Shown here one piece after another: positions 1 through 64,000 of a stretch of DNA of 64,000 nt. The notes below the pieces were generated by a model. That model had not been told where the DNA came from, searched no databases, and worked only from the letters and a program-made list of their open reading frames with translations. Numbering within the stretch: the first letter of the stretch is position 1; every line of letters starts with the position of its first letter. Source of the stretch: Fabrea salina (taxonomy: Eukaryota; Ciliophora; Heterotrichea; Heterotrichida; Fabreidae); assembly GCA_022984795.1 (NCBI GenBank), contig JALIHJ010000056.1:111725-175724 (forward strand). Direction: 5' to 3'. The position numbers and the translations under genes were made by a program.

Positions 1-2
1 TA

Positions 3-3000
3 GGCCACGGAACTCGTGAAGACCAAAACTCTCCTAAGTTGTTTTCTGGAAGTGTGGGTTGGTCAGACGGAGTTTGTGGTTTGAACCACACTGTGTGTCT
101 TTCAGAGTCTAAAGTAGTGTACCACACTGGATGCGTGTGCACTTACGATCAAGAAGATTACTTACAACGACTCAAAAAGGTTTCTGGGCTAGAAAAAATA
201 CCTATGAGTTTGATTGCAGCTGGGGAAGACTTGAGTATGTGCGTTACTGAAAACAAAGGGACTGTGTACTGCTGGGGAAGAAATGTTCACTGCAAAGTGC
301 TCAGCAGAAAAAACTTAAAGGAGAACACTTTTGCAAATCCTGTTTCTACAGTTTTAGCAAACAACGAAAAGGTTGCAAGTATCTCAGCCGGAAAAGACCA
401 CGCTGGACTGGTGACTTCTGAAGGGAGTGTGTATACTTGGGGAAGTGGGACTGCAGGGTGCTTGGGAGACCCTAGTTTTAACAACAAAACTAAGAAGTTT
501 GAAGAAACTCCAGTGGACTTGAAGCATGTTTTAGTTGAACCAGAGAAAGACTCAGACCTGCAAGAAAACTTAACTCTGCAGGAACTGCTGTGCAGTGAAC
601 CAGAAGAGATGCAAGAAAGAGTACTGAGGGAAAACGACCAAGTTATCTTTAAAGACTTCACTGAATGCGTTAACAAGTTCTTGGACTTGGCAGAACTAGA
701 CAAAGCCCAAGAAGACTTTTTTGCAAGGGTCAAGCATAAAACCCTTAACAGAGTGATCAACCACCCCTTTTACTGCAAAATAGTGTCAGAAAAGCAGTTC
801 ATCAACCCACACCTCAAAGAAAGGGTATTTGGTTACTCAGCACTGCTAACTATTTTCCAAATGCACTGCTGCTACGTGTACAACTTGATGGAACTAAGCA
901 TTCAAGAAGAAAGGAAACTTGAGTTTCTGGAACTTTTGTACTCCCAAATAGAAGGAGACAAAAGACTAATTTGTTCTGCAGTGTACCTTTCCCAAATGCT
1001 TCTCAAAAAGATTCTCTCTGGAAAAGTTTCCAAAGGAGGTCTAGACTTTTTGCAGAACTCACTTTACAAAGAAGTAGTTCAAAAAGTAATAGAAGCAAGT
1101 GAACAGGATATGGACATAGTGAGGGAGTTTGCACAGCAGTGCATAAGCAGCATGAACAACGTAATCAGTGACGACCCTAACGGCATTAACCAAGACCCTA
1201 AAGTAGGACTTAAAGGCCAAACTGCACAAAACGAAATTACAGCCTATGCTCTAAACAGGGTGTTAGTTGACCGCAGAATGCTTAAGCTAAGACAAATACT
1301 GGAACTGATATCTATCTCAGTAAAAAACTCACTTGCCAAACAGAAGTTCAGCAATGTACTGAGCAATGTAGTCCAGAACTTGGTGGAAGAGTGCAGGAAG
1401 AACTCACTTTGGGAGTTCAAAAAGTTTGAAGCTGGAAGGCAAGACTCAAACGAAGTAATGCATGCTATTTTAAACTTGATTTTCGAAGTAGTTGAAAAAG
1501 CTATAAAGGACCCCTGGAAGTATAGCGTCTATGCAGAAACCAACATCAGTGAACACACAAACAACTTAGTTTCTCTTTCTGAAACAGTGAGAAACTTCTT
1601 TTCAGGAAGAGTTTTTGAAAAGCCTTGGTCGAAGGAACTGGATTTGCTGATTCTGAGCCAAGAAAGCACTGAAACAAAAGTGGACTTACTCAAAAACTTT
1701 TTGGAAGAAAGAGAACCCTTAGAAGAGGAAGCACTTGTAGAACTGTTTAACCACTCCTTGTTGGCAGTGGACAAAGAAGTCACTGTTAACGTGAGGAGTC
1801 TTTTAAGACTCCACTCCTGTGTGAAGCAGAACGTAGAGAAACTAAGAGTCAACAACCCTAGTTACGATCCTCTTTACTTAATCCTTGACTCTTTAGAGTC
1901 AGTTCCGCCTATAAAAGAATTCCACAACTCAGACAACGTGAACTTGGCTTTGATGACTCGGGGACTTAGGCAGGAACAGAACCTTGCTAAATGTCCTACA
2001 TGCACAATGCTTGTTCCTAGGGAAATGGCACCTAATAATTTTCTTCCAGTAATAGAACTTTTCGACCCCATTCCTCCAGGGTCTGCAATGTCTTTGCTTT
2101 CCAAAGTGCTTAAAGACGGACCTTTTAAAACCTCGAAAACAAAGATCCAAGACTACCTAAAAAACTACCAACACGTGAATGAGTACTACTTAAAGGAATT
2201 CGAAAAGAGTGAAAACGTAAAGGGGCTTCTTTACTCCATCAACACTGAAATCAGTGCAGAAATGAGCAAAAACATACAAGACGACCTAGACACACAAGAC
2301 ATTGACAAAATCAGGGAAAAGAAACTCAAAGCTCTGGAGAAGGAGTGCTTTTTGGAGTACTACAAAAGAAAGCATCACTTAGAGAAGCAAGTGAAACTCC
2401 AAGGAACTTTCAGGAAACTGCATGAAACTCTTCGGCTGAAAGAAACCAACTCGAACCTTTCTGGAGAACTCAGGAAAAGAATTCTGTTTGACGTGGAGTA
2501 CGGAGCAAGCAACAGAGAACTAGAAAAGTACTCCGACAGTGTGTCTTTTTCAATCACTATGAACAAAATCCGAGAGTACACTGCAGGCAAACCTAAGTCA
2601 GTTGAACTCTTTGAAAACCTAAAAAAAGACATGAAGGACGACTTGCGGGGGTATGCCAAAAAGCCTCTTAAAGAACTAGTGAAGAGGGGAGTGGTAGAAA
2701 GCTTCCAACTGCCAGGAGTTAAGGTGTCTTGTGTCCACTTGTCTTTAGAAGTGGAAGAAGAGTCAGCCTTAGTTATTTTGGTGAACTCCCCCAAAAAGTT
2801 CAACATCTGTGGAAGGGACGAGTTTAGGGAAGAACAAATCCTGGTTTACGAAAGACTGCCCTTTGAGAAAATAGCCCAAATAAGAGAAGACGTGCAACTG
2901 CAGAACTTGAACGGGGAAGGAGGAAGTAAGAGTTTAAGCATTCCAGAAGGAAAGAGCAACTACAAAGTTACTTTTTCAAAGCAAAAACTGCTGTTTTACT

Positions 3001-3074
3001 TAGCCAAGATCGAAGAAGAAGTAGCTACCTACATACAGAACTTCCACTTGAACGAAGAAGAAAAAGATAGTTAA
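3..3074 (+). CDS. RCC1-repeat / IQGAP-type RasGAP protein (5' end outside window)
   Basis: The frame is open from the first bases of the window, so the N-terminus is missing; 1,023 codons are visible. The first ~165 residues carry RCC1-like blade motifs (VYCWGRN near 265, VYTWGSGTAGCLGD near 432). A long helical region follows (about 660-1900) that resembles a RasGAP/GRD domain. The last ~150 residues (KRGVVESFQLPGV and following) resemble the RasGAP_C domain of IQGAPs. Proteins of this class act as scaffolds at the actin cortex or regulate small GTPases. I did not find a clear catalytic arginine finger, so GAP activity is uncertain. The next gene on the same strand starts 13 nt after the TAA. 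The RCC1 plus RasGAP_C combination is read from motifs, not a search. Confidence 0.7.
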   Translation, partial: GHGTREDQNSPKLFSGSVGWSDGVCGLNHTVCLSESKVVYHTGCVCTYDQEDYLQRLKKVSGLEKIPMSLIAAGEDLSMCVTENKGTVYCWGRNVHCKVLSRKNLKENTFANPVSTVLANNEKVASISAGKDHAGLVTSEGSVYTWGSGTAGCLGDPSFNNKTKKFEETPVDLKHVLVEPEKDSDLQENLTLQELLCSEPEEMQERVLRENDQVIFKDFTECVNKFLDLAELDKAQEDFFARVKHKTLNRVINHPFYCKIVSEKQFINPHLKERVFGYSALLTIFQMHCCYVYNLMELSIQEERKLEFLELLYSQIEGDKRLICSAVYLSQMLLKKILSGKVSKGGLDFLQNSLYKEVVQKVIEASEQDMDIVREFAQQCISSMNNVISDDPNGINQDPKVGLKGQTAQNEITAYALNRVLVDRRMLKLRQILELISISVKNSLAKQKFSNVLSNVVQNLVEECRKNSLWEFKKFEAGRQDSNEVMHAILNLIFEVVEKAIKDPWKYSVYAETNISEHTNNLVSLSETVRNFFSGRVFEKPWSKELDLLILSQESTETKVDLLKNFLEEREPLEEEALVELFNHSLLAVDKEVTVNVRSLLRLHSCVKQNVEKLRVNNPSYDPLYLILDSLESVPPIKEFHNSDNVNLALMTRGLRQEQNLAKCPTCTMLVPREMAPNNFLPVIELFDPIPPGSAMSLLSKVLKDGPFKTSKTKIQDYLKNYQHVNEYYLKEFEKSENVKGLLYSINTEISAEMSKNIQDDLDTQDIDKIREKKLKALEKECFLEYYKRKHHLEKQVKLQGTFRKLHETLRLKETNSNLSGELRKRILFDVEYGASNRELEKYSDSVSFSITMNKIREYTAGKPKSVELFENLKKDMKDDLRGYAKKPLKELVKRGVVESFQLPGVKVSCVHLSLEVEEESALVILVNSPKKFNICGRDEFREEQILVYERLPFEKIAQIREDVQLQNLNGEGGSKSLSIPEGKSNYKVTFSKQKLLFYLAKIEEEVATYIQNFHLNEEEKDS

Positions 3075-3087
3075 TGGTAACTGTAAA

Positions 3088-3807
3088 ATGGAGGAAGACC
3101 CTTTCAAAGCGTTTATTGGGAAACAAGAGTACCTAGACAACTTTTTCCAAATTTTGGAAATCCACAAAAAGTCTTGTTTGCGCCAGAACCTTTTAGAAGA
3201 CGCAGAAATGACCCAAAAGAACATCTTGATGCTGAGAACCCACGCTGCAAACATTGAAAAGGAAAGTCTGCAACAGAAGTTCAACAAAGACTTTTACGAA
3301 CTAGAACTCTGGAACAAAGAACAAGTTGACCAAATCAACAAGTACTGGGAAGGCATTGCTTTGGACTACGAAAAGAAGTTCAAGGAAGACGAAGAACAAC
3401 TCCTCCAAGAACAAACTGCCAAAATGGAACAACTCAAAACCTTCCAACTCGAAAAACAAAACCAGTGCACTATTTCCATCCAACTAAAACTCATCGAAAG
3501 TTCAGAGTCAGGCTCCAGAAGGAACCCAGAAGTCGCCAGGGAAAAAACCAAGTTAAAGGACTTAAAACAAAGACAAAGAGAAGAAAGGAAAAAACTAAGT
3601 GGGTCCCACAAAAAACAACTAGAAATAACCCGCATGAAAGCTGAGAAAAAAAGAAACGAAATAGCTAAAAAGTGGAAGAGTGAACTAGAAATCCAAGAAA
3701 AGAAGTTCTTGAAGCACAAAAAGGAACTCCTCAACAAACTCAACGTAGGCAAAAAGAACCAAGACTTAAGACTCAAAGCCAAGAAAAGAGCCATGGTTGC
3801 TAAGTAA
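3088..3807 (+). CDS. Coiled-coil protein, function unknown
   Basis: 239 aa, ATG preceded by TGTAAA, 13 nt after the preceding stop. The protein is highly charged and mostly helical: from about residue 60 it is rich in Lys, Glu and Gln with heptad-like spacing, and it ends in a basic tail (LKAKKRAMVAK). There is no signal peptide, membrane segment or recognisable catalytic motif. It sits between the RCC1/RasGAP gene and an ankyrin gene in the same orientation with 13-nt spacers, so the three could share expression. A cytoskeletal or ciliary structural role is a guess from composition only. Confidence 0.75.
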   Translation: MEEDPFKAFIGKQEYLDNFFQILEIHKKSCLRQNLLEDAEMTQKNILMLRTHAANIEKESLQQKFNKDFYELELWNKEQVDQINKYWEGIALDYEKKFKEDEEQLLQEQTAKMEQLKTFQLEKQNQCTISIQLKLIESSESGSRRNPEVAREKTKLKDLKQRQREERKKLSGSHKKQLEITRMKAEKKRNEIAKKWKSELEIQEKKFLKHKKELLNKLNVGKKNQDLRLKAKKRAMVAK

Positions 3808-3820
3808 CTAGTGTAATAAT

Positions 3821-4570
3821 ATGAGTGAAGAAACCAAAATAGAACGCACCAAAACAGTGCCTATTGAAGACCAGTTAATACTGGCAACCCAAAGAGGCAG
3901 TTTGGACGACTGCAAAAGACTACTGAGTAACGGGCAAAGTCCAGACTCACAAGACAGAAACAACTCAACACCATTGTTTCACTGCTGTTCAGAGGAACAA
4001 ATTGCTTTGGCACGGTGGTTTCTTTCCCAAGGAGCTTCAGTTAACCACCAAAACAAACGAGGCAACACTCCTCTGCACTTAGCTTCCCAAGCAGAGTCCA
4101 AACAAGTTATATTGCTTTTGATGCTTCATGAAGCAGACACTAACTTAACCAACTTAAACGCCAAGAAACCTGAAGACATGAATGAGAACTCCAAGGTCCT
4201 CATTAAAGCTTTGGAAAACGAAGTTGGGGTCTTCAGTATTTTAAGAGACACTCACAAAAAAGAACTTACTGAGGTCTACGAAAAACTAGACGTTGAGAAA
4301 ACTGGGTGGTTGAACCTAAGCACCTGCGTGAACTTAAACGTTTACTTAGAAAGCGTTTCAGAAGAAGTTGCTAAAAGAGACGCAGAAGAGTTGCTGAGGG
4401 ACGTGAGCATTTGTAGACCAGGGTTCATAAACCTTGAGGAGTGGTTGTTTGCGTTTGCCAAACTAGCCTACGAAAACACCACTGAACAAATAGACTCCTT
4501 TGTGGAAGAATTTAAACTAAAAGAAAAAGAAAAAGGGAAGTTCCAGGACTTCAAAACAGTCTCCAGTTAA
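3821..4570 (+). CDS. Ankyrin-repeat protein with EF-hand-like C-terminal region
   Basis: 249 aa starting at AATAAT-ATG, 13 nt after the coiled-coil gene. Residues ~20-125 contain ankyrin repeats (NSTPLFHCC near residue 48 and RGNTPLHLAS near 80). The C-terminal half (about 140-240) has the pattern of paired EF-hand helices (YEKLDVEKTGWLNLS near 152), but the loops lack the full set of acidic ligands, so calcium binding is doubtful. This layout matches protist ankyrin/EF-hand adaptor proteins. The gene converges on the actin-like gene with only 7 nt between the two stops. Confidence 0.75.
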   Translation: MSEETKIERTKTVPIEDQLILATQRGSLDDCKRLLSNGQSPDSQDRNNSTPLFHCCSEEQIALARWFLSQGASVNHQNKRGNTPLHLASQAESKQVILLLMLHEADTNLTNLNAKKPEDMNENSKVLIKALENEVGVFSILRDTHKKELTEVYEKLDVEKTGWLNLSTCVNLNVYLESVSEEVAKRDAEELLRDVSICRPGFINLEEWLFAFAKLAYENTTEQIDSFVEEFKLKEKEKGKFQDFKTVSS

Positions 4571-4577
4571 TCAAACA

Positions 4578-5702
4578 CTAAAAGCACTTTTTATAAACTT
4601 CAATAGCTCCGCTTTCGTGGTAGTCCGTTTTCCTAATGAACATGTGCTTGAAGGAAGAAAGCATAGTTAAAATAGAACCTCCTAACCAGGCAGAGTAAGC
4701 CCTTTCAGGCGGAGCAAAGACTTCTATTTGCATAGTGCTGGGGGCCAGTGCCTTTACGTCCTTCTGCAGTCTGTCCCTCAGTCCTTTGACCATGCAGGTT
4801 CCTCCTGACAGCACGATACTTGAGTACAGGTCCTTTGCTATGTTGGAGTCGCAGTTAGAAATGGCTTTGAACACCGTGTCAGCTACTCCTGGAGAGTCCT
4901 TTCCAATGAGCCCAGGCTGGAACAGTGCCTCTGGACACACAAACCTTTCGTCGCCTATTTCTAAACTTGACCCGTCTGGCATTTTGTAGTGTTCTTTTTG
5001 GTTTCTGTTTTCAGCTGAGTTCTTCAAAAGGGTGTCGAAGTCGTAGGCAACGTTGCAGTACCCGTCCTTAATGTCCAGGACAGTTCTGCGTAGGTTGGAG
5101 TTGGAGTAGTGGAATCCCTTTTCTTTGAGTTTTCTTTCGAGGAACTGAGTGATTTCCCTTCCTGAAATGTTCACTTTAAGTACTCCGTAGGGCAAAGCAA
5201 ATCCTTCGTAAACAGGCACTGCGTGGGTTCTGCCCTCACCGGAGTCCAGAACCAAGCCAGTTGTTCTTCCAAAAGAAAACAGTGAAAGAACAGCTTGGTT
5301 GTACATGCAGAGGTAAGGAGTTTCTATTTCTTCGAAAAGAATTTCAGCCATTTTCTCGCGGTCACTCCGTGGAGTCAGGGGAGTGTCTGCTATGAAGATT
5401 GGGTTTTCTTTAGGAGACACGTTTAAGTCCTGGAAAATCTGGTTCCAAATTTTAAGCATGTCGTCCCAGTCCTGTATGTAGCCTTCCTGGATAGGCTCTG
5501 ACATGTTGAGGAAGTTAGCTTTTTCCACAGCTTCTTTGCCTACGTAGTAGTCTTTTTGGTCCATTCCTACCATGATTCCAGGCATCCTAGGAACTCCTAT
5601 TAAAGTTGGCTGCACTACCTTAGGTGTGTCTTCTCCAGAGAGTCCTGCTTTTACAGAACCACTGCCATTGTCAATTATAACTGCTGGTTCGGACTGATCC
5701 AT
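4578..5702 (-). CDS. Divergent actin / actin-related protein
   Basis: 374 aa, the length of conventional actin. The phosphate-1 loop (DNGSGSVKAGLSGED, residues ~11-25), the connect/phosphate-2 motif (DSGEGRTHAVPVYEG, ~153-167) and the adenosine motif (LSGGTCMVKGL, near 300) are all present, and the protein ends in KCF like actin. Many otherwise invariant actin residues differ, including parts of the DNase-I loop and the C-terminal subdomain 1. I would therefore call it a divergent actin or ARP rather than the main cytoplasmic actin. ATP binding is likely retained. It is divergently paired with TVP23, with 24 nt between the start codons. Confidence 0.9.
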   Translation of the reverse strand: MDQSEPAVIIDNGSGSVKAGLSGEDTPKVVQPTLIGVPRMPGIMVGMDQKDYYVGKEAVEKANFLNMSEPIQEGYIQDWDDMLKIWNQIFQDLNVSPKENPIFIADTPLTPRSDREKMAEILFEEIETPYLCMYNQAVLSLFSFGRTTGLVLDSGEGRTHAVPVYEGFALPYGVLKVNISGREITQFLERKLKEKGFHYSNSNLRRTVLDIKDGYCNVAYDFDTLLKNSAENRNQKEHYKMPDGSSLEIGDERFVCPEALFQPGLIGKDSPGVADTVFKAISNCDSNIAKDLYSSIVLSGGTCMVKGLRDRLQKDVKALAPSTMQIEVFAPPERAYSAWLGGSILTMLSSFKHMFIRKTDYHESGAIEVYKKCF

Positions 5703-5726
5703 CTTTATTGTTACCCAAACTAATAA
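5703..5726. promoter_or_regulatory. 24-nt bidirectional promoter between actin-like and TVP23
   Basis: The whole space between two divergent start codons is 24 nt of A/T-rich sequence (TTTATTGTTA on the left, CTAATAA abutting the TVP23 ATG). Both transcription starts must lie here or inside coding sequence. Confidence 0.5.
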
Positions 5727-6323
5727 ATGGCAAACCTAGAGTTCCAAATGCAAATGCAAGACCAAAACCAACCTCCTGAACAAGGGAAGCAACCAACCCA
5801 GGCTTCAGGGTTCTCAGGAATTCTGAAGCGCTCTTCCCACCCAACTGCTATAATATTCCACTACCTGTTCAAAGCCCTTGCAGTTCTTTGTTACTTCTTT
5901 TTGGGGATCTTCACCAACAACTACACGCTGATCTTTATTTTGGTAGTGTTGTTAAGTGCTTTTGACTTCTGGACTGTGCAAAACATCACTGGCAGGCTTT
6001 TAGTAGGTCTTCGCTGGAGAAACCAAGTCAACGAGGACGGGTCGGAACAGTGGGTGTTTGAAAGCTTTGGCGAACAAACCCAGTCGAACTCTGTAGATGT
6101 TTATGCTTTTTGGATTGGAGTTGTTGCTATGCCTTTGATTTGGGGGATCTTTTTGCTAGCTAACATTCTGACTTTCGACTTGTTTTGGAGTATGTTGATG
6201 CTAGTGTGTTTGGTGCTTTCTGGTGTGAACATGATGGGCTACTACAAGTGCCGCAAAGACCACAAACAGAAACTTGCAGGTCTTCTTAAACAAGGGGCTT
6301 TTAATGCAGCGATGAGGGTTTAA
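5727..6323 (+). CDS. TVP23: TVP23 family Golgi membrane protein
   Basis: 198 aa. Hydrophobic helices lie at about residues 42-62, 66-85, 128-147 and 150-172, with the family's central motif (WTVQNITGRLLVGLRWRNQV, ~85-105) followed by WVFES. Proteins of this family (TVP23/FAM18) are late-Golgi and trans-Golgi vesicle membrane proteins that work with YIP-type proteins in retrograde transport. Length and topology are normal for the family. The start is fixed by the short divergent spacer upstream (AACTAATAA-ATG). Confidence 0.92.
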   Translation: MANLEFQMQMQDQNQPPEQGKQPTQASGFSGILKRSSHPTAIIFHYLFKALAVLCYFFLGIFTNNYTLIFILVVLLSAFDFWTVQNITGRLLVGLRWRNQVNEDGSEQWVFESFGEQTQSNSVDVYAFWIGVVAMPLIWGIFLLANILTFDLFWSMLMLVCLVLSGVNMMGYYKCRKDHKQKLAGLLKQGAFNAAMRV

Positions 6324-6400
6324 TTCTTATTAAAAGTTTTAGTAATTCTTACCTCTAAAAGTTAAGTTCTCAAACAAGAGCCAATTGTTACTTACAAAGC

Positions 6401-7444
6401 CTATAACTTGAACACCATAAAAAACAGAATAGAAAACAAAGTGACTGAAACCAAAGAAAACAGGTACATGTAAAATATCAAAAGTGTAGTTTCCTGGACG
6501 TTAGTTGACAGAAGTTGCGAAATAACTAGCACAGCAATTGCAGTGGGACACAAAAAGTTCAAATACACGATGTACCCCATAGAAAGGTTCTGAATAATCC
6601 CTTGGGAGTCAAGTAAGTAAGTGTAGCCCAGTCCTATCAAAGGCAAAACCACTAAGCGCAGTCCTAACACCCAAAAGTAGTCTAGCTTAGAAAGTTTAGA
6701 ATTCTGAGTTTTGGTTAGAATCAAATTGCTTCCTAGTTCTATTTGTGACAGAATCAAACCTGTGTAAGACACAGTGTAGAAAGAATCACTAAGCACCCTA
6801 AGAGGTGCTGAGTCCTCAAAAAAGACTTCTTTTATCCCTGGAATCAGACCAAAGACTAGTCCTAGAAGTGTGCCCACAGGCACTGGCTTTTTTAAGTTGC
6901 CAAGCACCTGTGAAACCCTAAACCTAGTTTGGCTTCTGTTGGAGTCTACTTGCACTAAGTAGTACCCATAACTCCAAGTGAGCAAGTTATAAACTAGAGT
7001 TTGGAGTATTATGTAAGCCTCAATGTCTTCGCAGTGCTCTGAATCAGATAAGGGTCCGTACGAAGAGCAACTCCCCTCCACTAAAATAAGAGGCATGTTC
7101 ACAAAGTTAGTAAAGCCCACCACAGCAACCAAGGTGCAATTAAGCTCCCTTGGAATTCTAAGGAGTTTAACGACGAGCAAACACAAGGCACTTGCTAATC
7201 CCACCACTACAAAAGGGTTCACAAGCAAAAACCAGTAGTCCCTTAGCTTGGACAAAGTGACTGACCTAGCTAGTATGATGCCATACAAAACTGGAAACAA
7301 AAGTTTGGCACAAGCAGAGGCTACCATGTGGTTGGCCTGGTCGTTGAACAACTTAGCTTTGGCCAACATAACTCCAGAAAGAGTAATCATGGCCAAAGGA
7401 ACTACTGAAGACACACAAGAGCCTAGTATAGTTAAAGCTTCCAT
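6401..7444 (-). CDS. PIN-like (auxin efflux carrier family) membrane transporter, copy 2
   Basis: 347 aa with about ten hydrophobic helices in two bundles of five separated by a short hydrophilic loop (~165-190). This is the membrane-transport (auxin efflux carrier/PILS-like) fold. It starts with MEALTILGS, very close to the neighbouring paralogue's MEALTMFGS, and shares the motif VEG(S/A)C(S/A)SYGP near residue 125. It stops with TAG, unlike most genes here. It is the downstream member of a head-to-tail pair: its ATG is only 3 nt past the TAA of the upstream copy. The substrate is unknown; in non-plant eukaryotes these carriers are usually placed in the ER or plasma membrane. Confidence 0.85.
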   Translation of the reverse strand: MEALTILGSCVSSVVPLAMITLSGVMLAKAKLFNDQANHMVASACAKLLFPVLYGIILARSVTLSKLRDYWFLLVNPFVVVGLASALCLLVVKLLRIPRELNCTLVAVVGFTNFVNMPLILVEGSCSSYGPLSDSEHCEDIEAYIILQTLVYNLLTWSYGYYLVQVDSNRSQTRFRVSQVLGNLKKPVPVGTLLGLVFGLIPGIKEVFFEDSAPLRVLSDSFYTVSYTGLILSQIELGSNLILTKTQNSKLSKLDYFWVLGLRLVVLPLIGLGYTYLLDSQGIIQNLSMGYIVYLNFLCPTAIAVLVISQLLSTNVQETTLLIFYMYLFSLVSVTLFSILFFMVFKL

Positions 7445-7447
7445 TGA

Positions 7448-8506
7448 TTATATTAACAAAAAGAATGTGTAACCTGCAAAAGTAATGCTGATGAACGCAG
7501 CTAAGTACATCCAAAACAAAATAGTTGCAGTCTCTTGAATTCCTGTGTCTAAGATTTGACAAATTAAAGTAATGAAGATTGTGCTGGGAGAAATGAAGTT
7601 CATCAAGCTCACGTAAGCCATAACTATGTCGTCTCCAAAAACTCCTAAATCGTAAAACCACCACATAATTAGCACTCCTAACCCAGTAATCACCACGCAC
7701 CTTAAAAACACCACAGAGGCTATGTACCTCTTGGACATAGTTCTTTCTAGTTTTCTGCTAAGCCAAATATTGCTTCCCAGAATCATTTGCGAAAGCACTA
7801 TTCCTGCGTACCCTATTGTGTAGAGTGCGTCGTAAATAGCCAGCAAAGGAGCGTCTGAGTCAGTTACTAAGTACTTGACTCCTGGGATGCTTCCAATTAC
7901 ACACCCGAAGTACACAGCGTTGGGCAATGGTCCAAAGATTTGTTTCAAAATCATCTTTTTGAGGCTAAAAGAAGGAGCTCCTTCAGTAGGTTCTTTTTTT
8001 AAGTAGTCCAAGTAAACCAAGCCAAAGCCATAAGACCAAGCCAGCACATTGAAAGTAATTACCTGCAAAAAGATCAAAGAAGCAGCATCAGGACAAGAAG
8101 GCTCGCCATTGATTGGGCCGTAAGAAGCACAAGCTCCTTCCACCAAAAGCACAGGCACGTTGCCTAGGTTGGCAAATATAAGAAGGGAGTTCATGGTGTA
8201 CTTAACATGTTCTGGAGGATTAAAAGCAAGTGTATGGACAACTCCAACCACTGAAGCTATTGCAATGGCTAGAACTGGCATAACGAGAAGGGACCACCAC
8301 TCAGCTATGTTTGCGAAGTCGACTCCCTTCACAATGTTAATAAAGACAAAAGCAGGAAGTAAAAGCTTTTGTGAAGCTTTTGCTATTGTGTCGTTGGAAC
8401 TTTTGTTCAGTATTCCAAGGTGGGCTAGGAGTCCACCTGATACAGTCACTAGGCACAGAGGCCCCATTGCTGCTATAGTTGATCCAAACATCGTGAGTGC
8501 TTCCAT
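7448..8506 (-). CDS. PIN-like (auxin efflux carrier family) membrane transporter, copy 1
   Basis: 352 aa, about ten transmembrane helices, same family and length as its downstream neighbour. Shared landmarks include the N-terminal MEALT, the motif LLVEGACASYGP near residue 118, and the helix containing LSQMILGSN in the C-terminal half. The two copies have clearly diverged along most of their length, so the duplication is not recent. The start codon is 15 nt from the divergent BK-channel start, so its promoter must be extremely short. Substrate and location cannot be told from sequence. Confidence 0.85.
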   Translation of the reverse strand: MEALTMFGSTIAAMGPLCLVTVSGGLLAHLGILNKSSNDTIAKASQKLLLPAFVFINIVKGVDFANIAEWWSLLVMPVLAIAIASVVGVVHTLAFNPPEHVKYTMNSLLIFANLGNVPVLLVEGACASYGPINGEPSCPDAASLIFLQVITFNVLAWSYGFGLVYLDYLKKEPTEGAPSFSLKKMILKQIFGPLPNAVYFGCVIGSIPGVKYLVTDSDAPLLAIYDALYTIGYAGIVLSQMILGSNIWLSRKLERTMSKRYIASVVFLRCVVITGLGVLIMWWFYDLGVFGDDIVMAYVSLMNFISPSTIFITLICQILDTGIQETATILFWMYLAAFISITFAGYTFFLLI

Positions 8507-8521
8507 GATTCTAGTTTATAA
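8507..8521. promoter_or_regulatory. 15-nt bidirectional spacer between PIN-like and K+ channel genes
   Basis: Only 15 bases (GATTCTAGTTTATAA) separate two divergent ATGs. A TTTATAA element abuts the channel ATG directly. Confidence 0.5.
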
Positions 8522-11500
8522 ATGGCCAAAGAAAACACTGTTTTAAACAACTCTTTTTCGGACTTCAGGTCCAAGGGTGACTTTGACGACGAGTCTTCCA
8601 AAACTCCAGGTCCTGACGACCACCTTGAAGCCCTTAAAAAAATCAGCTCTGACTCCAACTCAGTTAGAAGCTTCACTATGCGGATGATTATGAAACTCAC
8701 TGGCTCCTTCTTCCAGTCGTTCTTAACTATTTTTGCGTGTGTGGTTTACGTGGTGAACACTTACTACCAAGACGACGAAATGCTTGCCTTTCAAATCTTG
8801 GAAATAGTAATAGCTGCTTTGTTCACTGTAGACTACGCTTGGGGAATGAGCATTGCAACTGACAAAAAGAAGTTCTTGACGAACCCTTTGAATGTTTTGG
8901 ACCTCATCACTATTCTGCCTGTTTACGTTTCTATACTGAACAGTTCAGCTTCTTCAAGCAGTCTTATGTTCACTCGGTTCATCCGGGTAATTAGGGTGAT
9001 AAGGATCCTGAGACTCTACAGGCTTTTCACAGTAAGTTTTACTTAGACAACTAAAGAAATAGGCAGCAACTCCCAGAGTTCTCCTCTTTTTGAGTCTTCT
9101 GAAATCAACAGTCAGATCATGATCATTTGCTCTACAATACTGGCTTTGTTGTTTATATCTACAGGAGTTGTTCACACTTTGCAGCAAACTGATAACTTCA
9201 ACATCTACCACCCAGACGAAACTCAAGAGCTTACTTTTGAAAAGGCTTTTTACTTCATGATCATTACCATCACTACTGTGGGCTACGGAGACATGGCCCC
9301 TGAAACTAACTTAGCCAGGGCCATTATAGGGATTTTCATAATTGTAGTTATTGTGATTACGACCCAGCAGACTTCGCGTTTAGGCGAGTTGATTTCTAGA
9401 ACTAGTCCTTACCGAAACCCCTACAAAGCAGAACCCAACAGTTACATAGTGATAACTGGGAGTTTCAACGGAACTACTTTATACAGGTTCTTGAAGGAGT
9501 TCTACCACCCAGACCACGACATGCCTATGAAGAAGTGCAAAGTTCTTTTGGTAGGAAACGAAAGTCCTGGAAAGGACATTCTTGCTATTCTGAACCACCC
9601 TTTGTACGAAGAAGTTGTTACTTACCACGAAGGCGACTTTCTTTCAGAATTCACTTTGAAAAACGCTGGAGTTGGAAAGTGCAAGGGAGTTTTTATCATT
9701 ACAAACCAGTACGAACAAGAAGTAGCACCTAAGGACACCTACGCTTTACTTGCTTGCAACGCTGTCAAAGAGTACTCAAGTAGCACAGATGTTTACTTGC
9801 AGTTAGTGCGGCCAGATTTGCTTATACACGACTACTGGGCAGGCTGGACTACTGGGTTCAGTACCTGGAGACTGAAGCTGTTTATGCTAGCAGCTAACGT
9901 TTTCACGCCTGGCTTCAGCACTTTGATTTCGAACTTAGTAATCTCGAGTTCTGGCATTATGAAGAAAGAAGCAGAAAACAACCACTGGCTGAACGAGTAC
10001 GTGCTTGGACTTTCGAACGAGCTCTACTTAGTTAAGTTCCCGGACAGCCTTTTGAAGCACAAGTTTTCAGACGTAGCACTGGCACTGTACCTGAAGCACA
10101 ACTCTTTACTAGTTGGAGTGCAAACTAAAAGGAAGTACAGTGAAGAAGTGCAGACAGAAATAGTCATCAACCCAGTGGACTACTACATTTCTAAGGGCGA
10201 CCAGGCCTTCATCATTGCCCCTGACATTGAAGACGCCAGAGGCATTGAAGACTGCAGTCTAAAGGACTTCTTCACTCCTGAAACGCCCTCTGAAGTTATG
10301 GAAGAGCTCTCTAGAATGCAAACTAAACCCTCCAACAAAACTTTGTTTAAGCAACTAGACTCAAGGTACATAGCTATGTGGGAAACCGACTTGCGAGGGG
10401 TTCTTTGGAACCACATAATCGTGATTGGCAGGATTGAGCACCTCGAAATAATCCTTGAGCCTTTTTTAACAACTAAACAACTGGTTTGTTTCGTGAGTGA
10501 CAAACCACCTGGAGACAAGTGGGAAAGAATCAAGGCCAACTCTAGGGACTGCCTTTACCTTGAGTGCTGCCTCACTGACGTGGAGGAACTTTCGAGAACA
10601 GCTATAAACTTTTCTTCACACGTTATTTTGCTGAGCAGCCGAATCAGTGGGTCTTCTATGGAGGACTCGGGGATCTTGCCTGTTGTGAACATTATTGAAT
10701 CTAACTTTAGTTGCAGGTTCACTGTTGAACTTGTAGACGAAGTCAACATGAAGTACCTAGACCACAAACCACCTATTGAAATTGAGTCGCTTTCTTTCAC
10801 GACCTGGCCTCGCTACGCAGCCTCAGAAGTGTTTTTTTCAAGCACTCTGGACTACATGATAGCCCAGTCCTTCCACAACCCCTCAATCATAGACATTATA
10901 CAGCGACTTGTAATATTTGAGGACTTGTACGCACAACTTGGAATAGACGAGAACTACAGGATAAACTCCATAGACCTTCCTGAAGCTTTGCACGGCAAAG
11001 TTACCTTTGCAGACATCTTTTGTTACCTAGTGGGTTTGGAAAGACCAGTTCTGGCACTTGGGATATACAGAGGCGTGGGCTACCTCAACAACGAGGTTCC
11101 TTACGTGTTTACTAAGCCTGACCCCAACACTCCTTTGTTTTTGGGAGACAAAGTCATTGTGATGGGGGAGATGCACCAAAGAGAAAACTCTCCTTACTTA
11201 AAAGAAGTTAAAAAGCGCTCCAGAAAAGACACTGTGATTGACTTCGGCAAAAAAAGAAGCATCACTAAGTACTCACAGAACTTCTTGGTCAAGAAAGCCA
11301 CTGCGGCAGACAACGCCCAAAAACTCATAGAAGACGAAGAAAAGGACGACTACCAGGAGTACAGCGACGAGCAACTACTCCAAATGATTTCTGGACTGCT
11401 CAACAAAACCAAGAAGGAAAGAGAAGTTATTGCAAAGCAAAACGAAACTCTTATGAACTTGACTTCTGAGTACTCAACTATCCAGAACTTACTGCACGAA

Positions 11501-11557
11501 CTAGAGAGCCAGAAAGGGTTCGGTCTGGACCTTAGAAAGGTTTCAGAAGAACTTTAA
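8522..11557 (+). CDS. BK/Slo-like potassium channel with RCK domains (one 15-nt intron)
   Basis: Two open frames join in frame when a 15-nt intron (9032-9046) is removed, giving ~1,006 aa. Exon 1 encodes the voltage-sensor helices. The arginine-rich S4 (RFIRVIRVIRILRLYRLF) ends right at the splice site. Exon 2 begins TTKEIGSN, then carries S5, the pore helix and the selectivity filter TVGYGD (residues ~247-252). S6 and two RCK (TrkA-N-like) domains follow, with a BK-type signature (AANVFTPGFSTLISNL) near residue 450. A coiled coil is predicted at the C-terminus. The product should be a voltage-gated K+ channel in the plasma or ciliary membrane, with RCK gating by ions. I see no obvious calcium-bowl aspartate string. 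Confidence 0.9.
9032..9046 (+). other. 15-nt spliceosomal intron (K+ channel)
   Basis: Sequence GTAAGTTTTACTTAG: canonical GT-AG ends, an A at position 10 as putative branch point, phase 0. If retained it reads V-S-F-T-stop. Removing it joins the S4 helix to the S5/pore exon without loss of frame. Confidence 0.9.
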
Positions 11558-11563
11558 TATTAA

Positions 11564-12151
11564 ATGTTAAAAAGGTCACTAAAGAGACTCAGGAGGTGGT
11601 TTTCTGAAGACCCCTTCAAGGACTCAGAAGGAAGGTTCAAGACAAGATGGGACTCAAACTACAGACCTGAGCACTACGACTACCCCAAGCACGAAAAGCT
11701 CCAAAGCTACCCTGTTCAACTAGACAAAAGAACCACTCCTAGACCTGAAAGGATTTTTGACTTTATTTTGCCTCCTGACATTAACTTGTTGGACTCGCCT
11801 GTTCAGATCTGGTCAATAGCTGACGGGTTCTTTTCAGTAAACCAAGTTTGGGTTCCTGGGCCTTTGGTGGTGTTTCCTGAAGGAGTGTTTCAATGGAACG
11901 TCAAAAGACCTGAAGACATTAGAGAACACCACTTAGAAGTCATGAGCCTCATAAGTCCCAAAATAGAGTACGTAATCATTGGCACTGGGAAAATTGGTTA
12001 CCCGCTCCACGAAAGCATCCGAGGTAGGTACATGAACCTTGGGATCAACGTGGACTGGTGCCCTACATTTGAGGCGTGTGGAACTTTCAACCTAGCTGCT
12101 GACGACGGAAGGAGGGTTTGTGCGTTTTTGCTTAACCCTGATGTGGAATAA
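11564..12151 (+). CDS. NDUFAF3: NDUFAF3-like (DUF498/Mth938 family) complex I assembly factor
   Basis: 195 aa starting ATGTTAAAAAGG, 6 nt after the channel stop. The first ~35 residues are Arg/Lys-rich without acidic residues at the very start (MLKRSLKRLRRWF), consistent with a mitochondrial presequence. The C-terminal ~120 residues carry the family motifs: VVFPEGVFQWNV (~101-112), YVIIGTGK (~133-140) and ACGTFNLAADDGRRVCAFL (~169-187). NDUFAF3 works with NDUFAF4 early in assembly of respiratory complex I. The stop is 1 nt from the convergent stop of the next gene. Confidence 0.88.
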   Translation: MLKRSLKRLRRWFSEDPFKDSEGRFKTRWDSNYRPEHYDYPKHEKLQSYPVQLDKRTTPRPERIFDFILPPDINLLDSPVQIWSIADGFFSVNQVWVPGPLVVFPEGVFQWNVKRPEDIREHHLEVMSLISPKIEYVIIGTGKIGYPLHESIRGRYMNLGINVDWCPTFEACGTFNLAADDGRRVCAFLLNPDVE

Positions 12152-12152
12152 G

Positions 12153-13022
12153 TTAACTATTACTTTTGGACTCTGAAGGAGTGAACTGGGTTTTGGGCAG
12201 TTTGGACATAAAGGAACCTATGCTGGTGTTGAGTGACATGTCAATGGAAAAGGAGTCAATGGGCGACACTGGCCAAAGGTTCTGTTGGTTTTCTTGGTTA
12301 GTGCGTGTGAAAATGGCTTCTTGGAAAGACTCCTCAGGAGACTCTACTTTGATGTTGGGTGACTTAGAAGGCTTGGCAATAGTTATTTTGCCAGCCAAAC
12401 TAAGGGTTTCGTTTGTTGCCTGAGTAGGGAGTTCGCCCTTTGCTCTTTTTTTGATTCTGACAACACACAGGAAGAACTGGCCTATGCTGTGGAGTCTCAC
12501 AACGTAAGAGAACTTAATAAGGGCTTTGGTTCTTTCGTGGGCAGTGTTGACGAGTCTTTCTACCTTAGAAATACGGTTCATGTTAATGAAGTTAAATAAG
12601 TCAAAGGGTTCTTTAGAGTACTTTTCAATGAACAAAGACAGACTGTTGAACAGGGCAGGCAGAGTCTTGAGAGAAGTGTGCATCTGTTGGAGTGCAAATT
12701 TAGCAGAAATGTTAGCAGATGAAATAGGAGGCACGTTGGTTGACCTAGGCAAAGCTCCTACTCGACAGCACTCTGTTTTGAGTTTTTCAGTTGACTCTGA
12801 AAGTAACTCTAGTACGTGGGAAAGGTCTTCTTGGATGCAAAGTTCACGGTTGACGTTTACAAGTGACTTGCTGAGTTGTTTAAAGTCCTTTTGAAATTCT
12901 GCAAAGTTGCACTTAGCACTGAAGGCTTTAAGGTGTTCTTGTAGAGGCAATTCAGGCACTTGTTCTATTTCGATAGAGGACTCTATTCTTTCTTTGGTGA
13001 AGGTTTCTAGCGAAGTTATCAT
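12153..13022 (-). CDS. Hypothetical protein, 289 aa
   Basis: Not recognised. 289 aa, start ATG in TAATAATGATAAC, five nucleotides after the cullin stop. Residues ~20-190 look helical with several Leu-rich stretches (LSHVLELLSESTEKL, LPALFNSLSLFIEKY). The last ~90 residues are low in hydrophobics and rich in Ser, Pro and Thr-Pro/Ser-Pro pairs (SPNIKVESPEESF), so they are probably disordered and a phosphorylation target. There is no signal peptide or membrane segment. It ends 1 nt from the convergent NDUFAF3 stop. A link to the adjacent cullin is possible only by proximity. Confidence 0.7.
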   Translation of the reverse strand: MITSLETFTKERIESSIEIEQVPELPLQEHLKAFSAKCNFAEFQKDFKQLSKSLVNVNRELCIQEDLSHVLELLSESTEKLKTECCRVGALPRSTNVPPISSANISAKFALQQMHTSLKTLPALFNSLSLFIEKYSKEPFDLFNFINMNRISKVERLVNTAHERTKALIKFSYVVRLHSIGQFFLCVVRIKKRAKGELPTQATNETLSLAGKITIAKPSKSPNIKVESPEESFQEAIFTRTNQENQQNLWPVSPIDSFSIDMSLNTSIGSFMSKLPKTQFTPSESKSNS

Positions 13023-13027
13023 TATTA

Positions 13028-15115
13028 TTAAGCTATGTAGTCATATTTTTCGAAGTTTTCTGTGTTTCTTTTGAGGATTCCTCTCTGAATCAACTCTTCA
13101 ACTTGGCTTTTAACCATTTTAGGGAGTGCTTTGAAGCTTTGGTTTCTGCGGATTACTTCACCTAAGAGTTCTGTGTGAGTAAGGCTTTTTCTTTCTTTGG
13201 CTATTTTAACTACAGAGGCCTGCAGCACCAACTCGCGTCTTTTTCTAACAAATTGGTTTTCTTGAGTTTTGGCTGCAGAGTTAGTTTTGGGTCTGAAGTC
13301 GACGTAGTTCCTGCTTTGGAAGAACCTTTCGTTTACTGAAATGTTTTCATGGTTTTCAATGGTTTTTCCTGAACTGTTTTTTAAAAGCAGCCTTTTTTTG
13401 GGGTTAAAAAGCATAATTAGGTTTGCTTTAAGGAATCTAGGTTCTACTTTGAGCCTTCGAGCGATTTCTGCCAGAGTGAAGACTTTTTCTTGGTTGAACA
13501 GTAAAAGAGCAGCTGCTTGGTAGAAGTTCAGTACAAAGGTGTAGTTGGTGTTGAGCATCTTTACTTCAACTAGGTTGTCGTTCTGGATCCATTTCAGTTG
13601 GGAAGTGTGGTGCTTGTTTAAGAAGTAGGACTGGAACTTACTTGCAAGGCTTTGCAACTCAAGAGGAATTTCACAGGGTTGGTTTCGGGGCAAGGACTCG
13701 CCCCTTCGGATTTGGACTTTGAGTTTGGAGTCGTGTTTTAGGTTGAACTCTTCGTTGAGTTCTTGGGAAATGGTTGTGTCACGCATTACGAAGTTGAGTG
13801 CTGAAAGGTCTTCAGTGTAAACTGTTTTGATTTGGGCAATCATTGAGTTTTCAAAGTCAGTTCCAATGGTTTTTTCGTCTACAAAGCGTTTGTGTAAGTG
13901 GAAAGAGTACTCGTCTATGAAGATGTCTTTGTCGTTTAGTTCTTTAAACAAACTTATGATGTTTTCTAGGCAGTTGCTTATTTGTGCTTCTTCTTCTGCT
14001 CCGTGTTCTCCACGCATCACTTTGTCGCAGAATGAAGCAAGGTTGGAAGCAGAGTTCTTGCACTCATTCAGAGCGTAGTTCAGAGTGGCACTCAGGAGTT
14101 CCCTGGATACTTTTTCTTCAGTAAACATTTCCCGGAAAACCTGGTGCATTTGAGTTCTCAAGTCCACCATCTTTTCGTAGAGAACTCTGGGACTTTTGGA
14201 AACTTCTTCTTGAGCAACGACTTCAGCACCCAGTTCTTTGATGTAGGGTTCCAAAATCAAGTACTTGAGTTTGTTGGAGTTAGAAGAAATGTCTGAACTG
14301 AACTTCTTAAAGTAGTTTTTGAGTCTAGACTTGTTGTGGGCTACAAGTTGGGGTGTGCAGAGGCTGTTTACTATTCCAGAGATTGCTTTTCTTACAGATA
14401 GTTTGTGGAGTGACTTTTTCCTTACTTCGTTGATTTCTTCTTGTGCCTGTTGGATAAAGGCATCAATTTGGGAGTTGTCTAAGAGTTCTGGGCACTTGAA
14501 GTAGTATGAATTCTGGATTCTGTTTGGAAGGCACACTCCGAATAAGTCTTTGGGAGAGCCTAGGATTGCTTTTCCCTCAACTAAAAACCCAAATTGATAG
14601 TTTCTGGTGATTTTGGGGTCCTTCACTTCTAAACTAGCTAAACACTCATTTACTTGTTGTTTTAACCCGAAGTTGCTGAGTTGTTCAAGACCTTGGCTTA
14701 TCTTTAGGCCGTACTTGTAAACTATTTCGATTTTGAACAGGACCAGTGCTGTTTCCACTAGTGAGAAGAACTTGTATTCCTTCTCCAACTGCATAAAAGC
14801 CTTTCTGATCCAGAAAACAAAGGCTTTGTAGTGTTGCCAGTTGCTAGTCATTTCCGTTAAAAATCGTTCAGACTCCAGGACTTGAAGTCTTCTTTGGTAG
14901 TTAGTTATGCAGTACTTGGATATAGACTCAGTGTAGATCTGTATTAGCCTTTTTTCATTTTGACTTAAGTCCACCAGGTCAGTCACTAACTCGTGGATTT
15001 TGGCGTGTTCGAAGTTACTGAAAACTTGCTGGAAAAGGTTGACTTTGAGCTTGTCGTGTATCATCGGAATGAAGAACTCTTTTAACCTGTTTTCGTAGGT
15101 AGAAGAAGTAGACAT
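13028..15115 (-). CDS. Cullin
   Basis: 695 aa. An N-terminal helical cullin-repeat region is followed by the cullin homology domain (from about residue 330) and a C-terminal winged helix with the neddylation site. The stretch VVKIAKERKSLTHTEL (~633-648) aligns with the IVRIMK-R-K motif whose lysine is modified by NEDD8. The protein ends DYIA, matching the family's Y-x-A terminus. Cullins are scaffolds for RING E3 ubiquitin ligases. I cannot assign CUL1, CUL3 or CUL4 from sequence alone. The gene sits in a minus-strand series with SRP14 (7 nt away) and the 289-aa protein (5 nt away). Confidence 0.9.
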   Translation of the reverse strand: MSTSSTYENRLKEFFIPMIHDKLKVNLFQQVFSNFEHAKIHELVTDLVDLSQNEKRLIQIYTESISKYCITNYQRRLQVLESERFLTEMTSNWQHYKAFVFWIRKAFMQLEKEYKFFSLVETALVLFKIEIVYKYGLKISQGLEQLSNFGLKQQVNECLASLEVKDPKITRNYQFGFLVEGKAILGSPKDLFGVCLPNRIQNSYYFKCPELLDNSQIDAFIQQAQEEINEVRKKSLHKLSVRKAISGIVNSLCTPQLVAHNKSRLKNYFKKFSSDISSNSNKLKYLILEPYIKELGAEVVAQEEVSKSPRVLYEKMVDLRTQMHQVFREMFTEEKVSRELLSATLNYALNECKNSASNLASFCDKVMRGEHGAEEEAQISNCLENIISLFKELNDKDIFIDEYSFHLHKRFVDEKTIGTDFENSMIAQIKTVYTEDLSALNFVMRDTTISQELNEEFNLKHDSKLKVQIRRGESLPRNQPCEIPLELQSLASKFQSYFLNKHHTSQLKWIQNDNLVEVKMLNTNYTFVLNFYQAAALLLFNQEKVFTLAEIARRLKVEPRFLKANLIMLFNPKKRLLLKNSSGKTIENHENISVNERFFQSRNYVDFRPKTNSAAKTQENQFVRKRRELVLQASVVKIAKERKSLTHTELLGEVIRRNQSFKALPKMVKSQVEELIQRGILKRNTENFEKYDYIA

Positions 15116-15122
15116 GATTATA

Positions 15123-15446
15123 TTACCTCTTTTTACGTCTATTTAAGCCTTGGATCAACAAGCAGTTGTGTAGAAGACGTTGGAAGTAATTAGCGTTTTC
15201 AGGAGGAACTACAGTGGAGAGTTTGCCCTTGTTGGTTTTGGCTCTGACTAAAAGTGAGAACTGGTGGCCTTCTTGGTTCTTTTTGAGCCTCATCTCTTCA
15301 AAGCCTTTTTTGCTTAGTTTAGCTCTGAACTTGCCTTCAGGTCTGGTTTCTTCGAACTGTTTGAAAGTCACCCAGAGACTCCCAGCTTCCTGAGTGTCTT
15401 TACTGATCTTTTCTAAGTTAGCTAAAAAGTCCTCGTTACTCAGCAT
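15123..15446 (-). CDS. SRP14: Signal recognition particle 14 kDa subunit
   Basis: 107 aa from the ATG at 15446 (MLSNEDFL). An upstream in-frame TTG gives three more residues but is an unlikely start. Family features are the N-terminal FLANLEKISKDTQEAGSLWV, the KGKLSTVVPPENANYFQ segment near residue 75-92 (cf. KKKISTVVSSKEVNKFQ in animals) and a basic C-terminus (NRRKKR). SRP14 binds the Alu domain of 7SL RNA together with SRP9 and mediates elongation arrest. Spacers to the neighbouring RPA1 and cullin genes are 19 and 7 nt. Confidence 0.9.
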   Translation of the reverse strand: MLSNEDFLANLEKISKDTQEAGSLWVTFKQFEETRPEGKFRAKLSKKGFEEMRLKKNQEGHQFSLLVRAKTNKGKLSTVVPPENANYFQRLLHNCLLIQGLNRRKKR

Positions 15447-15465
15447 TTTACTCAAAAATTATTAG

Positions 15466-17175
15466 TTATGCATCTAGTTCATTTAAGTACCTTCCCAAAG
15501 ACTTTCTGGAGTCAGGTTCGAGGATAGCTGTTAAAGTGGACTTTACTTTAGTGGATGTGGCGTGGATCTTTAGTATGCCTTCAATAGGGATGCCCGAAGT
15601 GTTTGCTAGCGTTTTGTCGAACTCTTCCATGCTTAACTGGGAAAGGTTCTCCATGTAGATTGCACTGTAACCAATTATCTTTTCAGCACTGTTGTCAAAG
15701 CAAGTAACCCACCTCGACCCAGAAAAGTCACTGAGTTTGACCCTTGCCATGTAGCAGTATGAACAGTTTTCAAAGGTTTCATTGCACTTTTCGCACTTGT
15801 AGTAGTTGTCGTGTCCTAACTCAACTCTTTTCTTGCACTTTCCTACGTTTTTGCAGGAAGTGTACCAGATCGAAGAGGGTTCGTCGTGTTTAATGTGCAT
15901 CACGAACCCAGAAACCAAGTAGGTTTCGTTGACTTCAGGTCCTTGGTAGTCCTTGAACTTTTCGTTGACTTCTCTCAAAGGAACCATGTTGAGGCTAGAC
16001 GAAAACTCTTTCAAAGAACTGAGCTTCAGTACACTTTTGGTTTCGAAGAAACTGTTGAACCAGTTCTTGAGGGCCATTACCTGGGGTATGTTTGCCTGGT
16101 TCAAAATAAGTTTGGAAGCTCCTTTCTTGGTAGAAAGCGAACACCCTTGGAAGTCACAGACCTGCACAGTTTTGGCAATCATCACGTTGCCTGACTCAAT
16201 AAAGTAGTTAAAGGCTTCTTCGTTCCAAAGTGCCAAGTCCACTGAAAAGTTGCTGTCGTCAACTAAAGTAATATTTCTCTTTTTGAAGCTTTCTCCTTTT
16301 TTAGAGTGCACTTCTACAACTTCGCCTATCTCTGTCACAACCCCGCAGACATCCACAACTTTCCCTACTTTCTGAGGCAGACTTTGGATCTTGGTGATGT
16401 CGAACCTTTCGTCTTCAATATCTCCGTCGTCCTCTACTTCTATGAACTTGCTGTGGTTCTCAAAGATCACTGAGTACTTTGAGTTCACTGTTTGGAACCT
16501 TTCTTTGGTTACTTTTGCACGTCCTCCTTTGCACAAGTACACCTTGCCTTCTTGCAGGGTGTCATAGAACTTGTCAACTGCAGCGTAGAAAAAGGTACCT
16601 TGGATCTCGTCCCCGTAGTTGTCTAGCAAGTGTATGTAAAACATCTTGCCTGAGCTGCGTTCGTTTTTCCAGGTCTTAATTGGACTTTTCCTAGTGAGTC
16701 TAGCTTTCATGGTGAATTCCATGAGATCTGGGGACAAGTACCTGATGGGCATGTAGTCTTCAGCTCTGGGAAGTCTGGGTCTTTTAACTGGAATTCTGCG
16801 TTCAAGTTCAATACTTTGGGGAGTGGCTATTCTGCAGCCCCGTTCAATGCTTTGGGGCGTGCCTATTCTATTAGGGTTGGTGAACAAAGCTTCTATGTCT
16901 TCTGCAATTAACACCTTTTTATTATTCTGCAAAAGTTGACTTCGGTACTTCTTTAGTTGGATGATTTCGTTGACTTTTAAGTTATTCTCTTCTATTATTG
17001 AAGAGTTTTCGGGCTTCACTAAGAACTGCTGGTAAAAGTCCCCATCTGACAAAACTATTCTGAATCCATTCTTGCCCAAACTCTTAATTTGAAGCACCTG
17101 CAAGGTGGGCTTCAACTCAGAACAGTCCTTCCCGCTTTGTACTTCCAAAAGCGCGCTTCTGCTTAGCAATTCCAT
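15466..17175 (-). CDS. RPA1: Replication protein A large subunit, paralogue B
   Basis: 569 aa with RPA70 layout: an N-terminal OB fold (1-95), a linker rich in Arg/Pro with two repeats of TPQSIE (~115-135), DBD-A and DBD-B, and a C-terminal DBD-C with a zinc knuckle. The knuckle Cys pairs lie in CKNVGKCKKRV and CEKCNETF (~438-465). It binds single-stranded DNA in replication, repair and recombination with RPA2/RPA3. It is the second of two tandem, clearly diverged copies; its ATG follows the TAA of copy A after a single nucleotide. Functional specialisation, for instance somatic versus meiotic, is possible but not shown by sequence. Confidence 0.92.
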   Translation of the reverse strand: MELLSRSALLEVQSGKDCSELKPTLQVLQIKSLGKNGFRIVLSDGDFYQQFLVKPENSSIIEENNLKVNEIIQLKKYRSQLLQNNKKVLIAEDIEALFTNPNRIGTPQSIERGCRIATPQSIELERRIPVKRPRLPRAEDYMPIRYLSPDLMEFTMKARLTRKSPIKTWKNERSSGKMFYIHLLDNYGDEIQGTFFYAAVDKFYDTLQEGKVYLCKGGRAKVTKERFQTVNSKYSVIFENHSKFIEVEDDGDIEDERFDITKIQSLPQKVGKVVDVCGVVTEIGEVVEVHSKKGESFKKRNITLVDDSNFSVDLALWNEEAFNYFIESGNVMIAKTVQVCDFQGCSLSTKKGASKLILNQANIPQVMALKNWFNSFFETKSVLKLSSLKEFSSSLNMVPLREVNEKFKDYQGPEVNETYLVSGFVMHIKHDEPSSIWYTSCKNVGKCKKRVELGHDNYYKCEKCNETFENCSYCYMARVKLSDFSGSRWVTCFDNSAEKIIGYSAIYMENLSQLSMEEFDKTLANTSGIPIEGILKIHATSTKVKSTLTAILEPDSRKSLGRYLNELDA

Positions 17176-17176
17176 T

Positions 17177-18850
17177 TTATTTATTTAAGTCTTTTAAGTA
17201 AAGCTCTAAAGTCTTTTGAGTACTGGGCTCCAAAACACTTTGCAAAGTAGCTTGTGTCCTTCCTCCATACACACTGACTTTAACAACTGCTTCTATGCTT
17301 TTGCCAGGCAAACTGTTCATTACTTTGTCGAACTCTTGTTCATCAGTGTTGTGCAGTTTCTGCAAGTAACTAGCAGTGTAACCTACTATTTTATGAGCAG
17401 TGTTGTCAAAACTCCTGACCCAAAAAGACCCTGAAAAATCTTGGATTTTGATACTTGCCATATAGCAATATGAACACTCGCTAGAAGTCTCATTGCACTT
17501 AGAACAGGTGTAGAGTCCATCAGCTCCCAGCACTACTTTCTTTTTGCACACTTCGGAGTTCTTGCAGGCGGTGTACCATATACTAGACACGTCATCTTTT
17601 TTGATGAACCCAATGAATCCAGAAATGACCAGCAACTCTTGACCCTCTTCTTTGCCCTTAAAGCGTTCTTGAAGTTCACTTAAACTCACTCTAGGCAACT
17701 TTTCAGACAAGTCTGTTTTTTGGGTGAGTTTTACAGAGGGTTCTTTGCCATGGATTTTTTTGTACCAGTTCAGTAGCACAGTTGCCTCAGGAATTTGGGT
17801 GTTATTAACCACTAGTTTAGAAGAATCCCTTATAGTGCTTAAGGAACACGTTTGGAAGTCCGTGACTTTTAAGTTCTTAGCAATGATTACACTGCCAACA
17901 TCGACTCTTTTGTTTTCAGCTTGGTTGTTCCACAGAGTCAGTTCTATTTCAGTGTTGGAGTCGTCAACTACAGTTAGAGTTCTTTTTTTCAGCTGCACTG
18001 ACTTCCTTGAAGTAAACTCTACAACAGGTCCAACACCAACAACTACTGCACAGAGGTCAACTACTTCCCCTACTTTGTTTTTGAGTGTGCAGATTTTGCT
18101 GAACTTGTAGTTTTCTTCTATGTGTCCGTCGTCAAACACTTCTACTATACTTGCGTTTTTGTCGAAAGTGAGTTGGTAGTCACAACTTGAGTAGCGTCTG
18201 TTTGCGAGTTTAACTCTGCCTTTGGAGAAGTTGTAAACTTTGTTTTCACTCACCAGTTGGTAAAAAGTATCAACTGCTTCGTTGAAAAAAGTAGCTTGTA
18301 TTTCGTCTCCGTTGGAGTCTACTATAGTTGCGTTGAAGAGCTTCCCTGTTCCTCTGGAGTTGTTCCAGTGCTTTATGTCTCCTTTAGTCACTACTTTGCC
18401 TTTTAGTTCGAAGTCTTCGTTTTCAGTGCTGAGTGTATTTACAGTTTTAGCTACTTCTTTACTGGGTGGAACTGAGGTTTCCTGCTTTACTATTGAAGTT
18501 TCTGCAGTTTTAGTGCCGAACTCCATTTTTTTGGGGTTTCCTATTTTGCTTTGGATCTTAGGACCTAGTTTCAGTTCCCTAAGAAGCAGTATTTTGTAAG
18601 TTCCGTTTATTGTAGTAAGTGAGAAGTCTTGGAAAGTAAGTAACTGGAACTTTTCAACAGAAGACTTATCAATTACAGAAGCAGACTGGTTAACTGACAT
18701 GCACTGTGTGCAGTGGTCTCCGTCAGAAACCACTAGTTTGTAGTTCTTTCCTTGGATCTTTTTGAACTCAAGCAACTGCAAAGTAGGAGTGAACTGTTCA
18801 GAAAGTTTGCCGTTTTTAATCTCTAACAGCGCGTTGGAAGTTAAAGACAT
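17177..18850 (-). CDS. RPA1: Replication protein A large subunit, paralogue A
   Basis: 557 aa with the same domain order as the adjacent copy: N-terminal OB fold, linker (~105-140), two central OB folds (WNNSRGTGKLFNATIVDS in DBD-A) and a zinc-containing DBD-C with CKNSEVCKKKV and CSKCNETS (~427-457). The linker lacks the TPQSIE repeats of paralogue B and is richer in Lys, Thr and Glu. The A/T-rich leader (TATAATATAAATAAAG) directly precedes ATG. The TAA stop is embedded in AATAAATAAAATG, so the stop codon, a polyadenylation-like AATAAA and the next start codon share 13 nt. Confidence 0.92.
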   Translation of the reverse strand: MSLTSNALLEIKNGKLSEQFTPTLQLLEFKKIQGKNYKLVVSDGDHCTQCMSVNQSASVIDKSSVEKFQLLTFQDFSLTTINGTYKILLLRELKLGPKIQSKIGNPKKMEFGTKTAETSIVKQETSVPPSKEVAKTVNTLSTENEDFELKGKVVTKGDIKHWNNSRGTGKLFNATIVDSNGDEIQATFFNEAVDTFYQLVSENKVYNFSKGRVKLANRRYSSCDYQLTFDKNASIVEVFDDGHIEENYKFSKICTLKNKVGEVVDLCAVVVGVGPVVEFTSRKSVQLKKRTLTVVDDSNTEIELTLWNNQAENKRVDVGSVIIAKNLKVTDFQTCSLSTIRDSSKLVVNNTQIPEATVLLNWYKKIHGKEPSVKLTQKTDLSEKLPRVSLSELQERFKGKEEGQELLVISGFIGFIKKDDVSSIWYTACKNSEVCKKKVVLGADGLYTCSKCNETSSECSYCYMASIKIQDFSGSFWVRSFDNTAHKIVGYTASYLQKLHNTDEQEFDKVMNSLPGKSIEAVVKVSVYGGRTQATLQSVLEPSTQKTLELYLKDLNK

Positions 18851-18861
18851 CTTTATTTATA

Positions 18862-20529
18862 TTATAGACAACTTTTGCAAAGCTTGACTCCCAAAGGGCT
18901 TAAAAACTCTTTTGAGTAAGCACATCTTCCCCTCAAATAAACTTCACAAACTTTTCCGTGAAGTGTGGTGTTGTTGTATATACACGTTGGACTTCTTTGG
19001 GTATCTTCGACTTCAAAAGGTTTGAAAATCAACAAATCAGCGTCTTTGCCTTCAGCTATTCCGCCTTTTTGATGGAGTCCTAAAAACTCAGCTTGGTTTT
19101 GACTCATGAGTTTAACTAACTTCCCTAGTAACCTTTCAGGGTCTCTTGAGTTTGGGTAAAGTTGGGTCCAGACAGCCTGGAGCGAGAACCCCAAAACGTT
19201 AACGCCAGACATGGCTCTTTTGAACTCCCCAGTTTCGAGGAACTTAAGGTTCTCTGGAACGAACTTGTGATGCGAGTTGATCATATCTACTGAGTTTTCG
19301 TTCAGTAACTTCTGGATCAGCATTTGGTTTTTGGTGTCTCTGATTGGAGGGAAGGTTTTGAACCGAGTGTCTCCAGACGGTATTTCTTTTTCGTTGAAAA
19401 AAATGTAGTGAGGACAGGTTTCAAAAGTTAAGTTTAGACACGACTTGGCCTTCTGCAGTGCATTCATTGCTTCTACAGAAGAAACGTTTGCGAAGTGGAT
19501 CTTGCAGTTAGTTCTCTCAAGAACTTCTAAGGCCTCGTTTACCCCTTTGAGTTCCCATGAACTCGGGCAGTTCAGGAGAAACGAAAAGTAACTAGTTTCG
19601 TCGTTTCTGTTGGAGCCAATGTCTATTCTGGGAGGCCTTAAGGAATTCATGCGGCTTAATCCGTTGGCACAAGTGGAAGAGTTGGAAATCCCTGAGTTGG
19701 TAGCTGACACATTGAAAAAGGTTTCTCCTGCTCCACTGTAAGACTCAAGTACGACTTGACTCAGAGCTACAAAATCAAAGGAACTAGAAACCTCTGAACT
19801 CTCCTCAGTTATGGCTGCGCAAGGCATTGCTTCTGGGTTAATTTCTTCTTCACTTTCTGAGGATGATATGGAGTCTAGTTCAGGTTGGTTTCTGTCAATT
19901 GCTGCAACGTAGTCTGAATTTACGAAGTAAAACTCGCAGGAGTTAGAACGCAGTTCCTCTTCTTCTGTTCTAAAAGGAGAAGCCATGTGCAAGAACCTAC
20001 TGTGGGCCTTTAAAGAGTCCAGTATTAGTGGACAGTTGAGTTCCTTGCACCTTTCGAAGGTTTGCTGCATGTCTTCAATAGGGATTATTCCTTCACTTTG
20101 GGTGCACTGATAAGCTTTGAAAGCAAAGTACTCTGAAGGCCCTACTTCAAAGGAGTTGCTAACTGCTTTAATCTTTCCTAAGTCGCAGTACAGGTGCTCT
20201 TCAGTTACAGACTCTGTTGTCTCAATAAAAATGCTTGTAACTCCTCCTGACAAAGCTAAGCGGGTGGTTTCACAAATACCCTCTTTGGCTTTTGCGTTGA
20301 TGTCTATCAGTCCAGGCAACAAGTATGCATCCTCTAGATGCCTAATGGTGATTTCTGGGTAAAGACTTTGGAGTTCCCTAATAACTTTTGGAAGCTCAGA
20401 AGTGCTCCCGACTTTAATGACTTGGCGGATCTTTGGAGGATCAACTACGACCACTCCTCTTTGAGGTTGTTCCGAGCTAACTGAGTCTTGAGTTTCCAAA
20501 AATATTTTTTCGCACACTAATGCTTCCAT
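18862..20529 (-). CDS. Allantoinase/dihydroorotase-like protein lacking metal ligands (probable pseudoenzyme)
   Basis: 555 aa. The cyclic-amidohydrolase scaffold is clear: LPGLID (~69-74), FETCPHYIFFNEKEIPSGDTRF (from ~366; quoted here only as TCPHYIFF), then PPIRD, and a C-terminal composite domain with GKDADLLIFKP. The diagnostic HxH after LPGLID is replaced (INAKAK). The SDHSP metal/catalytic motif reads NSHHKF near residue 415. A Ser/Glu-rich insert of ~90 residues (~210-300) interrupts the barrel. Catalytic hydrolysis is therefore unlikely; a regulatory or structural role like the CRMP/DPYSL relatives is more plausible. TTTATAAA lies 8 nt before the ATG. Confidence 0.75.
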   Translation of the reverse strand: MEALVCEKIFLETQDSVSSEQPQRGVVVVDPPKIRQVIKVGSTSELPKVIRELQSLYPEITIRHLEDAYLLPGLIDINAKAKEGICETTRLALSGGVTSIFIETTESVTEEHLYCDLGKIKAVSNSFEVGPSEYFAFKAYQCTQSEGIIPIEDMQQTFERCKELNCPLILDSLKAHSRFLHMASPFRTEEEELRSNSCEFYFVNSDYVAAIDRNQPELDSISSSESEEEINPEAMPCAAITEESSEVSSSFDFVALSQVVLESYSGAGETFFNVSATNSGISNSSTCANGLSRMNSLRPPRIDIGSNRNDETSYFSFLLNCPSSWELKGVNEALEVLERTNCKIHFANVSSVEAMNALQKAKSCLNLTFETCPHYIFFNEKEIPSGDTRFKTFPPIRDTKNQMLIQKLLNENSVDMINSHHKFVPENLKFLETGEFKRAMSGVNVLGFSLQAVWTQLYPNSRDPERLLGKLVKLMSQNQAEFLGLHQKGGIAEGKDADLLIFKPFEVEDTQRSPTCIYNNTTLHGKVCEVYLRGRCAYSKEFLSPLGVKLCKSCL

Positions 20530-20567
20530 TGCACTTTATAAACAAAATTCCTTAATGCATGAAAAGC

Positions 20568-21068
20568 TTAAGTTAACTTTTTAAACCCTCTGAAACGAAA
20601 GCGCATTTGCCCTGATGCTTTTTTTCCACCTAAACCACCTCCCAGTCTTCTAGGCTTCCACCCAGGTTGTCTTGCAGTTCTCACCCAGTCCACCAAAACT
20701 CTTTTGCCGTCTATGAACCCTCCGTGGGCTTTCTAAGTAGTAATTACTTCCCAAGCCCTGCAAGCTTGGCTTTTAGTTTCGAACTCTACAAAGCCGTAAC
20801 CTTTGCTGTCGCCTACTACTAAGTCCTTAACTACTTTGGCTTCCACTACGTTTCCATATTTAGAGAACTCCTTTAAAAGCTGAGTTCCGTCTGTTTGGGA
20901 GGCTAGTTTCCCAACAAAAAGAGTTTTGTGTGGTGGGTTGGTTAAGTGGGGTTTATCTGTGTAAGGCTTACATCTAGCACTGGCTGCACGTTTAAGAGCT
21001 CTGTCGTGTAACTTCCTTTTGTACTCTAGTTTGGGGTTGCCTACTTTGTGCAAGTTATATCTCTCCAT
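20568..21068 (-). CDS. SNRNP35: U11/U12 snRNP 35 kDa protein (one 15-nt intron)
   Basis: Removing a 15-nt intron (20733-20747) joins the RRM exon to a short second exon ending at TAA 20568, giving 161 aa. The N-terminal [16 protein letters not shown] matches the HDRAV-RA-ARY segment specific to U11/U12-35K. The RRM has RNP2 (LFVGKL) and RNP1 (KGYGFVEF). The second exon carries [16 protein letters not shown] followed by ASGQMRF; U1-70K shares the [10 protein letters not shown] part but not the KK-SGQ-RF continuation. The protein recognises minor-class 5' splice sites in the U11/U12 di-snRNP. Its presence implies a minor spliceosome in this organism. Confidence 0.9.
20733..20747 (-). other. 15-nt spliceosomal intron (U11/U12-35K)
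   Basis: On the minus strand GTAATTACTACTTAG, phase 0, A at position 10. Retention ends the protein inside the RRM at TAG. Removal continues into KAHGGFIDG and the family-typical GGGLGG tail. Confidence 0.9.
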
Positions 21069-21103
21069 AATTACGCCCTAACACCATACTTTCTGTTACT
21101 CAA
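21069..21103. promoter_or_regulatory. 35-nt bidirectional spacer, U11/U12-35K and coiled-coil gene
   Basis: All DNA between two divergent start codons. It is less A/T-rich than the other short spacers and has no clear TATAA element. Confidence 0.35.
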
Positions 21104-22546
21104 ATGAGGAACTCAATGTCTGAACTTACTCTAAGGAGACTCCCGACTTCCAAAAATAACTTTTCAACTTCAGTAGCTCGCCAGAGACGTGCTAAAGTCT
21201 TAAAAGAAGCCAAACCACTTCTAAATGCGCACTTAAAATGCAGGGAGATTTGGAATGCCTTGCAACAAGCAGACTACAAAAAGGAAGGTGTGCTAAACGA
21301 TGCTGCATTAATAGTGCTTTTTGACATGCAAGGCAAGAACTTGCACGAGTTACTGCTAGTAAAGTCCTTTGAAGAGCTACAAGAGTTACTGGACGACGAT
21401 GAAGACGGGTTTCTCAACGAAGACGAACAAATCCTTTTGTTTTCAACTATTAAAGAACGGATGCAAGACTGCGCGGACGACCTGTGCGAAATACACGAGT
21501 ACGCTTTGTACAAAGACATGATGAAAGCCATCAGGACCCTTGAAAAAAACATAGTGGAGTACCAAAAGGTCCTGAGAAGCCGAAGGCACCAAAAAGAACT
21601 CAACACTTACCACGAAATTGGACAGCAAAAACTAGAAGCCTTCAAAGAAGAGTGGAACAAAAGGTACCAAGACTTCTACAAAGCCTGTGAAGACAACTTA
21701 CAACAAATCCAAGAAAGACAAAGAATCGAAATGCAGAACTTAGAACAACACCTTGAAAAAGACCAACAGTTCGTGAAAGTCAAACCCAAAACCCGCCTCA
21801 AAGACCTCCAAGTCCAAGAAAAAATAGTTGCTGCCCACGAAAGATACGCTGAAGCCCATCAAATCAGAAACGAACTCAAGCACCTCGAAGTCTCTGAACA
21901 AAACAGAGTGGAAAACAAAATCCAAGAAGAAGCCCTTAAAAGAATCAAGAACCTAGAAAACCAACACCAAAAAGAAATCAAGCAAACCCAAGTCAAGAAC
22001 GAAAACAAACTCTACAAACTCAAAATACAAGAACAACAAGAGTACACTCGACTCCAAAAGGAAATAAAACTCCACTTCAACGACATCACCAGAAACCAAA
22101 ACCTAGCCAGCCGCATAGCTGAAAAAGTTGGCAAGTCCCGAGACGAACTTAGAAGGACTAAGGAAAAGTCAAGACGTCTCCAGCAGTACTTAAAAGAATC
22201 CAAAGAAATAAAGTCTTACAAAACCTCTTTAGAAAAGTCCCAGGGTTTCCCCTCGATCGGCACCCAAAGCCTCAAGAACTACGGAGTAGTCAGCAACGTT
22301 TCTTCCAAACTAGACCGTTTGAAGTCAGCAAGTCCCCTCAAAGAAAGCACCAAAAGAGTGACTAAGTTTTACATTATGCCAGATACTCAAGAAACCAAAA
22401 ACTCAAGTTCAGGGTTCTTTGACTACAGTTCTTTGGCCTCAAAAACTAACAAGCTACTTGCTCAGTCCCGGAAGACCAAGAACCCCCTGCCTTCCATTAC
22501 CTCTTTTTACAACGATAACTTAGAGCTAATAGACGTTGATAACTAA
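21104..22546 (+). CDS. EF-hand plus long coiled-coil protein
   Basis: 480 aa. A single well-formed EF-hand loop, DDDEDGFLNEDE, lies near residues 97-108 with ligands at positions 1, 3, 5 and 12. It is followed by ~250 residues of uninterrupted charged helix (about 140-385) rich in Gln, Glu and Lys. A Ser-rich tail ends NDNLELIDVDN. There is no signal peptide or membrane segment. The layout suits a calcium-responsive cytoskeletal or basal-body fibre protein, as is common in ciliates. I do not recognise a named family. Its stop is 3 nt from the convergent ZSWIM7 stop. Confidence 0.8.
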   Translation: MRNSMSELTLRRLPTSKNNFSTSVARQRRAKVLKEAKPLLNAHLKCREIWNALQQADYKKEGVLNDAALIVLFDMQGKNLHELLLVKSFEELQELLDDDEDGFLNEDEQILLFSTIKERMQDCADDLCEIHEYALYKDMMKAIRTLEKNIVEYQKVLRSRRHQKELNTYHEIGQQKLEAFKEEWNKRYQDFYKACEDNLQQIQERQRIEMQNLEQHLEKDQQFVKVKPKTRLKDLQVQEKIVAAHERYAEAHQIRNELKHLEVSEQNRVENKIQEEALKRIKNLENQHQKEIKQTQVKNENKLYKLKIQEQQEYTRLQKEIKLHFNDITRNQNLASRIAEKVGKSRDELRRTKEKSRRLQQYLKESKEIKSYKTSLEKSQGFPSIGTQSLKNYGVVSNVSSKLDRLKSASPLKESTKRVTKFYIMPDTQETKNSSSGFFDYSSLASKTNKLLAQSRKTKNPLPSITSFYNDNLELIDVDN

Positions 22547-22549
22547 CTA

Positions 22550-22962
22550 TTAGTTAACTTGCGAGTAAAGTAAGTAAAACTCCTCGTCACTTATGCAAGT
22601 AGAATTGACCTTTTGCAGAGCTTGACTTAAACGCACAGCAAGCATGTGCTTGCACTGCTTACAAGTTACAATTAAGCCTTTGGCACTCCTTAGAATCCTT
22701 TGGAACTCTTGACACTTGCAGTAAGACACCTCGCCTAACAAGTGGTAAACCTTGTGCCCAGTGACCTTGTAAAACTTCCTTTGGCTCTTAAAAGCAACGA
22801 ACTCCTCCACACTTGCTAGTTCAACTAAGTCAAGGGCCTTCACTACGGTCTTCAAAGGAAAGATTGCCTTCAACCTACTAAAACTTACATTGCACAAAGA
22901 GTTTCGTCAAGTCCGCTAGAAATACTTTTAGTAATTTGTTCCAATAAAATCCAAGCTTCCAT
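22550..22962 (-). CDS. ZSWIM7: ZSWIM7/SWS1 homologue (Shu complex) with a probable 14-nt intron
   Basis: The downstream frame lacks an ATG. An upstream ATG at 22962 opens a 24-codon exon (MEAWILLEQITKSIS...) that joins it in frame if the 14-nt segment 22875-22888 is removed, giving 132 aa. The fused product aligns along its length with human ZSWIM7: the N-terminal leucine-rich helix, LKAIF, KALDLVE, and the SWIM motif C77-x-C79-x19-C99-x-H101, followed by LAVRLSQAL. SWS1 pairs with SWSAP1 to promote Rad51/Dmc1 filament formation in homologous recombination. Neither a 15- nor a 16-nt intron restores the frame. Confidence 0.82.
22875..22888 (-). other. Probable 14-nt intron (ZSWIM7)
   Basis: Minus-strand GTAAGTTTTAGTAG: the 5' ten bases equal the K+ channel intron, with A at position 10, but only four bases follow to the AG. 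It lies in phase 2 (AT | G). The flanking protein segments match the family on both sides. Confidence 0.7.
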
Positions 22963-22975
22963 TATACTTTTAAAA
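22963..22975. promoter_or_regulatory. 13-nt bidirectional spacer, ZSWIM7 and SAPS gene
   Basis: Only TATACTTTTAAAA separates the two divergent start codons, the shortest divergent spacer in the window. Confidence 0.5.
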
Positions 22976-24718
22976 ATGCGGATGCCTTTTACTATGCTTG
23001 GTATGTGGCGGGGATTCAGGTCCTCAGAAGAATTCAATAACTTTCTGGCAAATAGCCCCAGTTTAGAAGAGGTCCTTGGTCACGAGTCTATTACTGATGA
23101 AATTTACTGCGGAAACCAACAACTCCAAGACTACATGGACTCTGAAAAGCTTTCGGAACTCATAGACTTGATCACTGTGGAGCCTTCCCCAGATGCCCCA
23201 CACAACAGGTGCTACAAGTTCCCTTACGTAGCAAGTGAGCTGATCAGTCCTGACTACGGCAAGATGCTTGACATCTTTTTTGATAACGAAGACAAGTTAC
23301 TTAAAAAGCTCTTTGGGTTTCTGGACGGCGAGGACATCAATTTACTGCTTTCTGGTTACTTCGTAAAGGCTTTAGACAGTTTACTCCAAAGGAACCCTTC
23401 CAAGTTACTTGATTTTATTTTCACCGAAAAATACCATAAAAAACTGACAAAACACTTGTACAGTCAGTCGATAGCTGATTTTTTGTCTAAGTGTTTGCTA
23501 TCGATGCCTTCGGAGGCTCACTTGTCCAGCAGACTAGACGTGTTAGTTGAATTAGTTACAAAGATAAACTGCACCTTTAACCCTGCAGTGTCTTACAACA
23601 GCCAAGAAATTTTGTGTAAAGTCATTAGTGACACGAACGAGTCAGGGACTCACAGAGCCTTAGTTGAGTACTTAAAGACCAAAGACGTTATGGAGGTCTT
23701 TTTCGAGCACATCAACGAAAGCTACCCAACTTACCCTTGGGTAGCAAGGTCTGTAGCTAAAGTGCTCAAAGCTTTGTTGAGTCAAGAAGAAGACACTTGC
23801 AACCCCAACCTTGAGAAGATTTCTGAACTTTTGGAAACTTTTAAGTCAAACATTAAGGTCTTAGTCAAGTCCCTGAAAGTGCCTCCAAATCCCGACATGA
23901 CTAATAGAAACAAAGAAGTGAAACCTATTTTCGGCGAAGAAAGAGTCATTTTGTCAGAAATAACTGGTCTGCTTTGCAGGTCTAACTACGAAGACTTGCT
24001 TAAACAAATTGCTGACTTCAAAGTAGTTCCCCACTTAACAGAGGAATTTTTCAATCACGAGTGGAACACTATGCTGCACAATTCTTACTACACACTAGCA
24101 GAAAACATCCTCCACAACAAAAACCACGACTTAAAAAGGTCTTTGCTTGAAGAAGCTTCCCTTCCTAGTAAGCTTGTCCACTATGGAACCAATCCTTGCT
24201 CAGACGAAGAAAAACCCAAACGTCTTGGTTTCATGGGACACGTGCACAAACTAGCTAACTTGATACTGAAACTCGAAAAAAACCAACCCTACATTAAAGA
24301 AGTCCTTCAGAAGACCCAAGGCTGGAAAGAGTTCACAGAAAACGAACTCAAAGCAGTGAATGAAGCCGAAAACAGGCACCTAGGAGGAAAAGCTACCCTG
24401 GAACTGATGCGTGGGTCTTCAGAAGAAGAAGGACCTACAATAACTCTGGACTACGACCGCTTGTTGGGCAAGAATAAAGAACCTGAAGAAGAAGAAGAAG
24501 ACAACGACGACTTCCCAGACGTAGGTCCTGAACTGACTGCTAAAGACCTAGAAGACCTGCCCAACATGTTTGACTCCGAGCAAATCCAAAGAGACATCTA
24601 CAGTGCCACTCAGTGCCTCAACAACGCCAACAAAGACGAATTTGAAAGCATGCATTTTTTGGAAAACCACTACTGGAAGCTCCCTAGCAAACTAGAAGAC
24701 CTGGAAGAACTAGACTAA
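22976..24718 (+). CDS. SAPS-domain regulatory subunit of PP6/Sit4-type phosphatase
   Basis: 580 aa. The conserved SAPS opening is present: a short region before LEEVLGHESITDEI (~30-44), then NQQLQDYMDSEKLSELIDLIT and YKFPYVASELISPDYGKMLDIFF (~50-105, quoted here in part). A helical-repeat array continues to about residue 480. The C-terminus is acidic (EEEEEDNDDFPDVGPEL) with a final helical segment. SAPS proteins target the catalytic subunit of PP6/Sit4 to substrates in cell-cycle and nutrient signalling. Several in-frame ATGs occur in the first 10 codons; the first lies 13 nt from the divergent ZSWIM7 start. Confidence 0.85.
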   Translation: MRMPFTMLGMWRGFRSSEEFNNFLANSPSLEEVLGHESITDEIYCGNQQLQDYMDSEKLSELIDLITVEPSPDAPHNRCYKFPYVASELISPDYGKMLDIFFDNEDKLLKKLFGFLDGEDINLLLSGYFVKALDSLLQRNPSKLLDFIFTEKYHKKLTKHLYSQSIADFLSKCLLSMPSEAHLSSRLDVLVELVTKINCTFNPAVSYNSQEILCKVISDTNESGTHRALVEYLKTKDVMEVFFEHINESYPTYPWVARSVAKVLKALLSQEEDTCNPNLEKISELLETFKSNIKVLVKSLKVPPNPDMTNRNKEVKPIFGEERVILSEITGLLCRSNYEDLLKQIADFKVVPHLTEEFFNHEWNTMLHNSYYTLAENILHNKNHDLKRSLLEEASLPSKLVHYGTNPCSDEEKPKRLGFMGHVHKLANLILKLEKNQPYIKEVLQKTQGWKEFTENELKAVNEAENRHLGGKATLELMRGSSEEEGPTITLDYDRLLGKNKEPEEEEEDNDDFPDVGPELTAKDLEDLPNMFDSEQIQRDIYSATQCLNNANKDEFESMHFLENHYWKLPSKLEDLEELD

Positions 24719-24754
24719 TAACTTAACACTAGTTTCAAACGATGCAATTAAAAT

Positions 24755-25078
24755 TTATCTTTGACGCATCTTCTGCACGACTTCACGAATACTCTCCCTT
24801 TTCAAAGTTCCCCTTCTGTGAGTGCCGAGTCTCTTTTTGGCGATTTTAAGTGCCTTTTTGTCTTCCCTAGCACCTCCGGCTTGGAGAAGCTCAATCAATT
24901 TCCTTTCATAAGGAGCGAACCCTACTACTTCTCTGATGACACTTCTAACTAACTGTGTGCGTTTGCTTAGTCTTCCTTTCATTGCAGAGGGTTTCTGGGG
25001 CTTCTCCAACTTGGTAGTTGCATGTCCTTTTGCCATGACCTTTGCCTTCTTAGGTGCCTTCTTTCCTGGTCTCGCCAT
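24755..25078 (-). CDS. RPL36: Ribosomal protein eL36
   Basis: 107 aa from the ATG at 25078 (MARPGKKAPKK); the upstream in-frame codon is GTG and unlikely as a start. The eL36 core is unmistakable: KGRLSKRTQLVRSVIREV and GFAPYERKLIELLQ, then ALKIAKKRLGTHRRGTLKRE. It is a component of the large cytosolic ribosomal subunit. The length is typical, with a slightly extended basic N-terminus. The leader is A/T-rich (ATTATTAAACAAATA). Confidence 0.95.
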   Translation of the reverse strand: MARPGKKAPKKAKVMAKGHATTKLEKPQKPSAMKGRLSKRTQLVRSVIREVVGFAPYERKLIELLQAGGAREDKKALKIAKKRLGTHRRGTLKRESIREVVQKMRQR

Positions 25079-25125
25079 TATTTGTTTAATAATCACCCCA
25101 CATTTAGCAGCTTAGAAACTCATAA

Positions 25126-25560
25126 TTAGCTTAGAGGGTTGATGTAACTAGGCACCTGCCTGATTCTTCCTTGAGTCTGCAGGTCGTCGTTTTCTTCGTG
25201 TACTTTAAGTTGTCTTTCTAAGTTTTCGCGTTCTTTTTTCTGCCTAGCGAGGAGTAGGTTTTCATCCCTAGTGGACTCCTGCATCATGCGTTGCTTCTGC
25301 GAGAGTTCGTCTTCGAGTAGTCCTCGCATCCTGGTTATTTGCATTGTTTGGTGCGCGTATTGTTTTTCTTCGTCTTGTTCTTGTCTTTTGCGTTCTTCGT
25401 TTTGGCGCTTTTGCTCTTCGATCCATTTACGTTGGGTTTCCTGCATTGCGCGCTTGCGTTCTTGGGCATGGAGGTCTTCTCCGTCAAAGAACCTCAGTCC
25501 AGACACCCCTGTGCGGTCGTCTGGGTGACCGTGCAGCCAGGTTTCTTTAGTGCGTTTCAT
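25126..25560 (-). CDS. Short RIB43A-like ciliary microtubule protein
   Basis: 144 aa from ATG 25560 (MKRTKETWLHGHPDD), preceded by TTATAATAATT; the longer frame has no better start. The segment LRFFDGEDLHAQERKRAMQE (~24-43) matches the FxGEDL block of RIB43A proteins, which lie inside ciliary doublet protofilaments. The rest is a charged coiled coil ending VPSYINPLS. RIB43A proteins are normally ~370 aa or more, so this is either a truncated paralogue or a related short family. No in-frame continuation is visible in the decayed region upstream. Confidence 0.55.
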   Translation of the reverse strand: MKRTKETWLHGHPDDRTGVSGLRFFDGEDLHAQERKRAMQETQRKWIEEQKRQNEERKRQEQDEEKQYAHQTMQITRMRGLLEDELSQKQRMMQESTRDENLLLARQKKERENLERQLKVHEENDDLQTQGRIRQVPSYINPLS

Positions 25561-26026
25561 AATTATTATAACTGTAGAGTCTCCCGTTATTTGTTTAAAT
25601 GCGATCAAGAACTAGTTCAGTGCCATCATCAACTCCAGAAAGGCACTGCACAGCGAAGCAGCATAAGAACTTAAGGGCCCCTAACACTGAGTAACTAAGC
25701 CAAAAGAAAAGCCTAGTAACGATGTCCAGAGGCTAGACTTAAGCCTTAATTTCATGTTCCCATGAGGATGGTGGTTCTTCTTACTTAGTCTTGGCTTTAT
25801 CTTGTTGCTTTCATCAAATGGAGGCCGGTTACACTGGTTTCATCCAATTCTTTCTGTCTAAGTAAGCTACTCGCACTTAACTTGAATAGCTGGAACAGCT
25901 ATGGAACAAGTGAGCAATATTTACTCTGAACGCTAACTAACTTAAGTTAAATGAACTTCCAAATCCCAGAATTCAATTCAAAGGTTTTTAAATTTAAATC
26001 CTGTCCATGTTGAGATATAAATCTTT

Positions 26027-26075
26027 AATGTTCAGCAAGATCACAAGGAGCTTTAAAACTGCTTAGCAGTGGCTC
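26027..26075 (+). pseudogene. 5' fragment of small membrane/coiled-coil gene (copy B)
   Basis: Reads MFSKITRSFKTA then TAG, matching the start of the better preserved copy at 26,464 (MFRSIVRSFKTA), including the identical leader ATCTTTAATGTTCAG. The in-frame TAG and lack of continuation mark it as a relic. Confidence 0.6.
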
Positions 26076-26080
26076 AAGCA

Positions 26081-26116
26081 AGGAACTCCGATAACTGAAT
26101 TTAAATCGGAGTTCCT
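26081..26116. repeat. Perfect 12-bp inverted repeat (hairpin)
   Basis: AGGAACTCCGAT (26081-26092), a 12-nt spacer, then its exact complement ATCGGAGTTCCT (26105-26116). It lies in the decayed stretch; no T-run follows. Confidence 0.8.
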
Positions 26117-26118
26117 AG

Positions 26119-26415
26119 ACCACTTGCCCAGAACTCTCCCAGCAGCCTACTGAAAACTTTGATGGTGAGCTAGGGGAATTGGTTCCTAAGGCATTTAGTA
26201 CTGGAGGTGACCCTAGAGGTTACTTTTCCTCACCTTCGAAGTCAGGGTCTCATCTCCCTGTCTCTCCAGCTAGAGTTGCTGGCATCTTTTATGTCTTTGA
26301 CCAAAATCAAATCGGGCTTCCAAGGTCATACCAGGAAGTCAAGACTCTTTACAACGAAAAAAAGAACTACTTCGAGAGTCGGTTCTTGACAAGGCAAAAG
26401 CACTCTAGGCACTAG
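26119..26415 (+). other. Open frame without start codon, possible gene relic
   Basis: 98 codons open from after a TAG to TAG 26415, with no ATG. The composition is protein-like (PARVAGIFYVFDQNQIGLP, TLYNEKKNYFESRF) but I recognise no family. It lies between copies B and C of the decayed gene and could be part of a once larger gene. Confidence 0.3.
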
Positions 26416-26463
26416 TGTTACCTCAATTTCAGGAATCCAAATCCTGTGAGGTACAAATCTTTA

Positions 26464-26780
26464 ATGTTCAGAAGTATTGTGAGAAGCTTCAAAACTGCTC
26501 AAGAGTTTCTGAAGGAAGGAAGCTTGAGCTATCAAACTCTGGGGAAGGTAGCCTCAGTTGCTACAGTAGCAGGTCTACTGTACCAGCTCCAAAGCAATCT
26601 TAGGCAGGAGTTGAGGTCTGACTACCAAGAACTGAAGACTGAACTGAAGCAGCAGATCGAAAGATACAGACAAGAGGCGAGGGCGGACCAACAGAAGAAT
26701 TCAATACGAAACTGGACCAAGGACTCAGCCGGATAGAGCAGAAGGAGCAAGCAAGAGAACTCTACTCTGAACGTAACTAA
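26464..26780 (+). pseudogene. Small coiled-coil protein gene, frameshifted (copy C)
   Basis: ATG in ATCTTTAATG opens MFRSIVRSFKTAQEFL, a short amphipathic N-terminus that could be a mitochondrial signal. A hydrophobic segment follows (VASVATVAGLLYQL, ~32-45), then a Gln/Arg/Glu coiled coil. Near 26,700 the reading frame is lost. In another frame the coil continues as KLDQGLSRIEQKEQARELYSERN to TAA at about 26,780. The same …YSER ending at ~25,930 shows a second copy. A single indel would explain the break. The layout recalls CCDC90/DUF1640-type mitochondrial proteins, but this is only a resemblance. Confidence 0.55.
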
Positions 26781-26876
26781 ATCAGATTAAATTATAAGGT
26801 TTGTGGATCGGATCTTCTTCAGTTACCATGAATAAGAATTGCTTAAATACTTCCAACATTAGCTTAGTTTGTACAC

Positions 26877-27581
26877 CTAATTTAGAAGTTTGGTGCAGTG
26901 GGCCATATACCCCATGCGCAAAGTGTCTACTTCAAAGGCTTTGAATCGCAAGTAATCTAGAAACCAGCCTTTTAAGTCAACTACTTCTAAGTTGGCTTCT
27001 TGGCAGTAGTTTTTAAGTTCTTCAGGAGTCAAGAACTTACTGAACTCGTGTGTGCCTGGCTCAACTATTCCTAGAACGTTCTCAGCTGCCCAGATTCCAA
27101 CCCAGTAAGCTTCAGGGGTTCGGTTCACTGTGGATATAAACACATTGCTTTCGGCCCGTTCAGAAATGTCTTTGAGGAACTGGCCAGGGTTAAGTACGTG
27201 TTCTATGACTTCAGAGGCAATCACTAAGTCAAAAGTTCCGTTTACTTGGCTGAGTTCAATGTTTTCATACTCAACTTTGCTGCGCAGATAAGGGGGCAGG
27301 TGTGCTTTGGCGACTTCAATGGCCTCAGGAGTAGGGTCGATTCCTAGCACTCTGCCTCCTAAACGTCCCAGTCTTTCAGATATCAAGCCTCCTCCGCACC
27401 CGATGTCCAAAATTCGCATGTTCTCGAAAGGCTTAACTTCTTTTAAGTTAAGCATTTTCTTTAGGTACGAAACTCGCACATCTGTAAAGGGGTGCAAAGC
27501 GTTTTTGGGGTTCCACCACTTGTAAGTTGAAAACCTAGTGGTTTCTTTGGGGTCCACAGTACTGAATCGCCTAAATGCCAT
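26877..27581 (-). CDS. COQ3: Ubiquinone biosynthesis O-methyltransferase
   Basis: 234 aa. The N-terminus MAFRRFSTVDP is presequence-like. The body has the UbiG/COQ3 layout: WWNPKNALHPFTDVRVSYL (~22-40), the SAM-binding loop ILDIGCGGG (~48-56), the acidic motif GIDPTPEAIEVA, and SEVIEHVLNPGQFLK followed by FISTVNRTPEAYWVGI. It performs the two O-methylations of the ubiquinone ring in the mitochondrial matrix, at the inner membrane, within the CoQ synthome. It stops with TAG. TTATAAAAG lies ~10 nt before the ATG, divergent from the next gene. Confidence 0.93.
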   Translation of the reverse strand: MAFRRFSTVDPKETTRFSTYKWWNPKNALHPFTDVRVSYLKKMLNLKEVKPFENMRILDIGCGGGLISERLGRLGGRVLGIDPTPEAIEVAKAHLPPYLRSKVEYENIELSQVNGTFDLVIASEVIEHVLNPGQFLKDISERAESNVFISTVNRTPEAYWVGIWAAENVLGIVEPGTHEFSKFLTPEELKNYCQEANLEVVDLKGWFLDYLRFKAFEVDTLRMGYMAHCTKLLN

Positions 27582-27720
27582 TTTGTAACTTTTATAATGT
27601 TTTTGGGCAGTTTTAACAAAGTTTTAACGAATGAAATTTCCAGAGTTCATTTTCTTAAAAATTGTTAATTACTCTGAAATTAGGAGTTTATGGATTTTAA
27701 GCCTCATTTATAATCTAAAT

Positions 27721-28485
27721 ATGTGCAGGTTTAATGCTCAATGCAATGGACAGAGTCAAAACTGTCTGTGTTCTAAAGGCCACCCTTACGGAGCCTTCAA
27801 GCCTTGCCAAAGCCAGTGCCTTCCTTCCCCCATAAAGGAACAACCCCTACCGACCACCCTTTTCCAGGATAAATCCGAGCTTTTAATGCTGCTTTTCCAG
27901 CGACAGTCAGAGCTAATTAATGCCCTTACTTACCAATCCGCAACAATTATACAAAAACTCGACCAAATTTCCCATAACTTAAAAGGAATGGCAGCACCCA
28001 GCCAAGCCACTAACAACTGTCTTTCTGCTAAAAACTTGTTGCAGGTGATGCAGGTTCCTGATCACGAATTTGACTATTTCTTAAAACTCGAAAACGACTT
28101 TCCGAACCCCGCTTATAAAGAAAGGGCTTTCCAACTAGAGTTGAGTCTAGTTGACAAAGAAGGCAAGTATGTACATTTAGAGGAGTCCCTGATATTCAAA
28201 GCACTGCTGTACAGTGCAGAAACTTCCCCAAAACTAGTTGAAATGAATACTATAGGAGACAAAATCATCCGAGGAACAGTGGAAGTCGAAGGCAGAGGCA
28301 AAATTGTATTTCGCAAATTGGTGGTTAAAGAAGTGTCTTCCCACTTCAGAGGAGGGGTCTTTTACTTTGTGATTTGCCCTGAAGGCAATTATAAGGTCAA
28401 ACCTTTTATTTTGCCTAACTTCACAGTCAAAGCCCGGAAGGCTAACAAAGACCCAACTCCTTGCAAAAAGCCCAAGCAAGAATAA
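27721..28485 (+). CDS. Hypothetical protein with unrecognised C-terminal beta-rich domain (paralogue 1)
   Basis: 254 aa from the ATG at 27721 (MCRFNAQCNGQSQNC), preceded by TTTATAATCTAAAT. An ATG at 27631 in the same frame gives 30 extra residues but looks like leader. The N-terminus is Cys-rich (C-x-C and CQSQC). A short helical segment (~55-90) is followed by a ~140-residue domain. That domain is shared with the gene at 32614-33423: F-L-LE…NP-K-R-F-L, YSAE(T/D)-PK, G-RG, EVSSHF-GG-FYFV-CPEG and FTVKARK. I recognise no named family. The domain may be an Ig-like or other beta-sandwich binding module. Confidence 0.75.
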   Translation: MCRFNAQCNGQSQNCLCSKGHPYGAFKPCQSQCLPSPIKEQPLPTTLFQDKSELLMLLFQRQSELINALTYQSATIIQKLDQISHNLKGMAAPSQATNNCLSAKNLLQVMQVPDHEFDYFLKLENDFPNPAYKERAFQLELSLVDKEGKYVHLEESLIFKALLYSAETSPKLVEMNTIGDKIIRGTVEVEGRGKIVFRKLVVKEVSSHFRGGVFYFVICPEGNYKVKPFILPNFTVKARKANKDPTPCKKPKQE

Positions 28486-28505
28486 TAACTAAGTTTCATT
28501 TTAAA

Positions 28506-29888
28506 ATGAAAGGCAATTTGAATGGCATTGTTCTAGGCAACCCCAAAACAGGCAAGACTTGCTTGCTCCAAACTTTAAGTGGAAAAAAACCTCTGGACAA
28601 CCAGTTCGAAGTTAACTTGACTGACCCCATTTCTAAGTCAACTCTTAACTTCTTGATTGAGGAGTCTAACGAAATGCTTGATTGCTCGCACTGTGTGTGT
28701 GTGATCATCACTTACTCCATGAACAACCGAGAGTCCTTCCAGGCAGTCCAAAACAAGTGGATGCCCCAAGTTTTCAAAAAGATCAACCACGAAGCTAGCT
28801 TTGTAATGGTTCTAGGCACCCACAGTGACCTTCGCTCTGAAAAGAAAGTCAACACACAAGAAGCTGAAGAGTTTGCAGCTACCAACGGAGTGTTCCACAT
28901 GGAAGTTTCTGTTCCTTCTAAAAGGAACATTGAACTCACTCTGAAACTAATGAGGATCCGAGCCAACTACATCTTGAAAAAGCACCCAGAAGTCATGGAG
29001 GCCTTTGACTACGTCTCTACCAAAGAAGAAGCTTCTATGGAAGACAACAAGTTACTTGACTCAGAAATTGACCACCAAGTTGAGTTTGAAGACTGCGCCA
29101 CGCCTCAGTTTTCCACCAAAGACCACAAAAAAGACTTTCCTTTACAGATAAGCGACTTAAGTGCTTTAGTAAGCAAAAGAAACCGCTACTACCAAGAAAG
29201 TGACTCTAAGCTTGACAAGCACGAAGGGAACTTAAGCTTTGCAAACATAAGTGGAATCTCCAACTGTGAAGAAGACGAAGCCATCGCAGAAGACATATTC
29301 AACGAAGAACTTGACGGGGAACCCCACACAGAAAGAGAAGTCAACATAGACACTTTGGGGTCCCCTGTGTTTTGGGACCGCAAAGTGCCGCCGCTGTCTT
29401 CAATTCCTTTAAACGTGGAAAAGCAGACCCCCAGGACCCAACAAAGGAGAATCAGTTCTTCTTTTCAGTTTGAAAGCGAAAACAGCACTGAACGGTCTGG
29501 AAACGAAGCTTTGTTGCACCTAGAAATTAACCTTGGCTACGAAATCAAGCACGTTGACGTGTTCGAAGGAGACTCTGCTTTTGACCTTGCCAAAAAAGTA
29601 CTTAACAACGCATCCACTAAACAAGTCAACGAACTCACTCAACTAATACAAGAAAAAGTCAGCAACTACTGCGAAGAGATCAAAAAAGTCCAGCGCAAAA
29701 AGAAAGCCCTTTACAAAGTCAAAGTTAACCTAGGAAACAAGTCTGCAGAAGTAGTAGTTAGAAAAGGCGACAAGCCCAGTGACCTTGCAAAGAAGTTTGC
29801 AAAGGAAAACAACTTAACCAAAGACTTAGAAAAAGAAGTACTTAAAATGCTGCTGTCGGCTGAAGACTCCCGCAAAACCAAATGTTAA
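28506..29888 (+). CDS. Atypical Rab-like small GTPase with duplicated C-terminal domain
   Basis: 460 aa from ATG 28506 (MKGNLNGIVLGNPKTGKTC), 20 nt after the previous stop. The P-loop GNPKTGKT (~11-18) is intact. The switch-II DxxG is missing, and the guanine-specificity motif reads GTHSDL instead of NKxD, so GTP binding or hydrolysis may be altered. After a low-complexity acidic middle (~180-340) come two similar ~60-residue units. Both pair a beta-strand with a GD-x-DLAKK helix (EGDSAFDLAKKVL and KGDKPSDLAKKFA), resembling a ubiquitin-like or PFU-type repeat. It ends KCC-less (KTKC), with a single Cys that could be prenylated only atypically. Confidence 0.7.
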   Translation: MKGNLNGIVLGNPKTGKTCLLQTLSGKKPLDNQFEVNLTDPISKSTLNFLIEESNEMLDCSHCVCVIITYSMNNRESFQAVQNKWMPQVFKKINHEASFVMVLGTHSDLRSEKKVNTQEAEEFAATNGVFHMEVSVPSKRNIELTLKLMRIRANYILKKHPEVMEAFDYVSTKEEASMEDNKLLDSEIDHQVEFEDCATPQFSTKDHKKDFPLQISDLSALVSKRNRYYQESDSKLDKHEGNLSFANISGISNCEEDEAIAEDIFNEELDGEPHTEREVNIDTLGSPVFWDRKVPPLSSIPLNVEKQTPRTQQRRISSSFQFESENSTERSGNEALLHLEINLGYEIKHVDVFEGDSAFDLAKKVLNNASTKQVNELTQLIQEKVSNYCEEIKKVQRKKKALYKVKVNLGNKSAEVVVRKGDKPSDLAKKFAKENNLTKDLEKEVLKMLLSAEDSRKTKC

Positions 29889-29903
29889 TTTAACTGTAAT
29901 ATT

Positions 29904-31061
29904 ATGGAAAAGTCACCAAAGTTTGCAGTCAAGCAAAGCTATGTAGGGGAAATTAATGAACTCAACCTCTCAGTGTTGGACTCCAAAGAACTAAGGAACA
30001 ACCCTGAATTTTTAAGCCTAAAAGCAGAACTGGAGTTTTTTTATCACGAAAAAACACTGCCTGTTTCTGAGCACACATTGCACGCAGACAAGTCTGAACG
30101 TTGGAAAAACAGATTGTATAGCTCTTTGTTCAATCTACTCAAAGAAGTCGTGTACACTAAGAAACCCGAAGACCAACTCAACTTACTAGCCAAAGTACAG
30201 AGGTGGTTCTACGAAAGGTCTATGCCCAGGAAGCTTATTGAGAAGTCGCCTAGCTCGAATTCCTCTGTCTTGAAGAAGCCAGATACTTCCATTTGCGAGA
30301 CCCGAGCAGACTCACGCATGACGTACACGCCTCCACCTATCAAGAAACCTACTAAGACTTCTCCAATTCCATATGTGCTCAGAGACACTTCTCCTATTCG
30401 TTGTAGTTACGAAGAAGTTAAAGGTCAGTTAGAAACCAAGTTTGTTGAAAACAGAAAAAAGAAACTCTTAGAACTCAAACAAGCAGAAGCCCGGACTAAA
30501 GTTCTTCAGGACTGGAGAACCCACAAGTCCAAGTTCATTGAAGAAAGCGGAAAAAGAAGTGACATAGCCCACATCAAATTTGAAATAGATGAGCTAGATG
30601 AACAAGACCCGCCTAGCAGTTCATTCTTCGATATGAGGAAAAAACTCAGCATAGACTCTAACTCAAGCGAGCCAAAATCCTATAAAATTGAAAAAATACT
30701 TAAAAACAACTCTTCACTCATCCAAGTAGACACTTCATTTGACGGAACTAAAAAAGCACCTAAAAACTCACTGTCACCTTTCACTCAGAAAAAGCAAACA
30801 GAACTTCCAGCAATCCACAAAGAAAACTTCAAAGCTCAGTTTGAAGAAGTTGAAGCTTTAAAAAACAAACTAGCTTCTAAAGAAGTGAACTGCTCCCTGC
30901 AAGACTTGTCGTTTGCAACAGTCTTTGCAGAAGCAGACGTTTCAAAGAGCTACTCGTTTCCTAAAGGAGGAGAGATGCTTTTGGAAAACCCTTTTATAAG
31001 CTTGTCTAAGAAAAAAGGCAAAAAAGGCAAGAAGAAGAAGAAGGGCAAAAAGAAGAAGTAA
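29904..31061 (+). CDS. Hypothetical Lys-rich protein, 385 aa
   Basis: Not recognised. Start in GTAATATT-ATG, 15 nt after the GTPase gene. An N-terminal helical region (1-125) precedes a Pro/Ser/Thr-rich stretch (TYTPPPIKKPTKTSPIPYV, ~140-160) and a charged coil (~170-215). Another disordered stretch follows, ending in an almost pure Lys/Gly tail (~370-385). The tail resembles nucleolar, microtubule-binding or RNA-binding extensions. There is no signal peptide or membrane segment. It converges on the enoyl-CoA hydratase gene with 4 nt between stops. Confidence 0.75.
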   Translation: MEKSPKFAVKQSYVGEINELNLSVLDSKELRNNPEFLSLKAELEFFYHEKTLPVSEHTLHADKSERWKNRLYSSLFNLLKEVVYTKKPEDQLNLLAKVQRWFYERSMPRKLIEKSPSSNSSVLKKPDTSICETRADSRMTYTPPPIKKPTKTSPIPYVLRDTSPIRCSYEEVKGQLETKFVENRKKKLLELKQAEARTKVLQDWRTHKSKFIEESGKRSDIAHIKFEIDELDEQDPPSSSFFDMRKKLSIDSNSSEPKSYKIEKILKNNSSLIQVDTSFDGTKKAPKNSLSPFTQKKQTELPAIHKENFKAQFEEVEALKNKLASKEVNCSLQDLSFATVFAEADVSKSYSFPKGGEMLLENPFISLSKKKGKKGKKKKKGKKKK

Positions 31062-31065
31062 CTGC

Positions 31066-31851
31066 TTAATTAATGAACTTTGGAGTCCTTTTTTCTAGAA
31101 AGGCATTCATTCCTTCTTTTCTGTCTGGAAACCCAAAACTCATGTAAAACAGCTTTTTTTCGTAGTTAAGTGCTTCTGTTAACGGAGCTTCAAACGAGTA
31201 GTTAATGCAGTCTTTGGCCATCATTACTGCTGGAAGGGACATTTGGCTGATCTTCTCTGCTAAGTTTATGGCTGTAGTTAGGGTGTCTTCTACAGCAACT
31301 ACTTTTGAAACCAGTCCAGCTTCCAAAGCTTCCTGTGCAGTCATCTGCTTTGTGCTCAGTATCATGTCCATAGCTTTGTACTTGCCTATAATTCTAGGCA
31401 ACAACTGAGACCCACCTACTCCTACTATAGCTGCAATCTTCATTTCTGGGTGGCCGAACTTAGCGTTTTCCCCAGCCACTAAAATATCGCACCTCAAAGC
31501 TACCTGGCATCCACCTCCAAGTGCCCAGCCGTTAACTACTCCAATCACTGGTTTTCTTACTTGAGTGATGTAGTCGAAGTTGCTTACAATGTTAGCTTTG
31601 TAAGCTGAAGCAGAGTTGTAAGGCAGGTACTCAGTAATGCTGCCTCCTGAGGCAAACACTTCATTGTTGCCTGTAAGTACCAAGCAACTAACTTGAGGGT
31701 CCTGGTCTGCTTTTTGGAGTTCTGAATTTAGTTCAGAAAGTACTTCGCCACTTAGTGCGTTTTTCTGTTTGGGGTTGTTTATTTGGAGTACCTTGGTTTT
31801 GTTGTGGAGTTGTTTGTTGATGAAACTAAAGCTTCTTTTAATAGCTTTCAT
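31066..31851 (-). CDS. Enoyl-CoA hydratase/isomerase family protein (ECHS1-like)
   Basis: 261 aa. The N-terminus MKAIKRSFSFINKQLHN suits a mitochondrial presequence. The crotonase core is clear: LVLTGNNEVFASGGSI (~58-73), the oxyanion-hole segment NGWALGGGCQVALRCD (~107-122) and FGHPEMKIAAIVGVGGSQLL (~130-149). In short-chain hydratase the two catalytic glutamates lie in GGGCE and QPE. Here the second is kept (HPE), but the first is Gln (GGGCQ). It may therefore be a poor hydratase, or an isomerase or other crotonase-fold enzyme. The role is probably fatty-acid or branched-chain catabolism in mitochondria. Confidence 0.88.
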   Translation of the reverse strand: MKAIKRSFSFINKQLHNKTKVLQINNPKQKNALSGEVLSELNSELQKADQDPQVSCLVLTGNNEVFASGGSITEYLPYNSASAYKANIVSNFDYITQVRKPVIGVVNGWALGGGCQVALRCDILVAGENAKFGHPEMKIAAIVGVGGSQLLPRIIGKYKAMDMILSTKQMTAQEALEAGLVSKVVAVEDTLTTAINLAEKISQMSLPAVMMAKDCINYSFEAPLTEALNYEKKLFYMSFGFPDRKEGMNAFLEKRTPKFIN

Positions 31852-31857
31852 GGTTAA

Positions 31858-32595
31858 TTAAATAATGTTGCAAGCATTGCAAGACTTGTTTTGGAAAGGG
31901 TCTTCTTGTCTTTTACTTGTGTTTATTACACTGATAGCTAAACTAGGCCTGCCTTCGTTTTGGAAAGCTTGGATCAGTTGGGTTTTAAAGCGTTCTTTGA
32001 TAGAAAGGTAGCACTTAGAACAAGTTGCTGTGCGGAGTTTGGACACTAGCACATACTTTTTCATTTTGGAGTTTTGTGTTTCTAGTTCTTTAGTTAGTTC
32101 AGACTCTTCTTGTTGTAGTTTGTTTATTTCTTGTTTTTGGAACTTAATGTCAGTGTTGAGGTCCCATAACTTTGCTTCTTTGGTTTTTAAGTAGTTAACT
32201 GAACTTTCATAAGCAAGTTTTTGGGTTTCTATTTGTGAGTTAGTAGAAGCAATTTGGTTTTTTTCGGACTCTATTTTTTCAGTGAGTTCATTGAGTCTTT
32301 CTTGGTGGAGTTGGTAGTTTACTTGCTTTTGGGTTTCTAGTCGTTTGATGTTAGCTTTTTGTTTGTTGAGTTTTTTTGTGTAGTAGTCTTTGGCTTTAAC
32401 TAACTTGTCGAGCTCAGTTTTAAGTTGCTTAAGTTGGGCTTGATAGTCTTCAGAAACCTTTTTGCTGAGTGAACAAGCTGAACAAAAAGACTCGGCCTGG
32501 TCTAGTTTCTTTTTGCAGTTTTTGCAGGTTTTTTCAGCTGATTTCAACTCTTTTGAAAACAAGTCGTCTGAGAATTGCTTCTCCACTGCTTCCAT
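31858..32595 (-). CDS. Coiled-coil protein with terminal Cys pairs
   Basis: 245 aa, 6 nt upstream of the hydratase gene on the same strand. Residues 24-43 carry two CxxC pairs (CKNCKKKL…CSAC), consistent with a small zinc ribbon. A long coiled coil spans ~45-185. Another CSKC occurs near 197, and the protein ends SCNACNII. A C-terminal Cys motif of the form CxxC-x3 is not a CaaX box. I recognise no family; zinc-ribbon plus coiled-coil adaptors are common in ciliates. The downstream spacer to the next gene is 18 nt. Confidence 0.75.
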   Translation of the reverse strand: MEAVEKQFSDDLFSKELKSAEKTCKNCKKKLDQAESFCSACSLSKKVSEDYQAQLKQLKTELDKLVKAKDYYTKKLNKQKANIKRLETQKQVNYQLHQERLNELTEKIESEKNQIASTNSQIETQKLAYESSVNYLKTKEAKLWDLNTDIKFQKQEINKLQQEESELTKELETQNSKMKKYVLVSKLRTATCSKCYLSIKERFKTQLIQAFQNEGRPSLAISVINTSKRQEDPFQNKSCNACNII

Positions 32596-32613
32596 TATTT
32601 ACTAGTTTAATAG

Positions 32614-33423
32614 TTAGCTTTCAGATTCGCTTTGAGAAGAACAACTAAGTGCATCTGAGGGCTGGGGCATTATATCCCTGACCTTGCCTTTTTCGCGCCA
32701 CCTTTTGCAAGTAGTTTCTTTGGCTTTGACTACCAAGTGCTTGACTACTAAGGGCTGGATTCCGTAGCTAGAGCTTTTGATATAGTCACTCTCTGTGGTT
32801 GGGACCACTACTAAAAACACCCAGCCGTTCAAAAAGTGGGAAGTGACTTCGTTAAGTTGGATTTTGAAGTTGGCAGTGTGCCTGTTTTCCTTAGTGTTGA
32901 AAGCAAGGATTGAAGTGCTTTGGCCTCTTAAAATGCCTAGTCCGTTCATGTTATGGGATATCTCTTTGGGAGGGTCCTCTGCAGTGTAAATCTTCACTTC
33001 GAGTCTGAGCTTTTCTTCTCTGGGAAAAACGCGGCTGCTCAAAGGCATGAGTTGGACTTTAAGTCCAAAGTACCTTCCTTTGCATATGGGGTTGGGAATC
33101 CCGCCTTTGAGTTCTAGCGAGAACATGAATTCTTGGGTGTCTGGACAAATTAAATGTAGGAGCGTTTGCTTGGAAGGAATTTTAAGGGAAGTGTGCTCAG
33201 AGTTAACGTTGCCTTGAATTTTGTCGATTTCTTGCCTGATTTCAATTAGTTTTTCTTGGAGTTGTTTGTTCTGGTCGATGATTCTAGTCATCAGCTCCCC
33301 TTGGAGTTTAAGTGCTTGGAACATTTTTTGGCTCAGTAAGTTGGACTGGTTCATTTGGCTTGCGTAGGCCATTCCTTGGTAGTAAAAGTCTTCGGTTTTT
33401 GGGTAGTTATAGGGAAATGACAT
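32614..33423 (-). CDS. Hypothetical protein with unrecognised C-terminal beta-rich domain (paralogue 2)
   Basis: 269 aa. A helical N-terminal part (~20-75, NKQLQEKLIEIRQEIDKIQ) precedes a ~150-residue domain. This domain corresponds motif for motif to the C-terminus of the gene at 27721: LICPDTQEFMFSLELKGG then NP-CKGRYFGL, IYTAEDPPKEIS, GILRGQ, and EVTSHFLNGWVFLVVVPT, then VVKHLVVKAK. The Cys-rich N-terminus of paralogue 1 is absent. It ends in a Ser-rich tail. The two genes lie ~5 kb apart in opposite orientation. Function is unknown; the shared core suggests a binding domain with variable N-termini. Confidence 0.75.
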   Translation of the reverse strand: MSFPYNYPKTEDFYYQGMAYASQMNQSNLLSQKMFQALKLQGELMTRIIDQNKQLQEKLIEIRQEIDKIQGNVNSEHTSLKIPSKQTLLHLICPDTQEFMFSLELKGGIPNPICKGRYFGLKVQLMPLSSRVFPREEKLRLEVKIYTAEDPPKEISHNMNGLGILRGQSTSILAFNTKENRHTANFKIQLNEVTSHFLNGWVFLVVVPTTESDYIKSSSYGIQPLVVKHLVVKAKETTCKRWREKGKVRDIMPQPSDALSCSSQSESES

Positions 33424-33630
33424 ATAAGTTTATTAATGGCATCCTAGCAATTAAGCATAAGTATTAGAGTGTTACTTCTGAACTCAGCATGCTTTTCTAA
33501 TAGTATTTAAAAGCACTAAAGTTGCTTCAGTCTAAAGGATTTAGAATCTTCTTGCAAATCTGATCATGCTCTAGATATACCAGAACGCCCTAAGATTTGG
33601 GGTTCTGTTTCAAGAATTTTGATAATCAAT

Positions 33631-36600
33631 ATGGAAAGGTTTACCAGTCACTCAAGACAGAATTCCGGCGAAATACCTTCTTACTCCAACGGAGAAGCTG
33701 TGTATCAAATTCTCAAGTCCTTCATGCAGCTCCACAAAAGTCCTCAAAACGACCTAGACTCGCTCATGAGTCAGTTCCAAGAAAAGTGCCAGAGACTCAC
33801 AGGTGCCTCTTCTTCGCAGCTATTTTTGAAAGAGGACACTAAGTTAAAACTCTTTAAAGAAAAACCCCAGTTCTACTGCGACATCGACTCTTTTTCCCTG
33901 CCAGGTTTTGTGGCTGAGCATAGGATCTACCAAATCATCAATAACGTCCAGGAGTCCAAACTTTACGCCAGCTTCAATGAAGAAGTCAACTTGATTTCTA
34001 AGCAAGGCACTCCTAGCAACTTGTGTGCAGTTCCTCTAGTAAACGAAGAAACTAACGAAGTCTTAGGAGTCCTGATCGTGTACAATAAAGTTGAAAGCAC
34101 AGGAAGGAAACTTCTCTTCAACCTCCACGACTACTATATAATAAGGGCAGCCTTTCTAGTGCTATCGAACGTACTGGGTACCTGGAGCTTGTATAAGAAC
34201 TACAGGTCCAAAACTGAAATGTTTGAGTTCTTGGACCAACAAGCTTCCCAACTCGAAAAGGTCTCTAATATCTCGCTTTACCGAGAAAAACTTTTAGGCA
34301 AGTGCAAAAAACTACTTAACACTGAAAAAGTAGTTACTAAGGAGCTGTTTGAGCTAATATGCCATAGTGTACATGTAGATGGTGGAATACTCCACTTAAA
34401 CCTAGAAACCGGGATGACCCCAGTGATGGAGTACGGCTTAGGTATTGCTTTGGAGGATGAGGCTACTTTAAAGATGGTGCTCTCAAAGTACGAGGATTTC
34501 TCGGGGTTCCTCAATGTTGGCGACGTTCACAAAGACTTGACTTGGAGCGAACAGCAAAGCTTTGGAATGAAGAGTTTGCTTTGGTATCCCATTCAGAGTA
34601 AAACAGGGAACTTAGTAGGGGCTGTTGAGTTCTTAAGGAAAGAAGAAAAGTTTGAAAAAACAGATGAATGGTTTGCTAGTGAAATAATTTCAAGTCTCTC
34701 TGAAATTCCCTGTGAAAATTACTCTGGCTCGGATACCGAGTCCACTGCTGAGTCGAGGATAAAAGAGGCCACCAAAGCTTTGCTGACTATAAGTGAAGCA
34801 AGTGTGTCCTCGTTGGGTCTGTTTGACTACCCTAAGTTTTTTGAAAAGGTCAGCAAAACCCTCAGTAAATTACTAAAGGTTGGTTCATGTACATGTTATT
34901 TAATCCAACACGAAGACAAGGTCTTTTGGACCAGGAAGTACGGTTCCTCTGAAACTCTTTACTACCCCATCAACAAGGAGTCCATTCTGGGCTATGCTTA
35001 CTTCCAAAGAAAAACAGTCACTTTTCCTAACAGTGATTTTAAGTTTGATGCTCTTTACGAGAAACTCGAAAACAAAAAGATCCTCTGCGTTCCCATTAAA
35101 GGACTGATGAAATCCAACATTTTGGGGTTACTTATGATCAGTCGCAAATCTGAGGAGTTCTCTGAACTCGAAATTAAAGTCACTAAAAGGTTCTGTAAGC
35201 ACATAGCTAACTGCTTGGAAAGCATTAAAATCCACACAGTTTCAAAAACTAAAGTTAACTACGACTTTTCGGAAGTAAAGTTTTTAAGCCCTTATTCCCA
35301 GTTTAAAAAAATCAACTCTTTGCGCACTCCTAAAGCACTTGAAAGCTACTGCGGAATCAAACCTAAAAAAGCTTACCGCGAAACTTTCAGTTCAAAGATC
35401 ACTAAAAACTTAGAGTACCTGTTCAACATAGACTCTGTGCCGCCTTTAGAACTTTCTAAGCTTTCTTTCCTCAAGTCGACTTTAGAAGCCTCCAGCAACC
35501 CTATTAAAGCACTAGCAGGAGTTCTTAACAGGTTGATTCCAAGTCAAGCTGCAACTCTCTATGTAAAAGACGCTACAGAGGAGCACTTGCTTTGCATCAA
35601 CACTGAAGTTTTGTTTAAGATTGCAGGCTTGGTGGGCAAAGCCCTGACTAAAAACGATTCAGTAGTTATCCACAAAGAAGCTTTCAGAGACCCTAACTTT
35701 GACAGCAAAATCGACAGTTGTGGACTAACTTCACTAATTGAAAGTTTAGTTATAGTGCCTTTCCAGTGCCCCAGTGGAGTCGAAGGAGCTATGTTGTTTG
35801 TGAACTCTCCCAAGTCCTTTACTCCCAACAACTTAATTCTTGCCCAGTACTTGTCAGTCATTGTTAAGGAACTAACTACAGACAAACTAGGAGTTAACCC
35901 TTCCCAAAACGAAAGCAAAAGGTACAAAACTCTTCAGCTCTGGTGCAAACAAGTCTTTACTGTAGCCAACTCTGCCCGGGCTAAGCAGATCCTGTCCAAA
36001 AGTGTGCTCCAGCAGCAGTACCAAGAAACCAACATCAACTTTATGGTCCAAACAGCACTGCAACTTATATGCGAACTAACCAACTCCGAAGACGCCAGAG
36101 TCTTGTTTAGGTTCAAAGAAGAGTTTATCCAGTACACCACCAAAGACAAGCAAATCGCCTTTTTGGAAGACAGAGAAATAGACCTGTTTGAAGAGTCGCT
36201 TAGAAAGATGACTCCAGTTACCCTTTTGAAGATTTGGGACTTCGAAAACATGGTGGTGTACCCTTCCAAAACCGAAGGAACTTCCTTAATCATTCAGGCT
36301 TGGAACAAAAAGGACGAAACCCTTGTGTTTTATTCAGGCTACACTAAAGAAGACGAAGCCTTTATCAAGCAACTTGCCAGAGTCATGCACCCTGCTTTGG
36401 ACTCGAGTTTCCACAACAGCGAAGAAGGACTTTCTGCTTTTAGACAAGGCATTAGGAACTTTGCCTCGAACTTAAACACCCACTCCTTTGTAAAGGCTAT
36501 TCGGAGTGCTGCTCAGAAACTTTTGGACTCAGACAGAGCAACTGTGTTTATGAGGGAAGGCAATTCTTTAGTAGTGAAGTCACAAGGAATCGAGCATGAA

Positions 36601-38601
36601 ATTCCAGTAGACTACGAAGTACCTGTAGGCAAAGGGATTGCAGGCTATGTAGCTCAAACTGGACAGACTGAAAACATCAAAGACGCCTACAGTGACTCTA
36701 GGTTCAACCCTGAAATGGACATACTTACTGGGTATAGAACTTCAACTATACTTTGCATGCCTGTTTTGAACATGTACGGAGACGTTATTGCTGTGCTGCA
36801 GATGATTAACAAGAAGAATGGGTACTTCGACAAAGCTGATGAAGAAACTTTGGAGGTGTTTAGCGAAATGGTTTCAGTGATACTGCAGAACTGGGAACTG
36901 TTCCGAGTCACTATTGACGAAAAAACTCGGCTTAAAAACATAATGAACAGTTTGGGCAACTACATCATGCTTCTGAGCAGTGACGGTAGACTTGAGTACT
37001 TCAACAAGCCGTTTGAAGAGATACTCGGAGTCCCTGAAAAAGTAGCTAAAACATACCACTACTCAAGTTGGCTGCGCCACAACAGACAGATGGTTGTAGA
37101 CATCACTAACGTGTTTCAAAACACTCAGAAAAAGATAAGCAGGAACTCCCAGTATATACTTAACGTTCCACTTAAAACCAGAAGCTTGAGAAACGTAAAG
37201 GGTTCTTTGCTGGAAAGCAAAAAGAGTGTGTTCAACTACACTATAGCGGCTTTGCACGACTACGGGTCAGTAGAAATAGAAGGAGTTGTCATCATACTAG
37301 AAGACGCCAGTGCGATTGAGGAACTACACTCTAAGTTCAAAGCTATGCAAAACGAAATATGCACACTTACCAACCCCATCAAAACTGAAACCTCTCTTCA
37401 CAAGTGCATCAACAAACTCAGTGTTATTATGAGTAGTTTGAAACACGACTCTGAAACTGCTACTCAGCTAAAAGAAGTGATGAAGATCCTTAAGTCTGGA
37501 AACCTAAACCGAACAATTGTAAAGCTGCCTAAAGAGTTCAAAGACTTAGAAAGTGACTTAACTGGCAGACTCAAAGAGTATACTGAGGAGTCTTATAGCA
37601 CCCAAACAGTCATTAGCAGCTCTATTAAAATCAGTTCACAAAAGTTAACAGCTATCGATCCTTCTGTCTTGAGGAACTGGAGTTTGGACTTGTTTGGAAT
37701 TGAAGACCACTTTCCATACGTTTCTTCAATGCTTGAAGACTTTGGATTGCTAAACGAGTTTTCAATCCAACAAGAGAAACTGTTCCACTTCTACACTGCT
37801 GTAAAGGAAGGCTACGAACTCTACCAAAACCCATTCCACAACTTTTACCACGGCGTTTCTGTTATGCATGCTTCTTACTACTTGATTGCTTGCACTAACG
37901 CTCTAGAACACTTTACTTCTCACGAAGTTTTGGCTATTTTGATAGCTTCTTTGTGCCATGACGTAGGCCACACTGGCAGAAACAATGCTTTTGAAATCAA
38001 CAGCCGTTCTCCTTTAGCTATAAACTACAACGACAAGTCTGTGCTTGAGAACTACCACTCTTCACTTACTTTTAAAATACTTGAAAAAGCTAACTGCAAC
38101 ATTTTTGAAGACCTAGGTTCAGCTATGTTCAAGTCAATTAGAAAACTAATTTTAGAGTGCATTTTGAACACAGATATGGCACTGCACTTTAAGTTGATCT
38201 CCAACATGAACCAAAGACTTGGCGACATTGAAGAAAGTCCTTTGGGCACCAGAGAAACTGACTCTGAAAGTATGTCTGCCTTTTTAGTTCACTGTTCTGA
38301 CTTAGCACACCCGACTAAAGACTTTAACCTGTTTTCTAAGTGGTCAAACTTAGTGTGCATCGAGTTTTCTAACCAGTACGAAGAAGAAGTCAGAAGGGGA
38401 CTGCCTCCTACCGAGTTCATGAAAGGCTTGGACGAACCTGTTGCTTACTACAAAAACGAAATAGGGTTTTTGACTGTGGTCATCAAGCCCCTTTGGGAGT
38501 GCCTGAACCTTTGGCTTTCTCCTACAGACGACTTGTTGGAGCAACTTAATAAAAACGCTCAGGAGTACAAAGATCGACTAGCTGCCATTCAAGATGGTTA
38601 A
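33631..38601 (+). CDS. Multi-GAF, PAS and HD-type cyclic-nucleotide phosphodiesterase
   Basis: 1,656 aa from ATG 33631; an upstream TTG is not a likely start. Several GAF modules run from residue ~50 to ~1080. The last (~930-1080) holds the cyclic-nucleotide-binding signature NK-x-F-x3-DE (NKKNGYFDKADEE). A PAS-like unit follows (~1100-1230). The C-terminal class I PDE domain (~1370-1640) has HNFYHG, HDVGH near 1443, and HCSDLAHP near 1554, so the metal ligands are present. It should hydrolyse cAMP or cGMP, with GAF domains giving allosteric control. Mammalian PDEs of this class usually carry two GAFs, so this one is unusually long. Ciliary or calcium signalling is a likely setting. Confidence 0.92.
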   Translation: MERFTSHSRQNSGEIPSYSNGEAVYQILKSFMQLHKSPQNDLDSLMSQFQEKCQRLTGASSSQLFLKEDTKLKLFKEKPQFYCDIDSFSLPGFVAEHRIYQIINNVQESKLYASFNEEVNLISKQGTPSNLCAVPLVNEETNEVLGVLIVYNKVESTGRKLLFNLHDYYIIRAAFLVLSNVLGTWSLYKNYRSKTEMFEFLDQQASQLEKVSNISLYREKLLGKCKKLLNTEKVVTKELFELICHSVHVDGGILHLNLETGMTPVMEYGLGIALEDEATLKMVLSKYEDFSGFLNVGDVHKDLTWSEQQSFGMKSLLWYPIQSKTGNLVGAVEFLRKEEKFEKTDEWFASEIISSLSEIPCENYSGSDTESTAESRIKEATKALLTISEASVSSLGLFDYPKFFEKVSKTLSKLLKVGSCTCYLIQHEDKVFWTRKYGSSETLYYPINKESILGYAYFQRKTVTFPNSDFKFDALYEKLENKKILCVPIKGLMKSNILGLLMISRKSEEFSELEIKVTKRFCKHIANCLESIKIHTVSKTKVNYDFSEVKFLSPYSQFKKINSLRTPKALESYCGIKPKKAYRETFSSKITKNLEYLFNIDSVPPLELSKLSFLKSTLEASSNPIKALAGVLNRLIPSQAATLYVKDATEEHLLCINTEVLFKIAGLVGKALTKNDSVVIHKEAFRDPNFDSKIDSCGLTSLIESLVIVPFQCPSGVEGAMLFVNSPKSFTPNNLILAQYLSVIVKELTTDKLGVNPSQNESKRYKTLQLWCKQVFTVANSARAKQILSKSVLQQQYQETNINFMVQTALQLICELTNSEDARVLFRFKEEFIQYTTKDKQIAFLEDREIDLFEESLRKMTPVTLLKIWDFENMVVYPSKTEGTSLIIQAWNKKDETLVFYSGYTKEDEAFIKQLARVMHPALDSSFHNSEEGLSAFRQGIRNFASNLNTHSFVKAIRSAAQKLLDSDRATVFMREGNSLVVKSQGIEHEIPVDYEVPVGKGIAGYVAQTGQTENIKDAYSDSRFNPEMDILTGYRTSTILCMPVLNMYGDVIAVLQMINKKNGYFDKADEETLEVFSEMVSVILQNWELFRVTIDEKTRLKNIMNSLGNYIMLLSSDGRLEYFNKPFEEILGVPEKVAKTYHYSSWLRHNRQMVVDITNVFQNTQKKISRNSQYILNVPLKTRSLRNVKGSLLESKKSVFNYTIAALHDYGSVEIEGVVIILEDASAIEELHSKFKAMQNEICTLTNPIKTETSLHKCINKLSVIMSSLKHDSETATQLKEVMKILKSGNLNRTIVKLPKEFKDLESDLTGRLKEYTEESYSTQTVISSSIKISSQKLTAIDPSVLRNWSLDLFGIEDHFPYVSSMLEDFGLLNEFSIQQEKLFHFYTAVKEGYELYQNPFHNFYHGVSVMHASYYLIACTNALEHFTSHEVLAILIASLCHDVGHTGRNNAFEINSRSPLAINYNDKSVLENYHSSLTFKILEKANCNIFEDLGSAMFKSIRKLILECILNTDMALHFKLISNMNQRLGDIEESPLGTRETDSESMSAFLVHCSDLAHPTKDFNLFSKWSNLVCIEFSNQYEEEVRRGLPPTEFMKGLDEPVAYYKNEIGFLTVVIKPLWECLNLWLSPTDDLLEQLNKNAQEYKDRLAAIQDG

Positions 38602-38616
38602 TAAGTTTATTAGTAA

Positions 38617-39711
38617 ATGTCTGTTACGATGTTAATTGATGTTTCGAGTCACTTAGTTGAGGACTTGTAAAGCTTACTTAGAAAAGCACACATTATAGAG
38701 TTCCTGAACGTGTGTCACATGAAAGAGATCACCAATGTAGGAGTTTATGCTTTGCATAACAGCTTTTATAAAGTAACTAGCACTTAGTGTATCTACGTAT
38801 CTAAAAACAACCCGCCTTGTCCTAATGTGTACTTGCCAAGCATTTCTAACTACGAGTTTGAAGGGTCTTCTTGTGATTTATTCACTCAGAAAAGCACTAA
38901 GAACTTATGTGTTAGTCACTTACTCAAGTCAAAGCTCCACATATACTGCGTAACTAACAACATTCAAAAGTGGGTTGACAAGCATGGCTTTGTAGAGAGC
39001 CACCCTAGCTTAACAATAGTTCATTTGGGCTCAGAAAAGATCCAAGGAGTCATTTCAGCTTCTTCCTTAGAAGAACTGTTTTCCAGCATACTGGCCAAAG
39101 TCACCCTTGAAAAGTTTGAAGGAGTGCTTGTGATCCCCAACCAAGACAACTTCGACGAGGTCAAGATTGACTTGGCTCCAATGCTTTTGAGTCTGAAGAA
39201 GCTCAACAGCAAGCACAACATAGAGTTTTACCTAGAGTTAGTTGTAAAGGCTGACTCGGTAAACTTAGAGTTTTTGTGGGGCAAACCTTACATAGTGGGT
39301 TCTGAAGACACTGAATTTTACCACTTATGCAGTTATTTAGTTAGTTCTGACTTAGTGTTAATTTGCACCTCTAGTTTTGACACTGACACTACTGAAAACA
39401 GCATTTTGCCTATCCACTACGCACTGTTCCCTAATTCTCAGTCTTTGCTAGTTAAGAAGTTAGCTACTAAAGAACATGTGTGCTGTCCAGTGTTTTCAAA
39501 GCCTTTAGCTACCCAGGAAAGTTCTTACTTGCTTCCTAACTTTATAGAAAACTTTCCAGTTGAGACCTATAAACCTGAAGCGCTCAGTTCTAGACTGCAT
39601 GACTATTTTGCCGCCAAAAGCCAAAACTCTGTTTCAAGTAACCCCAAAAACTTGATCACAAATGCTATCAACAACATCACTAAGAGCTTCACTAAGAAAA
39701 GGAAAAAGTAA
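38617..39711 (+). CDS. Hypothetical protein, 354 aa, three exons with two 15-nt introns
   Basis: The long frame has no ATG. Removing introns 38667-38681 and 38773-38787 extends it to ATG 38617 (MSVTMLIDVSSHLVEDLK), 15 nt after the PDE stop. Joined segments read smoothly (ALHNSFYK|CIYVSKNN). The protein is mixed alpha/beta with several hydrophobic strands (LTIVHL, FEGVLVIP, LVLICTSSF) and a basic tail (KSFTKKRKK). An N-terminal DVSSH resembles the start of a vWA MIDAS motif, but I could not follow the remaining MIDAS residues. No family is assigned. The core-like codon use (C-ending Asp, Asn) suggests a real, expressed gene. Confidence 0.8.
38667..38681 (+). other. 15-nt spliceosomal intron
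   Basis: GTAAAGCTTACTTAG, A at position 10, phase 2. Retention gives an immediate TAA. Confidence 0.85.
38773..38787 (+). other. 15-nt spliceosomal intron
   Basis: GTAACTAGCACTTAG, A at position 10, phase 0. Retention ends in TAG. Its removal extends the open frame upstream to the second exon. Confidence 0.85.
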
Positions 39712-39904
39712 GATTAGTTTTAAATCCCAATTGCTTCTTAAAGTTTGTTGAGTTATTAGATAGCCTTCTTTGGAGGCTTATCCAAACTTTATTGGAGTCG
39801 ACTAAGCCACCCACAATGGTGATTGTTTGTACTGGCTCTTAAACCAGATCATGATTCACTTACTAAACGTTTATTGGTTTTAAATTAGAGCTAATAATTA
39901 TTTA

Positions 39905-42900
39905 ATGTTTGCTCGATTGATGGGTATGTTTTTGTTAAGCCATGCTATCCAAATAGATAGGATGGCCACTCCTTACAGAGACAAGGTTGACCCAAGCTCA
40001 TTTTATGGTCTTAGTAGCGCATTTTTTGAGGGCAAGTTTGATGACTTAGACACCTCACATTATGCGGCCACAATTGGAGGGCAGGAATGCGAAATAATAT
40101 CTCTGAGTGAAACTGAGCTTGAGTGCTTAATCCCGCCTTGGGAATCTACTGATGGAGCCAGCGCTGAACTCAGGGTTGAGCATGAAGGCTCAGAAATATA
40201 TTCAAAAGACCTTAACTATGGAAACGTCTATCCTATAATTGCACTGAATAGAAATGAAGCCTCAACTGGTGACAAGATTAATACTTACTTACTTTGGAGT
40301 AACAGTCACGAAATTCAGAGCGGATATGTAGAAACTAACCCTCTAAAAATCGAACCCAAATGGAATTGGGGGGGATTTTTTGATTCAGGAAGGGTTGAAC
40401 TTGGAAACAACATTCATGGAGATTCCAACTTTAAGCTTGGGGTTACTGGAGTTGAACAAATTGACATGGCCTGGACAGGAGCTGGGTATACACTTGAAGG
40501 GAAAGAATACTTCTTCCGAACTATTGCTTCGGTAGAAAGCATTTCTCACAATGAAGGAAGTGCCTTAGGAGGCTTGGAAGTAACTATTGCTGGGAAGTCC
40601 TTTCCAGACGAAACCGGCAGAGTCAGAGTGGAGATAGATGGGAGTGACTGTCAAGTGACCAGTGCTGGTTTTAGTACTATTACTTGCAGAACTGGTGCTT
40701 ACTACAAGACCACCACAAAAAGTTATTACGAGGGAAGTGCTGGGTTGTTCAGAGAAAGGTATGGCCATGGAACTACTGACTTAGAACTAGAAGGATTCAT
40801 TCCAAATGCTGACTTAGACTACAATCTAGTACAAAAAGACTCCAAAATTTATGGGTACTTCAAAGCGCCAAGAACAGGAAAGTACACTTTTTACGCAAGT
40901 TTAAACGATAAAGCCAAAGTTTGGCTAAGCACGGATGCAGATCCCTCAAATAAAAACAAAATTATGGATATGCCTCCAGTTTTAACTCCTTTTATGTACT
41001 TCAATGGAACCTATAAATCTAATGAAATACAACTTTCCAGAGGTGAGTTGTATTACTTAGAAATAGCGCAAGAAAACTGCTGTGCACATGGATTTTTTTC
41101 ATTAGGAGTGGAAATTCCAGGTAACGGAAAGCTCTACAGAAACAGAATCCCCTTGGTTAAGAGAGTCGATATTACCAATCTCCATAACTCTCATCCCATT
41201 GAGTACAAAGGCCAGCACAAAAGCATAGGACTCTTAGATTGCAGTCTTAATGAACAATTAAACTACTATCAAAAGCAGTTGGGGTCGCAGTACTTCAACC
41301 TTTACATTTACTGCTTAAAGAATACTTTGTATGTTGCAGTTCCTGGATATATGAACCCCCAACCTGAAGACTTGAAGTTTAGGGATACTGGTGACAACTT
41401 GATTGAAGGAGAGCTTCTCCACCAACCCTCAGACTCTCAGTTCTGGTTTGTAATTCCTTCAGAGTTTCTGAGGACGTACCAAACCAAACCCCAACTCAGA
41501 GTTTGGATTGACGATAGACTCACTATGTGCACGGGAAACTGCTCTTTTGAGTACAAGAATGTGCCTATAGTAATGAGTTTCTCTCTGAATTCTAATACAG
41601 TGACTATCAATGGTCAAAACTTTCCAGTTGATGTTTCTAAACTAGAAGTAAAAATAGGTCCTGCAGATTGCAAAATTGACTTAAACTCACCCAGTTCAAT
41701 AAAGTGTGAGCTAGAGTCTTACACTGAAGGAAACTACCAACCTCAAGTTACTTATGATGGGTACTATAGCATTGTATTAGACTCAGGGATTAATTACAAC
41801 ATTACTCTAAAGTGCGCTGAAAACTGCTTAAAGTGTTATTCCTCCTCAACCTTTGACTGTATTGAGTGTGAAACTAGCTACTACTTGGTTCAAGGAGTCT
41901 GCAGTAGTATATGTCCTACTGGCTACTCCTGCTCCTCAACTCTATCTTCAGGCTCTGAACTTGCCTTCAAGCTTAAACTCAACACCTTGCAGAATGTACT
42001 TGAAGACTCAGAAAACTCAATTCCAGTGCTTACAGGAGTCAACAACCAGTTCTACCACTTCTTCCATGAAACTGATCCATACCCCGCGAAGGATCGAGGC
42101 TACTACTTTAGAGGGAGTTCAGTGATGCAACTGCCTCCTTATGGTGATGTTTCAGAGCCTCTACTAATCCTAGCTCCCCAATTTACAGTGAGTATGTGGA
42201 TTCGACCACTCTCTGGATCAGGAGTGCTACTCTCCAAGCAACACACCAACTACACTAGCATTCTAGAAATCGGACTCTCAGACTACAGTCTCTATGCAGC
42301 TCTAGACGAAACTTCTCAGTCCCCAGACAAGCTAAACAACTACTGGAACTTAGTGACTGTAAGGACTTTTGTGGACCAAGATCAATTCAAGTTAGAAGCT
42401 TACTACAACTCTACTTCAGTGCTATCAAAGACTTTAGGAGAAAACTGGTTCAAAGACTCGGATTCCGACTTCTACTTCTCAATAGGGGCCAAGCACTCCT
42501 CTAGCACTTTCAGCAACTTCTTCACTGGCTTTATTTGGGAAGTCAGAGTCTATAACTCAGTGATCGACCTAGAAGACCTATTCCAAGACTCTAACTTCTG
42601 CCCGATGCAAAACTCAGACAAGTGCCTACCACTCTGCGCAATAGAACAGTTCTGGGATGGCGAACAATGCAGAGAGTGCTTACCTAACTGTGATTTCGGG
42701 TGCATAAACAACTCCACTTGCAGTCTGTGTGGGAATGATTTATGCACTGACTGCCAGTTTGAAGTATGTACTGAATGTGTCCAGAATGCGATCCTGAACT
42801 CCAGTGAAACCTGCGCATGTAAAGAAGGCTACTACAGCCAGTATGGACTTTGCACACAAGGAGAGTTCTACGCTGAGCTTTCCTCTAACTCAGGCAATCT

Positions 42901-44446
42901 AGTGACTTTAGAATTCTCAGAACCTCTAGACTCAGAACTCCAGAACACTGACTACCAAATCTACCTCCAAAAGAAGTCTATAACCTTTGACTACACTGTT
43001 GTAGAAGTATCAAGATCCAGTTACAACTTTAGGCTTGAGTTTACTGGGTATGTTGCTGAAGGAGAGGTTCTTTTCTTAGATTTCAATCAGAACTCCACTA
43101 TAAAGTCAGAGTCCAAGTTTGTGCTGTCAACCCGGACCCTCCAAATCCAACTTAGTGAGTATCAGCCACCAGAGCCAGAAGCAGTCAGTGAAGCTAGGTC
43201 AAGTGGACAAGTAGTAGCAGGGACTACAGTAACCTCAGCTGTAATTAGCAGTGCTTTCAACCCTAACCCAGCAGCCTTGTGGGCATTGCTCAATACTCTT
43301 GACATATTCATGTACATTCCCTTGTCCAGCAATCCTCTAACACCTGGACTAGAGGCACTTTTTGAAGGACTTGATCTCTTGGAACTTTTTGTACCCAATC
43401 CCTTTGAATACTCATTTGACCCGAAGCTAAGCCCTACCTACAAGCAAACTTTCATAGAATTTGGGTTTGAATCAACCTTGTTCCTGCTCAACATAGGCAA
43501 GAAGTTCACTATTTTTGCTTCAGTAGTGGTAATATGGCCTTTAGTTTGGTTGCTCTCTAAGACAGGAATACCTTTACTAGGCAGAAAGTCCAAAGCCTTT
43601 TTACCAGAGTACAAGTATGGAGTGTTTTTGAGGAACTGGATCCAAATATTTCTTGACTTGTCAGTGGCTTCTGTGATACAATTTTCTGTAGCTCCTTCTT
43701 GGAACGGAATTGTACTGCTTAACTACTGCACAGGGGCTCTTTTTGGACTGTTAATTTTAGTGACTCCTTTGGCACTCACAGTGTTCAACATCAGAAACAA
43801 AAGCAAGATATCTGGCCTCAGTGAAGAATCAGTTTTCTACAGGCGCTGGGGAACTTTGTTTTACGAGTATAAATGCCAATCCAACTCATTCGCCCCCTAC
43901 ACTTACTTAGTGTTCTTTTTGAAGAGAGTGATTTTTGCTTCGAGTTTGGTGCTGCTTGGGGAGTATCCTGTTTTCCAGCACAGTGTGAATGCAGTTGTGA
44001 TGGTTGGGTACACAGCTTTGATTCTAGTTGTGAGACCATTCAAAGACAATATTGAGCAAACAACTGCAATAGTCACTGAAATAGGCACTTCCTTAGTATT
44101 TATAGGGTGCTCTTACTTCTTGCAAGACTCTTGGAGGGATTATGACCAAGAAGTAGAGGATGCACTGATTTACCTTACCTTAGGAGTAGTTATGGTTCAG
44201 TCACTAGCTGGAGTAGTGCCCCTAGCAATAACTATAGCTAAGTGGGTCAAAGAGAAGGTTACTAGACCTACTGTGAGAGTTGAGCCAGCTGAAGCCCCTG
44301 AAGCTTTGAGTCTTTTCAGAGAAAACCACCAAGTTGAAGAGCAGAAAGAAAACACGGCTTTAGAAGTAGTTTCACTTGACGAAGAAGTACTGAGACCAGT
44401 GAACCCAAAACGGGGTAGCCATACAAAGTCAGAGTCTTCTAACTAA
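39905..44446 (+). CDS. Large IPT/PA14/LamG/furin-repeat multi-pass membrane receptor (family member A)
   Basis: 1,513 aa. A signal peptide (1-16) precedes IPT/TIG-like units (~25-100, ~208-262 with SALGGLEVTIAGKSFPDE, and ~545-615) and a PA14-like unit (~275-400, YEGSAGLFRERY and YGYFKAPRTGKYTFYASL). A furin-like Cys cluster follows (~637-680), then a LamG/concanavalin-like fold (~700-895, FTVSMWIRPLSGSG), more Cys-rich repeats (~898-985) and a beta-rich stalk. Several transmembrane helices (~1195-1455) end in a cytosolic tail. IPT plus PA14 recalls fibrocystin (PKHD1)-like proteins, but a multi-pass C-terminus is not part of those. It is probably a cell-surface recognition or adhesion receptor. 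Member C is its inverted paralogue. Confidence 0.85.
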   Translation: MFARLMGMFLLSHAIQIDRMATPYRDKVDPSSFYGLSSAFFEGKFDDLDTSHYAATIGGQECEIISLSETELECLIPPWESTDGASAELRVEHEGSEIYSKDLNYGNVYPIIALNRNEASTGDKINTYLLWSNSHEIQSGYVETNPLKIEPKWNWGGFFDSGRVELGNNIHGDSNFKLGVTGVEQIDMAWTGAGYTLEGKEYFFRTIASVESISHNEGSALGGLEVTIAGKSFPDETGRVRVEIDGSDCQVTSAGFSTITCRTGAYYKTTTKSYYEGSAGLFRERYGHGTTDLELEGFIPNADLDYNLVQKDSKIYGYFKAPRTGKYTFYASLNDKAKVWLSTDADPSNKNKIMDMPPVLTPFMYFNGTYKSNEIQLSRGELYYLEIAQENCCAHGFFSLGVEIPGNGKLYRNRIPLVKRVDITNLHNSHPIEYKGQHKSIGLLDCSLNEQLNYYQKQLGSQYFNLYIYCLKNTLYVAVPGYMNPQPEDLKFRDTGDNLIEGELLHQPSDSQFWFVIPSEFLRTYQTKPQLRVWIDDRLTMCTGNCSFEYKNVPIVMSFSLNSNTVTINGQNFPVDVSKLEVKIGPADCKIDLNSPSSIKCELESYTEGNYQPQVTYDGYYSIVLDSGINYNITLKCAENCLKCYSSSTFDCIECETSYYLVQGVCSSICPTGYSCSSTLSSGSELAFKLKLNTLQNVLEDSENSIPVLTGVNNQFYHFFHETDPYPAKDRGYYFRGSSVMQLPPYGDVSEPLLILAPQFTVSMWIRPLSGSGVLLSKQHTNYTSILEIGLSDYSLYAALDETSQSPDKLNNYWNLVTVRTFVDQDQFKLEAYYNSTSVLSKTLGENWFKDSDSDFYFSIGAKHSSSTFSNFFTGFIWEVRVYNSVIDLEDLFQDSNFCPMQNSDKCLPLCAIEQFWDGEQCRECLPNCDFGCINNSTCSLCGNDLCTDCQFEVCTECVQNAILNSSETCACKEGYYSQYGLCTQGEFYAELSSNSGNLVTLEFSEPLDSELQNTDYQIYLQKKSITFDYTVVEVSRSSYNFRLEFTGYVAEGEVLFLDFNQNSTIKSESKFVLSTRTLQIQLSEYQPPEPEAVSEARSSGQVVAGTTVTSAVISSAFNPNPAALWALLNTLDIFMYIPLSSNPLTPGLEALFEGLDLLELFVPNPFEYSFDPKLSPTYKQTFIEFGFESTLFLLNIGKKFTIFASVVVIWPLVWLLSKTGIPLLGRKSKAFLPEYKYGVFLRNWIQIFLDLSVASVIQFSVAPSWNGIVLLNYCTGALFGLLILVTPLALTVFNIRNKSKISGLSEESVFYRRWGTLFYEYKCQSNSFAPYTYLVFFLKRVIFASSLVLLGEYPVFQHSVNAVVMVGYTALILVVRPFKDNIEQTTAIVTEIGTSLVFIGCSYFLQDSWRDYDQEVEDALIYLTLGVVMVQSLAGVVPLAITIAKWVKEKVTRPTVRVEPAEAPEALSLFRENHQVEEQKENTALEVVSLDEEVLRPVNPKRGSHTKSESSN

Positions 44447-45004
44447 GTTATTCAAGCTATTAGTTAAGCCTTAATTCAGTATTTACTAAGTTAATCTGGA
44501 TTGCTGTAGCAAGGAGTGACTTTAGACCAAATACAAGACTTTCTGATCTCCTTACTCGTAGCTTTAAAGAATTCTAGCAATGTAATTAGCCAATGTTAAT
44601 GTGAAGTTAATAAATGCGATCGTGCCAAGCGGAAGTGACCCAAACAAAGGTACTACTGATCCCAATACTCCTTTGGGCTTAGTAGTCTGTACTTTTTTGG
44701 GATCCCACCAACTACCAAGCGACGTTAGATAAAAGGACTGCGAAGATAACGAAGTTCTCTGCTTTATAGGCAAGAAAGGGGGAATGCAAGCCAGAACTAC
44801 TATACTCAGTATAACGGGGTTAAGCCTAGAGTAACAATGATTATTATAGGGTGTTAATGCTAGGGTTCTGCAAATGTCTCAGAGAGTGATAAAGTAATTA
44901 AGCATAGCTAGTTATAAAGTTAGGTTCTAAGCATTTGGCCATTGCCTCTGTGCAAGAACTAATTAATCAACGCTAATCAATCTTTAACAAAATTATTCAG
45001 TATA
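44447..45004. other. 558-nt intergenic stretch between receptor genes A and B
   Basis: No tRNA-like A/B boxes, long repeat or intact gene seen. It holds one start-less open frame on the minus strand (separate entry). The last bases before gene B are A/T-rich (AAAATTATTCAGTATA). Confidence 0.5.
44564..44878 (-). other. Start-less open frame with hydrophobic segments, possible relic
   Basis: 104 codons open from after a TGA to TAA, with no ATG. Two hydrophobic stretches (VILSIVVLACIPPFL and GTIAFINFTLTLANYIA) would suit a small two-pass membrane protein. No GTAA…TAG 15-nt intron upstream supplies a start. It could be a relic of an unrecognised gene or chance. Confidence 0.25.
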
Positions 45005-48000
45005 ATGATGAAAAGTTACGTTTTACCGATTTTGCTTGTTGAAATATTTGCTTACCCGTTTTGCTCTGATCCAGACGAAAGCCCCTGCACTAACTGTAAC
45101 CCAAGTTATTACTTACTTGAAGGTGTTTGTTTGAAAGCATGTCCCACTGGGTGCACTGAAAGTTCATCTTCTTGTGAATGCTCGGACACCCTCAACGATG
45201 TTTTTGACGTCAAATTCTACGAAAACACTGACATAAAAATCAAAACTATCAACGACTTCACCCAGAGTACAGACCTTACAGGTGTTGAATTAATTCATAG
45301 GACGGATCCCAGTCCTACCGAAGAAAGGGGCTACTACTTTGCGAAGGATTCTTCTTACAAGTCGAGTCAAGAGTTCTTTCCTGGGATCAGTAACGCTTTG
45401 ATTTATTGGATAAAACCTTCGAAGGATGGAAGGGTTATAACTATGGTGGACTCAGGAGTCCATTATAAGGTTGATAGGTCTGGAGGGAATTGGGCTTTCA
45501 CAACTAATTACACCAGCACTATAGATGGAGCTTATGAAACTGGGCACTTAACAACTAAACGTCAGTCTCGTGGGTGGGAAAAGGTGACCATCATAATGGA
45601 GCAAGTTGACGAAAACAATTGCACATTGAAAGGACTCATCAATAGCGAGCCAAAAAGCACAACTACTATAGAAAACTGTTGGTTTAGCTTTCAGTTTGAC
45701 TCATCGTCTTCAGTTGAATGGGTAATAGGCAAAAGTGATGCTGATGGGTTTGTGGGCCTTTTGTATAGGGTTCTTTTTAGGAACTCTGAGACTGATGAGC
45801 CTTTTACTTTGCCAAGCAATAGTTACAATGAGGAATACTATGATAATGAATGTAAAGGAAATGCTATAGACACTTGGATTTGTGGAGGTGGTTGCAACTC
45901 GGGTCCTTCAGTTCAAGGAGTCTGCATGCTTGACTGTCCTTTTGAATTTAATTGCACCAGTCACATGGAATCACTTCCAACAGGCTCTGTGCTAGAAGAA
46001 AACTTTGACCAGAGTCCTTGCTCTTACACTTACTTCCAAAGCGGGTCAAATGCTTCAAACTGCTTTCCAAGCACCAACCCTCAAAAAGACGATGTAGTTC
46101 CACTTAAAGGAAGAGGAGCTTACTACAACTACGACAAATTCCTGAAATCCAAAGACCAAGTCTACCTATACCACACCTTTAGCATTAAGCTGTGGGTTTA
46201 CCACATATCAGGAAACATCCTGAAAAAAGGGTCTGAGTTAGTGATTGATAATTCAGGAATGAAACTAGACCTTAAAAATATCTATGGCACTTACAACTCA
46301 ACAAGAATTACAAACTCCATACCCTCTAGTGCCTGGACTGAAATAGGTTTTAGTTGTAAGTTTTCTTTTACCACTACTCTAAAGTCTTACAAGGATGGTA
46401 GTCCTGTGGAAACCCACACTTTCGAGGACGTTTTTAGACAAACTAATTTGCTTTACTTTTTTATAGGAGACTTTGTTGGAGAAGGCATCATATACAAGTT
46501 CAAGTTGTGGCAAAATGAAGTTGATCTTTCAGGAACAATTGCCGGACCCCCAAACACTTCTGGTTACACTAACTGTGGAAGCTGTACATGGAGTGGAATC
46601 TTCACTCCTTGCTTTACTGACACCTTAAATGCTTGTGTTGATGGAGATCAGTACCTTTGTGTGGAGAATGTTCCCAAATGCAACACTTGCTTTGATGGCT
46701 GCAAAAGTTGTTCAGGGGATGAGTACTATGAATGCACTAGCTGCATGGCTGGCTTCTTCCTTCTAGATGAGTTTATGTGTGTGGAGGATTGCCCAAATGG
46801 ATTAAAAACCAACATTACAGATAGGAAATGTGAAGTTGTGGATGGAAATAGGCTTGGTCTAGGAGCTGACTTTAACAACCTTGTTACAATGAAGCATCTC
46901 AATTTCAAAAAAGAGCCTTATCCGTCTAAACTTAGAGGATACTACTTTAATCAAGATTCTACAGGTAAAAAGAGGAACTTCGTCATAGGACCTCAATTCA
47001 CTATTTTGGGGTGGATTAGACTCAAAGAAGATGGAATCTTGCTGAGTAAAGGCTACACTGAGCCTGTTCTTAAGTTCGCCTCAGAAAAGCTACAACTCAA
47101 CATTGAAACTGAGTCAGGGGAAACAGTTTCTTTGGAAAGCACTTCTAGCTTTAAAGACACTTGGACTTACTTTTCTGTTTCTGGAGAAATTCTTGAAGAC
47201 GGAAAAACTAAGTTTCTGCTGAAAGTAAATGATACTCATGAGCATAATTATACTACCTCTGGGGCAACATTCTTTTTAGATAATAAGCAAGTTGGATTTG
47301 AACTAGTTTTGGGGAATGATGCAAACTCTTTTGTAGGGTTTTTGTGGAGCATCAGAATATACAATATTCACGGAATGGAAGCAGAAGGGTTTTCTACTAC
47401 GAACTGTTCTTCTGAGTGTTCTGGATTCTGTCCAACTGAGCTCATTTGCCCTAGTGACTGCGAATTAGACCATTACCCTGATGGAACTGGGTGCTCTCCT
47501 TGTAAGTCTGGGTGTGATAAAGGATGTGTGAGACCTGAAAACTGCAGGCTTTGTGCTCATGAGCTTTGCCGTAAATGTGGTTACTTCACTGAGTTTTATG
47601 ATTCACAAAAGTCATGCAGTCGTTGTCAATCCAATGCACATTTCAATGGGGATAGCTGTGAGTGCAATTTGAAGTATTACAAAAACGAAGCAGTTAAAGC
47701 TTGTCATTCCTGTACTCCAGGGTGTGATAGATGCACTTCTTCTCTTTTCACAAACTGCACTCAGTGTAGCTCTACTCACTTTCCAATACAAGGCGTCTGC
47801 CATCTTTTTTGTCCTTCAGGTGTATGTGATCCAGTTGATGACTTTGTATTCCACCTACAACCTCACGCCTTTCAAAACATTGTCATAGACACTCAGTTTT
47901 CTATTCCAGTACTCACAGGAAATAATAACAGTTTCTATCCAACTCCTGGTGTCCATGACCCAACTCCCGCCAAAGACAGAGGCTATTACTTTGGCGGCTC

Positions 48001-50707
48001 AGCTTACATGCAACTGCCACCCTACAACTCAGTAACTACACCACTGCTCACTCTAGCTCCTGAGTTCACTCTAGCAATGTGGATAAGACCTACTGCTGAC
48101 TCTGGGACTCTTATAACCAAACAAAGAGATTCATCAGGAGTAAGTACCAAATTCAAAGTCTCACTCAACTCCAAGCAACCCCAAGTAGACCTGGGCCTAA
48201 CCTCAACTCCTCACTCCTCGGCTGACTCAACAAAAGAAGCCTGGAACTTTCTGGTAGTTGGAACACACTTAGACTCATCGGTGCCTGAGTTCAGAGTTTC
48301 TGCCTACCTAGACACTACCCAAGTGATTTCTAACAGTTTGGGGAATGATTGGCTAGTGGACCTAGAAGACTCTTACCTGTTCTCAATAGGAGCCGAACAT
48401 TCAGACCAAACTACATTTGACAACTTCTACACTGGGTTCCTTTGGGAAGTGAGAATTTACAACTCACACAGAGATCCTACTACTTTGCTGCAGTCTTCTA
48501 ATTGCGAGTCCTGCAGTTTCTGCCCTATAGACAACCAAGACCAATGCCTACCTAACTGCTTAATCACTGACTTCTGGGATGGAAATGATTGTGTGGAGTG
48601 CGACTCTGAGTGTACTAGTGGATGCTCTAGACAGCACACTTGTAACTTGTGTGGAGACTCCTTTTGTGCAAGTTGCAGTAGCTTCGAAGAAGAAGACTGC
48701 ACTCAATGCAAAGCCAATGCCTCTGGGAAGCCTTGTCTATGTGACGAAGGCTATGCATTAGACAGATTGAACCTAACCTGCATTGAGTGTGGACCTCCAA
48801 ATAATAGAGAAATTATAGACAGAAAATGCTACTGTGTAAAAGGCTACTTCAACAGCAGTCCTACCAAAATTGAGTGCACTGAATGCCACTCCTCATGCGA
48901 AACTTGCTCAGGCCCAGATGCCATTGACTGCCTTTCGTGCGACGGCTTTTACCTCTACGAAGACGGAAGTTGCGGACCTTGCCCCCATGGAACTTACTTA
49001 GAAGGCACTGAATGTTTAGAGTGTATGGAGCTGTGTGCAATTTGTATAAGTGAAGATAAATGCATAAACTGTGTAGAAAATGCTTTCATGAACATCAATA
49101 ACGCTTGCTCCTGTAACAAAGGATTCACTAGCCTTAACAACACTTGCGAGTGCTTGAGCGGATCTATAAGAGACGAAGTTTGCACTGACTTCTACTCAAA
49201 CTTGACTTGCAGCAAAAATAACCTGCTCACACTTACCTTTTCACAGGAACTAGCGCCTCCACTGACCCAAGAAAATATTTTTATTCACCTAAAAAACAAA
49301 AGCATTGAGTACACCTACTCATTCAAAGAAGTAAACAAGGCCAAGTACGAGATGAAGCTAGAGTTTAACACCTTTTATGTGTCAGAAGGAGAGCTTGCTA
49401 CTCTGGAATTTTTGTCAGAGATAAACAGCACTTCTGGGTTTAGTTTGGGAGTCAAGCAGCTAGAAACAAGCCTATCAAAGTATGACACTTACAAACCTTT
49501 ATTTGATAAGGGTAAAACAACAGCCCAAGTAACAGCAGGTGTTGCAGGAGCTATGGGTGGAGTGTCGATACTCATAAACGGAAACCCTGCAGACATCTGG
49601 TCAATGTTAAACAACATTCAGCTACTCTCCTACCTTGTTATGAGCAACAACCCACTAACTCCTACTTTGAGGGGTTTGTTTGAAGGACTTGATGTGTTCC
49701 AATACGCCTCTGACTTATTCAGCTACTTGCTTAAGTTAGTCACAGGGAAAGACTCTAAGTACTACGAAAACAAGTACGGAATAACTTCAGAAATGTTTTT
49801 GTTCAATGCTGGAGTAAACATTGTGATCATGTTCCTCATGCTGCTGAATTGGCCTGTAGTATGGTTGCTTTCCAAGATTCCAAGTTTACAGAATAGACTC
49901 AAGCCAGTGCTAAGGGAGTACAAGTACAATGCATTCCTAAGATACTGGATTCAATGTTACCTGGAACTGTCGATAGCTTGCTTTATACAGGTGTCTTCAG
50001 TTCCTGACTCAGAAACAATTGGAGTTGTTAACTTTATAGTAGGGTTCTTAGTTACTCTTTCTATAGTAGCAACTCCTTTTGTGTTGTTTGGATTCTGCAA
50101 GAAGTACAAGGACAGGATTATTAGCCTGTCTGATGAATCCAACTTCTATTTAAGCTGGGGAACACTCTTCTACGAGTTCAACTGCAGCTCAAACTTCAAC
50201 CCCAGTTTAACCTACCCAGTGTTCATCTTAAGAAGAATGCTTTTGTCTATGAGTCTGGTTCTACTTGGAAACTTTCCATACACTCAGGCTGGTATCAATG
50301 CTGCTTTGAGTATTGGGTACACTGTGTTTCTGTTCAAAGTAGCTCCCTACAAAGAAGCAAAGACCCAACTAGCCTCAGCCTCAGCTGAAGTTGTTCTTAG
50401 TTTAGTGTTCCTGCTAGTCACCTACTTCTTGCAGACTGACTTCCGAGGCATTGACTGGCTAGTTGAAATCTCAGTAGTATGCTCAACAGTAGGCGCAATT
50501 GCCTTCCAGTCACTAGTCACAATCTGCTACTTCGTATACCAAAAGTGCTGCAAAAAAGAACAGGTAGATATAAGCGAAGTCACAGAAATTAATTCAACCC
50601 AAAACCACCTGTTCTTTCAGAGAAGAAACCAAGCAAAAGTAGCTCCAGAAGTACTAAGTCCTGAAAGCGAAGAAACAGAAAACAATACCTTCGAAGACCG
50701 TAACTAA
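45005..50707 (+). CDS. Very large LamG-repeat/furin-repeat multi-pass membrane receptor (family member B)
   Basis: 1,900 aa. A signal peptide (~1-20) precedes alternating Cys-rich and LamG-like units. Four LamG-type modules can be traced (~70-285, ~330-512, ~615-800, ~950-1160), each introduced by the family's DP-P-ERGYYF or KDRGYYF-type motif. Long furin-like Cys repeats (~1165-1390) and the beta-rich stalk precede the C-terminal multi-pass region (~1590-1845) with the family signatures NPLTPTLRGLFEGLD and YLSWGTLFYEFNC. It lacks the IPT and PA14 units of A and C, so the family varies by exchanging N-terminal modules on a constant membrane domain. It is probably a surface receptor or adhesion protein. 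Confidence 0.85.
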   Translation: MMKSYVLPILLVEIFAYPFCSDPDESPCTNCNPSYYLLEGVCLKACPTGCTESSSSCECSDTLNDVFDVKFYENTDIKIKTINDFTQSTDLTGVELIHRTDPSPTEERGYYFAKDSSYKSSQEFFPGISNALIYWIKPSKDGRVITMVDSGVHYKVDRSGGNWAFTTNYTSTIDGAYETGHLTTKRQSRGWEKVTIIMEQVDENNCTLKGLINSEPKSTTTIENCWFSFQFDSSSSVEWVIGKSDADGFVGLLYRVLFRNSETDEPFTLPSNSYNEEYYDNECKGNAIDTWICGGGCNSGPSVQGVCMLDCPFEFNCTSHMESLPTGSVLEENFDQSPCSYTYFQSGSNASNCFPSTNPQKDDVVPLKGRGAYYNYDKFLKSKDQVYLYHTFSIKLWVYHISGNILKKGSELVIDNSGMKLDLKNIYGTYNSTRITNSIPSSAWTEIGFSCKFSFTTTLKSYKDGSPVETHTFEDVFRQTNLLYFFIGDFVGEGIIYKFKLWQNEVDLSGTIAGPPNTSGYTNCGSCTWSGIFTPCFTDTLNACVDGDQYLCVENVPKCNTCFDGCKSCSGDEYYECTSCMAGFFLLDEFMCVEDCPNGLKTNITDRKCEVVDGNRLGLGADFNNLVTMKHLNFKKEPYPSKLRGYYFNQDSTGKKRNFVIGPQFTILGWIRLKEDGILLSKGYTEPVLKFASEKLQLNIETESGETVSLESTSSFKDTWTYFSVSGEILEDGKTKFLLKVNDTHEHNYTTSGATFFLDNKQVGFELVLGNDANSFVGFLWSIRIYNIHGMEAEGFSTTNCSSECSGFCPTELICPSDCELDHYPDGTGCSPCKSGCDKGCVRPENCRLCAHELCRKCGYFTEFYDSQKSCSRCQSNAHFNGDSCECNLKYYKNEAVKACHSCTPGCDRCTSSLFTNCTQCSSTHFPIQGVCHLFCPSGVCDPVDDFVFHLQPHAFQNIVIDTQFSIPVLTGNNNSFYPTPGVHDPTPAKDRGYYFGGSAYMQLPPYNSVTTPLLTLAPEFTLAMWIRPTADSGTLITKQRDSSGVSTKFKVSLNSKQPQVDLGLTSTPHSSADSTKEAWNFLVVGTHLDSSVPEFRVSAYLDTTQVISNSLGNDWLVDLEDSYLFSIGAEHSDQTTFDNFYTGFLWEVRIYNSHRDPTTLLQSSNCESCSFCPIDNQDQCLPNCLITDFWDGNDCVECDSECTSGCSRQHTCNLCGDSFCASCSSFEEEDCTQCKANASGKPCLCDEGYALDRLNLTCIECGPPNNREIIDRKCYCVKGYFNSSPTKIECTECHSSCETCSGPDAIDCLSCDGFYLYEDGSCGPCPHGTYLEGTECLECMELCAICISEDKCINCVENAFMNINNACSCNKGFTSLNNTCECLSGSIRDEVCTDFYSNLTCSKNNLLTLTFSQELAPPLTQENIFIHLKNKSIEYTYSFKEVNKAKYEMKLEFNTFYVSEGELATLEFLSEINSTSGFSLGVKQLETSLSKYDTYKPLFDKGKTTAQVTAGVAGAMGGVSILINGNPADIWSMLNNIQLLSYLVMSNNPLTPTLRGLFEGLDVFQYASDLFSYLLKLVTGKDSKYYENKYGITSEMFLFNAGVNIVIMFLMLLNWPVVWLLSKIPSLQNRLKPVLREYKYNAFLRYWIQCYLELSIACFIQVSSVPDSETIGVVNFIVGFLVTLSIVATPFVLFGFCKKYKDRIISLSDESNFYLSWGTLFYEFNCSSNFNPSLTYPVFILRRMLLSMSLVLLGNFPYTQAGINAALSIGYTVFLFKVAPYKEAKTQLASASAEVVLSLVFLLVTYFLQTDFRGIDWLVEISVVCSTVGAIAFQSLVTICYFVYQKCCKKEQVDISEVTEINSTQNHLFFQRRNQAKVAPEVLSPESEETENNTFEDRN

Positions 50708-51192
50708 TTTAAATTCCTTAAACAATAAATTTAACTAAGAAACTAAAACGATGAATAGACTGTTTAAAACACTTCTTAGTTCTTCTGAACTACCAGAGCA
50801 ATTTCTGTCTTTCTAAGTTTTCATCATTCATAAATGGTTGTGAGCTGAGTTTAACATTCCTTCAGATCAACAAAGAAAACCCTGCACGACTTGGAACCTT
50901 CAAGCAAACTTCAGAGACTCAAAAGAACACCCTCAACAAATACATGCTTAGTGCCCGGGCTTTGGGAACTCGCCTTATACCTATGAAGACTGAAGTGGCT
51001 TCACACTTGCTCAACTTGGACCTTTCGCTTCAAACTGTAGCCTCTGGAATGCGTGAAGCTTAACCTATGGACACGCTGTCCCAAGTTTATGAAGCACCAC
51101 AAACCTACAGAAGGTTAGGGCACAGATAAGCTTATGAGGCACCATTTTTTGAACTCTTATTTCATAGATAGGCTAGTGATTATAATCTGAAA
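50708..51192. other. 485-nt intergenic stretch with a coding relic
   Basis: Besides the start-less frame listed separately it is A/T-rich filler. The last 30 bases (GTGATTATAATCTGAAA before ATG) resemble the leader of the gene at 27721. Confidence 0.5.
50755..51063 (+). pseudogene. Start-less coding relic
   Basis: 102 codons are open from a TGA to TAA 51063. The second half has strongly protein-like composition (NPARLGTFKQTSETQ, SHLLNLDLSLQTVASGMREA). There is no ATG in frame. The overlapping ATG at 50751 stops after 21 codons, and no consensus 15-nt intron joins the two. I recognise no family. Confidence 0.35.
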
Positions 51193-52809
51193 ATGGTTGA
51201 ATCAAATAGAACGAAGAAACTAGTCGAACTAGAGCCCAGTTTCCAGGTATTAAGTGAAGGCAAGGCGTTAATTCCCCAAGACTCGCCAGCATCAGTTGTT
51301 TCTGTGATCGGTGTCATGTCATCTGGCAAGTCAACTTTGATGAACACTCTTGTAGGACACAAAGTTTTCCACGTAGAAGACGATGTGGCCAATGCATGCA
51401 AAAACACCACTGAAGGAATAGACATCTATGAGTCAAGCGGTCAAATATACCTAGACTGCGAAGGAGCTTTCAACCAAGAAGGAGACGGAGATAAAATTAT
51501 ACAAATGGCAGCTTTTGTGTCTTGTTTTTCTGACACTATTTTGATTCTTGTGAGAAAAGAAGAGTGCCATTCAAATAATTCTGTCTTTGACAAGTTCCTG
51601 ATGCCTCTTTTCTTCAACAAGTTACTTAGAGGAAGAACTCAGAAAAACAACATTGTAGTTGCAGTCAAAGACCTTCCGAAGAAAGCACTTAATAACGAAG
51701 ATCAGCTAGAAAAGATAAGAAAAGATGCCAAAAAAAGACTGAAAAGTGAATGGGAGAGGGCTATTGAAAAGCTAAATCAAGTGTTTCAGAACTGGACTCC
51801 GTGGAGTCTACAAGACGATTTCAATGTGCATGTTGAGTTTGTTAAGTTCAATGAAGACGATGAGAAGTATGAAAGAATTGAGGGAATTCAAGATATCATA
51901 AGTAGAGACCAAAAGTCTACAACATTGCTCAGAAGACTTGAAGAGTCCAAGACTTACGCAGACGCAAACATTCTAGGAAACATTGATGCAGCTGACGTAG
52001 AAATAAACCTCAAGAAACGAGAGTTTGAATTAAGAATAAAGGAACTTTTTATTGGTGATCCACTAAACACTGAATTTAAGCAGAAACTTGATGAAATTTA
52101 CAACGAAATCAAAACTCCTGCGTGCGAAGTATCTAAAGAAGTCTTTGAGAGAATCAAACAAGAATGGATTCAAAAGGCCATTAGATTCAACTTGAACTAC
52201 ACGAAAGTAGACATCCAATACTTCTACTTTAAATTAGAGTTGTGTAGGCTACTGAAAACTTATTTTGAAAAGTTTTCTGATGAAAATGTAGATGGAAGAA
52301 AAGCAGCATTTGAGAGTGAGTTCGATGAAATGGTTGAAAGCTTTGAGTTGTTAGAAAATTTCGAAGAACAGACCAAACTCAAACAAGAATTGAGACTCAG
52401 AATAAACAAAAAGAAAGAAATGTTCTTGTCAGGATTTCGTAAAAAGCTAATAGGTGCCAGAACTAAAGATATATTGGGGTATGCTATTGGCGTGTTAATT
52501 TTAATCCCCAGAATGGGATGGAGTGTTAGACTAGCAATACTTGGTCTTAAAGTAGTAGATTGGGTTATAGGTAGATTTGCTACTGGAGGCATAAGAAGTT
52601 TCTTTGGCATTTCAATTACAAGTCCTGAAGACATTGATAAAGCTAATGCTGAACTTCAAGAAGAAATAGACCAGCTAGAAAGGGAAATACAAAGACTTGT
52701 AGAGTCTATAAAGCAGTCAGAAGGCTCAAAAGTGGTTTTTGAAATCGACAGTACATTCAAGAGCGACCTTCTACAGTTTGACCTTGAAAATCTTTTAACT
52801 AATAATTAA
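51193..52809 (+). CDS. GBP/dynamin-superfamily GTPase with hydrophobic hairpin
   Basis: 538 aa. G1 is GVMSSGKST (~38-46), G3 is DCEG (~90-93) and G4 reads VKDL (~158), like the RD-type G4 of guanylate-binding proteins, atlastins and Sey1/RHD3. A helical middle domain (~200-420) leads to a hydrophobic stretch of ~50 residues (DILGYAIGVLILIP … VVDWVIG, ~425-462) that could form a membrane-inserted hairpin. A C-terminal coiled coil follows. The family remodels or fuses membranes, or acts in cell-autonomous defence. Codon use (GAT, AAT, ATT frequent) is more A/T-ending than in the core genes, hinting at a different history or low expression. Confidence 0.82.
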   Translation: MVESNRTKKLVELEPSFQVLSEGKALIPQDSPASVVSVIGVMSSGKSTLMNTLVGHKVFHVEDDVANACKNTTEGIDIYESSGQIYLDCEGAFNQEGDGDKIIQMAAFVSCFSDTILILVRKEECHSNNSVFDKFLMPLFFNKLLRGRTQKNNIVVAVKDLPKKALNNEDQLEKIRKDAKKRLKSEWERAIEKLNQVFQNWTPWSLQDDFNVHVEFVKFNEDDEKYERIEGIQDIISRDQKSTTLLRRLEESKTYADANILGNIDAADVEINLKKREFELRIKELFIGDPLNTEFKQKLDEIYNEIKTPACEVSKEVFERIKQEWIQKAIRFNLNYTKVDIQYFYFKLELCRLLKTYFEKFSDENVDGRKAAFESEFDEMVESFELLENFEEQTKLKQELRLRINKKKEMFLSGFRKKLIGARTKDILGYAIGVLILIPRMGWSVRLAILGLKVVDWVIGRFATGGIRSFFGISITSPEDIDKANAELQEEIDQLEREIQRLVESIKQSEGSKVVFEIDSTFKSDLLQFDLENLLTNN

Positions 52810-52849
52810 GAATTGGTTGATTGGAATTCTTTAGTGGTACATTTACTAC

Positions 52850-54720
52850 TCATACTCAGTTTTTTACGAACTAACCAAAGAAAACTCTTTGAAGGCCCAC
52901 TTTGTCCCTGGAATCTCAAAAGGCTTAGTCAGGCCAACTTAGTTCCTGCAAAACTTACTTTGCTGAAGCTGGAGACCCTCAGAAAACTCCTCAAGTAGTT
53001 GCGACGCTGTACTTGTCAGGGAACCCTTCTGAGCGTCCTGAGTTTGACCTTATTGACTGGGAGTCGGTTTCGAGCCCATGCTTTCTATTCAATTGCTTTT
53101 TCTAAAAAACATACCTAGCAAAGAACTTTTGAAGCAGTTTCTAAGCTACTCACTGTGTTTAGAAGTTTTAGAAGCAGTTGTAGATCACTCAACAGAAGAA
53201 GCAGTTATTCTAGGCAGTGAGTTGTTAGAAAGTTGTTCAAAGGCCTTTACAAGTAACTACTTACCTGGGCAGTTTGAAACACACTCTGAATCTACAAACC
53301 TAAGCCTTTACCAAGCAATTGACTTTGCTTCAGAGTTAAGTTCTAACGTTACTTTAGGCAACTACAGTTTCCAAATGCCTAGTTCAAACATTACTGAGAA
53401 TGCTATAGTAGACCTAGCTTTAGCAGTGTTTAACTCTAGCGTTATAAGTGTTTACTCAGCCCAAAAAGGAACATTTGCAAACAACCAACTAGTTAAGGAA
53501 GCCTCCGAACTTACTCAAATCACTGAAGTAAAACTTAACACTTCAGAGCCCAGTGAGTGCTTTCAGTACTTAGAAGGAACTTGGAAGCCCCAGAACTGCA
53601 GTCTAGTAAACAAAGACTCAGAAATTTGGCTCCAGGTCAAAGGGTCTGGACTCTTCAAAGTCACTCCAAAAACACCAAAAGCAGTCCAAGAAACAACTGA
53701 AGAAGTACCCGATGACGGTGAAATATCACGAGTGCCTCTTACTTTAGCAGGGTCCCTACTTGTATTAGGGATGTTAAGCATTGCAGCTATAAACTACTTC
53801 GGAAAAACTAAGTCTGGAGAAAAGTACAAAGTCTCTGATGGCTTCGAAGATCCCTCTCCTAGCACCACTTCTGAAACTAAGTTTCAGTTCCCAGAGAAGT
53901 CCAGGACTCAGAAACTGGTAGAAGGCCACCTTGCTGTAGGACTTCTGTACTTTAGAAGTGACTTTGGCAGGTCTTTTAGGGTCTTTACTTTAGTTGTGGT
54001 TTACCAAAACCTTATCTTGAACACTGAGGTGGTAGTGCTGGTTGCGAAGTTGCACTACTTTGTATGCGGAGTTTTAGGAGTGCTCTGCACTGTTCCTTTG
54101 CGTTTAGGAATGAACAAGTGTATGACTTATGGACACGAAGTTTCTTCTAACTGGGCAGCCTGTGCAGTTTGCTCAGGAGTGTGCTTGATTCTGGGAAGCA
54201 TCACTGGAATCATAGTAGTCACGCACAGTCTCCGTGGAACCAGTTCAGAACTGTTGAACACCAGTGTTGTTTGCTCATTGCTACTAGAGTTCTTTGTGAT
54301 AGAAACCTTGCTTATGGTTATTAGGTACTTCTATCAAAAGCCTTAATTATTTAAAAGGTGAATAAATTCATTATGTTGTTGTGTGAAGTCCTTTAGTTTT
54401 AACCGAAATGGTTGAGGTCGAGCCAGAATAAATCCAGTTATGCTGAAATCGATGAATTAGACACAGAAAAGGGATTCTGCTTGAATCAGCTGGGTTTTAT
54501 TCATGCAGCATGAAAGACTACACCAGTGCTATTTGAGGAGCATAAGGATTAAGGAGACTGTAAAGTCCTGCTTTAGCCAATACAACTTGGAGTAGTTTAC
54601 GAGAACATTAACAACTACTTCAAGGCAGAAGGTTACCTAAAGAGCCTGGAGATCCAAGAAAACTGTTCTGAAATAGCTTCAGGGTTGATTTTATGAGCAG
54701 TCTGAAGCAAGAACCTTTCT
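52850..54720 (+). pseudogene. Decayed polycystin-1/REJ-GPS-like membrane protein gene
   Basis: The central open frame (53078-54346, 422 aa) has a GPS-like Cys/Trp pattern (CFQYLEGTWKPQNC, ~160-173) without a recognisable cleavage site. A single TM helix (PLTLAGSLLVLGMLSIAAINYF, residues ~222-243 in outline) is followed by HLAVGLLYFRSDFGRSFRVF and further helices, a layout seen after GPS in polycystin-1-type proteins. Upstream, coding-like sequence continues in other frames (KTYFAEAGDPQKTPQ near 52,960). Downstream fragments (CYLRSIRIKETVKSC near 54,530; YENINNYFKAEGYL near 54,600) also shift frame. The gene is therefore broken at both ends. Family assignment rests on layout only. Confidence 0.5.
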
Positions 54721-54938
54721 GAGTTCTTCATAAACAACACAGTATTTTAGTAGTCTTTAGTTCCCAGAAGTTCCTGTCATACTTCATAAGGGTTTAGAAA
54801 GCAAGTTGTTTTTGTTTGACTTGAGTTTTAATCTAAGCTTAAAATATACTTCATAGTTCTGCTTTGGCAGTTGTGTTTACTCTGAATAGTTACTCACCCA
54901 TATAAAGTGTATTTAAGCAGACTTAGACTTATATGATT
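54347..54938. other. 592-nt stretch between relic and 5S gene
   Basis: The first ~370 nt carry short coding-like relic fragments in different frames (see the polycystin-like pseudogene). The last ~200 nt are A/T-rich with no gene; ATATAAAGTG at 54899-54908 lies ~35 nt upstream of the 5S start. Confidence 0.5.
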
Positions 54939-55056
54939 GCTGTCGGCCATACTATGCCTAACGCACCAGATCCCATCCGAACTCTGAAGTTAAGCGGCAT
55001 AAGGCGAGGTTAGTACTTGGGTGGGGGACCGCCAGGGAATCCCTCGTGCTGATAGC
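54939..55056 (+). rRNA. 5S ribosomal RNA
   Basis: 118 nt matching the eukaryotic 5S consensus: GGCCATACTATGCC near the 5' end, CCCATCCGAACTCTGAAGTT, the internal control region AGGTTAGTACTTGGGTGG, and GGGAATCCC near the 3' end. The 5' GCTGTC pairs with the 3' GATAGC to close helix I, which sets both ends. It is transcribed by RNA polymerase III with an internal promoter. It is a single copy here, not in a tandem array, lying between accessory genes. Confidence 0.95.
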
Positions 55057-55062
55057 CTAGAC

Positions 55063-55066
55063 TTTT
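55063..55066 (+). terminator. Pol III T-run after 5S
   Basis: TTTT seven nucleotides after the mature 5S 3' end, the usual RNA polymerase III termination signal. Confidence 0.7.
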
Positions 55067-55117
55067 ATTACCCAGAACTAGGCTTAAGGGTTACTATCTG
55101 GGTTAGAATTTATTATT

Positions 55118-58100
55118 TTAATTGGGACTTTGGACTTGGTGGGTCTTGACAAAAAGTGAGTTGTCTTGTAGGTTTGGGTCGATTTGACTCTCAAAAGTGT
55201 TCTGGAACTGGGTTTCAACTATTTCTGGGACTACTTGGGTCCTCTGGCACTTCTTTTTGATGAACTTGGCTATGGCCTGGAGTGCACCTACAGCAACAAA
55301 GAGAGTTCGTAGTCCAATAAGTGCATAAGTTAAGTAGATGACTGCTTCCTCTGCTTTGTACTTGCCTCCCCAGTCACTCAAGAAGTACATCACAACTAGG
55401 TAGACCACAAACACTCCTGTTTCTACAACCACAGAGACTAGTTGCTGGAGTTTGTCTTTGTAGGGTCTCACTACTAACAGAAACACAGCAAACACAACCA
55501 TCAGAACAGTGTTGATGGTGGCTTGTGTGTAGGGAAAGTTTGTCGGTAGAATGAGACTGACTCCTAACAGTAGTCTCACAAGAGTAAACAAAGCATAGGT
55601 GTAACTAGCTTTGAATCTCTCTGTGCAATCGAATTCATAGAAGAGTGACTTGTAGTTTTTGTAGGTCTCTGATTCCTCTGACTCCTGTTGTGATTCTTTG
55701 ATTGTAGTTTGGTTCTTTCTGCAGAAGACAACTATTGCACCTGGAGTGACTACTAGGAGTACTCCCACTACAACTGCTGGAATGAAGTTATTGACCACTT
55801 CTCTTGCTATTGAGTCTACTGAGTAGAGCTGAATGAAGCAAGAGATAACCAAGTCCAAGTAAGTTTGAATCCAAAACCGAATAAGGACTCCGTACTTGTA
55901 CTTGGCCAGCAGTTTTTCACAGACTCTTTTGATCTTGGGTATTTTGGACAGTAGCAAGATCACAGGCCACAGAGCTAGTAGAAACATGAGTACAGTCAAG
56001 TCTTTTCCTGAGTTCTCCAGAAACAAATAAGACTCATACCCGTAGTCTTTGGAGTAGTAGTTGGGGTTAGGCCTGCTTTCGAAGTTAAACAAGTCAAAGA
56101 CATTGGGAATCATGCTCCTCATTGTATTGAGCCCTTTAAAGAATCCCTTGGTTTTAGGAGTAAGTGGGTTGGTAGTGAGAGGAATGTAGGTCAGTATCTG
56201 GATAGTGTTCATACTAGCCCACAGTCCTGAAGGATTGGGATTGAACACAGCTGAAATTCCAGATATTGCTGTTGCTGCAGAGGCTGTAGTTTGAGCTTGA
56301 CTTTCAGCTTGTTTGGCTTCTTCAGCTGAAGGATCATACTCGTAGAGTTGTACTTGCAGTACTTTGTCTTCCAGAATAGAGTTGGTTTCACTAACTACTC
56401 CAGAAGCATTAGTAAACTCTAAGTAGGCCAGTTCTCCTTCAGACACGTAAGACTGGAAACTGAGCTCAAACTTGTAGTCATCCCTCTTTGAGTAGCTGAA
56501 CTCAATTGACTTGTTTTGCAGGTAGATGCTGTAGTCAGTTGGTGTTAGTTGGGAAGTAGGAATCTCAGAGAAAGTTAGAGTCAGAGTGTTGTCTTCTGCT
56601 GCAGTTAAGTTGGCGTAGAATAGTTGTCTTTGACAGAGTCCGTATTTGGCAAAGTAGCCTTGGTTACACTCACAGGTGTTGCTCTTCACTGATGCGTTGT
56701 TTACGCAACTAGTGCATTCTTGGAAGTCACACTCAGTGCATAAATCATTTCCGCATAGACTACAAGTAGAGTTGTTTATGCAGCCGAGTTCACAGTTAGG
56801 TAAGCACTCTCTGCATTTTTCGCCATCCCAGAACTGGTTTATATCGCAGAGTGGTAGACACTTGTCTGAATTTCCTAGTGGACAGAAGTCACAACCTTTG
56901 CAGTTGGAGTCTTGAAGTAGGTCTTCTAGGTCGATCACTGAGTTATAGACTCTGACTTCCCAAATGAAGCCAGTGAAGAAGTTGCTGAAAGTGCTAGAGG
57001 AGTGGTTGGCCCCTATTGAGAAGTGGAAGTCGGACTCTGAGTCTCTGAGCCAGTCTTCTCCCAGACTCTTTGATAGCACTTGAGTAGAGTTGTAGTAGGT
57101 TTCTAACTTGAATTGATCTTGGTCAATGGAGCTTTTGACAGTAACTAAGTTCCAGTAGTTGTTTACCTTGTCTGTGGACTGAGAAGTTTCGTCTAGAGTT
57201 ACATAGAGACTGTAATCTGAGAGTCCGATTTCTAGGATGTTAGTGTAGTTGGTGTGTTGCTTGGAGAGTAAAGTGCCTGAGGATGAAAGTGGTCTAGTCC
57301 ACATACTCACAGTGAATTGGGGAGCCAGCGCCAAAAGAGGCTCTGAAACATCACCATAAGGAGGCAGTTGCATCACTGAACTCCCTCTAAAGTAGTAGCC
57401 TTTGTCTTTAGTGGGATAGGGATCGGTCTCATGGAAGAAAGGGTAGAACTGGTTGTTGATTCCTGTAAGCACTGGAATTGAGTTTTCTGAGTCTTCAAGT
57501 ACATTCTGCAAGGTGTTGAGTTTAAGGTTGAAGGCAAGTTCAGAGCCAGAAGATTGGGTTGAGGAGCAGGAGTAGCCAGTAGGACATATACTACTGCAGA
57601 CTCCTTGAACCAAGTAGTAGCTAGTTTCACACTCAATACAGTTAAAGGCTGAGGAGGAGTAACACTTTAGACAGTTTTCAGCACAAGCCAGTTCTATTGA
57701 GTAGTCGATGCTGGAGTCCAGTGGAATGGTGTAGTCTTTGTAAGTGACTCTTGGTTGGTAGCTTCCTTGAGTGTAGGAGTCTAGTTGGCAGGTTATTAGA
57801 GCGTCTGAGTTAGTTTGGATTGCACAGTCAGCAGGTCCTACTTTCACTTGAAGTTGAGAGGAGTCCTTAGGGAACTTCTGGCCGTTGATGGTTACTGTTT
57901 TTGAGTTCTCAGAGAATCTTTTGATGACTGGTTGGAAGGAACAGTCTCCTCTACACATGGTGAGTCTGTTGTCAATCCAGACTCTGAGTTGAGGCTTGGT
58001 TTCATAGGTTCTTAAAAAGTCAGAAGGGATCACAAACCAGAACTGGGAGTCTGTGGAAGCTTCACGCAGAGTTTCTCCTTCTACTTCAGTGCTGTCAGTG

Positions 58101-59596
58101 AGTTTGAACTTGAGGTCAGAAGAGCTAGGATTCATGTAGCTTGGAAGGAGAGCGTAGAGGTAGTTATTGTGGCAGTAAACATACAAGTTGAAGTAGGTCC
58201 TGCTTATGTGAGATTGATAAAAGAAGTTCTTTGAAGTGCAATCTGCAGGGTTGAATCCACCCGTTATTTGCTTGTTTTCTCCCTTGTAAACAAAGGGATG
58301 ATTGCTAGTATCAAGAGCATTGGAGCTCAAATCCAACCTCTTGATCAAAGGAAATCCGTTCCTTTGCCCACTCCCAGGCATTTCTACTCCCAGTGTAAAC
58401 GAGTTCCTTCCTCCTGAACTGTGGTGTTCCACTTCTAGGTAGTAAGACTCTCCTTCTTCTAAAGCTATAGAGTTAGACTGATTCTCTCCACAAACGAAGT
58501 ACACATGTTCATCTGACTCCTGACTTGAGTTGATTATCTCTTGCTTGTTGAGAGGGTTGGAATCAGTGCTTAAGTAGACTCTAACACTTCCTCTGAAAGA
58601 AGTGTAGAATACATAGTCTCCTGTTATAGGGGCTTTGAAGAGTCCATAGATGAGTGAGTCATAGTCATCCGTGGTTGTAAGGGTAGTTGCTGAAGGAATG
58701 ACTGTTCTCTGGATTAACTCGCTCTGGACTTTAATGTTGCCTGCAGTGTATGTCTCTCTCACTAGCCCTGCACCTCCTTCATAGTAGTCTCTGTTCTCCA
58801 AGTTGAAGTAGATTTCACTACTGCACTTGATAGTGTTGGAGGTTGCTTGAGTGACTTGGCATTGGGACCCATCCACTTCTACCTGAACTCTGGAAGTGTC
58901 GCTGGGGAAGGACTTCCCAGTGACTGTAGCTTGTATTCCGTTGTCTGAGTTGAAGGAGACTGTTTCAACAGCACCCAGAGTTCTGAACCAGTATTGTTCT
59001 CCTTCTAGTGTGTAGGCTCCTGTCCAGTATAGTGCTCTTATTCTGTCCCACATCTTGTACTCCACACTCTGGTCTCCATGCACATTGTTATCTACTACTC
59101 CATTCAGAATGTAAGGTCTAGAGTTTTCAACATATTCACTCTCAAATGCTACTTCTAGTCCTTCTATCTTCAAGTAGTTTATACCGTCTTTACGGCTTTC
59201 CCAAGGAAGAAAATGCAGGCCAATAGTGTCTCCAGCAGCTCCTTCACTTGGAACCAGACTCATTATGGGATCAGGCCAAATCCACCTAAACGCACTGTCT
59301 TCGAAGTATATTTGCACAGACTTGTGCAGTACTTCTAAGTCAGGGTTGCTTGTATCACTCCCATCCCAAGGAGGAATAAGGCACTCGATCTCATCTGCTT
59401 TCACAGAGAGTATTTTGCAGTCCCTTCCATCTAACGTCACTTGGTAGTTACTTTTATCCAAGTCACTTGTGAAGTCCCCAAACAAGTACAGGCTACTCAG
59501 ACCTTGGAATATTTGAGGATCAGTAGTTCCCTTGTTAGGAGTAGCTATTTGAGTCACACTCACAGCTTGGCATAATCCTAGCAAGAACACAATCAT
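55118..59596 (-). CDS. Large IPT/PA14/LamG/furin-repeat multi-pass membrane receptor (family member C)
   Basis: 1,492 aa with the domain order of member A: signal peptide (~1-14), IPT-like units (~20-100, ~206-255, ~545-610), PA14-like unit (~265-400, with YYEGGAGLVRETY), Cys cluster, LamG fold (~690-885), Cys-rich repeats, beta-rich stalk and multi-pass region (~1195-1450; NPLTPKTKGFFKGLN, YKSLFYEFDC). The Cys cluster plus LamG segment is about 88% identical to A by hand count, while the IPT/PA14 part and the membrane domain are much less alike. It retains a CKGCD segment that A has lost. The leader is GAGTTAATAAAT-ATG. It lies in inverted orientation relative to A. Confidence 0.85.
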   Translation of the reverse strand: MIVFLLGLCQAVSVTQIATPNKGTTDPQIFQGLSSLYLFGDFTSDLDKSNYQVTLDGRDCKILSVKADEIECLIPPWDGSDTSNPDLEVLHKSVQIYFEDSAFRWIWPDPIMSLVPSEGAAGDTIGLHFLPWESRKDGINYLKIEGLEVAFESEYVENSRPYILNGVVDNNVHGDQSVEYKMWDRIRALYWTGAYTLEGEQYWFRTLGAVETVSFNSDNGIQATVTGKSFPSDTSRVQVEVDGSQCQVTQATSNTIKCSSEIYFNLENRDYYEGGAGLVRETYTAGNIKVQSELIQRTVIPSATTLTTTDDYDSLIYGLFKAPITGDYVFYTSFRGSVRVYLSTDSNPLNKQEIINSSQESDEHVYFVCGENQSNSIALEEGESYYLEVEHHSSGGRNSFTLGVEMPGSGQRNGFPLIKRLDLSSNALDTSNHPFVYKGENKQITGGFNPADCTSKNFFYQSHISRTYFNLYVYCHNNYLYALLPSYMNPSSSDLKFKLTDSTEVEGETLREASTDSQFWFVIPSDFLRTYETKPQLRVWIDNRLTMCRGDCSFQPVIKRFSENSKTVTINGQKFPKDSSQLQVKVGPADCAIQTNSDALITCQLDSYTQGSYQPRVTYKDYTIPLDSSIDYSIELACAENCLKCYSSSAFNCIECETSYYLVQGVCSSICPTGYSCSSTQSSGSELAFNLKLNTLQNVLEDSENSIPVLTGINNQFYPFFHETDPYPTKDKGYYFRGSSVMQLPPYGDVSEPLLALAPQFTVSMWTRPLSSSGTLLSKQHTNYTNILEIGLSDYSLYVTLDETSQSTDKVNNYWNLVTVKSSIDQDQFKLETYYNSTQVLSKSLGEDWLRDSESDFHFSIGANHSSSTFSNFFTGFIWEVRVYNSVIDLEDLLQDSNCKGCDFCPLGNSDKCLPLCDINQFWDGEKCRECLPNCELGCINNSTCSLCGNDLCTECDFQECTSCVNNASVKSNTCECNQGYFAKYGLCQRQLFYANLTAAEDNTLTLTFSEIPTSQLTPTDYSIYLQNKSIEFSYSKRDDYKFELSFQSYVSEGELAYLEFTNASGVVSETNSILEDKVLQVQLYEYDPSAEEAKQAESQAQTTASAATAISGISAVFNPNPSGLWASMNTIQILTYIPLTTNPLTPKTKGFFKGLNTMRSMIPNVFDLFNFESRPNPNYYSKDYGYESYLFLENSGKDLTVLMFLLALWPVILLLSKIPKIKRVCEKLLAKYKYGVLIRFWIQTYLDLVISCFIQLYSVDSIAREVVNNFIPAVVVGVLLVVTPGAIVVFCRKNQTTIKESQQESEESETYKNYKSLFYEFDCTERFKASYTYALFTLVRLLLGVSLILPTNFPYTQATINTVLMVVFAVFLLVVRPYKDKLQQLVSVVVETGVFVVYLVVMYFLSDWGGKYKAEEAVIYLTYALIGLRTLFVAVGALQAIAKFIKKKCQRTQVVPEIVETQFQNTFESQIDPNLQDNSLFVKTHQVQSPN

Positions 59597-60015
59597 ATTT
59601 ATTAACTCTCCACTTTACCTTAACTTTACTTAGTTACTTACTTCTAGCTATCTAAACCTAAGCACCCAGAATTGGTTTTAGAGTTCACTTTCTTGGAAAT
59701 ATGACAAAAGGGGTCCTTTTGAATTTCTTCAACAACCCATTTTCTAAGAAATGCCTAGCTAAGTCAAGGTTCTTGTTAAGTAATGGGACTTGAGTTCCAA
59801 TCAACTACAAGTAGTTAATCACTGTAGTCAGTTTTGGCTCACATCAGGAAATAAGCAACTTCTGTAGCTATATAAGTCTGTTCGCACTCTTGAACAGAAA
59901 CATGGGTATTCCAAACCCATATTTCGTGTAACTCAAGTATATTTAGTACTTAGTCACACCAATCCGAAAGTGTATAGAATGTTAAGAACAGTGTCTAACT
60001 GGGTTATGCTTTGTA
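59597..60015. other. 419-nt intergenic stretch
   Basis: No gene seen. It contains one copy of a 22-bp direct repeat (59717-59738) that recurs at 60575, and a small inverted repeat (ATGGGT…ACCCAT). Confidence 0.5.
59717..59738 (+). repeat. 22-bp direct repeat, left copy
   Basis: Identical to 60575-60596 (begins TTTTGAATTTCTTC). The two copies flank the B-box-like pseudogene. Weaker similarity continues downstream (AAATGCCT versus ATATGCCT). Confidence 0.75.
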
Positions 60016-60530
60016 ATGGAAAACACCTGCCCTTTTGGTTGCCCAGCTGTTTATCGGTGTAGCTGTGGAAGTATCCTATGTGACCATGTGATGCCTAGTC
60101 ACTTTAGAATGGGTCATACACTTAGTTTCCTACCTAAAGCACAGGTAGTTGACATGATTTCCCAGAAGAAGAAGGAAGTCATCCAGATAACCCAAAAGCT
60201 GACCTCGCAGCAACTTGCCGATCAACTGGGCTTTTCAAACTAACTAAGGACTCAAATTGAAGAGCAAGAAATGAACTCACTAAGAATTCTAACTGACTTT
60301 GAGGAATCCAGAAATCAAGAAGTCCAAAAACTCAACCAAAGAATTGCTGTTCTCCAAAAGAAGCTCCGAAAAACCAAAACAAACAATAACTGGATGAAGA
60401 CTTCTCAAACCAACTCGGAGAAATCATGACTCGAAACGAAGAAACAATTGCGTCACACGAAGCAATCATTAATGCCCTGATAGAAGAACTCGAAGAAATC
60501 AAAGCAAGGTACGACAGCAGACTACAGTAG
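60016..60530 (+). pseudogene. B-box-like zinc-finger plus coiled-coil gene, broken
   Basis: The 5' part (75 codons) encodes a Cys/His cluster (CPFGCPAVYRCSCGSILC, then H, H and H in SHFRMGH), like a B-box or RING-derived finger, then a short helix. TAA at 60241-60243 interrupts it, but the same frame continues as coiled coil (LRTQIEEQEMNSLRILTDF…). Near 60,395 the frame shifts into LDEDFSNQLGEIM … IKARYDSRLQ and ends at TAG 60530. One stop and one frameshift break an otherwise coherent ~170-aa protein. Finger plus coil proteins are typical adaptors or E3-like proteins, but the function is unknown. Confidence 0.65.
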
Positions 60531-60574
60531 GTACCATAGAATCCAGAGATTAAAGTTAAACTCTAGAAAATCCA

Positions 60575-60596
60575 TTTTGAATTTCTTCAACAACCC
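60575..60596 (+). repeat. 22-bp direct repeat, right copy
   Basis: Identical to 59717-59738; lies just downstream of the B-box-like pseudogene. Confidence 0.75.
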
Positions 60597-60717
60597 TTAA
60601 ATTCAAGTTATTCAGAGATATGCCTCATAAAGCCTCATTACACCCTAAATCAAAAACCAACAAACTTTTATTATACTCAGAGCATCTTGATTATCTTTAA
60701 TAATAACTCTAAGCTAC

Positions 60718-63700
60718 TTAATGACCAATCGTACCATCTAAAACAGCTCTTCTGGTAGTTTTAGACTCTCCTGGCTGGCCTCTGTTGTTTCTAAAGGAGT
60801 CAAGTTTCCTGGCAACCACTTCTCCTGGCTGGTCTTGCACTATACCTCCATCAAGCACAATCCCTTTGGGTTCTTTGTGCTCCTCTTCAGGTTGATTTGT
60901 TCTAGACTTCTGGTCTTGTAATGCTTATAAGTCACTTTCAAGAAAAACAAAATGCAGGCTAGAACTTGCAAACAAAATATAGCTAACACAACGAAAAAGA
61001 TAATTCTTTCCAGGTTCGTTGTTGACCTACACTTGGAAACACATAAAAGATAATCAACCCAAACACTATGCAGATTCCTATCTCAGTGAGGTGTTGAAGA
61101 CCTGGAAGATGCCTTCAGAGTAAGGCCAGGCCACCACCATAAAGAGCAGAAATCCCACCATCAGTCCTAAGTTCAAAAGGCCTGGACTTTTGGGTAACTC
61201 ACTTAAGTACACAAGGCTCACTGAGTACAAGAGTCGTCTTCCCAGAAAAGCTGAGTGGAAGTACTTAAGCGTTGGAGTTAGCTTCAGTTCTGAACTCATA
61301 AATCAAAGAACCCCATAGTTGGAAGATCAGTGAGTGTTGATGTAGGCTATCTATTTCTTGCTTCCTTCTTTTCTGTGGAAAACAGTAATGAGTGGAGGCG
61401 AAGTCACTAGAAGCAGCAAAGCAGTTCGCTGTGCAAACATGTAGCTCATGTAAACACTATAGTTGAAAGAAGCCAAGTAGAGCACCTGAAGCTTATTGCA
61501 GATATAGCTAACCTGGGCACCCCCTGAATCCACACTCGCAAAACACTCCGTACTTGTACTCCTTCATAAGGGACTTGAACTTGCTTTTGGTAACTGCAAA
61601 CCCGCACTCTGCAAGAATAGCTACGAAGGGCAAACCCGCAACCACCAGCCCTAAAACTCCAATAGACCCAGAAGCGTTGAGTATAAAAACAAGTTGGACT
61701 CCATGCCGTAGTCTTCAGCTTGCTCGTGGGGGTTAGGACTGTCTTGGGGGTCCATAAAGTACCCAAAAACGTTAGAACGAAGTTTATGAAGTTGATGCCT
61801 TTGAAAAGTCCTTTGAGGTAAGGAGTGAGTGGATTGTTGGTCATAGGGACGTAGGTTAAAAGCTGCACAAGTGTTGAGAACTGACCAAAGAGAGAGGAGG
61901 GGTTCCCTGAAATAACAGAAGTGGACACTGCCATCACAACAGTACCTATTACTAAAGCTTCACAGAGTAGCTTCTATCTTCTTCTGAGCTTTCCGGGTCG
62001 TGCTCACTTAGCTCTACACTAAAGGTTTGGTTAAACAGAGGTTGTTGTCAGCACTCAGCAGGTTCTGGTGGTTCCAGATCTTCAGCTCAACTAGACTTTC
62101 TTGCTCAACTTTATCCTGGAAGTAAGGACTCACCCAGTAGACTGAGTTGGTTCTTTTTTCAAATGAGTAGTAAATGTAGGTGTTCTCAAAGCTCACTGAA
62201 AGGTTGCGTTTAGTTAGGTCTTCTTTAAGGCTTTTAGTAAAGTTCAGTTCTAGCAAGTTGTTTCCCTTTTGTTTTGCAGGTATAAGTAGAAGTGGTTCTT
62301 CTTGGCAAAAAGTGACGTTTTGAAAGTAGTCTTCGTCACAATACAAAGGGAGTCCTTTTCTAAGTGGGCGTTTTCCACACAACTCACACATATGTCCTTG
62401 CTTTCACAAGTCAGGACAAAGATTTCTGCAGTCAAAGCACTCGTTGTTCTGAAGGTACTTGCCTTCCTCACAGTCTCCACAAGTTCCATTCTTCCGCAAG
62501 TAAGAGTCTTTTGCAGGGGAAGGCAATGGTCTCTCGGGACCTTCGCAGGTTTGGCAAGAGGAGTCACATTCTTCACAGAAGGATCCAGACTCCATGTAGT
62601 ACCCTTCCTCACACACACACTTGTCATTCTGAAGACTGGAGTGACTTGGACAAGCACAGTCACCTGAAGCTTCCTGGTAAGAGTTTTCTGGAAGACAGTT
62701 TACACAGTTAAGTTCCAGGGGGGAGCAGTGCTGGCACTCCAAAGTGCACTCCACACAAACTATGCCTAGGGGATCAGAGTTGTAGAATCCCTCCTGACAC
62801 ACACAGTTGCTTTCCACAGCTGTTCTGTTAAGTGACTCATCACAAGGAATGCAAGTTGACTAAAAGGGGTCCAGACCTAAGCCCTTTTTTACACACACAA
62901 GGACTTCCCTCAGCTCCAGCTGAACAGACCAAACAGCCTCCCTTCATAAACGTTACACTGCTCGCACAAGGGATCTTGAATAAAGGTTGCAGGTGGTGGA
63001 AGAAGCAAAACCCTTTGTGCAAGAAGGGTCGCACTCTCTGCATTCCAGTCCGTCCCAGTACCAGTCTATCAAGCAGTTGGGAATGCACTCTCTGTTTGAG
63101 TTCTCTAAAGGGCACTCTGTGCAGTCTTTGCAAGTTACTTCAAGCATGGAGTTAAGGCTTTTGTAGGGGAGTTGTAGATGCTTACTTCCCAAATGAACCC
63201 TTCGTAGAAGTTTGCAAGAGTTACTTGATCAGAGTGCTCTGCGCCAATGCTGAACAGAAAGTTGGAGTCCAGGTCGTCCACCCAACTAGTGCCTGAGTTT
63301 ACTGCAAGTGAAAGTGTTTGGTTAACGTAAACTTCCAACTTGAAGTCCGAGTCCAGGTAAAAGTACACTCCCAAAAAGTTCCAACCCTCGTTCATGCCTA
63401 CACTTCCAGTTGGACTTAAAAAGCTCTCTAGTTCCACTTCAGGAAAGTAATTGTTGAGTCTAATGCAAAACTCAGTAGCCACTCCAGAAGAGCTCTGCTT
63501 GCTTCGACAAAAGAGTTCCAGTTGAAGAAGTTGGCCTTACCCACATACCCAAACTGAACTGAGGAGCTAAAACTAGTGAAGGCGAAGGCAGCTGCATGTA
63601 AGAAGAGCCTGTGGTAGTAGCCTCTGTCCTTAGCAGCCCAGGGGTCAGAAGAGTCGTAGTTGGGGTAAAAACTGTTGTCCTCGCCAGTAAGCACTGGAAT

Positions 63701-63735
63701 GGAACTTGCAAGTCAGTTACTATGTCCTGATGTTA
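60718..63735 (-). pseudogene. Frameshifted receptor-family copy D, truncated by the telomere
   Basis: All modules of the C-terminal half of the family are present in order but in changing frames. They are the LamG start (LTGEDNSFYPNYDSSDP, 63,690), its core (LAPQFSLGMWVRP; FSIGAEHSDQVTLANFYEGF at ~63,220), Cys repeats (CRECDPSC; CEEGYYMESGSFCEEC), the stalk (LELNFTKSLKEDL), the membrane segment (MTNNPLTPYLKGLFKGINF, 61,800; VAWPYSEG, 61,120) and a clean cytosolic tail ending at TAA 60718. At least six frame changes or stops occur. Homology to the family (DIVTDLQ against NIVIDTQ) runs to within a few bases of the telomeric repeats, so the N-terminal half is missing. Confidence 0.8.
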
Positions 63736-64000
63736 GTGTTAGGGTGTTAGGGTGTTAGGTGTTAGGGTGTTAGGTGTTAGGGTGTTAGGGTGTTAGGGTG
63801 TTAGGGTGTTAGGGTGTTAGGGTGTTAGGGTGTTAGGGTGTTAGGGTGTTAGGGGTGTTAGTGTTAGGGTGTTAGGGTGTTAGGGTGTTAGGGTGTTAGG
63901 GTGTTAGGTGTTAGGGTGTTAGGGTGTTAGGGTGTTAGGGGTGTTAGGGGTGTTAGGGGTGTTAGTGTTAGGGGTGTTAGGGTGTTAGGGTGTTAGGTGT
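63731..64000 (+). repeat. Heterotrich-type telomere, right chromosome end
   Basis: About 270 nt of tandem TGTTAGGG (complement CCCTAACA) with 6-, 7- and 9-nt variants. The G-rich strand runs 5' to 3' toward the window end, as expected for a right-hand terminus. Variants may be real or long-read homopolymer errors. Confidence 0.95.

Follow-up and report, generated by a model that had tools for sequence, protein, structure and literature searches.

RESULTS

A cluster of giant genes beside a telomere

The window, the whole stretch of 64,000 nucleotides that was analysed, covers the right-hand end of a contig of 175,724 bases from the heterotrich ciliate Fabrea salina, and a telomere array closes it. 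The array (63736 to 63997, forward strand) has a period of 8 and the unit GTGTTAGG. This unit is a permutation of the complement of CCCTAACA, the repeat that PMC9942806 gives for the telomeres of Blepharisma, also a heterotrich. The contig set surveyed comprises 103 contigs and 18.33 Mb in total, with densely packed genes. Given the heterotrich-type telomere, the size and the dense packing, the assembly is most likely macronuclear.

The receptor-like genes of the window lie within about 24 kb of this chromosome end. Gene A (39905 to 44446, forward strand) is a PA14/IPT-headed member of 1513 amino acids, gene B (45005 to 50707, forward strand; core match at 49583 to 50524) is a serial-LamG-headed member of 1900 amino acids, and gene C (55118 to 59596, reverse strand; core match at 55286 to 56239) is again PA14/IPT-headed, with 1492 amino acids. 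Each is a single open reading frame (ORF), and the sequence-only reading was right to list three intact giants. The broken copy that it added is also there: blastx places a decayed family member at 61087 to 63729 on the reverse strand, in pieces in all three frames that align with about residues 957 to 1793 of B. Its N-terminal half is lost at the telomere array, where the copy ends.

Other genes share the region. A cyclic-nucleotide phosphodiesterase with at least two GAF domains and weak PAS matches occupies 33619 to 38601 (forward strand). A dynamin/GBP-like GTPase gene lies between receptor genes (51193 to 52809, forward strand), and a 422-amino-acid ORF with hydrophobic stretches, for which Pfam gave no match at E 0.1, is found at 53078 to 54346 (forward strand). 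A Cys/His-rich ORF of 75 amino acids (60016 to 60243, forward strand), followed by further stops, adjoins the relic and is possibly the beginning of a zinc-binding gene that has decayed.

Variable heads on a shared stalk and core

The head of A (residues 1 to 636; 39905 to 41812, forward strand) comprises a leader, three IPT/TIG domains and a PA14/GLEYA domain as named by Pfam. Its end was set by comparison with the members C64b, C71a, C85a and C67b, whose similarity to A starts at A residue 632 to 636 and runs at 62 to 80% onward. The stalk follows (about residues 637 to 985; 41813 to 42859, forward strand), with a LamG domain at residues 758 to 888 by Pfam between two parts that are Cys-rich by their Cys pattern. 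Next come a membrane-proximal beta domain (42860 to 43159, forward strand), Ig-like by our own reading, and the multi-pass core. At the N terminus of A, B and C, plain hydropathy finds a hydrophobic leader, a putative signal. The proposed furin/LamG stalk thus holds for LamG, but furin was not named by Pfam, and "Cys-rich" is the description that the Cys pattern supports.

The N-terminal modules differ as had been claimed, with IPT plus PA14 in A and C and serial LamG in B. In A, TIG, LamG and GLEYA exceeded their Pfam cut-offs and PA14 fell just below (22.4 of 24 bits); in C, TIG, LamG and PA14 were above cut-off; B matched LamG alone. A and C, because they are 51% identical end to end, are by that measure plain paralogs of each other. 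B resembles them only in the stalk (43 to 46%) and the C-terminal part (35 to 36%). Moreover, the stalk of A aligns to B at three sites and the stalk of C to a fourth, which is consistent with the "serial LamG" description of the head of B.

Heads of further kinds occur elsewhere in the genome. The head of C64b differs from that of A and combines LamG with an H-type lectin match below cut-off (20.8 of 24 bits), and the head of C81a, like that of B, is a LamG series. The head of A (residues 1 to 636) matches 73 genome pieces, and the first 297 residues of C64b match 29. Judged by family name, the IPT plus PA14/GLEYA, H-lectin-like and serial LamG heads would all be lectin-type folds. One further member (C54:6700-11950) is a 1705-codon ORF with low-complexity residues 1117 to 1248 before its core, a stretch with a Plasmodium_HRP match below cut-off.

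The multi-pass core of A (43178 to 44263, forward strand) was modeled by AlphaFold as about eight long helices (pLDDT 84.6, pTM 0.82), hydropathy gives seven peaks near the C terminus, two of them overlapping, and a cytoplasmic-type tail is predicted after the core. A common multi-pass domain is borne out, but "constant" was too strong a word, as the core of A is 41% identical to that of B and 40% to that of C. The core may be a distant relative of the TRP family PF06011, whose match is weak in A and C. Against a cut-off of 28.5 bits, the profile scored 24.1 with the core of A and, by hmmscan of whole proteins, 20.3 in A and 25.2 in C. It exceeded the cut-off at 28 of 48 genome places among the matches listed, including the place of C at 28.7 bits, and matched at E 0.1 in 11 of 25 core members. 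Giant lectin-headed ectodomains set the receptor family apart from this TRP/flavin-carrier-like family. A PDB sequence search with the core returned nothing better than noise at E 0.07, and Foldseek with the core model returned no kin among solved structures at E 0.001. Further structure looks gave a beta-domain match and, as regards the seven-TM fold of a GPCR, only 7TM-like arrangements at noise level.

A dispersed family of at least 140 loci

The family comprises at least 140 loci, decayed copies included, on 57 of the 103 contigs. Four core queries gave 119 to 126 matches each from 157 to 192 candidates, and their union of 142 became 140 when two fragments were merged; the number is a lower bound, and the window relic lies outside it. 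The loci form 34 clusters of two to five and 48 singletons, and neighbors mostly share a strand (48 of 58 adjacent pairs).

Subtelomeric placement had been proposed as a trait of the family, and a survey of contig ends contradicts it. Of 138 loci on contigs of known size, 50 lie less than 20 kb from a contig end against 44.3 expected (p 0.20), and 85 lie less than 50 kb from one against 89.5 expected. Expectations were obtained by circular shift of positions inside contigs, which preserves clustering, and distances were measured to contig ends, some of which are possibly not true telomeres. The subtelomeric model failed with an earlier set of 127 matches in the same way as with the 138 loci. 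We conclude that the family is spread over the genome, with clustering, rather than concentrated at chromosome ends. Match density was 28.2 per Mb on contigs of 60 to 120 kb and 4.6 on those over 270 kb, a comparison over 67 contigs whose sampling is biased to member-bearing contigs and from which we conclude nothing.

Some contig ends and segments look duplicated. The left end of contig C54 (positions 1 to 3953) is 99.0% identical to C83:49452-53423 over 3963 columns (14 mismatches, 18 gaps), making the two duplicated or alternative chromosome ends. Across 2692 bases, C52:74654-78628 and C49:61767-65741 agree at 98.6% but run in opposite directions; the two contigs carry copies of one segment. 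Finally, equal-score core copies lie near both ends of the 70,999-base contig C75 (4138 to 5139, reverse strand; 66642 to 67643, forward strand), and the pair looks like an inverted terminal duplication.

Heads, stalks and cores have been exchanged between genes

To what extent heads and cores share a history was read from 28 genes (A, B, C and 25 fetched ones), chosen rather than drawn at random. Among the 21 with PA14 heads, head identity and core identity were uncorrelated over 210 pairs (rho 0.04, p 0.55; Mantel p 0.23). In the control, halves of the same module correlated at rho 0.84 for heads, 0.57 for cores and 0.89 for stalks (171 pairs for the stalk). Cores 96% identical occur with heads 38% identical and, conversely, heads 84% identical occur with cores 33% identical. 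Heads were at most 50% identical in 10 of the 20 pairs whose cores were at least 90% identical, and cores were at most 45% identical in 10 of the 16 pairs whose heads were at least 70% identical. The head tree and the core tree had none of 18 splits in common, and the tree of either module was rejected by the data of the other (p-AU 5e-38 and 1e-97); support was at least 95 for 6 and 7 of the 18 splits in the two trees.

Individual genes show the same discordance. The core of C64b is 88% identical to that of A, yet its head is different. The heads closest to that of A (61 to 68%) sit on cores 38 to 41% identical to the core of A; one gene, C67a, shows the reverse (head 56%, core 60%). C56a and C68a have a core dS of 0.06 and saturated heads, C and C72b have a head dS of 0.32 and a core dS of 2.66, and C54a and C64b have a stalk dS of 0.00 over 344 codons and a core dS of 1.08. 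The stalk of C72a is 95% identical to that of C68a and its core 90% identical to that of C43a. Moreover, DNA tracts of 90 to 97% identity stop inside genes; the tract common to C54a and C67a, 1680 bp at 96.5%, ends 45 bp upstream of both stop codons.

Breakpoints recur at certain places. From 120 pairs of 16 single-ORF genes, 45 strong breakpoints, which are mutually non-independent, were called, and 37 fell in three inter-domain zones, 22 at A residues 450 to 574, 2 at 625 to 649 and 13 at 875 to 1024. Four lay inside the core at residues 1250 to 1274 and four elsewhere. Module exchange between family genes, which the sequence-only reading had proposed, is real, as the conflicting trees and the contrast between head-core and within-module correlations show. 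Some of the mosaics may stem from similar paralogs having been mis-assembled. Taken alone, the existence of the family and of exchange within it is close to certain.

Exchange is not equally free for all parts. Head identity correlated moderately with stalk identity (rho 0.40). A wider head-core table held 38 of 73 PA14-head pieces, 20 of 29 H-lectin-type pieces, and 97 of the 122 cores found with the A query plus one other; it excludes fragments and any head for which no core was listed nearby, and the pairing was pre-selected, such that the table gives trends only. In it, with identity taken to one query, core identity was again unrelated to PA14-head identity (rho -0.03, 37 genes). H-lectin-type heads closer to their query head, by contrast, had cores closer to that of A (rho 0.83 across 18 genes of this pre-selected table), suggesting that H-lectin-type heads are less freely mixed. 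These heads sit on cores outside the A class in 14 of 20 cases (13 measured; the core of C34 is unmeasured against A).

Selection and decay

Median pairwise dN/dS was 0.245 for heads (14 pairs), 0.246 for stalks (29 pairs) and 0.28 for cores (34 pairs), the pairs being non-independent. Values near 0.25 show purifying selection. Positive selection in the heads was considered and set aside, as their pairwise dN/dS is not raised, although pairwise averages are insensitive to diversifying selection.

A single ORF was retained in 21 of the 28 genes, 17 of them 1400 to 1600 codons long. A frame change or in-frame stop was found in 7 of the 25 fetched genes outside the window, and the occurrence of relics, as first noted, is supported. 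Introns are an unlikely cause of the breaks, since ORFs of different frames overlap in these copies, though tiny introns may account for single cases. The copies concerned may be genuinely decayed or may contain sequence errors.

DISCUSSION

What the family does for the cell is approached here through its parts. We infer a surface-receptor role in recognition from the domain families, the leader and the topology. The N-terminal leader would take the protein into the secretory pathway, a glycan-binding-type head would be displayed outside the cell on its Cys/LamG stalk, and the multi-pass core would anchor the protein in the membrane. Heads, stalks and cores would be swapped among paralogs, mainly at inter-domain stretches, and the tract pattern points to ectopic recombination or gene conversion as the probable route. 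One cell would thereby hold a combinatorial repertoire of receptors. For ligands and signaling we likewise infer: the most likely use would be recognition of contacts or particles (prey, other cells, surfaces), with the core perhaps relaying a signal by ion entry or in a receptor-like manner. The reading as a whole, in which paralogs exchange parts and so build up a combinatorial set of surface-recognition proteins, we regard as evenly balanced between right and wrong.

At least 140 receptor-like loci occur in one cell with a very small genome, and ligand heads and membrane cores are combined nearly independently. Such a family would lend itself to the study of how repertoires for recognition arise outside immunity, and it would open to direct test how heterotrichs recognize contacts and other cells and choose their food. 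A literature search over titles and the beginnings of abstracts found no account of the receptor family; the Fabrea salina genome paper may hold one.

The main rival on function is kinship with the alveolate CRMPs. The family would then be an expanded set of relatives, receptors that set off the release of cortical secretory organelles, with heads matched to stimuli. As described in PMC9670195, CRMPs combine a signal peptide with an EGFR-type Cys-rich part and, at the C-terminal end, several transmembrane (TM) segments (predicted to number 5 in Tetrahymena and 9 in Toxoplasma and Plasmodium), the apicomplexan proteins carry lectin and Kringle parts, and CRMPs are required for mucocyst or rhoptry discharge. 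The family shares this general plan of a leader, a Cys-rich part and multiple C-terminal TM segments, and Mdl1p, a LamG membrane protein that according to PMC9159632 acts in mucocyst docking, offers a precedent. The likeness is one of description, however, and the at least 140 mosaic loci far exceed the few CRMPs named in PMC9670195, an account that in the part consulted tells of no mosaic exchange. We consider CRMP kinship unlikely, though worth keeping in mind.

Alternatively, the family may follow a birth-and-death course, its parts reshuffled by gene conversion to little functional effect beyond the dosage of similar adhesins. A dN/dS of about 0.25 with no excess in heads and the broken state of 7 of 25 fetched genes would suit such a course. 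The retention of one long ORF in 21 of 28 genes of a very compact genome speaks against it, as does the position of most breakpoint calls between domains, and we find it improbable.

Recognition of mating type or of self and non-self, by proteins like Tetrahymena MTA and MTB, is highly improbable. Heterotrichs use secreted gamones. MTA and MTB resemble the family by description, being large proteins whose N-terminal part is specific to the mating type and is joined to a TM exon, common to all, that has furin-like repeats (PMC3608545), the same plan of a variable head and a shared Cys-rich multi-TM C-terminal part. They are, however, one head-to-head pair at a single somatic locus, formed by somatic joining (PMC3608545), whereas the receptor family is dispersed over at least 140 loci in mostly same-strand clusters (48 of 58 adjacent pairs) with several head and core classes.

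We give as little credence to a switching surface coat that serves antigenic variation. The large mosaic family, its decayed copies and recent segmental exchange recall such coats, and there is a ciliate precedent in the variable surface antigens of Paramecium, likewise large, Cys-rich and multigene (PMC9788069). The classical Paramecium antigens are GPI-anchored in that account, however, whereas the receptor family has a multi-pass core, a cytoplasmic-type tail and lectin-type heads; its loci are not subtelomeric (50 of 138 against 44.3 expected), and its dN/dS is purifying. For either a mating-type or an antigen-variation role, the defining genomic features were absent as far as tested.

Least probable is that germline cassettes are reshuffled into head-stalk-core combinations at each macronuclear development to give a clone-specific repertoire, as in Tetrahymena mating-type joining but over more than 100 receptor loci: recurrent inter-domain breakpoints and the stalk dS of 0.00 beside a diverged core in C54a and C64b would allow such somatic shuffling, but copies within one core class differ by a dS of about 0.05 to 0.2, and one germline cassette per class would be insufficient.

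Finally, the family had been labeled PKHD1-like. PKHD1/fibrocystin does combine IPT/TIG and PA14 in one ectodomain, as the family does. Fibrocystins, however, are single-pass proteins with G8 and parallel-beta-helix parts, whereas the family has a multi-pass core and LamG stalks, and Pfam, run at E 0.1 for A and at E 0.01 for C, found neither G8 nor beta-helix domains in them. We therefore do not retain the label. Separately, contigs C27, C32, C69, C87 and C92 carry ORFs of 1811 to 3359 codons with IPT/TIG series, some with PA14, and with no listed core nearby. These IPT-array ORFs are possibly closer to fibrocystin-type proteins, and those on C87 show the same inverted two-end pattern as the core copies of C75.
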